Origin: Verticillium longisporum
Taxonomy: Eukaryota; Ascomycota; Sordariomycetes; Glomerellales; Plectosphaerellaceae
NCBI GenBank assembly: GCA_019188255.1
Contig: JAETXT010000008.1
Span: 1,736,001-1,800,000 of the forward strand
Length of the DNA: 64,000 bases
Reading direction: 5' to 3'
The notes under the pieces were generated by a model. That model was not told the DNA's origin. It did no database searches and saw only the letters and a list, made by a program, of their open reading frames with translations. The position numbers and the translations under genes were made by a program. This document shows positions 1 to 64,000 of the stretch, piece by piece. Numbering within the stretch: the stretch's first letter is position 1; each line of letters opens with the position of its first letter.

Positions 1-2337
1 CGCGGCAGTGGGACGTTGTATTCATGTGCCCCCCTCATCCCTCCCAATCCCCTTCTTTGCCGTTCCCCGATGCCAAGCGATAGCAGATGCTGTGTTGAAG
101 GGTGACCATCACGGGCCGCCGAGGCAACGAGGCTTGCCGGCTGGCTGCCCCGGCAAACGCGCTAGGGGCCAAGGCTGCACATGCTGCAACATTTTGGGAA
201 AGTCCCCTGACGAGTATCATGCAGTTCCGTTGAGGAGCACACCCCAGTCGCCGAAAGTTCGTCTCCTGGATCGACAAGGCGTTTGCAGGTGGAGAGCGCA
301 GTGAAGGCCGACTTAAGGAAGAAGAGGAAGATGAACATGGGATGGATGCAATACACCCTGATCGACATTTCTAAGGGTCCCTTTTGGGACAGGTGACAGG
401 ATTCTCGAACCACGATGGAAAGCTGGACCGACGAACACGGATCAGCGCTTTTGGGGGGTCGCAGCAGAGCAAGCCTCACGCGGGCCGGGCAGAAGCCAAG
501 ATGCAACACACAGAGTATAAATCGCGGCACACAGACTCGTGGCACATGCCGCGCGGGCGCGACCTGGTGGCGGCACGCAGGGCTTGGGGCCGCCGGTTCC
601 AAGGTGCATGGTTGGCGCCAAAACTGTTCGGAGACAGCCCCGATGTCGATACTCAAGGCCGAACAAAGTGAAGCTTGAGAACGAACATCTTCCACAAGTG
701 TTCGATGAAATTGATGAATCCGATGAACAAGATGAGGCGCCGGGCTCTTCTCACTTGGGAAAAGCGTCGCAGCTGGCGGGCCCCTTATTGTGATATCGCG
801 GGGCTCCCCCGGCAGACCCTCCACTGGCCATCGTGTTTCCAAGACTCTCGCGTGCCCCATTAGCCCATTTGGCAACAACCAACAGCAGGTGCTTTTTCTG
901 ACGGGAGATGGGTCCCTGGCGCCAATATGAGAGCAAGAGAACGAGCACATCTGCTAGGGAGACGCTTGTGAGTAAGGCCCCGCGGATTCGAATTGTACGT
1001 CATACACATTCTTACGCGCGTGGTCCACCAGAGAACCCCTGAGTCTCCCTGAAGTCTTTCAACAGGCAAAACATGCGTCTAGGATACTCTTACGTACTTA
1101 ATGTCCCTTGGCTTGATGCAACCACCGAGTCACTAAGGCAGGGAGCTAGGTCGCTTGCAGTAGGAGAGCAGCTGATCGCGACCCGCCGGACAGGGAGTCA
1201 ATTGGTATTGTGGCAAGTCCCATTTCCCTCGCCTCTCCAAGCTAGAGCGTCTGTCGCCAATCAGCAGCGTGCTAAAACTCTTCATCAAACGGATGGCACG
1301 CTACCAGAACCTTGCGCGTGGCCCCCGGTCCTGATACTGCGCGCACGATTCAGTCGCTTTGCGACATGCGAGAAAGATGCCTGGCGCTCAAGGCACCCTC
1401 GTGTTGACTGTCTTGGAGTGGTACCAAGGCCGAATCTGAGGGCGAGCAGGTGTGACTGGCAGGGGTCTCGAGCCCAGACCGAATGTAAACAGCGATGCTC
1501 TCTCAGTAAGGCCTAAAAAGAAATACCTATGAACGAAGAAGAGTCTAGATGCAAGCGATTGAGTTTTTTTCCGTTTGTCTAAAAACCGCCTGGCTGGTAA
1601 CGTGTTACCCAGGTCACGTTGGCACTGGTCAGCCAGCCAGGCTATTCAAAGAGACACCCTTCGTGCCACGATGGGCTCAGCTTTCCCGTCAGCTCGGCGC
1701 CATTGAGGCCAACCGTCCTATCATTGCGACGTATCGCGATGCAGGCTACAGCAGACGGCGGGCCTTGATGCCTCAAAGGGTATAGCCTCCTCTGGCCTGC
1801 TTCATGTCTGAACGAGGGGGAGGGTCGCCTTTCAGGATAGCTTGAAAGCCAAGCCTATCCCAATCTTCCCCATCTAGGTAGGCTGCGGTACCACAAGGAT
1901 CACGGCCTTGCCGACTCGGTCCTGCATGTCCACCCTGGCTCCATCATGCTGCCGAGCGTCCGACCTATGCCCCATCTTGCCCAGTCGGTGCGCCGTGATC
2001 CTCGGACGTCATTTCGCCCACCTCTCTGCTACCGTTCCCGACGGAGTGTGCAGCTTGAGGTGCTTGTCAACCCGAGACGCAGAGTCTGTTTGCTTATCAT
2101 CTCCGCCTTGCCCATCCACGCTCCTCATGCACTTTCCTTTCCTCTCCCCCATTCCCTTTCGAGCCGACATCGACAACCCCTCCTTCGAGCGCCCATCGCT
2201 CCCTTCGACAACAGCCTGCCGCATGCCAATTGACACGCAGAGCTGAGCTCGTTTATCGTCTCTTTGTCTCCTCTCCCTCCACAGAGCGACACCTCACCAG
2301 AATCTCAACCAGGCCAATCCGGTCGTCACCACTCACC
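1..2337. other. No recognisable gene; upstream region of the permease
   Basis: Normal base composition. Open frames exist on both strands (the longest spans about 160-950 on the minus strand) but their translations are rich in Cys, Pro, Arg and Ser, lack domain-like patterns, and show no intron-linked continuation, so I do not call them. From about 2090 to 2337 the plus strand is rich in pyrimidines (runs of C and T), as is common in fungal promoters and 5' leaders, and this runs directly into the permease start codon. Confidence 0.5.
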
Positions 2338-4216
2338 ATGTCTCACGTCCTCTCTCAGGACCCGGGCGCTCGCGACCCATACGCCGATCAATATGGTCGT
2401 GACATGTACTCCTCCGGTTACGAGAACGGCACCAACGGCGGCAAGAAGAGCTCTTTCGACATGCACCGTCGTGTCTCGGGCGTCGACGGCACCGCCGACA
2501 ACGTCCTCGAGTCTCTCGGCTACAAGCCTGAGCTGTCGCGCAACCGCTCCACCAAGCAGGTTGCCTTCATGTCCTTCGTCCTCGCCTCTATCCCCTACGG
2601 TCTCTCTACCACGCTTTACTACCCTCTTGTCGGTGGTGGTCCCGTCACTATCATCTGGGGCTGGCTCGCTGTTTCCATGATCATCGTCTGTGTCGCTGCC
2701 TCTCTCGGAGAGATCACCAGTGTTTATCCCACTGCCGGAGGTACTAACTTTCCCTCCGTAATCATCTCGCTGAGTGCTCGTGTTGTTGGCGATTCAATGC
2801 CGCCTGCTCTCGAGCGCTTCCAATCGTGATCATTGCTGACTGCTCGTGACCAGGTGTCTACTACCAGGCCTTCATGCTCGCACCCGCTTCTTGGCGTCGT
2901 GTTGCCAGTTGGATCTGTGGTTGGGCTTATGTCGTGGGCAACATTACCATTACTCTGGCCGTCAACTTCGGCACTAGCTTGTTCTTCGTCGGCTGCATCA
3001 ACGTGTTCGAGTCCGAACCCGGTGTCGGTATCTTCCAGTACGAGAACTACCAGCTGTACCTGATTTTCTTGGGTATCACGATTCTTTGCAACCTCGTGTC
3101 AGCCCTCGGCAACCGTTGGCTTCCCATTCTTGACGTATGTTCTTCGCCCATCACGCCGTGGCCGCCGTCTTAGCTTTCGGTTGATGCATTTCACTAACCT
3201 GCCCTCAGACTGCCGCCGTCTTCTGGACCTTCGCTGGTGTCCTTGCCATTATCATCACTGTTCTTGTCATGGCCAAGGGCGGTCGTCGCGATGCTGAGTT
3301 CGTCTTCACCCACTTCGAGCCCACCTCTGGATGGCCTGATGGCTGGGCCTTCATGGTCGGTCTTCTCCACGCCGGTTACGCCACCTCGTCCACGGGCATG
3401 ATCATTTCCATGTGCGAGGAGGTTCGCGACCCCTCAACCCAGGTTCCCAAGGCCATGGTTGCCACCATCTTCATCAACACTTTCGCTGGCCTCCTCTTCC
3501 TCATTCCCCTCGTCTTCGTCATGCCCGACATCAGCGAGCTCGTCCTCGCCCAGCAGCCCGTGCCCGCCATCATCAAGTCCGCCGTCGGCTCCCCTGGTGC
3601 CGCTATCGGCCTCTGCGTGCCTCTGCTTGTCCTCGCCCTCCTTTGCGGCATTGGCTGCACCACCGCTGCCTCTCGCTGCACCTGGGCTTTCGCCCGTGAC
3701 GGCGCCATTCCGGGCTCCCGCTGGTGGAAGACCATCAACCCTAAGCTCGATGTTCCTTTCAACGCCATGATGCTCTCCATGGTCGTTCAGATCCTGCTTG
3801 GCCTTCTGTGGTTCGGCTCATCGGCTGCCTTCAACGCCTTCTCTGGTGTTGGTGTCATTTCTCTGACTGCCGCTTACGCCACCCCCATTGCCATCAACCT
3901 GTTCACCGGCCGCCGTGCCGTCAAGGACGCCAAGTTTAGCCTCGGCAAGTTCGGCGTTGCTGCCAACATCATTGCTCTCGGTATGTGCCATGTGCCTGTT
4001 TCCAATACGTCTTCCCCTTCGCAACGCTAACGCTGTCCAGCTTGGTCCGCCCTCGCCATGCCCCTCTTCTGCATGCCTGCCACCGTTCCTGTCACTCTGA
4101 CCACGGTCAACTACGCCCCCGTCGTCTTCGTCTTCGCGACTCTCGTCTCGGCCGTGTGGTACGTCATCTGGGGCCACAAGAACTACGCCGGCCCTCCTTC
4201 CAACGAGATTTACTGA
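2338..4216 (+). CDS. APC-superfamily amino acid/choline permease, 4 exons
   Basis: Plasma-membrane proton-coupled uptake carrier of the amino acid-polyamine-organocation superfamily, closest in feel to fungal GABA/choline permeases. Exons 2338-2740, 2854-3134, 3209-3980 and 4041-4216 join in frame to 543 residues; introns of 113, 74 and 60 nt have GT-AG ends. The start ATG sits in the context CACCATG. A hydrophilic N-terminal tail of about 75 residues precedes roughly twelve hydrophobic segments. TAGGVYYQAFML in the third segment region, GWAYVVGN, and the cytosolic loop MCEEVRDPSTQVPKAM (the family's E-V-x-x-P...P-x-A signature) are characteristic. The C-terminus is short and polar (HKNYAGPPSNEIY). 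No defect seen. Substrate cannot be fixed from sequence: choline, GABA or a basic amino acid are all possible. Confidence 0.93.
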
Positions 4217-4690
4217 GGCCAGGCCAACCAACCACTCCTCGGCCCGGATACGATGATCGATCTCGATGTCTTCTGATAGAGAGGGCGATTATGAGGTTGA
4301 ACTTTGTTTTGGGATACACGGGTCTTGCTTCGATCTTACCTCCTGGGTCGGGCAATGAGGACGTAGGCAGGGATTGCTTTGCAGCCTTTTCTTTACATAG
4401 ACAATTGAGATACCCCAATGCTTTCAATTAATGCTCTGGCATGAAAATTTGTCGGTCTGTAGTGTGATTTGTCAGAGCTCGGAGCTTGAACCGCTGTCGT
4501 ACGGCCTGGAGTAAGAAACATTTGTATCTGCTTTGAGCTGCCCCAGGCACTCGAGAACTGGAGTACGCCAGATCAAGCTGTGGAGGTCTCAATCTGTTAA
4601 AGGATAGACCTGAAGCGGACGACAAACTACGCGCTGAAACTAGCGCAGCCAACTCTGAGCCGAGATCGCCATGACGTATAGCTGCTTCAC
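4217..4690. other. 3' flank of permease, no gene seen
   Basis: Normal composition, presumably holding the permease 3' UTR. No tRNA or protein recognised. The distal part may contain the unrecognisable 5' portion of the P450 relic that follows. Confidence 0.4.
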
Positions 4691-5556
4691 ATCGGACGCC
4701 ATATCGGGCTACAGCTTTGGCGAACCATTTGGTCTCCTTGACCGTGTTACTTGGAGGCCAAATTTCCGGGAGGCGACAACTTGCCGTATTAAAACCAGCT
4801 TTCGTGCATAGATTCTTTCCATTTATAGGCTCAGCAATTGCCTGGGGCAAATGGTTTGTGGGCTATTTCCCGGAAGACGCGGCGCTGCTTATTCGGACGT
4901 TATATATTGACATCCCCAACCGCGTCCATAAGACCCAGTCTGATCGTTGCGCTGGTATCCAGTATAAGCGTGCAACAGTCCTTGCCGATATTCTCCAATC
5001 GGAACTTCCAGAAAGCGAGAAAACGCTACAACGACTGGCCGCTGAGGCTATTTCAGTCGTCGCAGCTGGAACCGAGACAACGAGTTGGGCCTTGGCAGTA
5101 ATCACATAGCACCTATTGGATAAACAGGAGCTTCTTTCAACTCTGAGACAACAGCTACTTCAGGTTGTTCAATATCAACAAGCTCTTCCTGTGTGGACAG
5201 TATTAGAGAAGCTACCTTATCTGGGGGGCGGTTATCAAGGAAGGGCTACGACTATAGTATGGGGTTTCAAGCCGCACGGCACGCATACAAACGCAAGAGA
5301 GCCTCTTGTATCGAGGCGAGTTTGAAGAAAAGCCGGTTGAGCCGGTCGTTCCTCAAGCTTTTGCAATCGGCATATCGGCGGCCATTATTTATCACGATGA
5401 GTCAATATCAAAAAATCATACTCTTTTATACCAGAAGATGGCTCGATGAGCAGAACGAGGTCCGACAGGAGGTAAAGAGAGTTCTTCTTTCGTTCTCAAG
5501 AGGACGTCGAGGATGCACTGAAAAGGTAAGTCACACGCATTGTCCTTTAGGTGCTC

Positions 5557-6258
5557 CTACTATCTAGCGCTGCCGTCAATTCAATCAATTCAAATATCAG
5601 GGGTGGAATTGACTATTTGATATATTTCGGACTATAGATTTAACTATTTAGATTAATTGACTGGATTTGATATAGTTTGAATCAGTAAATGAAGCTATCG
5701 CTAACTACCTTAGATAATACGCATAGAAATGGCTACGGCTCTAGGGGGCTAGGTCTAGAGTTAGGTCTTGGGGACCAGGCAGGCGTTACGCTAGGAACAC
5801 TTAATAGAAGCTATATAGCTATTCTATAGGTATAAGATAGATGAATTCAGCTATCTAGGTAGGTAGGCTACGTAGGCTTAAGTAAGTAGAAGCAGGTCAC
5901 GTGCCTATAGGCAGGTCACGTGCCTATAGATAGGTTACGTGCCTATAGATAGGTCACGTGCCTATAGACAGGTCACGTGCCTATAGGTCAGGCCACAGGC
6001 CAGGCCATAGGCGGCTATAAGGCAGGGCTATAGGGTAGGCTATTCTATTCCGTAATAACGTATAACTCTATTTTTTAGTTATATAATCTACTAGAATATA
6101 GAAATCCCGAGATTTATATATAACTTAATAGCATTTAAATAGTTAATTAATTCGAATAGGGTAATTTGACTATTTGAATCGTGAAATAGGTATAATTTAA
6201 GTAGTTATTTAACTATTTGAATTAATAGGATTGAATTGACGGCAGCGCTGCTACTATT
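5557..6258. mobile_element. hAT-type MITE, complete, with 8-bp target duplication
   Basis: Non-coding 686-bp element (5565-6250) bounded by imperfect terminal inverted repeats: left end TAGCGCTGCCGTCAATTCAA, right end the reverse complement with the last base changed. It is flanked by CTACTATC (5557-5564) and CTACTATT (6251-6258), an 8-bp duplication with one C-to-T difference. An 8-bp duplication and ends starting TAG fit the hAT superfamily. It has no coding capacity and sits inside the P450 relic. A second copy is split between 6661 and 50487 (see there). Confidence 0.8.
5893..5987. repeat. Five-copy 19-bp tandem repeat with CACGTG core
   Basis: Five head-to-tail units starting at 5893, 5912, 5931, 5950 and 5969, consensus CAGGTCACGTGCCTATAGR. 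Four contain the palindrome CACGTG (an E-box-like core); the third has TACGTG, a C-to-T change. The array lies in the middle of the MITE. Confidence 0.9.
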
Positions 6259-6457
6259 AGAGACTCAAGTCTAACGCTTCTAGAGCTCCAGCCTGGCACT
6301 CTGTGAGCTCTATCTCACCCTCGCAGCCCTTATTTTGCGTATTACGCCACGCATGCAACTGTACGAGACAACTGAAAGGGACATGGCCTACAACCATGAT
6401 ATAGTTGTACTTCTATCTATTGGGGGAACTAATAGTGTTCGTATTATTATCGAGTGA

Positions 6458-6652
6458 AGAAGTATCTGTTAAGAGGCATCTACGGAGTCAAGGATCAGGG
6501 GGTCTTGGAGGGCTATTTTAGGGGCTTAAGACTAAGGGAGCGCATATATAAGGACTGCGGAGGGCCAGAAATCAGGGGTATCCTAGCCCTATACCTAATA
6601 GTTAACTGCGGATATCGCCTGCTGGAGACCTTTTCACTCTACTCGTTCTACC
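6458..6652. other. Unrecognised stretch between P450 relic and MITE copy 2
   Basis: An open frame continues on the plus strand through here to 6663 (start as ATG or alternative start near 6454; translation KKYLLRGIYGVKDQG...), but I recognise no family, and codon composition does not resemble the intact genes of the window. It ends in the MITE terminal repeat, so it may be chance or an older degraded element. Confidence 0.3.
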
Positions 6653-6806
6653 GCCTTAATTAGCGCTGCTATCAATTCAATTAATTCAAATATCGGGAGT
6701 GGAATTAACTATTTAATATATTTCGGATTATAGATTTAACTATTTAAATTAATTAACGAGATTTAATATAATTTAAATTAGTAAATAAAGCTATTACTAA
6801 CTAGAC
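6653..6806 (+). mobile_element. Left half of split hAT MITE copy 2, RIP-mutated
   Basis: From 6661 the sequence repeats the left end of the MITE at 5565 for about 145 bp with mainly C-to-T and G-to-A changes (TAGCGCTGCTATCAATTC versus TAGCGCTGCCGTCAATTC). It is preceded by the 8-mer GCCTTAAT (6653-6660). The matching right half, in inverted orientation and with the same 8-mer, lies at 50479-50690. Confidence 0.8.
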
Positions 6807-7151
6807 GATTTACTAGAATAATTAACATTTATAGTATTAAATACTTAAGCCCTCCTAGTATAATAGCGCTACTATAAAGCTAATTTCTAAAGTACTAGAC
6901 CTCTTCTAGTATATCTAAAGCTATTATAAGCCTCTACGATATTAGTATAAGCTTTATAAAGCTAAATGCCCTCTTATAATCGGTAGCTATTACTAGGATA
7001 GTAAGGATATTAAGGGCTAAGCGGCTAATTATAGGGAACGCCTCCTCTTAACTTATCTATTAATTAATAGGGTCCTTAATATTAATAATCTATATTAGGT
7101 CGAAATAGAGGTATTAATCGAGTTTAGAGTCTATTAGAATTATTCTCTAAT

Positions 7152-7438
7152 TATTAAGAGGGCTTTACTACTTATATAAACCCCGTTTCATTGCTTTAGC
7201 TATGCCTGAGAGCTCTGAATAGGTAGGGTAGGTAATATAAGTCTTATAATATAGTTAATGATCTCTCTCTAAATTACTACTACCTACGTAAGTCAGATAT
7301 ACCTATCTAATTCACCGATTACGTAAGCTATAATTCACGTACTCCTAAGAGCTATGAATCCCAGCCACGGTGATCACTATATCGGTAATCCCCTACTAAG
7401 ATCACCGCCCTAGGGAATCCCCTAATATTAGTTTAATA
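7152..7438. repeat. Left LTR of copia-like element 1
   Basis: 287 bp, same length as the partner at 14343-14629, differing mainly by C/T and G/A changes. Confidence 0.85.
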
Positions 7439-10400
7439 CTAGCTCTCTTTTCTTTATAGATAGAATAGCCGTAAGAACTAATATTAGGAGCTATCGCTAG
7501 GGTCGATAGCTGCTCTAATATGCTTCCAATCTCTAGTCTTCAGCGCATTAGATCTACTCTTTTAGCCTTAAAGTAAATAATTAATAGTAGGAGAATAATA
7601 AATAGGATAAGGAAAACGTAGCTTAATCCTACTATTCCTATAAGCGTTAGGTCCCTTATTCCTAATACCTTAGAGTAATGGAATTGCTTATAAATAGCTC
7701 TTTAAGGAAATAAATTAAATTATAATTTAAATAATAGGAATAAGCGGTTAAATCCCTTTAATAAAGGAAATAAATAATAATCTAATAATATAATAAATAA
7801 TTAAATAGTACTCTTATAATAGCTAAATACGTACTCTTAATGCCTCTAAATTACTAATATACTAATAGAAAGTAAAAGAATAATTATTATTCTCCTTTAT
7901 TAGCTTTCCTATTAGAATAATAGAATTAAACTACCTTTAAAAGAGAATAATAGAATTAAACTACTTAAATAGAATTAATAGATCCTATTTAGCTAGTCTA
8001 GTAAATACTATACTCTATAGATTTATATATCTAGTTAATAAATTATAGTAATTCTATTCTATTTACCTTTCCCTCTCCTTATATCGACTTCTTTATTTTT
8101 AGATTAGCTAGCCTAATCTACTATTTTAGAGCTCTAACGATTAATAAATCCCCCTTTTTACTACTCTCTCTCTCTCCCTCTTTCTCTCTTCCTAGCCTCG
8201 ATAATACTACTTAAGCATAAAACCCCTATACCTATTGCCCCTCCCGCTAAGAGAGCGGCAAAGCGTAAGAACTTAATTAGCACTAATTATAGGAGCTACT
8301 AATCTAGGATATAACGTATATATATAGTAATATTCGCAAAGTCCCCTACTTAGGGTACTTAAAGTCTTATCTTACCGGTAAATAAACTAAAACTAGCGCT
8401 AATAGTATATACTATAATTTAGAGCCTAAGGGTTCCTATTATTATAAGTATACCTCTAGGCATTCTTATAAATAAATATAAGCTTCTACGATCTTTATTT
8501 CTAATATCTATAGCTCTAACGATTATTATCTTTAGTCCGGTTAGGGTATTTAAGCCTACTATAAAGTTTTTAATTACCTAGGATAAAAATAATAAACTAG
8601 TAAATTCTCTTCCCTTTTCTTTTCCTTAATTATCTAATTATATAATTAGCTAATAGGGGATATAGGATATAGAAAAATAGCGTACTATTATTAAAGGTAT
8701 ATTAACGATTACTAAAGAGGAGGAGGCTAAGGGGGGTAATAACCTTAATAAAGACCTAGATAGTCTTAATAATACTAAGTATAAAGTAGCTAAGCGGGCT
8801 ATAGCTCTATAGCTCTTTAATTACCTCTAATAGGACTTACTAGAGTAATTAAACTCGGAGTCTTCGGACTCTAAGGCCTAGTCGTCTTATAGATTAGTTA
8901 CTTCGCTATTTTATTAATTATAGGGTAGCTATTTTTAGGGTATAGCTAATCGTTACTAATTTTAATTACTTTTACCCCCTAACTATTCTTTTCTTAATAT
9001 TTAACCTAATTATAATTTTATTAGAGCTTACTAGCGCTTTTAGTACCTAGTTTAGAGCTCCCTTAATTATTAAATCTATAGAGTTATCTCCTTCTACGAT
9101 CTAGTAAATTTCGTTAACTTTATATTCTTTATAGCTTTACTATAATACTATAAGATCTATTATTAAGCGTTTCTCTACTATTATGCTTAGTTAAACTAAG
9201 TATTAGTAGAGCAAATAGCTATTAATATAGATAATTATTTATAGGAGTAGTAATTCTAAGCATTTATAGATCTCTTAGAGCATCTATTTAAGGATATAAA
9301 CTATATCGAAGCCGCTAATTATCCTATAGATTTCGCTAGCTAGAACTAAATATATAATCCATTTATATTTAATAGATTACTAATAGAGAATATTATTATA
9401 TACTATAAAAGCGTTCTCTTAATCGTAGGAACGTTCATTACTAAGGAGGATAATAAATCCGATCTATAAACTAAGGTCCTTATTATTAGCGAAGGAGCTA
9501 TTAATAAATATATATAATTAGGCTATTAATAGATCGAGGTATATATAATTCAAGCTATAGCCTATATTAGCGATCTACTATTATATATATTTATTAAGCT
9601 ATTTAAAGTCGTCCTCCTATAAGTTCTTAGCTTAGGCTATAATAGAGAAATCGAAGGCTACCTCTAATTAATAGGTTAAAGTAATATAGGTACTATAAGC
9701 TCTCTAGGCGATATATTCCTATTCTAAGCTCGTTATCCTTAGAGTTACTAGCTCTAGGCGATTACCTTAGCCTTTCTATTAAATCGTAAGATCTTTAATT
9801 CTAACTTTAATAATATAGCTATTAAAGATATTATTAGATCTTATATTAAGAATGGAAGTAGGCTTTACCTAGAAGCTAGCGCTTTCGAGCTCTATTTATT
9901 CCTTTTATATAAATATAGGCTCTCCGAGGTTAAGGGTATTATTAATCTATATTCCGATTAGTCTAAAGCTCTCTCTAGCTCTAATTAGAAGTAAATATAG
10001 ATCGTAGCCTATTAGAATAGTATTTAAGCGCTCTCTATAATAGCGTTAATAGATTATAAATTAATAGAGACCTAATCCTATAATACTATAGAGCGGCTTT
10101 ATAATATAGAAGACGATTCTATTAAAGTATCTATATTATAGCTCTTTAGGAATATATAGGAGAACGTTATATAATAGATCTATAGTGCTCTAAGTATAGG
10201 CTTAATTAATATTACGGAGCATTAACTAGTAGCTACGTTACTATAGTATTAGGGTAATCGCTAGGATTAATCGTTAATTATAGCGTATAATCGTAAGCGA
10301 TTATATTAATAGGGTTATCTTCTCCTAATTACTATATCCTTAAATTATTAATCTTAATTTCTTATATAGGGCTTAAAGGAGGCCTTTTACTTCTCTTATA

Positions 10401-13400
10401 AGCTAGTATCTAAAGATCTTAGTACTAGGAAATATAGATCTCCTAATTAATATAATTACTCTAGCTACTAGGAGTAAGTCGATTTCCTCCTAGTCGGACT
10501 ATTTAAATAGCTTCCTAGGGGTCGTTATTCTACTTTTATTATATAATTAAATAGCTAGGTTATACCCCTACTATTCCCTTTTAATAAAAAATTAATATTC
10601 GATCTATAAAATCCTAGTTATATTACTCTTACGATCTATAAAAGCTACCTATAATAGATTCGTAGTATTTATTAACTTCCTAGGTCTTTTATATCGTTAT
10701 AATAGAATTAGCTCTAGGTATTTAAATAGTTCTAGGGTCTTTAGAGTTCGAATTACTATTATCTCCCTAGCCTATTAATCTAGCGATCTATTATATAGCT
10801 TAATATATATTCCTCTAAACTCCGTTAAGCTATTAACTATTTCGATTATAACTACTATATTAGAAACCGATATAACTTTATAGGGACCGGTCTATTTCTC
10901 CTATTCTCGGAATATAAGAATATCGCTTCCTAGCTCTAGCGATCTCAGTAATAACTACTTAATATCTAGTCCATTATAGGTATTAAGAGCATTATTAACC
11001 TTCCGCTTAGTAATTATTCGCTAAAGCTCTACTATCGCCTTATTAACCGCTTTAGCGTATTATGCCTAGATCGTAATAAGCGCTAAGTTAATAGTAATCC
11101 TGGGTATCGCCCTGAATATAAGTAATATAGGCATTAATCTATTAAGCTTAGTAATATCGTTTATTACCTTTATAGTTCCTTAAAATAGTAATTCTAGGCT
11201 CGTATTATAAGACTCTACTTTTAAGATCTTATATACTCTATATATCGGCTTATAGTAGCTCTTAACCTTGCCGATTAACTAATAGGCCTCTATAGGGATC
11301 TAATAGTAGCTTATACCTAGGAGGCGTACCTCTACCTTAAACTCTATAGAAGTAAAGTTTATTCTAGTATTAATAGTTACGACGTTTAGAGGCCTAAGGT
11401 ATATATCTAATTAGTACCTCTTAAGAGCTTCCTATATTATATAAACTATAAAATTAGGAATAAAAGTTATAGACTAGAATCCTATATTTATATCGATTAT
11501 ATAAAGGATAGGCTTTCTATCTAAATATATAATATCGATTAAAATCTTATAATTAAAGTTAATATCTAACTTTAAAGTAAACATAAAATATTATAGAGAT
11601 TTCCCTTTAATCTAATAATAGTAATAGAAGCGATTTATTAGCTCTAGAGCGTCCTAATTAACGTTATAGTTTACTCTTTAGAATAGATTCTATAGTTTCT
11701 TAATAGATAGGTAGCCGAATCGCTTATAAATCTAGTAGAGCTCTATTTCTATTAGAAACGCTATTCTATTACTCTTTATTCCTATTATATATATAATCCC
11801 GGAGCTAGTATAGGTCTTTATATCTAAGAAGAACTATAAATAGCCCTATTTATAGAAGATAAGTATACGCTCCTAGAGCTCCCTAATACGCTTTATTAGC
11901 TTATTATAAATATTATCTAAATAGACTCCGAGATCGTCTATATCCTTAATATAAAGTAGGAATAGGGTATCTATTAGGACGATATAGAACTTAATTCTCT
12001 TAATTAATATTAGAACCGTAATCTCCTCTATTATAGATATAGGGTTTCCTACTCTAAATCTTACTCTAGCCCTTATTCCCTATTTATTAATTATTAGGCC
12101 TAGTATTAGGGCTATTAGGGCCCTTATTTATAAAGCTCCTATTATAGAAACTAATACTACGTTTATATTAGAGATAATACTATATTATATAGAAGTACTA
12201 TTAATCTAATACTAAGTAAAGAGCTACTCTATTAGAGCTATTATTTTAGCTTTCGGACTATTCCCTTTAATTCTATATTAGAATAACTTATTTACTAGGA
12301 AGTATATAATATAAGTATTTATTAATTTACTCTCGGGATTAGACTTAAAAGTATCGTCTATTCCTAGCTTATCGGAAATAGGATTATCTAATTCCGAGCT
12401 CTTAATAGGTTCTATTATTATTAAAAACTAATAGTATCCCTTGTATTAATCCTTATATACTTCCTATATATATTTCTATTACTCTTTCGAACGTTATTAC
12501 TCTTTAGGAGAGTACTTCGTTAATCTATAATCTAGTTTAGAGTATATCTAGTATTTACGAATTCTAGATAGTTAACGATTATTAGTTCTACGTACTAACT
12601 ACTCTCTACAATCTCCCCTTCTATTAGCTTAATAATATCCGCTCCTATAATATCTATTAATATAGAAGTGCCTAGGCATTCTAATATTCTCCTCTACCTT
12701 TAGTATACTCTTAAGCTATATAGATAATATATTAAAAGATCGCTCCGGCTTTATTAGTATAATCTTTAATTCTAGGACGCCTTAAACTACCCTTAGAGTA
12801 TTTATATAGAGATAAATCTCTTCCTTAAATATAGGGCTAAGTATTCTCTAGTACTATTAAAGCCTATCTAGAAGGATCTAGAGAACTTCTATTTATAGCT
12901 TTCCTATATTATTAGCTTCTACTATTATAGAATAGAACGTTATCGAGCTTTAATTTATATAATACTATACTCTATTAATCTCCGAATCGAACTATTATTT
13001 AATTATTAAATATATTTAATAGAGTCCTATACTCTAATTTATATATTCTAGGAAGAAAGTTTATATATATCCTAAAAACATATTTAGGAAGAGTATATAG
13101 AGCTATATATAGCGGATTTATAATAATTTATAAACGTCTATAAAGATATATATTTTATTATTAAGGATATTATATATCTCCTTAGAGTAATTAGTCTCTT
13201 TATTCTAAAGTAATATAAATTATTTAATTATAGTTCTATCGATTAGTAAATTTACTAATTTATATAATAATAGAATATAGTACTAAGCTAATAGGTTCTA
13301 AGTAATATTTAGGGATAGGGTCTTATTTCTTTATAATTAAAGCGTAATCTCTTATTAACTAGATTACCTACTCTATTAATTAGATAACCCTAGAACTAGG

Positions 13401-14342
13401 GGCTATTGGGGATCTATCCTCCTTATTCGTAGTTTTCGGATTTAGGATAGCTAGGCGTTCCCTATAGGTTACTATTCGTCGTCCTACTAGTTTCGCTATT
13501 CCTCTACTCTTTAGAGTACTAAATCCTAATTAATAATAATCGATTCTATTATATTAGGTATCTCTTCCTATAAAAGTATTAGGATTAATCTCTTCGACGT
13601 TTTAGTATTTATTACTCCTAGAAGAGGGATCCTATATTCTACTAGATATACCTTTAATACTTAAATAATCGTTATATTATAGGAATTAAAGTCCTCTTTA
13701 GGCTAGCCCTAGAAGTCTTCGATAAATGCTTCTAGGAGGTAAACTCCCTTTATAGTCCTATATATACTTATTACTTTAAAGATCTAAGCGCTCTTAAGAT
13801 CTATAGATACTAAATCTAATAATCTAAGGAACTATAATTCTATTCTATTAACGATAAAGTTAATATCGAGACCCTTCCTAACCTTCTATATTAGATATAA
13901 TATACTAAGTTCTTCTAGAATACTATTAAACTCCTATTATATCTTTTTAGTGCTCTCTAGCTCTATTATAGAGCTATTACTATAATCCGAGGAGCTTATT
14001 ATCGCTAATTTTATTAAAGCTCTATTATAGCTAATTAACTATTCTATAGAGCTTTATTTATCGGGTTTAGTAGCTAGTAATATAGCCTAGGTAGTAATCT
14101 TAGGTATAGGAGTCCTAAGGTACTCGAAGTAGATAGTATTCCTATAGATTATATAATAGGGGATTTCCCTATTACTAAGCTCTTATAAGAGTCCTAAAGT
14201 ATTTAAAGTAAATAGTGCTCTTACGATTACTTATAAAGTATAACCGATAAGCTTATATATAGCGAATTTACTATCCGTAGGATCGATCTTAACTTCTCTA
14301 GCTCTAGCTATTCTATATTATATTAAATATAATACTAATTAA

Positions 14343-14629
14343 TATTAAGAGGGCTTTACTATTTATATAAACCCCGTTTCATTACTTTAGCTATACCTAA
14401 GAGCTCTAAATAAATAGAGTAGGTAATATAAGTCTTATAATATAGTTAATAATCTCTCTTTGAATTACTACTATCTACGTAAGTTAGATATACCTATCTA
14501 ATTCACCGATTACGTAAGCTATGATTTACATGCTCCTAAGAGCTATGAATCCTAGCCACAGTAATTACTATATCGGTAATCCCCTACCGAGATTACTACT
14601 CTAGGGAATCCCCTAATATTAGTTTAATA
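14343..14629. repeat. Right LTR of copia-like element 1
   Basis: 287 bp partner of 7152-7438, followed directly by the target duplication CTAAT. Confidence 0.85.
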
Positions 14630-15741
14630 CTAATAATAACTATATATTTAACTATTAAATAGTATTAAACTAATAATTTATTATAATATTTATATTTTAT
14701 TAAAGCCTATAACTATTAATAGTATATCCTATTATAATAATAATTAACTTTAATAATATTATCGCTCTTAATAGATATATAAGCTAATATAAGATTTATA
14801 AAGCTATATTAATTATTCTAATATTATCTATTATATTTCTAGCTATTATATTCCTAGCTTAAAGTAGAGGATAATAGCTATTATATATAATAGAAATTCT
14901 ATTAGCTTAATATAATATTAATTAAGCTTCTTCTATATATTTATAATAAAGAGATAGAAGTATTATTATAAATCTTTAGAGAATACCTTAAAGCGATAAG
15001 AGGGCATTATAGAATATTCGCTCTATATATATATAAAGAGGGAATAGATTAATAAAGGTATAAAAGAGCTTTATATATAAGGTTAATAACCTCTCCGATA
15101 AATTATAGATATTTAGGGAGAATCTCTAATATTAGAGAAGTCGTTAAAGAACGACTTCTACTATTCTATTTACTCTAAGATATACTCTATATCTATAAAT
15201 ATCTCCTAGAACGCCCTATAATTTCTATTCTTAGCCTATCCCTATATATATATTATTTATTAATATAATAGCTTAAGAGCTTTATAGAGTTCTATAAAGA
15301 GGCATTAATCTTTAAAGGTTAGAATATCGTCTTTTAATATATATTTATAGGGGTTAGGTTTAAAGAGATTCTTCTAGAGGAAGCTTTAGATATTATTATA
15401 TTTCTTAAAGGCTTAATCGAATATTAAGAATATTAAATTCTATTACGTTTTATTATTAAGGATAAGCTAGAGCTTAAAGTCGGATTATTAATAGATTTAG
15501 AAGTTATTATCGGCTTTTTAAGCTTCTTTAATAATAATTTAGAAGTATTTACTATATTATAATAAAGAATAAACCTATTTAATAATATTATAAAGCTTAT
15601 TAATAAATCCCTTCTTCCTTTAATAATAAAGAGAATCTTAAAAGTTATTTAATAATTTTAAAGCTTATATTTCTTATTTAAAGACTTTATTATCCTCTTT
15701 ATATAAGAAAGCCCTTCTAATAAGGTTTAGGATATAATTAT

Positions 15742-15986
15742 AATATTATTAAACTAATATTAGGGGATTACCTAGGTCGGTAATTACTATATAGGATTTA
15801 CTAATATAGTAATTACTAGGGCTAGGATTTATAGCTCTTAGGAGTACGTGATTTATAGCTTACGTAATTAGTAAATTAGATAGATATATCTAATTTACGT
15901 AGGTAGTAGTAATTTAGAGAGATAGAATTATTAATAATTATAACCCTTATATTACTTACCCTACCGATTTAGAGCTCTTAGGTATA
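15742..15986 (-). repeat. Displaced part of the right LTR of copia-like element 2
   Basis: 15747-15986 is an LTR piece of 240 bp in opposite orientation to the LTRs of element 1. It matches the subtype of the LTR at 51959-52247 (shared features such as GGGTTATAATTATTAAT), not that of element 1. Beyond its outer end lies AATAT (15742-15746), the reverse complement of ATATT, the target duplication beside 51959. Its inner end is cut at a TA by the transposon at 15987. Joined to 61066-61116 (sharing the duplicated TA) it gives 289 bp, exactly the length of the left LTR of element 2. Confidence 0.88.
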
Positions 15987-17848
15987 ACGTAATCCACAAG
16001 CGAGTGGTTCACCCATGCGAGTGGTTCACTTCACCCCGACCCGACAAACATTCCGAGGAAAACCTCAACCCAAACGCCGTAAATCAATTAAAATCACTCC
16101 TCCTCGTCTTTTGCAGACGATGAGATAGCTACCTGACAAGTTCTCGCGTTGTGGCCGGTCTTCCCGCATACGCTACAGCATCGTTTCTTCGGCTGGGACC
16201 ACGACGCGGGACCCGGGTTCTGCAGCGTTTCCTCTTTTATCTGGATATCTACTTCCTTCTGAGCAATCTTGTCCTGTCCCTCGCCTACAGCCATGCTTCC
16301 TCCTTCCCGGAGACGTAGCTTTTTGGCCCTCCGGCGTCGGCTTAGTGTAGCATTTTCCTCTCGAAGGATCATAACCTCTGACTTCAAAAGAGCGATCTGG
16401 TGCATAACACCCCGCGTCCCCTTCGCAAGATAGTCAACAGCATCTAAAATTGACGTTGGGGAGCTTCCCTGGTGGCGTGAGATTCGCCCTTTGATGAAGT
16501 CAGTCTGGGAACCTGCCTCGAGCAGGTTAGTGGGCGTCTTAGAGACCCAAGAATCACGCTCCCCGTGGGACGTCCCCGGAGGCGTCGTCGTCCTCAACCT
16601 CACATCCAGCTTTGACAGGACTGTTTCCGGGTTATGGGGGACAAGCCCCGCTCCTCGAAAGCCTCCCTGGATGTTTTTTCTGTCATTGCTTGCTGAAATG
16701 CAGCCGAAAACGCCGGGAAGAAGTCCTCTTTGCTGATGTGCGTTGTACCCGCCCTCATCCTATCCTCGATTTGCCGACCGTATGCTTTCTTTAGTGGGCC
16801 AAAACACCCAACATCGAGAGGCTGGAGTAGATGTGACGAATGAGGAGGCATACAGAGTGTGATGATGTTGTTCTCCTTGCAGTAGAGTTCGAAGTCGACC
16901 GAGTGGTGACTTTCGTGGCCATCCAGGATCAGTAGGCGATAACCGCCCGAAGTACGGGACTTTGTATGCCTGTCAAAATGCCGAATCCATTCCAGACCAA
17001 TATCATTCGTCGTCCAGCCGTTTGGAGATGTTGCGATTCTCCAGTCGCGAGAAATCGCGTCGTCCTGGTACCAGCTCGAGAGGTGGTACTTGCCCGAAAC
17101 CACGATGAACGGCGGGACGGAGAAACCCAACGCGCCAACGCCCTGGATCACCGTAACCCATTCCCGGTTGCCTGGCTGCCTCATCTTCACATTGGACCGT
17201 CTTTCCGAACTGGTCACGACCATTCCGTTGGCGATAACGCCCATCTGGAAGCCGGTCTCGTCAAAGTTGTACATGTCAGCCTCTTGGATGCCGTACTTGG
17301 CGATCATGTTATGCACGAGGCGGAACCACGCGTTTATCGCGTCCGGATCTTCGCATTGGGCCCTCTTGTAGTCGTACTTGCGAAAGAAACGCGTCCGGAG
17401 CTCTGGTTGCCGTTTGACGAAGTTTGCGGCCCAGTTCTTCCCGACGCGTGGCGCGTCACGGTCGGCAAGCAGGCGATTCGCCATATCTCCGACCTCACCC
17501 AACCGGGGAGGGTAAGATCGCGCATCTAGGTCAAGGATATATTCGACAATAGTTTTCTCTTCTAGTACTGTTAATTTGGCAGAATTGGGCGGGCTTTCGC
17601 GTCGGGAGGGTTTGCCCTTCTGGCGTCGGAGGAGCGTCGTTAAGGGGACGGTGTAGATCCTCGCAGCACTCCGGGCGCTTAGGTTCGGGTCATTGTCCAT
17701 AGCTTGGATAGCAAGGAATAATTGACCTTCTTTTGAAAGAGTCTCCATCGCGGGCGGAGGTGGAATCTGTAGAATTCAGGTGTAGGTCGTGGGCCCGGGC
17801 GAAGTGAACCACTCGCTTGGGTGAACCACTCGCTTGTGGATTACGTTA
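15985..17848 (-). mobile_element. Pogo/Fot-type DNA transposon, copy A
   Basis: 1860-bp element 15987-17846 flanked by TA (15985-15986 and 17847-17848). Terminal inverted repeats of about 45 bp start ACGTAATCCACAAGCGAGTG and each contain the motif GCGAGTGGTTCAC twice at 17-bp spacing, probably paired transposase sites. Composition is normal, with no RIP signature, in sharp contrast to the flanks, so it arrived after RIP acted on them. By eye it matches copy C (61117-62975) base for base except for one A in a homopolymer. The TA duplications are now on exchanged partners because of the inferred inversion. Confidence 0.92.
16094..17748 (-). pseudogene. Fot/Pot-like DDE transposase with one frameshift (copy A)
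   Basis: Cut-and-paste transposase of the Tc1/mariner-related pogo group. The first frame (16600-17748, 382 residues) has an N-terminal pipsqueak/CENP-B type helix-turn-helix DNA-binding part (about residues 10-120) and the catalytic triad region: YNFDETGF (Asp163), LLILDGHES (Asp276), HLLQPLDVGCF (Asp312). At a run of six T (16674-16679; A6 on the coding strand) one base appears missing: restoring the frame there joins NIQGGFRGAGLVPHNPETV, the family's usual sequence, to the second frame (16094-16603). That frame holds a coiled-coil-like stretch and a CCHC zinc knuckle CSVCGKTGHNARTC. As written the tail is lost from the main product unless slippage on A6 occurs. Confidence 0.85.
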
Positions 17849-18780
17849 CTTAAAAATAAAAATATTATATTAAGCTAATATTAATAGGCGAAAAAAATAT
17901 ATTTCTAGGAAAGAGGAAGTATAATTCTATGTAAAAGATAGGATTAAATTACTTAAAAGGAGGTTAATAGTTAAATAAGAGAGGAAATATAGCGAAATCT
18001 AAGGCGCTCGATTTATTTAGAATTAAAGAAACGATACTATATTATATATAGTAAGACTAGATATAATATATAAACTTATTAGCTAATTCTCTTATTATCT
18101 AAATTAGATAAAGAAGTTAAATTTAATTAATTTATTGCTTTTTAATTATATTATTAATTAGAATATTTATAAGATCTAGATTAGAGTAGCTATTCGCTTA
18201 GGGTAGCTACTCGCTTATAGAGTATATTATATAAATTTATATAATAGAAATATAGAATTAATTAGGTCTATTATATATTAGAATTAATAGAGAGGGGGCG
18301 ATATTTAATATAGAATAGAAAAGTCTTATTCCAATTATTAATAATTAAGTAAGAGAGATAAGGGCTTAGAGGTACTTCTATAATAGCCCGCTAGTACTAT
18401 TTTAGCTAAGTACCCTCTTTCTAAAAGCTTTTCAATTCAAAAGCTAAGACGATTAGGGCCTTAGGCCCTAATCGTCTCGAGTATTTAGCGCTAAATGTAT
18501 TTAGTTCTAAGTAACTTCTTGAAAACGGCACTAGCGTACTATTTTCGAAGCACCTCTTTTAACCCTTATTCTATCTTCGATTTTAGACGGCCGGATTAAA
18601 GATATTCCACTCTAAAACTGCTTATATAAGCATTATAGGGCTAGGAGTGTGGCATCTATTTGGCACTAAAAGGGTGCTCTGATTAATTAGCACTAAGTTG
18701 AAAATCCCTTCCTATTCAGGGAAGGTTTAAATGAAAGAGGGGCCCCTGCTAGCGTGGTGCATTCATCCTGCAATATCTAG
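17849..18780. other. RIP-type AT-rich DNA grading into the gene island, with hairpins
   Basis: 17849 to about 18360 is AT-rich and lacks recognisable content. Composition rises to normal by 18700. Two adjacent inverted repeats are visible: AGCTTTT/AAAAGCT at about 18426-18445, and 13-14-bp arms (GACGATTAGGGCC and its complement) around a 3-nt loop at 18447-18477. No gene seen. Confidence 0.6.
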
Positions 18781-19635
18781 TTAAATGTTAGCCTGCCGTT
18801 TATTTAGTGCAAAACGCCTATTGAATCGGTTAAAGCGTCATGAGCACGGGCCACATTTCATGCAGGTCGATGATTTTTTGCATCAAAATGCTCGAGACGA
18901 TCAGGGCCTTAGCATCTTGGCCAACTACGGGATCCCGATCGTATCCCCATGCCGCTTCACCTCGATGACCTTGATCTTCACCTGGCCTGATCTGATGCTC
19001 GCTTCCCTCTTCTTTCCCTTCCTCCCCTTCCTTCCTTCTCCACCATCGAGCTCCAAGATAAGCCGCTCCTGAGCCATTATTAAGTGGCTTGACGTCCCTT
19101 GGAGCCGCTTCCTGGACAAAACCCCTCCGACCAACACTCGCTTTCACCTCGACTCTCGTTTTCTCGCCTCAGGGACAAGCTCACTATTCCCCAGTCCAAC
19201 TCAATCGCCATCTCCCCCCCCTGTTGTCCCGGCTGCCTTTGTCTCCCCACCATCGACCACTACGACCGAGAGCAGCCCTCTTAATCCCCGATGCATCATC
19301 AGTAAACAAGGTCCTCGCACCACCAGTCGCTCGCTTTTTCTTGGACTTCGTTGTACCAAGTACAATCACCGAACTCTAGACGCCTCTACGTATTGTTCGA
19401 GATTTATCACCATACCTGGATGTCAGGAGCTCAGCAGTAACTCCGAACAGCCTCCAGGCCGGCGACTCGATACCAGAATCGGCCAACAACTGCACCGAAG
19501 CACGCCCTCGCCCGTGGTTGAACTCATTATTCAACTCCGCACCCGTTTGCTCCGTGTCTCGTCGTCTAAAGACCGTTACACCGCATCGGATACGACCAGC
19601 TATCGCCACTGTCACCGCTCACCGAGGCGTCCGCC
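18781..19635. other. Upstream region of the glycosyltransferase gene
   Basis: Normal composition with a pyrimidine-rich tract (about 19005-19050) typical of fungal promoters. Small open frames overlap on both strands without recognisable products. Most likely promoter and 5' leader of the gene at 19636. Confidence 0.4.
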
Positions 19636-21822
19636 ATGTCAGCCCCTTGGACGCCTGGCCACACTCGGGGTAACACCCCCGAGTCTGGGCCTGGTTCGAA
19701 CCCGTTTGAGCGTAATCCATTCGATACTGACGACAGTGCTGCCGTTTCCCTGGCAAGCAACTCGACATTCACCGTGGTACGCTCGTGCTCCACGCCGCAG
19801 TGAATGTAGTGTGTGAGATAATTGGCTGACTCGACGCAGAATGTCATTGACCATGATCGCAACAGTCATGAAGGTCTTGCTGGTCAGCAACCCTCTCGTA
19901 GACCTGGAACTGGCGCCGTTCCTTCCCATCACCGCTTGAGTCGACCAGAAATCGTAGGTGCCGTCTCTCAAGACCAAGGTACGGGCGTGATATTGACCTG
20001 CGCATAGGAAGCCTCCCCGCTGGGCAGAGCACAGCTCGGCGTCAATGATGAGAACGAGAAATACGAGAATCCCTCAACCTCTACTCTCAGTGTGGGCCAA
20101 GGCCACCTCGCAGGTCGTGCGGATGGCGCCATCATACAAGTCGATCCTGAGAAGATCACTGAGAAGCACGTCACTGCTCTGCGGCCTGGGTCCAACCTTC
20201 CATTCCACAAGCGCATGTATCACAAGTTCAGGAGAACATACAACCCGATCGAGCCTCCACCCCTGGTCTTACCTGGCTGCCCGACTGATGAGGAGAAGAT
20301 CATGTATACCAGCACGAACCGCATTTTGCTCTACGTTTTCGGCGTCGTCTCCTTCCTTGCTCTTGGCGCGGGCATGTGGCTCTTCACCCTGTCCTCTCCT
20401 GTCTTTTACTGGTATGGAGTCTTTGCTGGTTGCATGTGCCTGTACCTCCTCATCTCCTATGGTGTTGGCATCGTTGGCCGCGACTGGGACTACCAATCGC
20501 ATCTCGACCGCGTTGAACGATTCCCCATCAATGACCTCAATGCCGCGACGGTCGACATATACCTTCCCATTTGCAAGGAACCGATAGAGATTCTTGAGAA
20601 CACCTGGAACCACATTGCTCGCATGGATTGGCCGGCCAACAAACTCAAGGTCTACGTCATGGACGATGGTGCTCAGGAAGAGGTTCGTCTGCTGGCTGAG
20701 CGGTTTGGATTCATCTATTCTGTCCGCGAGGATAGACCCCGCCTTCGCAAGGCAGGAAATCTGCGATGTACTTTCGCACGGACCGACGGCGAATTCTTCT
20801 GCATTTTCGATGCCGACTTTTGCCCACGTCCCGACTTCGTCAAGGAACTGATGGTTGAGCACCTCGATGACGAGAAGACCGCGATCGTCCAGAGCCCTCA
20901 GTTCTTCCGTGTTCTGGATGAGCAGACTTGGGTCGAGCAGGGTGCCGGTGCTACGCAGGAGCTGTTCTACCGTGTTGTCCAAGTCAACCGCAATCGCTGG
21001 GGTGCTTCGATTTGCGTTGGCAGCAACGCCATGTACCGCCGTGCTGCTCTCGTTGACGTTGGAGGTACTGCCGAGATTGGTTTCTCCGAGGATGTTCATA
21101 CAGGCTTTGGCGCGGTAGACCGTGGTTGGAAGGTCAAGTATATCCCTCTCTGTCTCGCCACCGGCGTCTGCCCCGACTCGCCTCGGGCCTTCTTCTCCCA
21201 GCAGATGCGATGGGCTCGTGGCAGCACGACGCTGTTGACGAATGGCCACTTCTGGGTTTCGAAACTTACCTTCATGCAGAAGGTTTGCTACCTGTCAGGT
21301 GAGTAGTCCATCTTTCTTGAATCCGCAACCATGCTAATCTCGACAGGGTTTCTCTACTACTCTGCCGTCTCTGCCAACATCTTCCTGTCTCCCATCGCGG
21401 GTACCCTGCTGCTCGCCATTCGTCCCGAATGGTTCAAGTTCTGGAACCTGGCATTCGCAATCCCCTCAATTCTTTATGGCGTCATCCTGATGCGCGTTTG
21501 GTCCAAAGCCACCTACGGCTTCAACGTCCAACACATCATGACTGTCCAGAGTTACGCCTATCTCACTGCGATCAAGGACCGCATCTTCAACATTGAGCTT
21601 CTCTGGGCTGCCTCCGGCGATAGCAAAGCCCATAAGAGCAACAAGTACCGCAACATGCGCCTTCTCTGCATCATCTGGACCCTGATTGTCACTGGCTCCA
21701 TGATTGGCGTGGTTACATGGCGACTGGTCACCGGCTTCACTTGGTACCATACGATCCCGTTGATCCTTATCAACGTCTACAACTTCTTCATTCACCACTA
21801 CTTCATGTTCTGCAATTGGTAG
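19636..21822 (+). CDS. Family-2 glycosyltransferase, cellulose-synthase-like, 4 exons
   Basis: Membrane-bound processive beta-glycan synthase using a UDP-sugar. Exons 19636-19776, 19840-19953, 20008-21298 and 21347-21822 join in frame to 673 residues (introns 63, 54 and 48 nt). A polar N-terminus rich in Pro, Ser and Asn precedes two membrane segments (about residues 190-240). The GT2 core shows VYVMDDGAQ (Asp about 304-305), CIFDADFCP (DxD about 353-355), GFSEDVHTG (catalytic Asp about 447) and the product-binding QQMRWARG. At least four more membrane segments follow, ending NFFIHHYFMFCNW. The first two exons and the 54-nt intron are my model; the core is certain. Fungal proteins of this kind include mixed-linkage glucan synthase Tft1 of Aspergillus fumigatus (established); same product here is only possible. 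It has no evident link to the catabolic cluster. Confidence 0.9.
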
Positions 21823-22605
21823 ACGTCATTCCCCATCTTACGGAGACGTCATCACTGGATACCCCACCAGAGCGTTCGCTCTATCGACACGACAATCGAC
21901 GCATATATATACGGCTGAATAACTTGATACACGCAACACCGATGCACTTGCAACAGGAAACAAGCCTTGGTTTTCATTCTTGGGGACGATTCTCATTAAC
22001 TTCACACTTGGACACTGGACATCAGGACATATCTGCCCTGCACTCTCTAAGATCCCCGGCGGGCATAGACACGGACAACGGTGGCGTACGTTTGCGCTTC
22101 TTTCGCCTCTTCAGAGGCCACGGCCACGCGCGCGCACACACGGCACAACCACAAGCACGAATACCTTGTCACACGAGACGGGTATGGCGTCAATCGCATA
22201 TGTATAGAAAAGATGAGGCCCATTCTGTTCTTTTGATCATCCAAAAGGCAGAAGCGTAGCGCATGGCCTAAAGTCGCTTTGTAAAGCATGATAGATAGAT
22301 TTGTTCGCCACAATCCGCCACTCTATAGGCGCGAGATGTGGTGTTCAATAACGTACATAACACCAACTTTAACCTGATGTATCTCTAGCGCCTGTGAAAG
22401 TTCATTTTCGTTGAATGGCATGCGGCGCCGTGCCCTGGGTTGGCTGTATCGTCGGCCCCAAAGCGGATGCAATGAATTTGGACATGACGAGACCGTCGAG
22501 TGAACCCACCATGGCGGGGATTGCGATCTCTTCTACCCACAGTGAGTCCTCGCCCACCGAATCATGCATTCAGGATCTGTCCTGCCACGGCCGCATTCGC
22601 CCTCA
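21823..22605. other. Intergenic, no gene seen
   Basis: 3' flank of the glycosyltransferase and spacer to the tRNA. Overlapping small open frames on both strands show no recognisable product. Confidence 0.4.
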
Positions 22606-22695
22606 GGGGGGATGGCGCAGTTGGGAGCGCGTTAGACTGAAGTCAACTTCAGGAAGTCAATCTAAAGGTCGCTGGTTCGATCCCGGCTCACCCCA
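22606..22695 (+). tRNA. tRNA-Phe(GAA) with 17-nt intron
   Basis: Cloverleaf on the plus strand: acceptor GGGGGGA pairs with TCACCCC (one G-A mismatch), D-stem GCGC/GCGC, anticodon stem TTAGA/TCTAA, T-stem GCTGG/CCGGC around TTCGATC, discriminator A. With the 17-nt intron removed after position 37 the anticodon loop is CTGAAGA, the phenylalanine loop. The intron contains CTTCAG, which pairs with CTGAAG around the anticodon, as in typical pre-tRNAs. The single acceptor mismatch leaves slight doubt about full function. Confidence 0.78.
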
Positions 22696-23091
22696 CCAAC
22701 TCACGGTCTTCAGACCGCGGATCTGTTCTCTGAACAGCTAAACCTTTTTGCCACCTGATCGATAGGTTTGTTGGTGGTTATTATTGGTGTCGTGTTCAGT
22801 CAAGGGAATAGCATCGCGCACGCCGTGCATGTCTGAAGGAAGGAGCTGGCTAGGTAGGTCTTTTATTCACCGGGGGCTTCTCAACCTTTCTCGCTCCTGC
22901 CCCCAGCTATCTCCCGTTGCGTATGAAAAGAACCAAATGGCAGGCTTGCATAGAAAGGAGCCAAGTCCTAGCACGACGTGAGAAACAGACATAAGCGGCG
23001 CCAGTATACATCCCAACCACTCATCATAGCTCTACACAGTTTCGCGTTTACACATATACCTCGACCCCTAGGAAATGTAACGAACCGCATC
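22696..23091. other. Intergenic, no gene seen
   Basis: Spacer between the tRNA and the small secreted-protein gene; no recognisable features. Confidence 0.4.
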
Positions 23092-23406
23092 ATGAAAACG
23101 TCCACCGTCACTTGCGGCTTGCTCCTCGCCGTGTGTGCTCTAGTCGTCACGGCTGGCCCCATTGCACCCTTGGGAAAGCCTGTCTGTATCGCGTGCGGGG
23201 GGCACAAGGAGCGGGGGACAGAGAAGCTCGCCGGCGACAAGCGCAACAACGCCATTGCCATGGGGTACCCTCGCGCTCAGGAGACGAACCAGGTCCCACA
23301 GGATAGTGAGAACGATCTCCAGACTGGCATGATCGATGATCACGACCTAAAGGCTGAGGTCCAGGATGAAAGCAGTGAGAAACTTTGTGCTTCTGGAGGG
23401 GTCTGA
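23092..23406 (+). CDS. Small putative secreted protein, 104 residues
   Basis: I do not recognise a family. The translation starts MKTSTVTCGLLLAVCALVV: a Lys followed by a hydrophobic core, then TAGP, a good signal peptide with likely cleavage near residue 19-20. The mature part is short, polar and acidic, with a CIAC pair near residue 32 and one Cys close to the C-terminus. An upstream in-frame extension to 22978 exists but would bury the signal, so I chose the internal ATG. Size and signal fit the broad class of small secreted proteins, including candidate effectors, but few Cys residues survive in the mature chain. No intron needed. Confidence 0.5.
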   Translation: MKTSTVTCGLLLAVCALVVTAGPIAPLGKPVCIACGGHKERGTEKLAGDKRNNAIAMGYPRAQETNQVPQDSENDLQTGMIDDHDLKAEVQDESSEKLCASGGV

Positions 23407-24278
23407 AGCTGCTTCCCAGTAGGTAGGGTTGAGACTGGTTATGGTTGGGAGGCTGGCTAACATGATACCTGCAGCACTTGGGAATGGAGCCTTGGATTGA
23501 GGATAAGAGAAGAGGCTATCTATACCCATTGTGGTCATTGCGCAGGAGGAAGCACTCGACTTGGGTAAGGCCCGAGTCTGCAAATGCTGATGCAAGTTTT
23601 ATCAGCAGCAATCAGGGGGGATAGTCAGAAACTAGGACTGACTTTAGATCAAAACAGTGAAAAGATGAACACGGGGCCCAGTATCTGCATCAATCAGCGT
23701 GCCTAGGTGTGAACTTAAACTTGAACTCGCAACCTCACAGGGTGTAGCCAGGGGTGCCTTGCTTGACTACGGCCAGCTAAGCAGCAGCCGCCGTATGACT
23801 CGGAAATGCGTCGATTACGGGGTTCTGGATAGCATACACTCGAGTAGTGAAGACACAACATGATATGGAAACAGCGGAAGGTTCCCTCTGGCCTCTGAGA
23901 CACGATACATCCATCCTGTTCAATTCCACCTTAACTGAATGATCGAATCGTGTCCTGCCAGCTTACGGTCAGGTAACTTTCCGAGGACATGTTCGTGCCA
24001 ATACCAAATAGCAAGCTCCTCGGACAGCTTCCGCCTCTTTTTCCATGTGCGGGAGTCGCCGCACTTGACGCTGGTGTTGCAAGCTGTGCCGATGAATCAT
24101 TAGCGTGAGGTGCTCACGTCTGACTACTCCTTTTATCGATTCTGTCCCTTACCACCTCAGGACACCACTGAAAGCTCACTGCCTCGGCTTTCTGAATTTT
24201 TTTTTTGATTATTCCAGAACACGTGAAAGGAACTTGAACCTCGACATCGCTAGACAGTAACTTGTATGGAAAGACACC
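23407..24278. other. Intergenic, no gene seen
   Basis: No recognisable gene on either strand. The last 100 bp contain a T-rich run near 24196-24207 and lead to the start codon of the first AtuA-like gene. Confidence 0.4.
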
Positions 24279-26274
24279 ATGGCGGCTTCAGTGACACCGC
24301 AACGTCCAGTTCGCGTAGGTGGAGCATCTGGCGGCTTCACTGACCGAGTTGCCGGCATCCGGCGCCTTGCTGCCGACCCTGAAGTCGACGCCGTTGTTGG
24401 GGATTGGCTTTCCGAGAATGTCATGACCGGCTATGGAGCGGGAAAGGCACGAAAAGTTCAGTCTGACAAAGCGACCACGAAGCTGCCCCTTGAAGAACGG
24501 AAGAAGACGGCTTACTACGCCAGTACATTCCTCCAATGTTTTGAGCCAGCGATCCCTGAAATCGCCCGAAACGGCACCGAGTTGGTCGTGAACGCTGGAG
24601 CAAGCGACAAGGAACTTCTGGCCGAGGTCGTAGACGACATGGTGCTGAGAGGCGGCTTCGACATGAAGGTCGCCAGGGTTGAAGGCGATGATGTGACCTT
24701 ATCCTTCAAACGCCTGGTTGCTGAGGGGGCGACTTTTAGGAGTGTAACAGATGAAAGGACCTTGAACGAATGGGGATTCGACCCAATTTGCGCACAAGCA
24801 TACCTGGGAAGTTTGGGAATCGCTGAAGCTCTACGGCAAGGGGCAGATATAGTCATTTGTGGCAGGTCTGTTCACTCTGGCCTTTCTACATCTTGTGAAA
24901 AAAAAAGCTGATTCAAGTTAGGGTCTCTGATGCTGCGCCTTCGATCGGAATCGCAACTTGGTGGCATAACTGGGGAGCGTCCGATTTGGACGAGCTGGCA
25001 GGAGCTCTGGTCGCAGGACACCTGATCGAGTGCTCGGTTTTTGTTACTGGTGGCTACTACAGCCGCTTCAAAGACCTGATGAAAGCTAAGAAGCATCTTG
25101 ACCTGGGATTCCCCATAGCCGAGGTGTTCTCAGATGGGACATGCTCCATCACGAAGGAGGAGATGTCCAATGGTATCGTCAACGTCGAGACGGTGACCTC
25201 GCAGCTCATTTACGAAATCAATGGGCCGCTCTACTTCAATTCTGACGTTGTGGCTGTCCTTGAAGGCATTGCACTGGAGCAAATTGGTAAGGATCGAGTC
25301 CGTGTGTGTGGCGTCAAAGGCCCCCTTCCTCCTCCAACAACTCGGTGCGGGATCACCGCTCACGGAGGCTACCAAGCTGAATGGCACTTCTACCTCGTTG
25401 GACTGGACATCGAGGAAAAGTGTAAGTGGATGGAAGAGCAGGCGAAATTTGCCATCGGAGAGGAATTGATGAATCAATTCACCATGGTAAAGTTTCACGT
25501 CCACGGCAGCTCGCCAGACAACCCCGGAATCAGGAGCTCGCAACGGTTGATTTCCGAATATTTGCACAGGCTCAGGACGCGACCTTGTTCGACCCTACGT
25601 CAGTTGACGGTTTTTCAAGAAAACTGTACGAAACGGTATTGCAATCTTGCCCGGTATGCTCTGCCGCCTCGACTATTACGGAAGCGATGCTCATGGCTTT
25701 ACAGGGCGTCTCACGTTCAAATGACCTCAGGCAATCGGCCGCGAAGGGATACTGGGAGTATCTTGTCACGTCAATTCCGCATTCAGTTTGCGAGCATCGG
25801 GTACATTTTCTGTACGACGACAAACCAAGTATAAGTATACCAGCACCGCCCATAACCTCCGACTACGGGCCCCAAGACTCGTATGAAACGGAGGATCCAG
25901 TTCCTTGAGGGAGTTTTGGAGACACAATCGGAGCGCCACTTGGCTATATTGCGCTCGGTCGCTCTGGAGACAAAGCATCTGACGCCAATGTTGGTCTTTT
26001 CGTCAGCGGCGTCGAAGAATGGGACTGGCTGCGGTCTTTCCTTACAGTCAACAAGGTCCAAGAACTCCTAGGTCCCGAAGAATATCACGGTGGACGGATT
26101 GACCGCTTCGAGATGAAGAACATTCGAGCTGTCCATTTTTTGCTCAAGGATCATCTCGACAGAGGCTACAACTCAGGGTCAAAGCTGGACACTCTGGCGA
26201 AAATCCTCTGCGAGTATCTGAGGGCGAAGCATGTTCCAATCCCCCGCAAATTCCTACAAAAGGGGCACCTCTAA
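24279..26274 (+). pseudogene. AtuA-like (DUF1446) protein, copy 1, broken
   Basis: Homologue of AtuA, the conserved protein of the bacterial acyclic terpene utilisation operon, whose reaction is not established. One 56-nt intron (24866-24921) joins DIVICGR to VSDAAPSIG. Conserved landmarks: VGGASGGF at the N-terminus, NAGASDKELL, GDDVT, GHLIECS..VTGGYYS, KGPLPPPTT, and the C-terminal LGRSGDKASDANVGLF domain. Two defects: one base is missing in the C-run 25522-25525, so the frame shifts from SSPDNP into NQELATVDFRIFAQ; and TGA at 25906-25908 interrupts the frame just before GSFGDTIGAPLGYIALGRSG. The ending is QKGHL. Copy 3 (45209-47318) is the intact relative. The frameshift alone might be a sequencing error; the stop would need a second. 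Confidence 0.85.
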
Positions 26275-26491
26275 CGGGAAGCTTGCGAAGCCGGCCCGGT
26301 GATGCGCCCCTTCGGCCTGATGTCATGGACAGTGCGGGGCCAAATGGCCCCCTTTTCTCAGCCGGAAACCTTCTGCCGCACCATCTACCTTACCTAGTCG
26401 TATTTATGCAACCTTCGTGCTCTGCTTCTATTGATCGTCAAGCCGGCAACCATTATTTGCGTAACCTCGATTCTCAGCTGTTGTGTCCGTC
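26275..26491. promoter_or_regulatory. Short spacer upstream of the SDR gene
   Basis: About 217 bp between the AtuA-like stop and the SDR start, both on the plus strand. It presumably carries the SDR promoter; no specific site recognised. Confidence 0.3.
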
Positions 26492-27297
26492 ATGTTCTCC
26501 CCTACTCAATTTGCAGGCAAAGTTATTGCCCTCACAGGTGAAGCTTCAGGTATCGGCCTGGCGACATCTCACCTCCTGGCTGGCCGCGGCGCCCGTCTGG
26601 CCCTTGCTGATGTCCATGAAAAAGGTCTTCTAGAGGCTAAAAGCACTATCTTAGAGGTTCATCCGAATTTAGAGCTTTCCATCACCGTCCTCGACGTTCG
26701 TGACTGTGATGCCGTCGAAAGATGGACGACAGATACCGCTTCGCACTTCGGTCAACTCGACGGTGCCGCCAATCTTGCTGGTGTAATACCGAAGTCCATC
26801 GGAATCAATCCTCTGTCAGAACAGGACCTCGACGAATGGAACTTTGTCCAAGGCGTCAATCTGACTGGCGTGATGCATTGTCTCCGGGGGCAGCTGAAGA
26901 CCATTAACGATGGGGGTTCCATTGTCAACGCGAGTAGCATCGCCGGCTTGACAGGCAGAGCAAACAATGCAGCCTACACAGCAAGCAAGCATGCTGTGGT
27001 GGGGCTGACAAGAAGTGCGGCGAAAGAGGTCGGGGCGAGGCAGGTGAGAGTAAATGCTATATGCCCGTGAGTCTCTACGCCCTGTTCCTGGGCACACCTT
27101 GCTGATCTAGCGATAGGGGTCGCATCGACACGCCCATGCTGAGGAGCGCGAACTCAGGATCAGTAGGACCTGGGATTTCTATGGCAAGGCTTGGGACGCC
27201 AGAAGAGGTAGCAAAGCTTATTGCCTTTCTCTTGAGCGATGAATCCACGTACATATCCGGGACTGCAGTGAGCATCGATGGAGGCTGGAATTGCTAG
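26492..27297 (+). CDS. Short-chain dehydrogenase/reductase, 2 exons
   Basis: NAD(P)-dependent oxidoreductase of the classical SDR family, likely acting on a hydroxyacyl or alcohol intermediate of the neighbouring acyl-CoA pathway (inference). Exons 26492-27066 and 27117-27297 (intron 50 nt) give 251 residues, normal for the family. Motifs: cofactor loop TGEASGIG (TGxxxGxG), Asp at the end of beta-2 (LALADVH), ANLAGV in place of NNAG, catalytic Ser in NASSIAG, YTASK (YxxxK), and PGRIDTPM after the intron. The C-terminus ISGTAVSIDGGWNC is typical. I chose the ATG at 26492; the longer frame would need a GTG. The second Asp-type residue after beta-2 suggests NAD preference, weakly. No targeting signal is evident. 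Confidence 0.9.
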
Positions 27298-27667
27298 CCA
27301 GACTCTACGTCAATCAACCTTTTCTTCTTGATGTTCCTAGAAAATTGCTTTTTTAATTTCTTTTGCTTTTCATGCTCATGGTGGTGACTTGGAAAAACTT
27401 TCTCCCCCTTGTTGAAGCAATCATGGGTCATTCTGCTTCTCATGTAGATACGCAATTTGATTCCCAAGTCTCATCCCTGACTCTTGGAATTCGAGTCTGC
27501 CTAGAAGTAACGCTACTTTTTCATTTAAAATCTTATCAAAGCTTTCGATGGAGTAACTTCGACATCATTATGGACCAATGCAAGTTCGAGTGCTGGATCT
27601 GTTGGCAGTAAAGACTGGGAACCTCGGGATTGATGCTGTTATAAGCATCAGAACCGTTCCATCCATC
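27298..27667. other. Intergenic, no gene seen
   Basis: Spacer between the SDR and the 5S rRNA gene; AT-richer than its surroundings, no recognisable gene. Confidence 0.4.
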
Positions 27668-27786
27668 ACATACGACCATACCTACTGGAGAACTCGGGAT
27701 CCCGTCCGCTCTCCCATAGATAAGCCAGTAAGGGTCGGACTAGTAGTTGGGTGGGTGACCACCAGCGAATCCCTGATGTTGTATGT
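27668..27786 (+). rRNA. 5S ribosomal RNA, dispersed copy
   Basis: 119-nt match by eye to filamentous-ascomycete 5S rRNA: start ACATACGACCATA, internal CCCGTCCGCTCTCCCATAG, the highly conserved GTTGGGTGGGTGACCACCAG, and end TGATGTTGTATGT pairing with the start. It is followed by a T6 run, the usual RNA polymerase III stop. Dispersed single 5S genes are known in Neurospora and relatives. Whether this copy is a functional variant or a mild pseudogene cannot be judged without a reference. Confidence 0.88.
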
Positions 27787-27921
27787 TTTTTCTTGATCTT
27801 TTTGCCTTTCTGGATAAGGACCTCTCTCTCTGCCCTCTAATTAGACGGGGGGGAGTAGACCATCTAACCGCTGGCTCATGGCTAATTTTGCAGATATGCA
27901 GGTGTGATTTCTTGTCTTATG
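27787..27921. terminator. Pol III terminator run and spacer to ligase 1
   Basis: The T6 run immediately after the 5S gene acts as its terminator. The rest is the 3' flank of the convergent ligase gene. Confidence 0.5.
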
Positions 27922-29706
27922 TTATATTCTAGCTCGTGAGCTCCTCAAGCGCTCTGCAAGCAGGACAAGCTCTCTTCTCAACAGCTTGCCAGAGCTGTTT
28001 TTGGGCAGTGATTCGATCAAGAACAGCCCACCTCTGAGCCTTTTGTATGATGAGACCCTCTCATTCATGAAAGCACTGAGACGTTCCATTGTCTGGCTTC
28101 TATCTCTGTTACTCATGGCCGTGGAGAGGCAAACGAAGCCGACTGGGAGTTCTTCCTGCGTAGCCTTGTCCCCAACGCCACAAACACCGGCATCTGTGAC
28201 GGATGGATGGGAAAGCAGTACTGCTTCAAGCTCCGCGGGGGCGATCTGATGGCCCTTGTACTTGATGAGTTCCTTCTTTCGACCGGTAAGCCAAAAATAA
28301 CCGTCCTGGTCGACATGAACAATATCGCCAGTACACATCCATCCGCCCCTAAATGCTGCCGCAGTCTCAGCTTCGTTATTCTTGTACTCCATGAACACCG
28401 ACGACCCTCTAATTAGACACTCTCCATCAACGCCCGCTTGGACATCGTTGTAATTTTCGTCCACTATGCGGACCTCCATGCCCGCAGCTGGCTTCCCAAC
28501 GCTGGCACCTTTTTGACCACTGCGAGTGTTGCGGAGGAGCGTCACGGTTGCCTCTCTCATGCCGTAGCCGTTGAGCACTGTTGCTTCTGGGCTTAAGATT
28601 TGTTGGAGTGCCACAACGGTATCGCTGGATAAGGGTGAGCCAGAGCACATGACGGTGTGAACGGCACTCAGATTAAGATTCTTGACTTCTGGGTATTTCG
28701 TCATTCTCACAGCCGTCGCAGGCACCAGGCGCAGGATATTGGCCTTCAGCTCAGCGGCTCTTTGGAGATATGGATGGTACTCAAACCGTCTCATCGGTTG
28801 CACGTAATTACCGATCCAGGCGGGTGCTAGAACACCGGATACAATGCCATAAATATGTGCAAAAGAGGGAAAAAAAGGCTCGCGGCTGGTCGAGGTGTGG
28901 GTGAAGGGGTTTGTTGCACGCACGCTGAGGAGTTGCGCGATGAGGTTGTGGTGGGATAAGACGACCGCCTTGGGCTTGCCAGACGTGCCGGAGCTGAAGC
29001 ACATGCCTGCCGGTATTTTGGTGTTGTCGCCATTCGACATGTCGAACGGGTACATTGGACTAACCGCAGCGTTGCGAATGTCACGGGGATACTGACTATT
29101 CATCAGTATGAACCCACCAGTTGGATATGTGGATGTCACATAGGCTCACCCTGAGGAGGTCCGGTCCAATGCTTGAAGACCCCCCAATAGCTATGATCTT
29201 TGGCTCCGAGGACCAATGTAATTCCCTTATCGCAACCTTTATCTTTGTAATCTGTTCCGCATCCGCTGCTATCAATTTGGGTCGGGCAACAGAGAAATAG
29301 TGGATGAGTTCATGACTTGTAGCTTGCGGGTTGATGCCTCTGCAGTTTGTTATGAGAGATAGCTCAAGAAGAGAGTGTAGAGCAAGGACACTAACGAGAA
29401 GCATGCCCCAACCCAAAGAACGGCATGTGCAAGAGAGGCCCACAGGGCCGAATTAGTGGCTATGATGCACATAACATCGCCTTCCTTCAGGCCCAGCATC
29501 TCTCTCAAACCTGCCGCATCGAAGGCGGCGTTGGATCGAAGCCCAGCGTATGTGACCTTCTGGTTTTCATCGCCAAAGTCTTGCCAGATGATCTTTTCCG
29601 GTGACACATCATCCGGATTCGTTTGGATGAGGAACTGGGAGACAGAAAGGTTGGTTGGAACCATAGGATTAGGGTAGGGTGAGTGATAGATACGGAGGTC
29701 TGCCAT
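27922..29706 (-). CDS. AMP-binding acyl/aryl-CoA ligase 1, 3 exons
   Basis: Adenylate-forming enzyme of the ANL superfamily, activating a carboxylic acid to its CoA thioester in two steps via an acyl-adenylate; probable entry step of the pathway. Exons (coding order) 29706-29396, 29339-29150 and 29091-27922 join in frame to 556 residues (introns 56 and 58 nt). Motifs: P-loop CFSSGTSGKPKAVVLSH, GYGMREATVT (A5; Arg in place of the more usual Thr in YGMTE), TGDIVHVDQDGYFWLTGRKK (A7/A8), KYKGHQIAPAELE, and the C-terminal catalytic Lys in NSSGKLLRREL. The start Met lies before LRIYHSPYPN, typical of fungal 4-coumarate-ligase-like proteins. The C-terminus RARI is not a peroxisomal signal. All motifs are in one frame, unlike ligase 2. 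Confidence 0.92.
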
Positions 29707-30137
29707 CTTGATCAAATCAGTGTGCGAGAGCGTGTATTGAAAAAATTTCCGTTCTTTGACAAGAGAGTTCGTTGAGGAAGGATATGTTGGTAGCGAGCAT
29801 GTTTTGCGTCTCATTGACGAAGCGTGAGCTTGAATGGATTCCAAGCGCTCTAGATGCACACATTTGCTGGCCCTCAGTGGGACCACTGGTTCTGGAAGGT
29901 TAATCGCTGACTGCTGATCGCACTGTGGCGACTCCCCTAAGCGTTGCTGGTCGGGAATCATACTCCGCGTTTTGGCCAGTCGGCTCTCACAGGCAGGCCA
30001 AGGAGCAATGAATCAGTGGCGCGAATCGACAGCCTCGAGTGAACTGGGACGAGGACAGCGGCGTCAGCCATGCGAGGTCCTGCTTTAGTCACAAAGTCTT
30101 CTGGTGTGTACAGAGGAAAGCAGGGCTGATCTTCAGT
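29707..30137. other. Spacer between ligase 1 and the bZIP gene
   Basis: Both neighbours are on the minus strand; the stretch should hold the ligase promoter and the 3' end of the regulator. No specific site recognised. Confidence 0.35.
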
Positions 30138-31389
30138 TCAGGATGCAGTATCCTCGTCGACGAGTTTGGAAATTTCTGGGAATTGTTGCCGGAAAACGTC
30201 GTCCACGGTCCAATTCCTCAGTTGTCGCAGGTGCTCTTCGTAAACAGGGTTAATTGACAGCTCAGTACTGCCCGAATCGGGTGTTATGCAGGCAATGACC
30301 ACAAGCGAAGGATCGTAAGTCCAGCTTACACCAAAGCTTGAGCTGTAGGGGGCAGCCCAGTCATCAAGCGTGATGTCGGGATGTGCGATCAGGTATTCGC
30401 GCGCGCGTGGCCTGTAGTTTTGTTTAACAGGTACTCTTTGCTCCGATGAACAGACGTCCTCGCCAAGGTATGCGATCGATCCAGGCTGCGTGGGGAGTTT
30501 CGCGTTGGCTTGGGGTCGGACGCAGCCATTCGGGCATCAGATCCCAACTCTGCTGATCTAGGAGAACCATCCACTGGACCAAATGTTAGCAAGGCATGCA
30601 ATGATCCAAAGTGGGCACCAAGCCCCAACCGACCTTGAGAAGCAGTGCCATGTTCCAGAATACAGCGACCTGCTTCGGCAGAGTCTCGATCTCGGGATAT
30701 GATCGCACTATGTCCGCCACGACATTGCTAATGTCATCCTCCGCGCTCCTGTCGGGTTCGATGAGTGAGCAGAGTTTGGGCTTCAGAGAGTACGCTGCCG
30801 CCCTTTCCATCACGCCCGTTGCCGATAGGAAGTTGCCAGTCCTGACAGAAGCAATAAAGCCTTGTAGTATCTCATCTGCGAGGCACGTGGATGGTGCGTT
30901 CTTGGGTGCTGTCTCCCAGGGCTCGCGACGCATGATCAGTAGTGCACTCGAAGGTGTGGTGCTAGCATCTCGCCCCATCAAGCTGAGCTGGAGCGCTGCA
31001 TTCTGTGCCCGCAGCTGCGAATTCTCGACTTCAAGAGTAGCCACACGAGCATGGAGCATGGCTGTCTGTTGGCTTCGCTCCTCGACAGCGCGGGTAAGCA
31101 TTGTGACTTGTTCCGTCAAATTGTGAACGGCCCACTTGTTGCGATCTCGCATGGCTTGTTGAGATTTTCGGTCCCGTGCTCGCTTTTTCTGAAGCTCAAG
31201 CTCTTGAGATCCGATACTGGAGCTCCCATTTTGGGCAGCTGCCGAATCGACGGAGGAGGGCGATGTCGCCGAATTTATTGATCGGGCCACGGAGTTCCGA
31301 CGAGGCGGCTTGGGCGTCCGAGAGGATCCATGTTGCGCGAACAGTGAATCACTGCCCAGTAACACTGATTGTGTCAGATAGATGTTCAT
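30138..31389 (-). CDS. bZIP transcription factor with DUF3425-like C-terminal domain
   Basis: Nuclear DNA-binding regulator, likely controlling the surrounding cluster (inference from position). Model: exons 31389-30634, 30573-30464 and 30411-30138, 379 residues. The basic region RARDRKSQQAMRDRNK (about residues 70-85) is followed by a leucine-zipper-like coiled coil to about residue 135. The C-terminal part shows the fungal DUF3425 pattern: WMVLLDQQSW, MPEWLRPTPSQ, WIDRIPW, PRAREYLIAHPDITLDDW. The first intron (60 nt) is GT-AG with a CTAAC branch site. The second needs a GC-AG intron of 52 nt (30412-30463), which rejoins DRIPW to PRAREYL exactly; otherwise the frame breaks here. Without that splice the protein would end shortly after DRIPW. 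Confidence 0.82.
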
Positions 31390-31768
31390 GGCAGACGAAG
31401 TTTGCGTGTGTATTGTGCTCTGGGCTCGAGGCTGGCTTCAGGTTCTCGAAGCTTGGGACTGACTTGACTTTAACGGAATTAGGGCCAAGTACAGACGCGG
31501 GGTAGAGGGGGCCACCGTCGTAAGCCACGGCGCGCCTACAGTGGCTTTAGCGTCATGACGGCGTTTAGCTGGGCAGCGCTTAGCCTGATGATGCCCGTAG
31601 CCAGCCGCCGACTTTACTCAACTCAATGATCAAGTCCTACACCGATCCGAGCTCCCTGAACAATGATTTACTATTCTGATGTCAAGGGTTCATCCGTCAG
31701 TCATCCTCCAAACATGACAGCTCGCGCGATGCTCCACGCTGCGCCGTGACGTGTAAAGTTTGGGACAG
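31390..31768. other. Spacer between the MFS and bZIP genes
   Basis: Tandem minus-strand genes flank it; it should contain the bZIP promoter near 31390. Nothing else recognised. Confidence 0.35.
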
Positions 31769-33909
31769 CTAGGCACCTTCCTGGATCTCCCTTGATTCCC
31801 GACGAGGATCGTCAATCGTTTTCGCCTCCAATTCAGGCTTCCTCTTGCCATCTCCCATTCGCCTTTCAACACGGTCTGTCAGGTGCTTCTGCGCATCCTT
31901 CAAGAATAGGCACCCGACTATGGCAATACCACCGAATCCCAGGCTTGCCAGATACACCGTCTTGAATGCCTGTGAATAGGCTATAGGCAGAACAGACCGC
32001 ACAGCCTCCTGAATCGAGTCGGTGATACCTGGAAACGTTGCCATCTTACCTGCGCGCACAGCAGCGGCAAGAGCACCAACCTGGTTCGCTGGTAAGCCAG
32101 CCTCAATCGCTGGCCCGGCAATGTTCGATGGGATGGTCGTCGAGAGTTGGTTAGCCAGGATGGTCGTATAAACGGCGACCGCAACGGAACCTCCTGCTGA
32201 CCGGATGGATGCCAAGAGACCCGACGCAAGGCCGATGTCTGCCGGCTTACAATACAGAGGTGCCAGGGCCAGAGCTGCTAATTCAATGAAACCGACAAAG
32301 AAAGGACCGATGATGGTCAGGGCGATTCCAGTGTTCTTCGTCTCTGGGGTCAGGGACGCTAAAGCGCCTACGAAGCCCACCATGGCGAACGTCGAGAAGA
32401 TGATCCAGTACCGGACATTACCTCCCCACTTGACGATGGCGCCAGCTATAATTTGCCCGAGTGCTGTAGAGCTCGCCACTGTGGTCTGCAAAAGGTTAGC
32501 TTCGGCCCTTCACGGCAAGCTGAAGCCCTTACAGAAAGCCATCCAGCGTATGTGATGTCTCGAGTGTACAGTGCCTGAACTTGTTGAGGCCAGAGCAGGA
32601 CAGCCGAGTAGTAAAACATCTACCACTGTCAGAACACTTTAATCATGCACGAACATGTCCAACTCACACTTGCGACGGTCGCACATATGACCAGACTGAA
32701 CCAGCCACGATTGAAGAAGAACTTGATAGGGATGGCAGGATACTTCAGGTCCGCGTAGCCCTCCCAGAAGAATAGCGCCACAAGGAGACTCGCGCCGATG
32801 ATCAGGCTCGAAATTGTCGCCGTTGATTTCCAGGGGTACATGTTGCCACCCCAGGAGACACCCATCAAGAGAAGGGTCAGACCGGCCGTCCATAGGAAAA
32901 TTCTGAGATCTGCTTATAGATTAGCTATTATCTATGCATCAGCAAGACATCCAGACAAACTTACAGTCGAGTTCCCTCATCAGCTGTCTCTTGGTCTTAC
33001 GCTCGTGCAGTAGGTCGAACGTGGGCGGGTGATAGAAACAGTGCAGCAAAATGATTGTTATGCCAACACAGATAATATTTATGTAGAAGCACCAGCGCCA
33101 TCCAAGGCTAGGTGTGTTCACGAATTTGCGGGCTATCGTTGAGTCAGCCCGATTCTTGCATGTTGGCATGCAGAACATACCGATGATTGGACCAAAGGTG
33201 GCGATGGGCGCATTGGTCAGGAAGACAAATGAGAGCACCATGGGTCGGTATTTGTTTGGCACCAGCTCGCCGATGGCTACGTTGAAACTGAGTTGCACAG
33301 TCTCTCCGACGCATGGGCCATATTAACCGATGAGTCGCGCTGTACGGCAAGAGAGTGACTCACCATATATCGCGGCACCGACGATGAGGCTGTTAACATT
33401 CGGCACAGCTGCACACACGATGATTCCGATCAGGGCTATACAGTTTCCGCCGATGAAAAACCATCTTCGACCAAAGAGATCAGAGAGGCGTCCGAGAATG
33501 GTGTAGCAGAAAGAAAGGCCAAGGATCCTGGCGATATTGACCCATGAGATGTAGGGGCTCGGTCCTTCCACAGTCAGTGCATCTGAAAGCACTGAGTGTC
33601 AATACACTCACCAATGTCGGCATTGATGTACGTCAGGACATTAGTTGGCAAGATCAAGATCAGAAAGATGTAAGCGGAAATTGCCGAAAGACAAAAAGCC
33701 CTAGATCAATTAACAAGTGCTTTGATGTGTGATGCGCTGGCTTGACCAACCGTCATGCAGCCAATGAACCGCGGAGAATAAAAATAGCCAGGAGGCAGGT
33801 TGTCTCCTAAAGCCTCAGAACGTATGGAAGATGCGTCATCTCGGACTGCAACGCTGCCATCACCGGCTCTCTCAGCCTCGTGTGCCGACTCGACTTTGTT
33901 GATATCCAT
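31769..33909 (-). CDS. MFS transporter, trichothecene-efflux (TRI12)-like, about 7 exons
   Basis: Proton-driven major-facilitator exporter, plasma membrane; in the cluster it may export a substrate or toxic intermediate. Conserved pieces in order on the minus strand: PPGYFYSPRFIG, NVLTYINADIG, LGRLSDLFGRRWFFIGG (MFS motif A), FNVAIGELVPNKYRP, LGWRWCFYINII, MGVSWGGNMYPW, IRSAGGSVAVAVYTTIL, ending ESREIQEGA. Six introns with GT-AG ends join most exons in frame. One junction is a problem: exon 1 ends at 33747 with one base of a codon while exon 2 (from 33700) needs two, so no canonical splice joins CMTVG to FCLSAISAY. An uncertain acceptor also lies before ETVQLSF near 33300. So either one base is missing or the gene is newly broken. 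Confidence 0.8.
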
Positions 33910-34420
33910 TGCAGTTGATTGAATTGCTTAGAGTTAGGCAAACGAAAAGCTAGATAGGAGCACTTGGAGGAACCGAGCACATCAGTCTATAATATACCTA
34001 CGCCTCTTGTACGAACCTGGGTTGGCACTGCGAGAAACGATATGAGAGATCGAACACTGCCGCTGGTGCTTTGCTACATGATGGAGTGAGCAAGTCACAG
34101 GCTGCGGAAAAGTAGGCGACTGGTCACGAATTGGACCATCCATGCTGGGATGTTCATGCTGGGCTTCAACGCCGCCGGACCCTGCGGAGGACTATGGGTG
34201 GAAGTTCTTCAGCGGGGAAAAGCGAGCCAGGACACTCGTCTCACGTTGTTTGAAACCGCGGGCTTTCGACATCCAGGATCAATTCGAGCCACACTGAATC
34301 ATTAGCTCGAACGACCGCTGATCTCAGTCTGAAATGGTGCTCGGCTAATAATGCACCACACTGAATCTTTGGCCATTTTCATCATGCAAGCATCGGCACA
34401 TAACCGTATGTGCTGTTGTG
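33910..34420. promoter_or_regulatory. Upstream region of the MFS gene
   Basis: Promoter side of the minus-strand transporter. No recognisable coding sequence. Specific regulator sites cannot be identified by eye. Confidence 0.3.
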
Positions 34421-34607
34421 TGTTACGGGTTAGACCCGTTGACGTTGTATAGGCCTATAGCCTATACCTCTATGAATGTAGCCCAGTTGAATCAACGACG
34501 TTGATTCAATACGTATCCTTTTAGCTTAATTGGATAGCTGCCAATAAGGCACTTACGACCGTGTGAGGGCTGCCACTAAGCCCCTTTAGGGCCAACCGTA
34601 ACATTGC
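34416..34607. mobile_element. Probable solo LTR, 182 bp
   Basis: 34421-34602 begins TGTTACGGGTTAGACCC and ends GGGCCAACCGTAACA, so the ends form a short inverted repeat TGTTACGG/CCGTAACA with canonical TG...CA. Flanking 5-mers are TTGTG and TTGCG, identical except for one C/T change. No internal region or partner is present in the window; it is of a different family from the copia elements. Confidence 0.6.
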
Positions 34608-34734
34608 GAAGCCTGGGAACAGCTCACGCTGCCGGCTGCATCAACGCGTCCGCGGCTTCCACGAGGACAACACAATGTTAGGCTGCACATCGCTTCATTG
34701 TGTATGGATGACTAGCTTCGGATGAACCAGGCTC

Positions 34735-35565
34735 TCACAATCTACTTCTTTTCCAAATAGGCTGTCGCTTTTCTGCGAAGGCTTGTAGTCCCTCGATTAT
34801 GTTTTCTCCCCTTGCAAATTCCCTTTCTAGTGTGATGCTTACAGCCCCCTCCACGGGTGCTGTTTCCCATCCTTGTCGGAGCCCAGCTCTCGTGCAGATG
34901 ATGGCATCGGGACTGTTGACAGCGATCATAGTTGCGTAACGAACGGCCTCTTCGATGAGGCTTTCTCGAGACACCACCTTGTTCACTATGCCCCATGCCT
35001 CCATCTCCCTCGCCGTGACATTCCTTCCGGTCAAGGCAAATTCGCTTGCTCTCTGGAGGCCGATAGTCCGTATCAGCCGGGGTAGCGCACCTCCGATCGC
35101 GGCGATGCCTCGCTTGACTTCCGGTAGTCCAAAGACGGCCTCCTCGGCTGCAATGACCAGGTCACAATTGACCACGAACTCGCAACCGCCACCCATGGCG
35201 AGGCCGTTGACTGCTGCGATGACGGGTTTCTTGCCCAGGCGACGACTCAATGGCGTGAACGCGGGCGCGTTGCCCATTCTCTTGCTGGGGTCAGCATTGC
35301 TGTCCATGCTGTTGTTCCAATCCTTGAGGTCGGCGCCTGCAGAGAATGCGCGGCCCGTACCAGTGATAATGGCGACGGAGAGCGTTGGCTCGTCATCAAA
35401 CCACTTCCAGGTGGCATCCATCTCCCACTGAGCCGCAGTTGACATAGCGTTGAGGGCCGCAGGGCGGTTCATGCGGATGAGAACGACACGAGGGGCCGGG
35501 AACGTCAGAACGAGGAAGGTTGGTGTCAAGGGAGGAGCAGTCTTGGTCATATGCTGAGAGGCCAT
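34735..35565 (-). CDS. Enoyl-CoA hydratase/isomerase 1, PTS1 ending SRL
   Basis: Crotonase-fold enzyme adding water to, or isomerising, an enoyl-CoA; probably in peroxisomes because the C-terminus is KRSRL, a canonical PTS1. Single exon, 276 residues from the Met before ASQHMTKTAPPL; the frame extends 20 codons upstream to 35625 but family members start close to the chosen Met. Landmarks: LIRMNRPAALNAM, oxyanion-hole segments FSAGADLKDW and NGLAMGGGCE, and catalytic Glu in LPEVKRGI. No defects. It is divergent to enoyl-CoA hydratase 2 across a shared 669-bp promoter region. The tail RQPIW is shared in type with the other copy (RQPKW), showing they are paralogues. Confidence 0.92.
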   Translation of the reverse strand: MASQHMTKTAPPLTPTFLVLTFPAPRVVLIRMNRPAALNAMSTAAQWEMDATWKWFDDEPTLSVAIITGTGRAFSAGADLKDWNNSMDSNADPSKRMGNAPAFTPLSRRLGKKPVIAAVNGLAMGGGCEFVVNCDLVIAAEEAVFGLPEVKRGIAAIGGALPRLIRTIGLQRASEFALTGRNVTAREMEAWGIVNKVVSRESLIEEAVRYATMIAVNSPDAIICTRAGLRQGWETAPVEGAVSITLEREFARGENIIEGLQAFAEKRQPIWKRSRL

Positions 35566-36234
35566 CGTGAGCGGGATGATGCAAGTGGCGATGCGATTAG
35601 TGTTCGGTTTTCGACCAAGTTCCAAGTAAGGAAGAAATTCATTGAATTATTTCGTTCATATTGACACATCAGCTCCCCCCATCCAACCTTGGCATCGCGG
35701 TTGGTGTTCGGCACATTTGACAAACTCGGACTCTTACCCTCGCACCGAGCCTGCTGTCAAGACTCCGCCAAGGAGAGTGCCGAGACAGCCGCGCACTAGT
35801 TTGAACCGAATTGAAGCTCTCGGAATCCTAAGCGAAGGCTCATCCTACATACTCCGAGCGTGATATGGCCTTAATCCAGGATACACCCCTGGTCTACCCC
35901 GCATATTCCACTGACATGCATGCGAAATCTGGAGGAGGGGAAACGATCGACCACGACGCTAATGAATCATGGCAGAGACAGGGACCTTTGGCGGGTAAAG
36001 AAAGGAAGAATGCCAGGATGGCATTTGACGACCATCAGATGTCTTTAGTGTGGATGCATCCGTCGTCTGAAAGATATGTGGGAGGCTTTACGAAGCCAGG
36101 GAGAAATTTATCAACGCATCGAATCAGACCATCGCGAACCCCTTTCCAGACACATCCCAACTTTCGACAGCCGTTGGAACCAACAGCCGCAAATCAGCCA
36201 CCTACTCTCCATCCACGTCTTTTCACCAGTTGCG
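35566..36234. promoter_or_regulatory. Shared promoter region of the two enoyl-CoA hydratase genes
   Basis: 669 bp between divergent start codons. Such bidirectional spacing is common for co-regulated fungal cluster genes. Open frames inside it are short and lack recognisable content. No palindromic regulator motif stood out. Confidence 0.45.
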
Positions 36235-37086
36235 ATGACAGCGCCCCGTACCAAGAACCCTGTCCCGTCATGGATCGAAACCCCTTATCCTCACCTCACT
36301 CACTGTAACGTCGATTTTCCACGCCCTCATGTCCTGCTTGTTACCATCAACCGCCCTCGGCAGATGAATTGCCTGCCAATCACTGCGACTCTTGAGCTCG
36401 GTCACTTTTGGAAGTGGTATGATGCCGAGCCTGCGCTCCGCTGCGCTGTCTTCACAGGCGCTGGTGATCAGGCCTTTTGCTCCGGTATGGACCTCAAGGA
36501 ACGCGGTGACATGGTGCGGACGGGCGATATCGCCTTTGAGTACCCTTCTGGCCAATTCGCCGGCATGAGCAATCGCACGGGCAAGAAACCAATCGTCGTC
36601 GCGTGCAATGGCCATGCTCATGGTGGGGGTTTTGAGGCGCTGCTGAACGCAGATGTCATCTTCGCGTCGCCGAACGCAACTTTTAGGCTCCCAGAGGTCT
36701 TGAGAGGAGTTTCGGCGCTGGCGGGGGCACTACCAAGAGCTATGATTTTGTTCGGGAATCATCGAACAATGGATCTGATCCTGACTGGAAGGCAGATGAG
36801 TGTTGAAGAGGCCGAGCGGTGGGGACTTGTCAAGGAGATTGTACCGCAGGGCAACTTGCTGAGTAGAGCTTTGAACTATGCTGAAGAGATTGCGAGTCTG
36901 AGTCCAGATAGCGTTATTATTTCGCGCCTGGCGGCAAGGGAAGTTTGGGAAACGGGGGTCAGCAGGGCCACAATGAGGGGACAGGAGTTGTGGGCGGACA
37001 AGATGTTGAGAGGACCGAACGCTGACGAAGGTTTGAATGCATACAAGGAGAAGAGACAACCAAAATGGGTGCCCTCGCACCTCTAA
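36235..37086 (+). CDS. Enoyl-CoA hydratase/isomerase 2, PTS1-like ending SHL
   Basis: Crotonase-fold acyl-CoA enzyme of 283 residues, single exon. The chosen ATG precedes TAPRTKNPVPSW; an in-frame extension upstream to 36076 is less like the family. Landmarks: VTINRPRQMNCL, oxyanion-hole segments FCSGMDLKERG and NGHAHGGGFE, catalytic Glu in LPEVLRGVSA, and C-terminus VPSHL, a PTS1 variant, suggesting peroxisomal location. The paralogue lies divergently at 34735-35565. Two different crotonase enzymes side by side would fit two hydration or isomerisation steps on a branched or unsaturated chain (inference). No frame defects. Confidence 0.92.
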   Translation: MTAPRTKNPVPSWIETPYPHLTHCNVDFPRPHVLLVTINRPRQMNCLPITATLELGHFWKWYDAEPALRCAVFTGAGDQAFCSGMDLKERGDMVRTGDIAFEYPSGQFAGMSNRTGKKPIVVACNGHAHGGGFEALLNADVIFASPNATFRLPEVLRGVSALAGALPRAMILFGNHRTMDLILTGRQMSVEEAERWGLVKEIVPQGNLLSRALNYAEEIASLSPDSVIISRLAAREVWETGVSRATMRGQELWADKMLRGPNADEGLNAYKEKRQPKWVPSHL

Positions 37087-37370
37087 ACAGGAATGACAGC
37101 ATCAGTTAATGCCAGGCTCAAAACATACGCAAGGTCGATCACAAAGTCATTACTCTGAGCGTAACCTTGCAATCGTTGTGAAAAGTTTCCTGTTGAATTT
37201 AAGAAGATATTTCAATAGCACAAAAGGGGGATTACTTCATATAGAGATCAATTTACGCTAAAATCATGACTTCATAAACCTCCCTGATCTGAGTCGGACA
37301 CCGCTATGCTGGATGAGATGCTTAGCCGTCCGTGCCTCGATCAGTCTAACTCCTCATCATCGTGGTAAAA
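37087..37370. other. Convergent 3' region
   Basis: Spacer between convergent genes (hydratase 2 and the MaoC-type hydratase); presumably the two 3' UTRs. No gene. Confidence 0.4.
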
Positions 37371-38482
37371 CTACAGCTTGACATCTCGCTGGAGTATCTT
37401 TGCGAATCCATTAGATCTGTGGGCTCTGGTTAGCACATCATCAAGCCACGTCAAGCTGATCAACACTTACAAGGCAACCCTTCCGTCCTCCTTGACCACC
37501 GTCTCAAAAACGATGAGGTCAAAATTACCCTCATTACCCCCTCGCCACATACGTGTCTCCAGAGTGTCTCCCGGGTAGACAACACTCTTGAATCGCGCAC
37601 CAAAAGACTTGAATCTTCTTGGGTCTGACTCTCCCATCTCTCGCAGCAGCCCCTGAGCCGCTACGTTCCACGTGCCAAGCCCATGCAAGATCGATCCCTC
37701 GAAACCAGCCCTCTTCCCAAACTCCTCGTCTGCGTGCATGGGATTGTAATCGCCGCACAGCCGATACAGCAAAGCTGTTGTCTCGGTCGTATGATACACA
37801 TGCACGGCGTCCGGCGTCGTAGCGGGGATGCTGACCGCCGACTTCGTCGGCCCCCTCGGCCCACCGTATCCGCCCTGACCGATGCCAAACGCTGCGCTCG
37901 CCATTTTCGTGTACCCAACCCCCGTGTTGGCGTCCACGAGTGTCTGTTCTGCCTCGAGGATCATGGCGCCACCTTTATCGTAGACGCCGATGACGCGGCC
38001 GCGCACCTCAAGATCGAGGCCGTCTGAGGAGACAGGCAGTTGCCGCAAGACCGTAATGGCGCGCTCGCCATCTACAGAACGTTGAGCATCGAACGGCGGA
38101 ACGCCTGGAACGCCGCCTGTCGTTGTGCGCGCGATGAAGTCGAAGATATCCTGGTCTGTCTGCTTGAAGGCGAGGTTGATGGGGAAGGTCGGGAACGCGG
38201 CGAAGGCGGGGTGAAGCTCGTACAAGAAGTGTAGCGAGTCCTTGGGAACGCCGATCGCATTGGCCTGTTTGTGGTGTTAGTCGTCCGGAACTTTTGGCGA
38301 TAGTGGGGTTTCTTCATGGGCGTGCGAGTCGCTGGGGTTGTACTCACGAAGAGAAGAACATCGCGCCGGTTATAGCTGCACTTAATGGGAGGATATTTGT
38401 AGCCGGCTGCCTTTCGAAAGTCAACGTTGTCGTAACGGCCTGATGCGTTTTTGGTGGGCTCGTCGCTGGTGTTGACTGACAT
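37371..38482 (-). CDS. Hydratase-2/MaoC-type (R)-specific enoyl-CoA hydratase, 3 exons
   Basis: Double hot-dog dehydratase resembling the hydratase domain of peroxisomal multifunctional enzyme type 2. Exons 38482-38348, 38264-37471 and 37425-37371 give 327 residues (introns 83 and 45 nt); an alternative last acceptor 9 nt downstream keeps the frame. The N-terminal half-domain contains YPPIKCSYNRRDVLLF; the C-terminal one has the hydratase-2 signature YRLCGDYNPMHADEEFG and GSILHGLGT, with the Asp and His expected for catalysis. The last residues are RDVKL, resembling but not matching a PTS1 tripeptide. A hydratase-2 beside two crotonases suggests intermediates of both stereochemistries or a side chain needing its own step (inference). 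Confidence 0.9.
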
Positions 38483-38985
38483 GGTCGGTGACGTGCGATG
38501 AAGGGGGCGGTCTGGAAGCTTATGATTTCAGTGGTGGGGGTGACTCAGATAGCATCGCATGATTGAGTGCCGACAGGGGCCGGAGCAAGGGAATCTGGGA
38601 CGGCCTGTTATGAACTCGTTGCTCGTGTGACTCCGGCTTCCCCAGAGTAGCCTCGGTTGCATGTCCCGCTGGCTCGGTCCCCCATCCCCGGGCATTCAAC
38701 GGGTTTAACCCAAGGGGATTGAACCGGAAAACGGCCACCAGGGGGGGTAGACATTGGAGCGTCAGGTGGTCGGTCTGCTTTCGTGGTAAAGACAACCGAG
38801 GCCGGTAGTGCCATCAATTGTTCTCACTTCAGCACTCGCGGTGATCAATATCGGCCAGCCTTGACGGGCAATCTCGGGTCATCTCAGGCTGCTTTCAATG
38901 GGATGCCCAAATTGAGGCACCTCATACATACAATCTGGGCCGACTGGCTTCTATGAGTTCCGTGTTATGCTGGCTGGCTTCAGGT
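38483..38985. other. Spacer between the MaoC-type gene and AtuA-like copy 2
   Basis: Upstream of the minus-strand MaoC-type gene; expected to hold its promoter. No recognisable coding sequence. Confidence 0.35.
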
Positions 38986-40855
38986 TCACAGTTTTGGCCG
39001 GCCGGCATTAGCCGCTAACATTTTCCTCCACTCTGCTTCTTTCTGGACAAGCTCAGTTGGCATCTCGATGACTCGGGCCCTGACGAACTCGCCCATGCTT
39101 TTAGCAAATCCGTCGAGCACATTGCTGCTGCTCACTCCGTCCTGTAGAATGCCCTTGACGACAAAGTGCACCGCCTGCAAGTAGACGAACTCGCAGCTCT
39201 CGATATGATACCTCTCGTCCCAGTCATCCCCTAGCAATTCCTTTACACGGTGGCTTGTCAAGTACCCTTGAAGCCATGCATATGCGCTTTCATCTCTGAC
39301 CCAGAAAACCGATGTTCGCGTTTCCTCCTTTGTCACCGCTTCTTGCCAAAACGAGGTCTCCCAGCGGTCGTCGCGTCATCCCGGGAGGAAAGATCTTCCT
39401 CATCATTGAGGACGACGCGACTCTTTTCGGCTCATCAGTCGGCTGTGTCGGGACTCGACCACAGTCCTTTGCGTCTCTCGCAGGTATAAACACTGCATCT
39501 TTCTTGCCGTCGATGAAATGCACCACCATTGGAACCTTATCCTGCTGCACCAACGCCGGAAAGTACTTGACATACGGCCTCGGTACCATTGTCCGCCAAT
39601 CCATACCCGCGTGGAATCCGCAGAAACCTTGAAGACCATTGTAGAATACGGCGCGCTTGAAGTCGTCAAAGGCCTCGGCCCGAGTGCCCTGCGCAAAAAT
39701 GCGGAACTGCACCGTTGCGGCTGCTTGCGAGCGCGGATCATGCTGTGCAGTGCCGTATTTTTCAATCGTGAATGTCGTAAAGGCGGATCGATCGATGGTC
39801 TTGAGGACTTGGGTTTTGAGAACATTGAACTTAAAATCCGTGTCAAGTCCTGCAGCATAGATGGAGATCTCAGCTTGGAAGCCACCAAGTAGACACACCG
39901 CAAGCTTGGCTGTCGGTGGTGGCGGAAGGCCTTTGATGTTGCTGAGACGTACGCGGTCAGTGCCGATCTGCGTGAGTTTGACACCGTGATTGTCAGCAAT
40001 GACATCGGGGTTGAGGTATATTGGCCCCTGGATCTCGTACAGCAGCTGTGCTTTGCATGTGTCGACAGTGACAATGCCGTTTGAGCCTTCAGGCTTCGTG
40101 ATAACGACGCCACCTTCGCTGTCAATCTCGGCAATCGGCCACCCCAATCTTTGCATGTCCCGAATTTCGCGTTGCCCGCGTTAGTTGCCGCCCGTGACGT
40201 ATGGACCGCATTCAATGAGATGACCAGCCATGAGGCTGCCAGCCAACGCATCATAGTCTGTTGTCTTCCACTCGTGCCACCAGGCCGCGAGGCCCATAAC
40301 CGGCGAAGCATCTGTGCATCTCCCACAGATGACAATGTCCGCACCTTCGGCCAGAGCCCTGACGATGCCAGCATATCCAGTGTAGACATTCGCAGCCAGC
40401 AACTTCTCGTTCTCAAGACGTAGATGCACGCCTGGTTGATCCAGGTGAGGAATTGTCCCAAAGCTGCCACTGCGAACTTTCTCTGTAACATCATCGCCGC
40501 TTACCCACGCAACCTTCAAGTTGTGGATGCCGATACTCTGAAGATAGGCGTCTGTCTTCTCCGCCAGACCTCGGGGGTTGAGCGCTCCGCCATCGTGCAC
40601 AATCTTGATACGCTTCTCGGCGACGAGTCGCGCTGCATCACCATTGTGCCAGGCAATCTGCTCAAGAAAATTCGGTTCATAGCCTAACGTGGGGTCTGTC
40701 TGAAGCTCTATGGCTTTCCACGCGATGTTAGACTCGGCAAGGTAGTCGGCAGTGATGGCGTCGACCTGGCCTTGCTTCGCGAGGCGATAAATCTGGTCAA
40801 TGCCATCATTAATTGCGCCAGAGCAGTTGCCGATGCGAATGGGTCGATTGAACAT
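38986..40855 (-). pseudogene. AtuA-like (DUF1446) protein, copy 2, broken
   Basis: Second AtuA homologue, clearly diverged from copies 1 and 3. Start chosen at the Met of MFNRPIRIGNCSGA (40855), typical for the family; the frame is open to 40933. Landmarks: HDGGALNPRGLA, WVSGDDVT, GHLIECGPYVTGGN, KGLPPPPTAK, and the C-terminal LARSGDKGGNANIGF. Defects: an in-frame TAA at 40181-40183 directly after VTGGN, inside a short imperfect duplication (GGCAAC...GGGCAACG); and an extra base in a four-base run at 39305-39308 that shifts NIGF out of the frame of WVRDESAYAWL. The final residues are RPKL. A missed intron at the TAA is conceivable but no good splice sites are visible. The N-terminal piece could still be made alone. 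Confidence 0.82.
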
Positions 40856-41504
40856 GGTGTCAATTTCGAAGAGCTCAGAGTAGAGTTTACTGACTCCCAA
40901 GTCATGCTGTGACAGGAGCCATAAATCGTTCACGGTCTCCGTGTTGTGTCATGGAAGCACCTTTCCAGCGCGAGGTTCGCAAGGCCGCCATGGATCTATT
41001 GCCTGCAAGCTAATTACTAGAGTGATACTTGGCTGCCGCATACATGCCTTGGGTGGCGCCTTTGTCAGTTGTGATAGTGGTGGTGCGGAGTCGCTTTTCC
41101 ATGGTCATCAGACAACGAAAAGGAGTTAAGGGACGTGAACGCGGGGTAGCACTAATGATTCAGAATGGCGCCTGGACATCATTCAGGGTCTCTCGTGCAG
41201 AGAACCCTGATTCTGCTACGGCGAAGAATGTGACTGAGCACCGGGCTAACGGATCATTGGCATGGGTAGCTAGCTGCCTGGTGATTGTTCGGTGCGTGTC
41301 CTGCATCACGGCTGTCATCAGCCTCTGATAATCTTTGGTTTCCAGAAGTAGGAGTCCAACGATAGGCTGTGTCAGAGGCCAGGGCTAAGCTTTGCCCCTG
41401 GATGTGACCGAGAGACTCTCTGTATTCATCACATACATATCTTCCTCGAGTGGCATGCTCCGTCACTGATTGTACTTAATCAATAGTGCATTTAACTTGT
41501 CAAA
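40856..41504. promoter_or_regulatory. Divergent spacer between AtuA-like copy 2 and ligase 2
   Basis: Start codons point away from each other, so this contains both promoters. No recognised coding sequence or binding site. Confidence 0.4.
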
Positions 41505-43202
41505 ATGAAAATCTACAAGTCATCCGACATCAACATTCCCAGGGACCTCAACCTTACTGAACTATTGCACACCACGGCTTTCCCTATTCCCGAATCACAC
41601 CTCATTGCATCCGATAGCCTCACCAACAGAAGTGCGACTCTAGGGGAGCTGCGAGATCGAGCTGGTCGTCTCGCAAAAGGGCTGCACGACCAATTGAACC
41701 CACAAGACCAAGCACGCTGGGCCATCGTGCTACCAAACAGCGTAGACTTTCTCGAAATATTCTATGCTATCCTGTGGACTGGTGGTGTAGTCTGCCCGGT
41801 AAACCATGCCTTACGATATTCAGAAATAGGTCAAGGGCTCGCAGTCGCCCGCCCGCATTTCGTTATCGCCTATGGCCCTGTTGTCCATGTGGTTGAACAG
41901 GCCCTCGATTTTGCCGCCGAAATGCTCGTCAAGGAAAAGGGGACTTGGACTCGACCTCCTGTAATTTTGATCGTCCTTCCTGCTCCCGTGGGAAACACAT
42001 ATCGTCCGATTTCATCGCCGCTACGCATCTTCCGATCCCGCACTTCGACGATACGTCAATCCGTCTCGCCTCCATTCATCTCTCCTCAGGAACAACAGGT
42101 CAGCCCAAAGGCGTCGAGCTCACTCACCAAAACTTTGTCGCAAACGTCTTGCAGCTCCTCGCCTTCGATGCGCCGGCGGGGGCACAAGATGTTTCATCCG
42201 GCTGCGCGCACGGTTGCCTTCACGCCGTGGGCGCACATTGCGAACACAACAGCGTCACTGTTCCTCGGGCCATACACAGGCATGCTTCACCACGCGATGC
42301 CGGTTTACAATTTGGAGCAATTCGCCAGACTGGTTGGCTCCGTGCAAGCCACGTCGTTCCAGGGTGTTCCAAGTGTTGTCCTGGCCTTGGCAGACTCGGA
42401 CGTGACAGCGAAATATGACTTCTCCGCTGCACGCGTCATAGCTGTTGGCGGTGCGCCGCTCAAGCAAGCTCAGCTTGAGAAGCTACTGGCTCGAGCGCCA
42501 TGGCGGCTTTGTCAAGCCTATGGCATGACGGAAGCAGCTGGATACGTCGCTTACCAGGAATATGACGAGGTTCTATATGATGGATGCACGGGTCAGTTGT
42601 TGCCCGGAATCGAGGCGTGTCTCAAACACGAGGGAGGGGTGGAAGATGTGCCAGATGGGGCAACAGGAGAGTTGTGGCTGCGTGGGCCAAACATTTCGAG
42701 AGGATATGCATTCGATGCTGAGGCAAACGAACGAGCCTTTCCGATGCAAGGGTGGTACAACACTGGCGACGTGTGCCGCATAGATGAGCAAGGGAGAGTG
42801 TCCATTGTTGGGCGAACTAAGGATCTTATCAAGTACAAGGGATTCCAAGTGAGCCCTGCAGAGCTTGAGGTGTATGTGAACTCCCACCCGCTGGTGGCCG
42901 AGGGGGGTGTTGGGGCGCTTTGGGATGATGGCCAGCTCACGGAGTTGCCCGCAGCATGGGTGGTACTCAAGGAGACAGACAAGATCTTGTCTGAAGAGGA
43001 GAAGCAGCAAGTGTTGAGAGACGTGCAATTTGTTGTCGACGGGCAAGTCAGCGGATACAAAAAGCTTCGTGGCGGGGTATGGCTCGTTGACAAACTACCC
43101 AGGAACGCTACAGGCAAAATTCTGAGGAAACAGCTGATTCACATGACTGATGGAATGTGTTCGTCAAAGTTGGGAAACCGACACATCACTTCCAAGCTAT
43201 AG
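41505..43202 (+). CDS. AMP-binding acyl-CoA ligase 2, PTS1 ending SKL; internal out-of-frame segment
   Basis: Adenylate-forming CoA ligase, probably peroxisomal: the C-terminus is ITSKL, the classical PTS1. The frame is open over 565 codons, yet the P-loop is not in it: HLSSGTTGQPKGVELTH reads in another frame between about 41993 and 42182. One A appears missing in the run at 41993-41995 and one G extra in the run at 42178-42182; correcting both gives a continuous ligase. As written about 63 codons become a Ser/Arg-rich string and the ATP-binding loop is lost. Later motifs are in frame: YGMTEAAGY, YNTGDVCRIDEQGR, GRTKDLIKYKGFQVSPAELE and NATGKILRKQL. So it is either a disabled enzyme with compensating indels or an intact one with two base-call errors. 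Confidence 0.85.
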   Translation: MKIYKSSDINIPRDLNLTELLHTTAFPIPESHLIASDSLTNRSATLGELRDRAGRLAKGLHDQLNPQDQARWAIVLPNSVDFLEIFYAILWTGGVVCPVNHALRYSEIGQGLAVARPHFVIAYGPVVHVVEQALDFAAEMLVKEKGTWTRPPVILIVLPAPVGNTYRPISSPLRIFRSRTSTIRQSVSPPFISPQEQQVSPKASSSLTKTLSQTSCSSSPSMRRRGHKMFHPAARTVAFTPWAHIANTTASLFLGPYTGMLHHAMPVYNLEQFARLVGSVQATSFQGVPSVVLALADSDVTAKYDFSAARVIAVGGAPLKQAQLEKLLARAPWRLCQAYGMTEAAGYVAYQEYDEVLYDGCTGQLLPGIEACLKHEGGVEDVPDGATGELWLRGPNISRGYAFDAEANERAFPMQGWYNTGDVCRIDEQGRVSIVGRTKDLIKYKGFQVSPAELEVYVNSHPLVAEGGVGALWDDGQLTELPAAWVVLKETDKILSEEEKQQVLRDVQFVVDGQVSGYKKLRGGVWLVDKLPRNATGKILRKQLIHMTDGMCSSKLGNRHITSKL

Positions 43203-43836
43203 ATAATCAATCACAGTTACGAACTTGCATTGTATGCTTCCCAGTACCACAGATGAATGGCCCTTGAACGCCTAAAATTAGCTTCATAATGCTGCCCTCT
43301 GGGTCACTTTCGAGAATGTAAGCTTTGGTATATATTCTATTGGTAGTCGATGGCCGCTCTGCTTCCTAATTATTTGCTCAGCGCATTGTCAGATATCTTA
43401 ACGTGACGCGACATGTGTGTGATGTCGACTGCCTAGTCTTTAGCTTCCGTTCTTGAGGTAGAACCATCGATGGAGGGCGATGGATTTCCAAGTGGGATGT
43501 TGCCAAATCAGCGTCGATATTTGAGACAAGCTAAACTGTCTAGCACGTCGTTTTCAGGGTTAAGCCTTGGCTTACAATCATCGTATCTATAGAGGCTCAA
43601 ATTTCGGCATAGTACTACAGGATGATTGATGTGGTCAAGCATCATTGTGGGGTAGGGATGACGCCGTTTGTTTGCCCGTGAGACGGTGCCGGCCGGGTAA
43701 GTAGACGCGAGAGGTTTGGAGAATTATGGGGAGCAGTGCACAGAGTAGGCCTCTTAAACTGCATGACATCCCGTGGAGCGGTCTTTGTGGGAGCGCGAAG
43801 AAAGAGAACTTGAAAAAATTCAACAAGAATCGCACG
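43203..43836. other. Spacer between ligase 2 and the dimeric-barrel gene
   Basis: Tandem plus-strand genes; it should contain the downstream gene's promoter. No gene recognised. Confidence 0.35.
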
Positions 43837-44622
43837 ATGGCCACCCTCAGCAAGCGCAAGTTTGTCATCGCGATTGTGCCAACAGAGTCAGTGGCGAAAC
43901 GCGACGAGGTGAGCACCTGTCCTAAGGACCTTGCTCCTACAAAGAACGCATACCTCTTACCATGACAGTTTATTAAAGAACTAGCCAAATCCGCCCATGA
44001 GGCCCAGGTAAACGAAGATGGGACGCTGAAATATGCCGTCCTTACATCGCGCGATATCGCTAGGGAGACAGACATCTGGGTGATTGAGGAGTATGTTCGC
44101 GCCCGAGCCACAACCAAGCAGGCAACGTCACTGACAGAGTATGCAAGATACATTGACGCGGCTGCTTTCGATCACCACATGTCTCTTCCCTCTGTCAACG
44201 CCATGCGGGCCTGGATGAGTGAAAACGTTGGACCAAAGCCTCCGATGATGCATATCCTCACGTACCCATCAGATTCATTTCAGTTCTCGCGGCAACAGGT
44301 CAATAAACATACCGACCCTTGGATCATCATTGCGGAGCTCAATTACATAGTAGGAGGTGTTGGTATGTCCCTTCCATACTGGCAGGCTGTCGTGGATCAA
44401 GGCCGCGAGGAGGAAGTAGGCACTCTGGTTTACGGCATATTGAAGGACGAAGACACTGTTGAAAGGTTGTTCACAATGGAAGCGTATGAGAGCGAGGCTT
44501 ACCTGAACGATGTCCATGTCAAAAGTGATGCTATTGCGGCTAGCATCAAGAACACGAAACATTTGCGCACTGGTATCGAGTGGTCATTTCTCAGGCTGGT
44601 GGTTGGTTTCCTACATAAGTAG
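43837..44622 (+). CDS. Tandem dimeric alpha/beta-barrel (ABM-like) protein, 2 exons
   Basis: Exons 43837-43908 and 43969-44622 (60-nt intron) give 241 residues. Two successive ferredoxin-like repeats resembling the antibiotic-biosynthesis-monooxygenase/EthD superfamily are visible: one from FVIAIVPTESVAKRDE to about residue 105, and one starting near PWIIIAELNYIVGG containing LVYGILKDEDTVERLFTMEA and YESEAYLNDVHVKS, the typical last strand-helix of the fold. A single chain with two such units would mimic the usual homodimer. Members can be cofactor-free oxygenases, decarboxylases or merely binding proteins, so the activity is unknown. Position between ligase 2 and AtuA-like copy 3 suggests it belongs to the cluster. 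The upstream in-frame start at 43726 is possible but less likely. Confidence 0.8.
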
Positions 44623-45208
44623 ATGAAAGAAAAGTAGAAGAGCCATAGTCATGAATTCACTCCCTGCACCTCGTTTTACGAAGGACCGTAAGAGCTTTGT
44701 GCAGTTTTCGATCGACTTGATTTTTTGACTATTATTCCAAAGGCAGTGCTCTCTGCCAGCTGACGGTTGATAGAAGAGAAGACCGGGTTCGTGATCGCCA
44801 AGCAACTGATTCATTCCGACGAGACCAGCGTTTGACCGAGTCCAAGGTTGATGTGGAGTCAACTTTAGGGCGATCGAGGTAAATCTTCCTCCGAAGCCCG
44901 GGAACGATACCCGCCGGAACCCCAAATACCTCTTTACGGGTACTGAATCATTAGTGCACCTCAACGAGACACGCACGGTTCAGCAGTGTTTCCCCGCTAC
45001 TCGGGGGCACCATTGCGAATGGATACGAATCACAGGGCTCAGTAAAAATGCTTTGGATGTCAAGTATATAGCTACTTTATCATGAGCCTCTGTCACTTGT
45101 ATGAAACTGAAATCTCATTACTTGCAATTCAGCCAGATCAAAAACATCAATTGAACGCTACAGTACAACCACTCCTGATTACCTAATTTAATTCACGAAT
45201 TTCACGCA
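44623..45208. other. Spacer upstream of AtuA-like copy 3
   Basis: No recognised gene; presumably promoter of the intact AtuA-like gene. The last 100 bp are AT-richer than the coding regions. Confidence 0.35.
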
Positions 45209-47318
45209 ATGGCACCAAGCGCAACCAACAACGGCCATCATGGGGCAAATGGGCATGGTGCCAAGCGGCCCATCAGAATCGCAGGTTGCTCTGGAGGTCA
45301 GTCTCGTTGATTTGAATGTTGATGTGAGGAACCAGTCTTAACATCCTCAGGCGTCTACGATCGCAAAAGGGCGATTCACGACATGGCAAAGAATGAAGAC
45401 GTCGATGTCATTACCGGCGATTGGATGTCTGAGTGTAACATGACCCTCCGCGGCTCCGACAAGCGTGACCGACTCGCCCAGAAAAAGATGTCTTCTGGCT
45501 CGACCGTCGTCGCCAAGGGGTACGAGCCGTACTTTTTGGACGAGTTGGAACCTGCGATTCCTCATCTCGCGAGCCGGGGAATCAAAATTGCTCTCAACGC
45601 CGGAGCAAGTGACGTCCATGGCCTCGCCTTGGCCGTCAAGGAGCTGATCATGAAACACGGCGTCGACCTGAAGGTTGGCGTGGTGAATGGCGATGATGTG
45701 ACTGACGCTGTCCTGGATCTGTTTCAAAAGGGTAACGTGCCATACATCATTTCACATGCCAAAAACAACTACTAACAAGTCAAAGGCGAAACGTTTCCCA
45801 ACCTCCCTGCGAATAAGCCTATCCAAGAGTGGGGGTTCGATCCTGTTTGCGCACAATGCTATCTCGGTGGTACAGGCATTGCCGAATGCTTCAGAAATGG
45901 GGCAGACATCGTACTTTGTGGATGGGTCGCAGATGCTTCAGTGACAGTCGGTGCTGCTATGTGGTGGCATGGCTGGACGCGCGAGAACTTAACCGAGCTG
46001 GCGGGCGCGCTAATGATTGGACATATCATCGAGTGCAGCACCTATGCCACAGGCGGCTACTATTCAGGGTTCAAGGACCTGAAGGGCGAGGACACGGATA
46101 TGGGATGTAAGTTGTGTCTACTGGTCATTTGACCATCGCTGACATGTGTGAGATCCCATCGCTGCCATTGACGAAAAAGGAGAGGCCATCATCACCATGG
46201 AGAAAGGCAAACATGGTCTGGTCAATACGCAGACTGTTGCTAGTCAGCTCCTGTACGAGATTCAGGGACCTTTGTATTACAACTCGGATGTCACAGCCTC
46301 CATCGAAGACATGCATCTCCAGGAAATCGACGAGAATGCCGTGCACGTCTCAGGCGTGAAGGGTCTACCACCTCCTTCTACGACGAAAGGTAAATCATGC
46401 GTTGGCAGGATCGGAACATTACTAACTTGAGCAGTTGGTATCACAGCCAAGGGCGGCTGGCAAGCCGAGTTTCACTTCTACCTAACGGGACTCGATATTG
46501 CTGAGAAAGCCGCAATGGTTGAGTGCCAGACGAAGGCACTCATGGGTGATCACATTAAGCGTTTCTCCTGCTTGAAGTTCATGGTGGCCGGAAATGTCCC
46601 CTCTGATCCGCAATCCCAGGAAGAAGCCACTGTTGATATGCGAATTTTCGCCCAGACGCGCGACCCGGATCTGCTTTCGGGAAATAACTTTGTCGATTCG
46701 GATCGTGGCTCCTTCGCGCGATTCTGTATCGAGAACCTTCTTCAGGGTTATCCGGGTAGCACGATGGCGCCAGATATGCGCACAGCCATCGGAAGGCCAT
46801 TTTTTGAATACTGGGTCAGCCTGCTGCCACAAAGCTTCGTGAATAAGACCGCGCATCTGCCAGACGGTAGGGTCCTGGACATTCCGTCACCTGTGGTGAC
46901 GAGAGAATATGCGCGCGAGCAACCCAGTTATGAGACCGAGTCCCCTGCCAACCTTGAGGATTTTGGGCCGACGACAAGGGGCCCCATCGGCTGGGTAGCC
47001 ATGGGACGTTCTGGCGACAAGAGTTCCAACTGTAACCTGGGCCTGTTTGTTCGCCACGACGACGAATGGGATTGGCTGAAGACCATCATGAGTACTAAAC
47101 AGTTGAGAAATATGTTGGGCAAGGATGATGTTGGAAACCAGATCGATCGATGTGAGTTCCCCAACATTCGAGCGGTGCACTTCTTGTTGAAGGATCATCT
47201 GGACCGCGGTTTCAACTCGACCAGCAGCTTTGACAGCCTGGGAAAGAACATGTGCGAGTATATTCGGGCGAAGCATGTCGATATTCCAAACATGTTCTTG
47301 GAGCGAGGAAGGATTTAG
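45209..47318 (+). CDS. AtuA-like (DUF1446) protein, copy 3, intact, 5 exons
   Basis: The only complete AtuA homologue here. Exons 45209-45296, 45351-45731, 45786-46106, 46153-46389 and 46435-47318 join in frame to 636 residues; introns of 54, 54, 46 and 45 nt have GT-AG ends. Landmarks: RIAGCSGGVYD, NAGASDVHGL, NGDDVTD, WGFDPVCAQCYLG, GHIIECSTYATGGYYSGF, KGLPPPSTT, TVDMRIFAQ, and the C-terminal domain MGRSGDKSSNCNLGLFVRHDDEW...KDHLDRG. The N-terminus (MAPSATNNGHHG) is polar and carries no obvious targeting signal; the C-terminus LERGRI lacks PTS1. In bacteria AtuA is tied to citronellol/geraniol catabolism genetically but its reaction is undefined (established), so only membership of the pathway can be proposed. 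It is closer to copy 1 than to copy 2. Confidence 0.93.
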
Positions 47319-47678
47319 CAGGCTATGAAGTATTGAATGAGTCTCAGAAGCAACAAACACCTATTCATACATTACCAATCAAGGCGAGCTTGGCCACCAG
47401 TAAAGAACAACGCCGACACTGCATCTCACAATTTTCTTTCCTTGATGCCGTCAATCCAGTGATGATACATCCTCGCGATTTCAGTTTTTGCATGAACCTC
47501 ATAAAGTTTATCCCAGCTCTGGACTTTACAAGGTTTTCCCGGTGAAACGTTCATTTTTGATCCTGACGTGACATAAGAATGGCCGCAGATGTTCTCTTGA
47601 ACACAGTATCCTAGACCTTTCTCAATCCTGGAAAGCTCGGCACAACCAACACCAACTGAAATACCCAAAATCATCATC
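47319..47678. other. Spacer between AtuA-like copy 3 and the peptidase gene
   Basis: Plus-strand neighbours on both sides; no gene seen. Confidence 0.35.
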
Positions 47679-48939
47679 ATGTACAGTGCTATGATCTTTG
47701 GCATGGCTGCTGCTGTCTTCGTGGCGCCCAAGTCTACAGTGGCGTCCCTGACGTTCGGTGACCAAGATGCGCGCGTCCAGCTTGGTCCTAGCGACCTCCG
47801 TCATCTCAATACTGTAGAAAGAGCCAGGATCCTTCGGGTGAGCACCGCAGGACTCGCTGGTCTTGTTCCGCGCTAACACCTGCAGCCTAATAGGTCCTTC
47901 TTCGACTTGACGGATCTCATTGACCCTCCGCTAGCAGACCTCCAAGATGTGGACCAGGATTACCCTACGAGGATGGTTCAACAGCGAGAGACGAGGAACC
48001 TCATCCGCGGCATTGACATGGAGAGAATCGCCAATAACATGGAGGCCTTGGTCAGTTTTCAGAACCGGCATTACCAATCGGAGCATGGTGTCGCTGCCTC
48101 GGAGTGGATCTACCAGGAGATCAAAAGGCTGCCCGGCGTGATGAAATTGGGTCACTTTAGGCACAGCTGGCCACAGAACAGCATCGAAATGCAGATCTCA
48201 GAAGGAAGGAGCAAGAAGAGAAAAACTATAATTGTCGGAGCTCATCTCGATGCAAGTAACAAATTTGTCGCAGAGAGCGAGCGGGATACAGCAAGAGCTC
48301 CCGGTGCAAGTAAGTCTGATGTCAATCCGATAAGAGCGGATACTGAGCGGCTGCAGACAACAATGCATCAGGCGTCGTTGTTCTTCTCGAAGCCTTGAAC
48401 ATACTTCTACGTCACCACAAACTTTCAGACTTCAAGAATCGTGTAATTTTCCAATTCTACGCTGCTGGAGACGCCGGACTGAAGGGCAGCCTCGACATTT
48501 TTCAGCAATACAAGAACCAAAACATATCAGTTGCAGCCATGTTGAACCAAGACATGGCGGGATCTTTCTTGTCGGAACAGAGCCTACCGGACTATTTCAA
48601 CATCGTCAGCACTGGCACCTACGAGCCTTTAAATGGCTTTCTAAAGCGAGTGATTCGCGAGGTAAGATGTCTGATAGAACCCTCACAACATAGAGCTGAC
48701 CAACGCAGTACTGTTCTATCTTCTGGGTTGAGACGGGGGGTGGCTTTGCAAGCTCTGATCATGCTGCTGCAACAAAGTATGGATATCCTGCTGCTCATGT
48801 CTCTGACAGTGTCTTTACACAGAACCCATGGAAGGGCTCTGAGTCAGATACCCTGGATAAGATTCGTATTGGCCACCTCGTTGAACACGTCAAGCTCGTC
48901 CTCGGATATGTGTTCGAGCTTGGGTTCGCGGACCTCTAA
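47679..48939 (+). CDS. Secreted M28-family aminopeptidase-like protein, catalytic residues altered
   Basis: Homologue of fungal leucine aminopeptidases (M28, co-catalytic zinc). Exons 47679-47837, 47886-48309, 48357-48661 and 48709-48939 join in frame to 372 residues; introns of 46-48 nt. The N-terminus MYSAMIFGMAAAVFV is a signal peptide. Expected metal ligands compare as follows: His in IIVGAHLD (about residue 173) present; bridging Asp of the usual GADDxGSG is Asn in GANNNASG (about 195); the Glu-Glu pair of AAEEAGLLGS, which holds the general base and a zinc ligand, is Gly-Asp in AAGDAGLKGS (about 232-233); Asp in LNQDMAG and His in SSDHAAA are present. With three key positions changed it is probably not an active peptidase, though all splice sites and the frame are intact, so it may be a conserved pseudoenzyme. 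Confidence 0.85.
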
Positions 48940-49781
48940 CGCAGAGGGAAAAGAAAAATTCTCACAACAACAGTATCGCTGAAGGAGGAATCATTCTCTC
49001 CAGCAGAATTCCTTGGTTGTTTGGTGGGGATCCAGAAAGATCAGACTCAGGGTAGAGGATGGGGCGAGCTGGTACGAGACCGAAGCCTATTTGAGCCACG
49101 GTATCAGGATGTGATGATTTGACTATCTCCTGATCATAGAATGGAGATTGCATATATCATCACTGTCCTCCGGAAATATGACACTTTCATGCTGCAATGT
49201 AATGTTTACGGCTTTCAAAGATATCGCCATTGTTTGTCCTATGTTTCTTCTGTTGATTCTGGAGGATGTGATACTAAGACCTAACCTTGATCACAGCTTG
49301 ACTACTAACTCACTTGCAATGCGATATTTACAACTGCCCACGTCGAGATCAAGAGGTAAATCTCTCGTACTGTATGATGTTTTAGCATGTAGGTTTAAAT
49401 GAAAGACAACAGTTTAAAGGCAGCCCTTTGAAGTGCTGTTGGTTCTTCTCTCAGATAGGTGACTTAGACGAACGTCATGGGACTGAATTGCGTATCCGTG
49501 GGAGCAAGACAATTCACAGGTATGCGAGCGTGTGTCTGTGACGATCATTTCCCGTTCAAATATTTCGCCGGAGTCTGGGCGAGGATCATGAAAAATGAGT
49601 CAACGCCATTTATACGTGGGTGAAGTAGAAAAGGATGGAGATTTCCTCCATTCGTGTGTTCGCTATTTCGTCACCTCCCAAAAAGACATTTGTGCAAGAA
49701 GTCAAATCAACGCGATGAAGAATGGCAATTGATTCTCGAACATGTTGTTTCGGATTCAGGAGTTCAAGTAGCAAAAGTGAA
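48940..49781. other. Intergenic, no gene seen
   Basis: Spacer between the peptidase-like gene and the tRNA-Ser; small open frames only. Confidence 0.4.
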
Positions 49782-49862
49782 CGACCAGGACAAGATTCGA
49801 ACTTGCGCCTCCGGAGAGATACCCTTAGCAGGGGTACGTGTTAACCACTCCACCACCTGGCC
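49782..49862 (-). tRNA. tRNA-Ser(GCU)
   Basis: 81-nt type II tRNA on the minus strand without intron. Acceptor GGCCAGG pairs with CCTGGTC (one G-T wobble), anticodon stem TACCC/GGGTA with loop CTGCTAA gives anticodon GCT, variable arm TCTCTCCGGAGGC, T-arm GCAAG-TTCGAAT-CTTGT, discriminator G. It reads AGC/AGU codons. Confidence 0.92.
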
Positions 49863-50478
49863 AATACATTATCCAATGGATTGATGACAGACCAGCATCC
49901 TGCGGGTGTTGATATCGTTGGGATGCCGAAGCAAGCCCTAAGTCAAGTCTTTTAGGCGGGGTGAGTGGATGGGTCAAGTGGATTCCGTTCTGCGCGATAT
50001 GCAGGGCGAGAGTTCTTCGGACCAGACGGTGGAGCATTGGCTTCCATGAACGACTACAGTCCCATGCAACACTACGAGTCAGATTTATCTGTACTCTGCA
50101 AAAGTCAGGCTTATTGCAGCGGCTTTGAGTGAGTTCGCGCGCCGCGTGATCTCTAAGGCTCTTTGTTCATTGCTATGCCAGAGTGCCAGAGCGATTGGAT
50201 GAGTACAGTGAGGGCGTCTTCGTAAGTAATATCGACAGTTGAATATCAGGTATAGGGTAGGAACACATGTGAGATCTAGCCCTCCGTTCCTAGGAGGACC
50301 ATTCGTAGCCTTAACAGCCCTGGCCCACCTTGCTCCTTGACTCTGTAATCGCCTCTTGACACAGAGTTCGTACTACAGCACAGGGCTTAACTGCCTAACA
50401 TTATAGATGGGGCATTTTGTCAGCAGGAACCTTAGCCTATAAGTTGCTTTCCGATATTAAGCCTCTTATTATAATACT
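49863..50478. other. Island edge, no gene seen
   Basis: Normal composition falling towards AT-rich near 50440. No gene recognised. In the inferred pre-inversion order this edge adjoined position 6660. Confidence 0.4.
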
Positions 50479-50690
50479 ATTAAGGCTAGCGCTACTATCA
50501 ATTCAATTCTATTAATTCAAATAGTTAAACAACTAATTAAATTACTCTAATTTTACGATTTAAATAGTTAAATAACCCTATACGGATTAATTAACTATTT
50601 AAATACTATTAAGTTATATATAAATCTTAGGATTTCTATATTCTAGTATATTATATAACTAAAAAGAGGAGTTATACGCTAACTTAAAGC
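50479..50690 (-). mobile_element. Right half of split hAT MITE copy 2, inverted
   Basis: From 50487 the sequence is the reverse complement of the right half of the MITE at 5565-6250 for about 190 bp, with RIP-type changes (TAGCGCTACTATCAATTC). Outside it lies ATTAAGGC (50479-50486), the reverse complement of GCCTTAAT, the 8-mer beside the left half at 6653-6660. The two halves therefore belong to a single insertion that is now split and inverted. Confidence 0.82.
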
Positions 50691-50720
50691 TAACTTAAGC
50701 TTTAAGTTCGTATATAATAG

Positions 50721-50800
50721 TAACTAAAATAGGATTCGAACCTATACCTTTTACTATAAATACTAGATATTATATTACTAGATTATATAATCTTATTATA
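50721..50800 (-). pseudogene. Degraded tRNA-like sequence (B-box GGTTCGAATCC)
   Basis: On the minus strand a T-arm TATAGGTTCGAATCCTAT is perfectly preserved and is preceded at a suitable distance by a TAGT-type A-box-like segment, but the other stems do not fold well after RIP-type changes. It could be a RIP-mutated tRNA gene or a tRNA-derived SINE. Confidence 0.4.
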
Positions 50801-51958
50801 TTAAGAGTACTCTAATAACGATATTAAGAAGGCTTCGTAGCTAATTAATCCTATTTTCTAAAATATTATATAGATATATAATATAATTCTAAACCCTCTA
50901 GCCCTCTATTTATAATATTACTTTAATCCCTCCTATAGCTATTCTATAACCTCTACTTTCTAAATATTAACCTATTAATTTTAAGAACCCTTAATATATC
51001 CTTTATAATCTTTAATTCGATTCTAGTTCTAACGATATTATTATAATTATTAGAGACTTTATAATTAAATAATATAATAGATTCTTACCCCTTCCCTATT
51101 ACGATTTAATATTACTATCGCTTTAACCTTATATTATATATTATATATAAAGGAATAAAGGATCGTAGAAGCTAAATACGTATTTATAGGCTCTTTATTA
51201 TAGAGATCCTTAAAGGAGATATAATTAAGCTAAACTTCTAGCTTTATTAATAATATAATAAGATTTATAACGTTTAACTCTTTAAGGCTATTTTAATAAT
51301 CTTTATAATAATTTATCTTAGAAGAAATATAAAGTATTCGAATTCTTAAATAAATAGATAGAGGAAGACTCTTTAAATACTTTAGAGTTAATAGTATAAT
51401 ATATTATAATATATAAATCTTTAATAGATTAAATAGAAGAGCTTATTCTTATATTTATTATAATAATAAACTAGCCCTTTAATATCTTTAATACTTTATA
51501 CTTTAATTAGCTCTTTATATAATTAAATCCTTATATTATCCTAGTAATACCGTAGAGATAAACCTCTCTCTAATAGTATCTCTCTAGGGTTTTTACTATA
51601 AAGAAGAAATAAATATAATATTAATTAATAGCTTCGAAGTCTTAGATCTATTTTATATTCGATTATTAGACTTCGCTAAATAGCTTAATAATATTAACTA
51701 TTTCCTATTACTATATAAGCTATAATAATATTTAATAATAATATCTTCTTATTCTCTAATAATAGTATAGAAGCTATATAAGCTAGAATACTATAGCTTT
51801 TATTATATCTATTATTAGGGAATAGGATATCTTAAATCGTATTAATATCTTAGTCTTAAATAATATATAGATTAATAATTCTTATAATTAAGAGCTATTC
51901 TAATAGCTAATTCTATTTATAATAATTAATAATATATTAGAACGATAAATATAATATT

Positions 51959-52247
51959 TATTAAGAGGGCTTTACTATTTATATAAACCCTAATTCATTA
52001 CTTTAGCTATGCTTAAGAGCTCTGAATTAGTAGGGTAGGTAATATAAGGGTTATAATTATTAATGATTCTATCTCTCTAAATTACCGCTACCTACGTAAA
52101 TTAGATATACCTATCTAATTTACCGATTACGTAAGCTATGAATTACGTGCTCCTGAGAGCTATAAATCCTAGCCCTAGTAATTACTATATCGGTGAATCC
52201 TATATAGTAATTACTAACCTAGGTAATCCCCTAATATTAGTTTAATA
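51959..52247. repeat. Left LTR of copia-like element 2
   Basis: 289 bp, TATTAAGAGGGC...TTAGTTTAATA, of a subtype distinct from element 1 (e.g. GGGTTATAATTATTAAT). Confidence 0.85.
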
Positions 52248-54369
52248 CTAGCTATCTTTTCTTTATAGATAGGATTACTTAAGGGACTAATATCGGGCTC
52301 TATTATCTATATTAATAGCTATTCTAATACGCTTATAATCCTCTAGTCTCTAGTATATTAGATCTATTATCCTAATCTATAAAATGAATAAATGAATAAG
52401 TAAATAAGTAATAATAGGAGAATAATAGATAGAATAAGGAAAAATATAGCTTAATATTACTATTCCTATAAGCGCTAAATCCCTAGTCCCTAATACTATA
52501 GATTAATTAAACTAGCTGCTAAATAGCTCTCTAAGGAAACGAATTAAATTATAATTAAATAATAGGAATAGGCTTTTAAACCCTTTAATAAAGGAAATAA
52601 ATAGTAAATAAATAGTATAATAGCTAATTAAATAGCGCTCTTATAATAGCTAGATATAAGCTCCTAAAGTCTCTAAATCGCTAATATATTAATAGAGGGT
52701 AGAAGAATAATTATTATTTCCCCTTTTATTAGCTTTCTCGATAGGAATAATAGAATTAAACTACCTTTAATAGGAATAATAGAATTAAATTACCTAAATA
52801 GGATTAATAGATCCTATTAAGCTAGTTTAGTAAATACTATACTCTATAGATTTATTTATCTAATTAATAAATTATAGTAACTCTATTCCTTTTACTTTCC
52901 CTCTTCCCTATAATGATTCTTTATTTTTAAGATTAATTAGCCTAATCTACTATTTTAGAGCTCTAACGATTACTAAATCCCCATTTTTACTACTCTCTCT
53001 CTCTCTTTTTCTCTTATCCCGGCCTCGATAATGCCGCTTAAATATAAAGCCCCTATACTTATTACCCCTCCCGCTAAAAGAATAGCGAAGTATAAGAACC
53101 TAGTTAGTATTAATCGTAGGAGCTACTAATCTAGGATATAGTATATATATATAGTAATATTTATAAGGTCCTTTATTTAGAGTATTTAAAGTCTTATCTT
53201 ATTAATAAGTAAATTAAAATTAACGCTAATAGCGTATATTATAATTTAGAGCTTAAAGGTTCCTATTATTATAAATATACTTCTAAATACTTTTATAAAC
53301 TAATATAAGCTTCTACGATCTCTATTTTCTAATATCTATAGCTCTAATAATTATTATCTATAGTTTAATCGGAGCGTTTAAGCCCGCTATAAAGTTTTTA
53401 GCTACCTAGAATAAGAATAATAAGCTAATAAGCTCTCTTCTTTATTATTTCCTTAATTATTTAATTATATAATTAGCTAATAGGGGATATAGGATATAGA
53501 GAAATAATATATTATTATAAAGGGTATATTAACGATTATTAAGGAGGAGGAGGCAAAGGGGGGTAATAATCTTAATAAGGACCTTAATAGTCTTTATAAT
53601 ACCGATTATAAAGCGGCTAAGCGGGCCGTAGCTCTATAGCTCTTTAATTACCTCTAATAGGACTCGCTAAAGTAATTAAACTCGGATTCTTCGGATTCCG
53701 AGGCCTAATCCGCTTTATAGAGTAGTTACTTTACTATTTTACTAATCGTAGAATTATCGTTTTTACTTTAGGGTACTCGTTTTTAGGCTTTATTATATTT
53801 TTACTAATATTAATTACTTTTACCCCCTAATTATTCTTTTCTTAACGTTTAATTTATCCTTTAATCCTAATTATAATTTCATTAGAGCTTATTAGCGCTT
53901 CTAATACTTAGTTTAGTACTCCTTTAATTATTAAATCTATAGAATTATTACCTCTAGTAATCTAATAAATTTCGTTAACTTCGTATTCTTCGTAGCTTTA
54001 CTATAATACTATAAGATCTATTATTAAATATTTCTCTACTATTATACTTAATTAAATTAAGTATTAGTAGAGCGAATAGTTATTAGTATAGATAATTATC
54101 TATAAGAGTAGTAGTTATAAGTATTTATAGATCTCTTAGAGCGTCTATTTAAGGATATAAGCTATATTAAAGCTATTAACTATCCTATAGATCTTATTAG
54201 CTAGAATTAAATATATAATCCATTTATATTTAATAGATTATTAATAGAGGATATTACTATATATTATAAAGGCATTCTCTTAATCGTAAGAACGTTTATT
54301 ATTAAAGAGGATAATAAATCCGATCTATAAACTTAGATCCTTATTATTAGTAAAGGAGCTATTAATAAA

Positions 54370-56233
54370 TAACGTGCATGATAAGCAAGTGGGCCAAACA
54401 AGCAAGTGGGCCACCTGACGACGAAAACGCGACCTTCTTACGTTAACCATTAATTCCTCCACCAACAACGATGTCTCCGCCCTCACAAGAACGTCAATTA
54501 CAGCTTGCTCTTCAGGCTATTCAAAATGACCCAGATCTCAGTATACGCGCTGCGACAAATATCTTTGGTGTTCCCCGAATGACCTTGACTCGTCGACTAC
54601 GCGGTATTACTTCGCAACGCGACAGGATCCCCCTCAATCGAAATTTGACGGAGCTCGAGGAGTTAACGATTGTTCAATACATACTTGAGCTAAATTCCCG
54701 AGCATTTCCTCCCCGGCTTTGTGAGGTTGAAGATATGGCTAATCGACTGCTAGCCGACCGCGACGCGCCGAGTGTCGGGAAGCGCTGGGCCTCAAACTTC
54801 GTCAGGCGACAACCAGAGCTTAAGACGCGTTTCTTTCGCAGATATGACTATCAGAGAGCCCAATGCGAAGATCCCGAGGCAATTCGCGATTGGTTCGCGC
54901 TCGTAAAGAACACAATCGCCAAATACGGTATCGCGGAGCCTGATATCTATAACTTCGATGAGACTGGGTTTATGATGGGCGTTATCGGGTCCGGAATGGT
55001 CGTTACGAACGCCGAAAGACGTTCTAATACGAAAATGGTCCAACCAGGAGGTCGGGAATGGGTGACAGTGATCCAAGGCGTTGGCGCAGACGGGTGGTGT
55101 GTCCCGCCGTTCATCATTATGGCGGGCAAAAATCACCTCTCAAGCTGGTACGAAGACAGCCCTCTACCTCACGACTGGGTAATCGCTACGACAGACAAAG
55201 GCTGGACAACAAATGAGAAAGGTCTAGAATGGATTCAGCATTTTGACAAGCATACCAAGCCCCGTCGGTCGGCCGGATATCGCCTCCTTATCCTAGATGG
55301 GCACCAAAGTCACCATTCCGTTGAGTTCGAGCTCTACTGCAAGGAAAACAACATCATTACGCTATGCATGCCTCCCCATTCATCTCACCTACTTCAACCT
55401 CTTGATGTTGGCTGTTTTGGCCCGCTAAAGCAGGCCTACGGTCGGCAAATTGAGAAGAAGATGAGGGCAGGTACAAGCCACATCACGAAGGAGGACTTCT
55501 TTCCCGCGTTTTTCGCAGCTTTCAAAGAAGCTATGACGGAAAGGAATATCAAGGGGGTTCAGAGGTGCTGGGCTTGTCCCAATGAGCCCCGAAATTGTGG
55601 TTTCAAAGCTGGATGTGAAGCTACGGACACCGACGCCCGTCGAGGGGGTCCCCGATACATCAGAACCTTGGGTCTCCCAAACGCCTCACAACCCGATTGA
55701 AGCTAGCTGTCAGTCAGAGTTTATTAAAGGTCGAATCGCCCGACACCAAGGAAGCTCTCCGACGTCGATTCTTAACGCTATAGACCACTTTACCAAGGGG
55801 ACGCGTGGAATCATGCATCAACTCGCCCTATTGAAGTCGGAGAACCAGATCCTTCGAGACGAGAACGCGACACTCAGCAAGCGTCGGAGAGCTAAGAAAA
55901 CACGTCTCAGGCAAGGAGGGAGTCTAACTCTAGGTGAGGGACAGGAGATACAAACCAATATCGAGGTTCAGGTCCAGATAAATGAGGAAACGCGTCAGAG
56001 AAGCAGTCGCCAACCAAGGGACGGGACGAAGAAACGGCGCTGCGGTGTCTGCGGCGAGCCTGGACATAATGCGCGAACTTGTCAGCTGGAGACGAGGGCT
56101 TCTGAAGAAGAGGATTTCAAGTAGTTTCAATTGATTTAAGGCGTTAGGGTTCACCGGGATGCTGCTGTCGTCGCATGGTCGTGGTCAGGTGGCCCACTTG
56201 CTTGTTTGGCCCACTTGCTTATCATGCACGTTA
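54370..56233 (+). mobile_element. Pogo/Fot-type DNA transposon, copy B (second family)
   Basis: 1860-bp element 54372-56231 with TA on both sides, inside copia-like element 2. Terminal repeats begin ACGTGCATGATAAGCAAGTG and contain AAGCAAGTGGGCCA twice at short spacing, the same design as copies A and C but a different sequence. Its composition is normal and not RIP-like. The encoded transposase is clearly related to but distinct from that of A and C. Confidence 0.92.
54471..56124 (+). pseudogene. Fot/Pot-like DDE transposase with one frameshift (copy B)
   Basis: Related to the transposase of copies A and C: N-terminal helix-turn-helix region (ALQAIQNDPDLSIRAATNIF), catalytic landmarks YNFDETGFMMG, LLILDGHQSHH and HLLQPLDVGCFGPLK. 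The main frame runs off into a false tail after ERNIKG near 55555, at a GGGGG run; the family sequence FRGAGLVPMSPEIVVSKLD continues in the frame that carries 55582-56124, with a coiled-coil-like stretch and the zinc knuckle CGVCGEPGHNARTC. Either one base is extra or two are missing. The break lies within a few codons of that in copies A and C but at a different run, so it arose separately. Confidence 0.82.
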
Positions 56234-59200
56234 TATAAAGTTAGACTATTAAGAGATCTAGGTATATATAATTTAGGCTATAGCCTATATTAGCGATCTA
56301 CTATTATATATATTTATTAAGCTATTTAAAGTCGTCCTCTTATAAGTTCTTAGCTTAGGCTATAATAGAGAAATCGAAGGCTACTTCTAATTAATAGGTT
56401 AAAGTAATATAAATACTACGAGCTCTCTAAGCAATATATTCCTATTCTAAGCTCGCTATCCCTAGGATTACTAGCTCTAGGCGATTATTTTAGCCTTTCT
56501 ATTAAATCGTAAGATCTTTAATTCTAACTTTAATAATATAGCTATTAAAGATACTATTAGATCCTATATTAAGGATAGAAGTAGGCTTTATTTAGAAGCT
56601 AGCGCTTTCGAGCTCTATTTATTCCTTTTATATAAATATAGGCTCTCCGAGGTTAAGGGTATCGTTAATCTATATTCCGATTAATCTAAAGCTCTCTCTA
56701 GCTCTAATTAGAAGTAAATATAGATCGTAGCCTATTAGAACGGCGTTTAGGCGCTCTCTATAATAGCATTAATAGGTTATAAACTAATAGAGACCTAACT
56801 CTATAATATTATAGAGTAGCTTTATAATATAGAAGACGATTCTATTAAAGTATTTATATTATAGCCCTTTAGGAATAGATAGGAGAATATTATATAATAG
56901 ATCTATAGCGCTCTAGGTATAGGCTTAACTAATATTATAGAATATTAATTAATAGCTATATTATTATAGTATTAAGGTAATTACTAGGATTAATCGTTAG
57001 CTATAATATATAATTATAAGCGATTATATTAATAGGGTTATCTTCTCCTAATTACTATATCCCTAAACTATTAGTCTTAACTTCTTATATAGGGCTTAAG
57101 GGAGGCCTTTTACCTCTCTTATAAGCTAGTATCTAAAGATCTTAGTACTAGGAAACGTAGATCTCCTAATTAGTACGATTACTCTAGCTACTAGGAATAA
57201 GTCGATTTCCTCCTAATCGGACTATTTAAAGAGCTTCCTAGGGGTCGTTATTCTACCTTTATTATATAATTAAATAGCTAGGTCGTACCCCTATTATTCC
57301 CTTTTAATAATAAATTAATATTCGATCTATAAAGTCCTAGTTATATTACTTTTACGATCTATAAAAGCTACTTATAATAGATTTATAGCGTTTATTAACT
57401 TCCTAGGTCTCCTATATCGTTATAATAGAATTAATTCTAAATACTTAAATAGTTCTAGGGTCTTTAGAGTTTAAATTACTATTATCTCCTTAGCCTATTA
57501 ATCTAGTAATCTATTATATAGCTTAATATATATTCCTCTAAACTCTATTAAGCTATTAATTATTTCGATTGTAATCGCTATATTAGAAACTAATATAACC
57601 TTATAGAGACTAGTCTATTTCTCCTATTCTCGGAATATAAGAACATTGCTTCCTAGCTCTAGTAATCTTAGTAATAATTACTTAGTATCTAGTCTATTAT
57701 AAGTATTAAGAGCATTATTAACCTTCCGCTTAGCGATTATTCGCTAAAGCTCCGCTATCGCTTTATTAACTACTTTAGCGTACTATACCTAGATTATAAT
57801 AGGTACTAAGTTAGTAGTAATCCTAAGCATCGCCCTAAATATAAGTAATATAAATACTAATCTATTAAGCTTAGTAATATCGTTTATTATCTTTATAGCT
57901 CCCTAAAGTAGCGATTCTAGGCTCGTATTACGAGACTCTACTTTTAAGATCTCGTATACTCTATATATCGGCTTATAATAGCTCTTAACTTTACTAATTA
58001 ACTAATAGGCCTTTATAGGGATCTAATAGTAGGTTATACCTAGGAGGCGTACCTCTACCCTAAACTCTATAGAGGTAAAGTTCGTTCTAGCGTTAATAGT
58101 TATAATATCTAGAGGCCTAAGGTATATATCTAATTAATACCTCTTAAGAGCTTCCTATATTATATAAACTATAAAATTAGGAATAAAAGTTATAGACTAG
58201 AATCCTATACTTATATCGATTATATAAAGAATAGGCTTTCTATTTAAATATATAATATCGATTAAAATCTTATAATTAAAGTCGATATCTAATTTTAGGG
58301 TAAACTTAAAGTATTATAGAGACTTCCTTTTAATTTAATAATAATAATAGAAGTAGTTTATTAATTCTAGAATATCCCGATTTATATCCTAGTCTATTCT
58401 CTAGAATAGGTTCTATAGCTTCTCTATAAATAAATAATTAAACTATTTATAAATATATTAGAGCTCTATTTCTATTAGAAATACTATTCTATTACTCTCT
58501 ATCCCTATTATATATATAATCCTAGAATTAATATAGGTCTTTATATTTAGGAAGAACTATAAATAGCCCTATTTACGAAAAATAGGCGTATACTCCTAGA
58601 TCTCCTTAATATACTTTACTAGCTTATTATATATATTATCTAAATAGATTCTAAGATCGTCTATATCCTTAATATAAAGTAGGAATAGGGTATCTATTAG
58701 GACGATATAGAATATAATTCTCTTAATTAGTATTAGAATAATAATCTCCTTTATTATAGAAATAGGATTTCCTACTCCGAATCTTATTCTAGCCTTTATT
58801 CCCTATTTATTAACTATTAGGCTTAATATTAAGGCTATTAGGGACCTTATTTATAAAGCTCCTATTATAGAAACTAATATTATACCTATATTAGGGATAA
58901 TACTATATTATATAGAAGTACTATTAATCTAATACTAGGTAAAGAGCTACTCTATTAGAGCTATTATTTTAGTCTTTGGATTACTCCCTTTAATTCTATA
59001 TTAGAACGATTTATTTACTAGGAAATATATAATATAAGTATTTATTAATTCGTTCTCGGGATTAGACTTAAAAGTATTATTTATTCTTAGCTTATTAGAA
59101 ATAGGATTATCTAATTCCGAGCTCTTAGTAGATTCTATTATTATTAAAAATTAATAGTATCCCTTCTATTAATCCCTATATACTTCCTATATATATTTCT

Positions 59201-61065
59201 ATTACTCTTTCGAATATTATTATTCTTCGAGAGAGTACTTTATCGATCTATAATCTAGTTTAGAATATATCTAATATTTACGAATTCTAGATAGTTAATA
59301 ATTATTAATTCTATATATTAATTACTCTCTATGATCTCCCCTTCTATTAGCCTAGCGATATCCGCTCTTATAATATCTATTAATATAGAAGTGCTTAAGT
59401 ATTTTAATATTCTCCTCTACCTTTAATATACTCTTAAGCTATATAGATAATATATTAAAAGATCGCTCTAGCCTTATTAATATAATCTTTAGCTCTAGGA
59501 CGCTTTAAATTACTCTTAGAGTATTTATATAGAAATAAGTCTCTTCCTTAAATATAGAATTAAATATTCTCTAATACTATTAAAGCCTATCTAGAAAGAT
59601 CTAGAGAACTTCTATTTATAGCTTTCCTATATTATTAACTTCTATTATTATAGAGTAGAATATTATTAAGCTCTAGTCTATATAATACTATATTCTATTA
59701 ATCTCCGAATTAAACTATTATTTAATTATTAAATATATTTAATAGAATCCTATATTCTAGTTTATATATTCTAGGAAGAAAGTTTATATATACCCTGAAG
59801 ATATATTTAAGAAGAGTATATAGAGCTATATATAGCGGATTTATAATAGTTTATAAATATCTATAAAGATATATATTTTATTATTAAGGATATTATATAT
59901 CTCCTTAGAATAATTATTCTCTTTATTCTAGAATAATATAAATTATTTAATTATAGTTCTATTAATTAGTAAATTTACCGATTTATATAATAATAGAGTA
60001 TAATACTAAGCTAATAGGTTCTAAATAATATTTAGGGGTAAGGTCTTATTTCTTTACGATTAAAGTATAATCTCTTATTAGCTAGATTACCTACTCTATT
60101 AATTAGATAACCCTAGAATTAGGGGCTATTAGGGATCTATCCTCCTTATTTATAGTTTTCGGATTTAGGATAGCTAAGTATTCCCTATAAGTTATTATTC
60201 GTCGTCCTACTAATCTCGCTATTCCTCTATTCTTTAGAGTACTAAATCCTAGTTAGTAATAATCGATTCTATTATATTAGGTATCTCTTCCTATAAAAAT
60301 ATTAGGATTAATCTCTTCGATATTTTAGTATTTATTATTCCTAGAAGAGGGATCCTATACTCTATTAGATATACCTTTAATATTTAAATAATTATTATAT
60401 TATAGGAGTTAAAGTCCTCTTTAGTCTAGCCCTAGAAGTCTTCGATAAATGCTTCTAAGAGGTAAACTCCCTTTATAGTCCTATATATACTTATTATTTT
60501 AAGGATCTAAGCGCTCTTAAGATCTATAGATATTAAATCTAGTAATCTAGGGAACTATAATTCTATTCTATTAACGATAAAATTAATATTAAGACCCTTC
60601 TTAACCTTCTACGTTAAGCGTAATATACTAAATTCTTCTAGAATACTATTAAACTCTTATTATATCTTTTTAGCGCTCTCTAGCTCTATTATAGAGCTAT
60701 TACTATAATCCGAGGAGCTTATTATTATTAATTTTATTAAAGCTCTATTATAGCTTATTAACTATTCTATAGAGCTTCGTTTATTAGGTTTAATAGCTAG
60801 TAATATAGCCTAGGTAGTAATCTTAAGCGTAGGAGTCCTAAGGTACTCGAAGTAGATAGTACTCCTATAGATTATATAAGAGGGGATTTCCCTATTACTA
60901 AGCTTTTATAAAAGTCCTAAAGTATTTAAAGTAAATAGTACTCTTATAATTACTTATAAAGTATAATTAATAAGCTTATATATAATGAATTTACTATCTA
61001 TAGGATCGATCCTAACTTCTCTAGCTCTAGCTATTCTATATTATATTAAATATAATACTAATTAG
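56234..61065 (-). repeat. Rest of copia-like element 2 interior
   Basis: AT-rich, RIP-mutated sequence that parallels 9500-14342 of element 1 almost line for line. No genes. Confidence 0.85.
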
Positions 61066-61114
61066 TATTAAGAGGGCTTTACTATTTATATAAACCCTAA
61101 TTTATTACTTTAGC

Positions 61115-62977
61115 TAACGTAATCCACAAGCGAGTGGTTCACCCAAGCGAGTGGTTCACTTCGCCCGGGCCCACGACCTACACCTGAATTCTACAGATTC
61201 CACCTCCGCCCGCGATGGAGACTCTTTCAAAAGAAGGTCAATTATTCCTTGCTATCCAAGCTATGGACAATGACCCGAACCTAAGCGCCCGGAGTGCTGC
61301 GAGGATCTACACCGTCCCCTTAACGACGCTCCTCCGACGCCAGAAGGGCAAACCCTCCCGACGCGAAAGCCCGCCCAATTCTGCCAAATTAACAGTACTA
61401 GAAGAGAAAACTATTGTCGAATATATCCTTGACCTAGATGCGCGATCTTACCCTCCCCGGTTGGGTGAGGTCGGAGATATGGCGAATCGCCTGCTTGCCG
61501 ACCGTGACGCGCCACGCGTCGGGAAGAACTGGGCCGCAAACTTCGTCAAACGGCAACCAGAGCTCCGGACGCGTTTCTTTCGCAAGTACGACTACAAGAG
61601 GGCCCAATGCGAAGATCCGGACGCGATAAACGCGTGGTTCCGCCTCGTGCATAACATGATCGCCAAGTACGGCATCCAAGAGGCTGACATGTACAACTTT
61701 GACGAGACCGGCTTCCAGATGGGCGTTATCGCCAACGGAATGGTCGTGACCAGTTCGGAAAGACGGTCCAATGTGAAGATGAGGCAGCCAGGCAACCGGG
61801 AATGGGTTACGGTGATCCAGGGCGTTGGCGCGTTGGGTTTCTCCGTCCCGCCGTTCATCGTGGTTTCGGGCAAGTACCACCTCTCGAGCTGGTACCAGGA
61901 CGACGCGATTTCTCGCGACTGGAGAATCGCAACATCTCCAAACGGCTGGACGACGAATGATATTGGTCTGGAATGGATTCGGCATTTTGACAGGCATACA
62001 AAGTCCCGTACTTCGGGCGGTTATCGCCTACTGATCCTGGATGGCCACGAAAGTCACCACTCGGTCGACTTCGAACTCTACTGCAAGGAGAACAACATCA
62101 TCACACTCTGTATGCCTCCTCATTCGTCACATCTACTCCAGCCTCTCGATGTTGGGTGTTTTGGCCCACTAAAGAAAGCATACGGTCGGCAAATCGAGGA
62201 TAGGATGAGGGCGGGTACAACGCACATCAGCAAAGAGGACTTCTTCCCGGCGTTTTCGGCTGCATTTCAGCAAGCAATGACAGAAAAAACATCCAGGGAG
62301 GCTTTCGAGGAGCGGGGCTTGTCCCCCATAACCCGGAAACAGTCCTGTCAAAGCTGGATGTGAGGTTGAGGACGACGACGCCTCCGGGGACGTCCCACGG
62401 GGAGCGTGATTCTTGGGTCTCTAAGACGCCCACTAACCTGCTCGAGGCAGGTTCCCAGACTGACTTCATCAAAGGGCGAATCTCACGCCACCAGGGAAGC
62501 TCCCCAACGTCAATTTTAGATGCTGTTGACTATCTTGCGAAGGGGACGCGGGGTGTTATGCACCAGATCGCTCTTTTGAAGTCAGAGGTTATGATCCTTC
62601 GAGAGGAAAATGCTACACTAAGCCGACGCCGGAGGGCCAAAAGCTACGTCTCCGGGAAGGAGGAAGCATGGCTGTAGGCGAGGGACAGGACAAGATTGCT
62701 CAGAAGGAAGTAGATATCCAGATAAAAGAGGAAACGCTGCAGAACCCGGGTCCCGCGTCGTGGTCCCAGCCGAAGAAACGATGCTGTAGCGTATGCGGGA
62801 AGACCGGCCACAACGCGAGAACTTGTCAGGTAGCTATCTCATCGTCTGCAAAAGACGAGGAGGAGTGATTTTAATTGATTTACGGCGTTTGGGTTGAGGT
62901 TTTCCTCGGAATGTTTGTCGGGTCGGGGTGAAGTGAACCACTCGCATGGGTGAACCACTCGCTTGTGGATTACGTTA
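61115..62977 (+). mobile_element. Pogo/Fot-type DNA transposon, copy C
   Basis: 1859-bp element 61117-62975, with TA at 61115-61116 and 62976-62977. By eye identical to copy A in inverted orientation apart from one A missing at 62639-62642. The left flank is the start of the right LTR of element 2; the right flank (62978-63020) is not the continuation of that LTR at the insertion point but a remnant of an LTR end. Normal composition, no RIP signature. Confidence 0.92.
61215..62868 (+). pseudogene. Fot/Pot-like DDE transposase with two frameshifts (copy C)
   Basis: The first frame (61215-62363) is identical in translation to that of copy A, with Asp163, Asp276 and Asp312 at the same places, and shares its frame break at the A6 run 62284-62289. 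A further break, not in copy A, lies at the A4 run 62639-62642 (A has five), which ends the second frame at 62677 so that the zinc-knuckle part reads on separately at 62668-62868. The copy is thus one base further decayed, or miscalled, than copy A. Confidence 0.85.
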
Positions 62978-64000
62978 TAATAATTATTAACTTAAGTAAT
63001 CCCCTAATATTAGTTTAATAAAAGATCTATTTAATAATTATTTAGAAGTATATATAAGTATAATTATATTATTCTTTTATTATAAATATATCCTAATTAA
63101 TATTTATAAAGTCTTTATAGTAATAGCGATATTCTATAAATAGAATAATGAACCCTTAAAGGTCTTATAAGAACCTATTATCTATAAAATAGAATCGGCC
63201 CTTAAGGGTTATAAATAACTTTATTAAGGCCTATAATAGAAAGGTCGAGTTATTAAGAGACCTCTCTATATTTACTAAAATATAAATAAATATTAAATCG
63301 AATTTTACTATTATAAATATATTCTATAAGATCCCCCCTTTCTTATTAAAGAACCTCTTCTACGAAGAGGCCTCTATATAAGCGAATATATAAATTCTAT
63401 CTATAGCGCTAATATAGGTATTAAACTAATAATATTACTTATCTAGCTTAATATACTTATTAATGAACTTAGGCTTAAAGAGCTATATATACTTAATATA
63501 GAGCTTATATAATACTTATAAAACTTTATCGAATATCCTAGGAATATAGCTCTAAAGGACTCTTAATAGATTCTCTATTATTCTCTATATTACTCTATAG
63601 CTAATAATATAAAGAGAAACTATTAGCTTCTATTCTACGGATCGATATTAAGAATCCTAGATATAATACTACTTTCTAGCCTATCTTATAAATACTCGGA
63701 ATTCTAGCTTTAAGAGCTATAATATATCTATAAACGTATATTCTAAGCCCTCTAATTAAGCTATTATAAGCTATTAAGAACGTATAGCTTATTAGAATAC
63801 TTATTACTATAATACCTCCCTATAGAACTATAGAAATAGTATTAGGACGTTAATAAGGAAGGGTATAATTAATATAATAATATCGTCGATATTATTATTT
63901 TCTTTATTATCGAGCTTAAGCGCTTCTAAATCCGAGGCAGGTAATAAAGATACCTCTATTTTAATATATAAATAATCTAGAATATAATATCCTTTTAGTT
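62978..64000. repeat. RIP-mutated AT-rich DNA with LTR-end remnant
   Basis: 62978-63020 resembles the last 40 bp of the copia-like LTR (AAGTAATCCCCTAATATTAG). Beyond it the sequence is AT-rich, TG/CA-depleted and without open frames; no element recognised. Confidence 0.7.

What the first reader, a model, noticed from the sequence alone, without database searches (positions are those of the whole stretch)
15987..62975. A 43-kb inversion carrying the whole gene island, with breakpoints in two inverted Pogo/Fot copies
Seen directly: the right LTR of copia-like element 2 stops after 51 bp at the TA where copy C begins (61116). The missing part is 45 kb away and inverted, directly beside copy A (15747-15986), cut at the same TA. 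Joined, the two parts make 289 bp, equal to the intact left LTR (51959-52247), and the outer 5-mers agree (ATATT at 51954-51958; AATAT at 15742-15746, its reverse complement). Copies A and C are near-identical and inverted. The simplest reading is recombination between the two copies, which flipped 17847-61116. This explains a cluster landing next to different flanks and shows DNA transposons reshaping a metabolic locus after RIP had ceased to act. A false join in assembly across 1.86-kb repeats would leave the same traces.
Basis: seen in the sequence. Interest (0 to 1): 0.92.

Follow-up and report, generated by a model that had tools for sequence, protein, structure and literature searches.

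The report
Transposon-split repeat marking chromosome rearrangement
In a fungal chromosome, two oppositely pointing copies of one young DNA transposon sit beside the two torn halves of a single older repeat 45 kb apart, which shows that the chromosome was rearranged at these transposons; it is a good example of a known process, but it took more than the single simple flip first proposed.

Summary
One 289-bp LTR of copia-like element 2 is split at one TA between the left ends of Pogo/Fot copies C and A, 45 kb apart and inverted. In the 72-Mb assembly one Pogo end carries each half, the outer 5-mers agree (ATATT), and the two outer flanks run into each other in three related loci.

A plain A x C exchange also requires the other two flanks (right of A, right of C) to form one former site. 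They do not: 7 of 7 other copies of the repeat right of A continue differently, and right of C is the end of another LTR. Three insertion sites are needed: exchange in steps, or one aberrant transposition using ends of two copies. One false assembly join would not explain it.

The locus is not special. Of 30 copies identical to C, 9 sit between flanks that do not belong together, 14 fit, 7 are undecided (then four changed by hand); control points 4 of 300. A tandem duplication with three Pogo copies on C10 is what unequal exchange leaves. Reads or a sister strain are needed.

The parts
15987..17846 (-). Pogo/Fot copy A, 1860 bp; its left end in the window is its 3' end
61117..62975 (+). Pogo/Fot copy C, 1859 bp; its left end is its 5' end; transposase ORF 61215-62363 with DDE_1 and HTH_Tnp_Tc5
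51959..61116 (+). copia-like element 2, RIP-aged, carrying an older Pogo-like copy B inside and losing its right LTR after 51 bp
   Evidence: self-comparison with element 1
51959..52247 (+). intact left LTR of element 2, 289 bp, preceded by ATATT (51954-51958)
61066..61116 (+). P1: first 51 bp of the right LTR of element 2, ending at the TA beside C
15747..15986 (-). P2: the rest of that LTR, reversed, beside A; outer 5-mer at 15742-15746 is the reverse complement of ATATT
17849..18240 (-). flA: repeat right of A, cut at the TA; 7 other genome copies continue with another sequence
62978..63020 (+). P3: last 43 bp of another LTR of the same family, cut at LTR 246, outer 5-mer AAAGA
63021..64000 (+). 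repeat R into which the P3 LTR was inserted; uninterrupted in L018-L020

Best explanation
Copies A and C are the scars of a rearrangement that ran through near-identical Pogo/Fot copies. Shown: a Pogo-bounded break divided the right LTR of element 2 at one TA and left its halves beside two inverted copies 45 kb apart; the other two flanks come from two further sites. Inferred: the mechanism is homologous exchange between Pogo copies (non-allelic homologous recombination) in at least two steps. An exchange between two copies pointing the same way, one in the flA repeat and one in the P3 LTR, removed what lay between and left one copy with flanks flA and P3. An exchange between that copy and the copy in element 2's LTR, pointing the other way, turned 17847-61116 round. 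The order of the steps is a guess.
For: Unique mutual partners P1/P2, equal outer 5-mers, outer flanks continuous in three related loci. flA and P3 do not pair, and their partners were not found, as a deletion between them would leave it. Exchange between Pogo copies is seen elsewhere: on C10 a Pogo - 3.4 kb - Pogo - 3.4 kb - Pogo array with 99.87% alike right flanks, the third copy at the predicted place and with fitting flanks; PMC3744419 states that homologous exchange should give three copies (passage).
Against: It needs three insertions and two events where aberrant transposition needs two insertions and one event. No crossover point can be shown: A and C differ at one run of A's only. 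No reads and no sister strain were available. The search patterns could miss strongly RIP-decayed partners.
Confidence: 0.48

Rival explanations
1. Reversed-ends (aberrant) transposition in one event. A sat in the flA repeat and C in the P3 LTR. The transposase took the 3' end of A and the 5' end of C and inserted them together into the TA of element 2's LTR; the two vacated flanks were sealed to each other. What is turned round is then the DNA left of A up to that scar, not the gene island.
For: One event and two copies explain the split LTR with TA on both sides and why flA and P3 do not pair. The ends at the split are one 3' end (A-left) and one 5' end (C-left). The partners of flA and P3 are not beside a Pogo. 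PMC2775673's supplementary legend describes inversion plus deletion when the two copies come from separate sites (passage). LTR 246 is a repeated Pogo target: C9:1291294 and C14:5368093 are ordinary insertions there.
Against: The one duplication examined fits exchange, not reversed-ends transposition. A 3' plus a 5' end is also what a split ordinary insertion shows.
Confidence: 0.3
2. Assembly error: identical 1.86-kb copies were joined wrongly.
For: All 40 scored copies are identical to C, and a passage in PMC4971763 tells of erroneous inversions in an earlier fungal assembly. No reads were seen here.
Against: One false join leaves the flA/P3 mismatch in either order, so at least two are needed, and false joins should keep the partners somewhere in the assembly, but those of flA and P3 were not found. 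The window has no N and the assembly has 16 contigs for 72 Mb, which suggests long reads (inference).
Confidence: 0.12
3. The first reader's plain two-copy inversion between A and C, with no third site.
For: P1/P2 and the opposite directions of A and C.
Against: flA and P3 are not one former site: 7 of 7 copies of the flA repeat continue otherwise and P3 is an LTR end in repeat R. It survives only if flA already lay against a truncated LTR before Pogo came.
Confidence: 0.05
4. Coincidence: C sits in element 2's own right LTR with LTR 52-245 lost beside it (P1 and P3 being one LTR), and P2 is an unrelated LTR half.
For: P1 and P3 lie in the same direction, and five loci show the two stretches 193-196 bp apart. 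Copy F shows a loss of 1290 bp of its host element beside it.
Against: P3's outer 5-mer is AAAGA against ATATT left of element 2, while P2's fits; P2's outer flank continues element 2's left flank in three loci; no other Pogo end found carries either half.
Confidence: 0.01

Closest known systems
Galileo-made inversion 2z3 of Drosophila buzzatii (PMC2775673; abstract and passages seen)
   Same: Two copies of one DNA transposon in opposite directions stand at the two breaks, with target sequences divided between them.
   Different: There both pairs of flanks are exchanged and both copies are chimeric, which proved exchange; here one pair matches and the other does not, and the copies are too alike to show a crossover.
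Repeat-associated rearrangements of Verticillium dahliae (PMC4971763; passages seen)
   Same: A fungus in which chromosome breaks coincide with highly similar transposons, explained by homology-based repair.
   Different: There breaks were found by comparing strains, over several families; here one young family is involved and the record is read from torn repeats of one genome.
[quoted passage not shown] abstract and passages seen)
   Same: Ends of two copies act together; a split target with a duplication on both sides fits P1/P2.
   Different: Another transposon superfamily and host; the Pogo-free scar that it leaves was not found here.
Fot1/Pogo transposons of ascomycetes
   Same: TA target, inverted ends, DDE_1 transposase with Tc5-type DNA-binding domain, about 1.9 kb.
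   Different: Nothing notable; what follows the 382-aa frame lies partly in an overlapping frame (62360-62677).

Membership tests
Pogo/Fot1 DNA transposon (copies A and C) | TA target, duplicated on both sides | tested here: met
   TA at both ends of A and C; one search also required it of L045-L074 (30 of 30)
Pogo/Fot1 DNA transposon (copies A and C) | terminal inverted repeats | tested here: met
   58 bp, 93%
Pogo/Fot1 DNA transposon (copies A and C) | DDE_1 transposase with Tc5/CENP-B-like DNA-binding domain | tested here: met
   PF03184 3e-31, PF03221 2.3e-06, PF05225 1.5e-04, each above its cut-off
Inversion by exchange between two inverted copies (Galileo type) | two copies of one transposon in opposite directions at the two breaks | tested here: met
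Inversion by exchange between two inverted copies (Galileo type) | first pair of divided flanks makes one former site | tested here: met
   P1/P2:
Inversion by exchange between two inverted copies (Galileo type) | second pair of divided flanks makes one former site | tested here: not met
   flA/P3:
Inversion by exchange between two inverted copies (Galileo type) | both copies chimeric | not testable with these tools
   A and C differ at one run of A's only
Reversed-ends transposition | a 5' and a 3' end of different copies at the two halves of one target | tested here: met
   not diagnostic, exchange gives the same
Reversed-ends transposition | transposon-free scar joining the two vacated flanks | not tested
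Tandem duplication by unequal exchange (C10, L058-L057) | three copies: one at each end and one between the duplicate stretches | tested here: met

The most novel reading that the evidence does not exclude
A Pogo/Fot transposase in a fungus joined ends of two different copies and inserted them into a third site, so that A and C mark one reversed-ends transposition; such events, together with exchange, put a large share of this young family at chromosome breaks while RIP no longer acted on it.
Probability: 0.27. Interest if true: 0.65.

Novelty: new member of a known kind. Interest (0 to 1): 0.48.

Why it matters
Torn, RIP-aged repeats act as a built-in record: each intact repeat family tells what a Pogo copy's neighbour should be, so rearrangements can be read from one genome without a sister strain. 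If the share seen here (9 of 23 decided among 30 copies) holds for the family, one young DNA transposon would account for very many breaks in a 72-Mb genome, and exchange could be told from aberrant transposition by looking for Pogo-free scars. For the gene island the lesson is modest: it lies in a rearranged piece of chromosome, and nothing here shows an effect on its genes.

Tried and rejected
Rejected: (1) The plain two-copy inversion, by the failed second pair. (2) Copy D (C15:1833718-1835577) as the third partner that closes the chain: its left flank is not the missing continuation of flA, and its LTR-bearing end is a 3' end like C's right end, so D and P3 cannot be two sides of one insertion. 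(3) C3:3339708 as partner of P3: same outer 5-mer, but another upstream flank. (4) Copy F (C16) as partner of P3 or E: outer 5-mer ACTTC against AAAGA and GTAAT. (5) H (C12) and L070 (C9) as partners of each other at LTR 149: ATTCC and GAGGC. (6) The single hit (C1:7794337) as the flA continuation: other sequence. (7) That A's extra base is a sequencing slip: four other copies have it. (8) L063 as a second P2: it has a whole LTR inserted 17 bp away in another copy of the same repeat. Undecided: whether E-left and D-left are one empty site (no spanning match in held loci).

Sorting of the 30 copies. The first automatic sorting gave 12 discordant, 9 concordant, 4 mixed, 5 without evidence; controls 6 of 300 discordant. 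The stricter one gave 11 discordant, 11 concordant, 2 conflicting, 6 undecided; controls 4 discordant, 196 concordant, 3 conflicting, 97 undecided of 300. I then changed four by hand after seeing them: L053 to concordant (joined flanks align straight through), L046 and L061 to concordant (their flanks are one Pogo, 1859 bp, apart in each other), L051 to undecided (its two witnesses L025 and L026 are 99.9% alike). Result 9, 14, 7. The controls were not gone through by hand.

At LTR positions 51, 149 and 246, 7 of the 10 Pogo copies looked at are discordant (A, C, D, E, F, H, L070) and 3 concordant (C9:1291294, C14:5368093, C10:4651329); without A and C, the reason for looking, 5 of 8. They were found by pattern, not drawn at random; one search listed 100 of 109 hits.

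Led nowhere: the species was not identified, and the outer 5-mer of D's element was not found.
Full report
THE OBSERVATION. The window is G000:C15:1736001-1800000 of a 72.0-Mb genome in 16 contigs. Copy A (15987-17846, minus) and copy C (61117-62975, plus) are 1860 and 1859 bp long, differ by a run of five against four A's, and have TA at both ends. The other copia-like element of the window (7152-14629) has CTAAT on both sides, so target duplications survive here. Element 2 begins with the LTR 51959-52247 after ATATT. Its right LTR stops after 51 bp at the TA before copy C. The rest, with the repeated TA, lies reversed at 15747-15986 beside copy A, again with ATATT outside.

IS THE PAIRING SAFE? 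Three checks say so. First, of the Pogo ends in the assembly one carries LTR 1-51 with 0 mismatches, and the 4 other hits have 3 mismatches each; one carries LTR 52 onwards with 0 mismatches, and the 7 others have 2-3. Second, the outer 5-mers agree; two 5-mers from AT-rich parts of the window agree with probability about 0.005. Third, 400 bp left of element 2 joined to 400 bp outside P2 matches L008 (32-471), L053 (32-471) and L090 (176-471) through the join at 401, at 68-69% identity. With the left half alone, at the same threshold, L008 is matched only up to 375, and L053 and L090 not at all; a longer left flank finds all three, stopping at 745 of 801, where the joined one runs to 871. These loci are of one family, so this is one line of evidence, not three. 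L063, a nearer relative of the outer flank of P2, has a whole LTR 17 bp away and is another insertion.

THE SECOND PAIR FAILS. If A and C were two ordinary insertions that exchanged once, the flank right of A (flA, from 17849) and the flank right of C (from 62978) must also have been one stretch. Seven other copies of the flA repeat were read past the junction. All seven keep the TA and continue with TTCT.., sharing at least 80 bp; L025 and L026 are 99.9% alike, so there are six independent witnesses. Right of C are the last 43 bp of another LTR of the copia family (P3), cut at LTR 246, followed by AAAGA and a repeat R that is uninterrupted in L018-L020. The flA continuation beside a Pogo end gave one hit with 2 mismatches, which is other sequence. 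R's upstream side with the LTR start gave no hit with up to 3 mismatches. Among LTR starts with RIP-tolerant letters, AAAGA stands before one, at C3:3339708, with another flank, and GTAAT before none. At LTR 246 the Pogo ends found are those of two concordant copies (C9:1291294, C14:5368093) and four unpaired halves, P3, E, D and F. F's 5-mer (ACTTC) fits neither E (GTAAT) nor P3. D and P3 are both on 3' ends and cannot be two sides of one insertion; D and E are on opposite ends and could be. P3 thus has no partner among these.

WHAT FOLLOWS. At least three insertion sites are involved: element 2's LTR, the flA repeat and P3's LTR. Two mechanisms remain. (i) Exchange in steps: a deletion between copies in flA and P3, and an inversion between the resulting copy and the one in element 2. 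(ii) One aberrant transposition in which the 3' end of A and the 5' end of C went together into element 2's LTR; then the inverted part is the DNA left of A, and a Pogo-free scar should lie there. One false join does not help, because turning 17847-61116 back leaves the flA/P3 copy discordant. Insertion of a hybrid made from one and the same site, the variant of aberrant transposition that mimics exchange (PMC2775673, passage), would also need flA and P3 to pair, and would give identical copies, while A and C differ at the run of A's.

WHICH ONE? Exchange between Pogo copies is visible elsewhere. On C10 two copies 5253 bp apart share their right flank at 99.87% over 1500 bp (L057, L058). The stretch between them repeats, a third Pogo follows at the predicted place, and its flanks are contiguous in element 2 (about 53774/53775). 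Three copies around two duplicate stretches is what PMC3744419 expects of homologous exchange; its reversed-ends duplications lacked one (passage). L061 and L062, 3 Mb apart on C10, share a left flank at 99.93% over 1500 bp. Copy F shows a loss of 1290 bp of its host element beside it, which either mechanism could leave. I prefer exchange (0.48) and keep aberrant transposition at 0.30 because it needs only one event.

HOW COMMON IS IT? All 40 scored copies of 487 first-look candidates are identical to C over 1859 bp. This is the top of a ranking: five other copies seen (A, D, E, G, H) carry the fifth A. For 30 of the 40 I asked whether repeats homologous to one flank run on into the other. The stricter automatic sorting gave 11 discordant, 11 concordant, 2 conflicting, 6 undecided; 300 control points 450-1050 bp away gave 4, 196, 3 and 97. 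After four changes by hand the count is 9 discordant, 14 concordant, 7 undecided.

WHAT IS KNOWN. Transposons at fungal rearrangement breaks are known: for Verticillium dahliae a passage of PMC4971763 says that 15 of the breakpoints in strain JR2 (19 rearrangements) colocalize with a repetitive element. Segmental duplication by recombination between repeats is proposed for Colletotrichum higginsianum (PMC5576322, passages). Inversions with DNA-transposon copies at both breaks are known in Drosophila (PMC2775673, abstract and passages). In a search for Fot1 with alternative or aberrant transposition or hybrid element insertion (15 of 99 papers listed, counts and abstract starts only), no listed paper holds both 'Fot1' and 'alternative transposition'; PMC3072357 holds 'Fot1' once and 'aberrant transposition' four times and was not opened. 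A fungal review names both mechanisms in general (PMC6679389, passages). So the process is known; this is a new example with an unusually readable record, and the claim of a single simple flip should be withdrawn.

LIMITS. Exchange and aberrant transposition are not separated by decisive evidence. Patterns could miss strongly RIP-decayed partners. That the family escaped RIP and that the assembly rests on long reads are inferences from identical copies and from contiguity.

Noticed in passing
window 20092-47318: The gene island between A and C holds open frames with AtuA domains at three places (24279-25834, 39290-40933, 46515-47318), two enoyl-CoA hydratases, two AMP-binding enzymes, a MaoC dehydratase, a short-chain dehydrogenase, a TRI12-type transporter and a family-2 glycosyltransferase: it looks like an acyclic-terpene or branched-acid breakdown cluster in a fungus. 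Frames were read without introns.
   Followed up: partly
window about 54372-56237: Copy B inside element 2 is a Pogo-like element of another subfamily (73% to C) with a 409-aa transposase frame; its flanks fit element 1, so it is an ordinary insertion.
   Followed up: partly
L058 and L057 (C10:3565239 and 3570492), third copy at C10:3575743: Tandem duplication of Pogo plus 3.4 kb of a reversed copia-like element, with three Pogo copies.
   Followed up: yes
L061 (C10:3175648) and L062 (C10:126540): Two Pogo copies 3 Mb apart share a left flank at 99.93% over the 1500 bp held but not the right flank: a recent duplication that stops at the transposon.
   Followed up: partly
C15:1828643-1830502 (E) and C15:1833718-1835577 (D): A second candidate split LTR about 30 kb right of the window: D-right carries LTR 246-1 reversed, E-right LTR 247-289, on opposite Pogo ends.
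   Followed up: partly
LTR position 246 (C9:1291294, C14:5368093, C15, C16:271083): The same TA of this LTR family has been hit by Pogo several times, with different outer 5-mers, so it looks like a preferred target.
   Followed up: partly
L053 (C10:6410834) against L005/L008 (C9:708584, 719147): A Pogo and a copia-like element sit at the same point of two copies of one repeat; L063 has an LTR 17 bp from element 2's site in the same repeat.
   Followed up: no
copies A, D, E, G (C10:4651329), H (C12:2249099): A Pogo variant with five A's where C and the 30 identical copies held have four: at least two young lineages.
   Followed up: partly
L025 (C12:73500) and L026 (C13:104900): Two stretches near the starts of two contigs are 99.93% alike over 2.7 kb: a recent, perhaps subtelomeric, duplication.
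   Followed up: no
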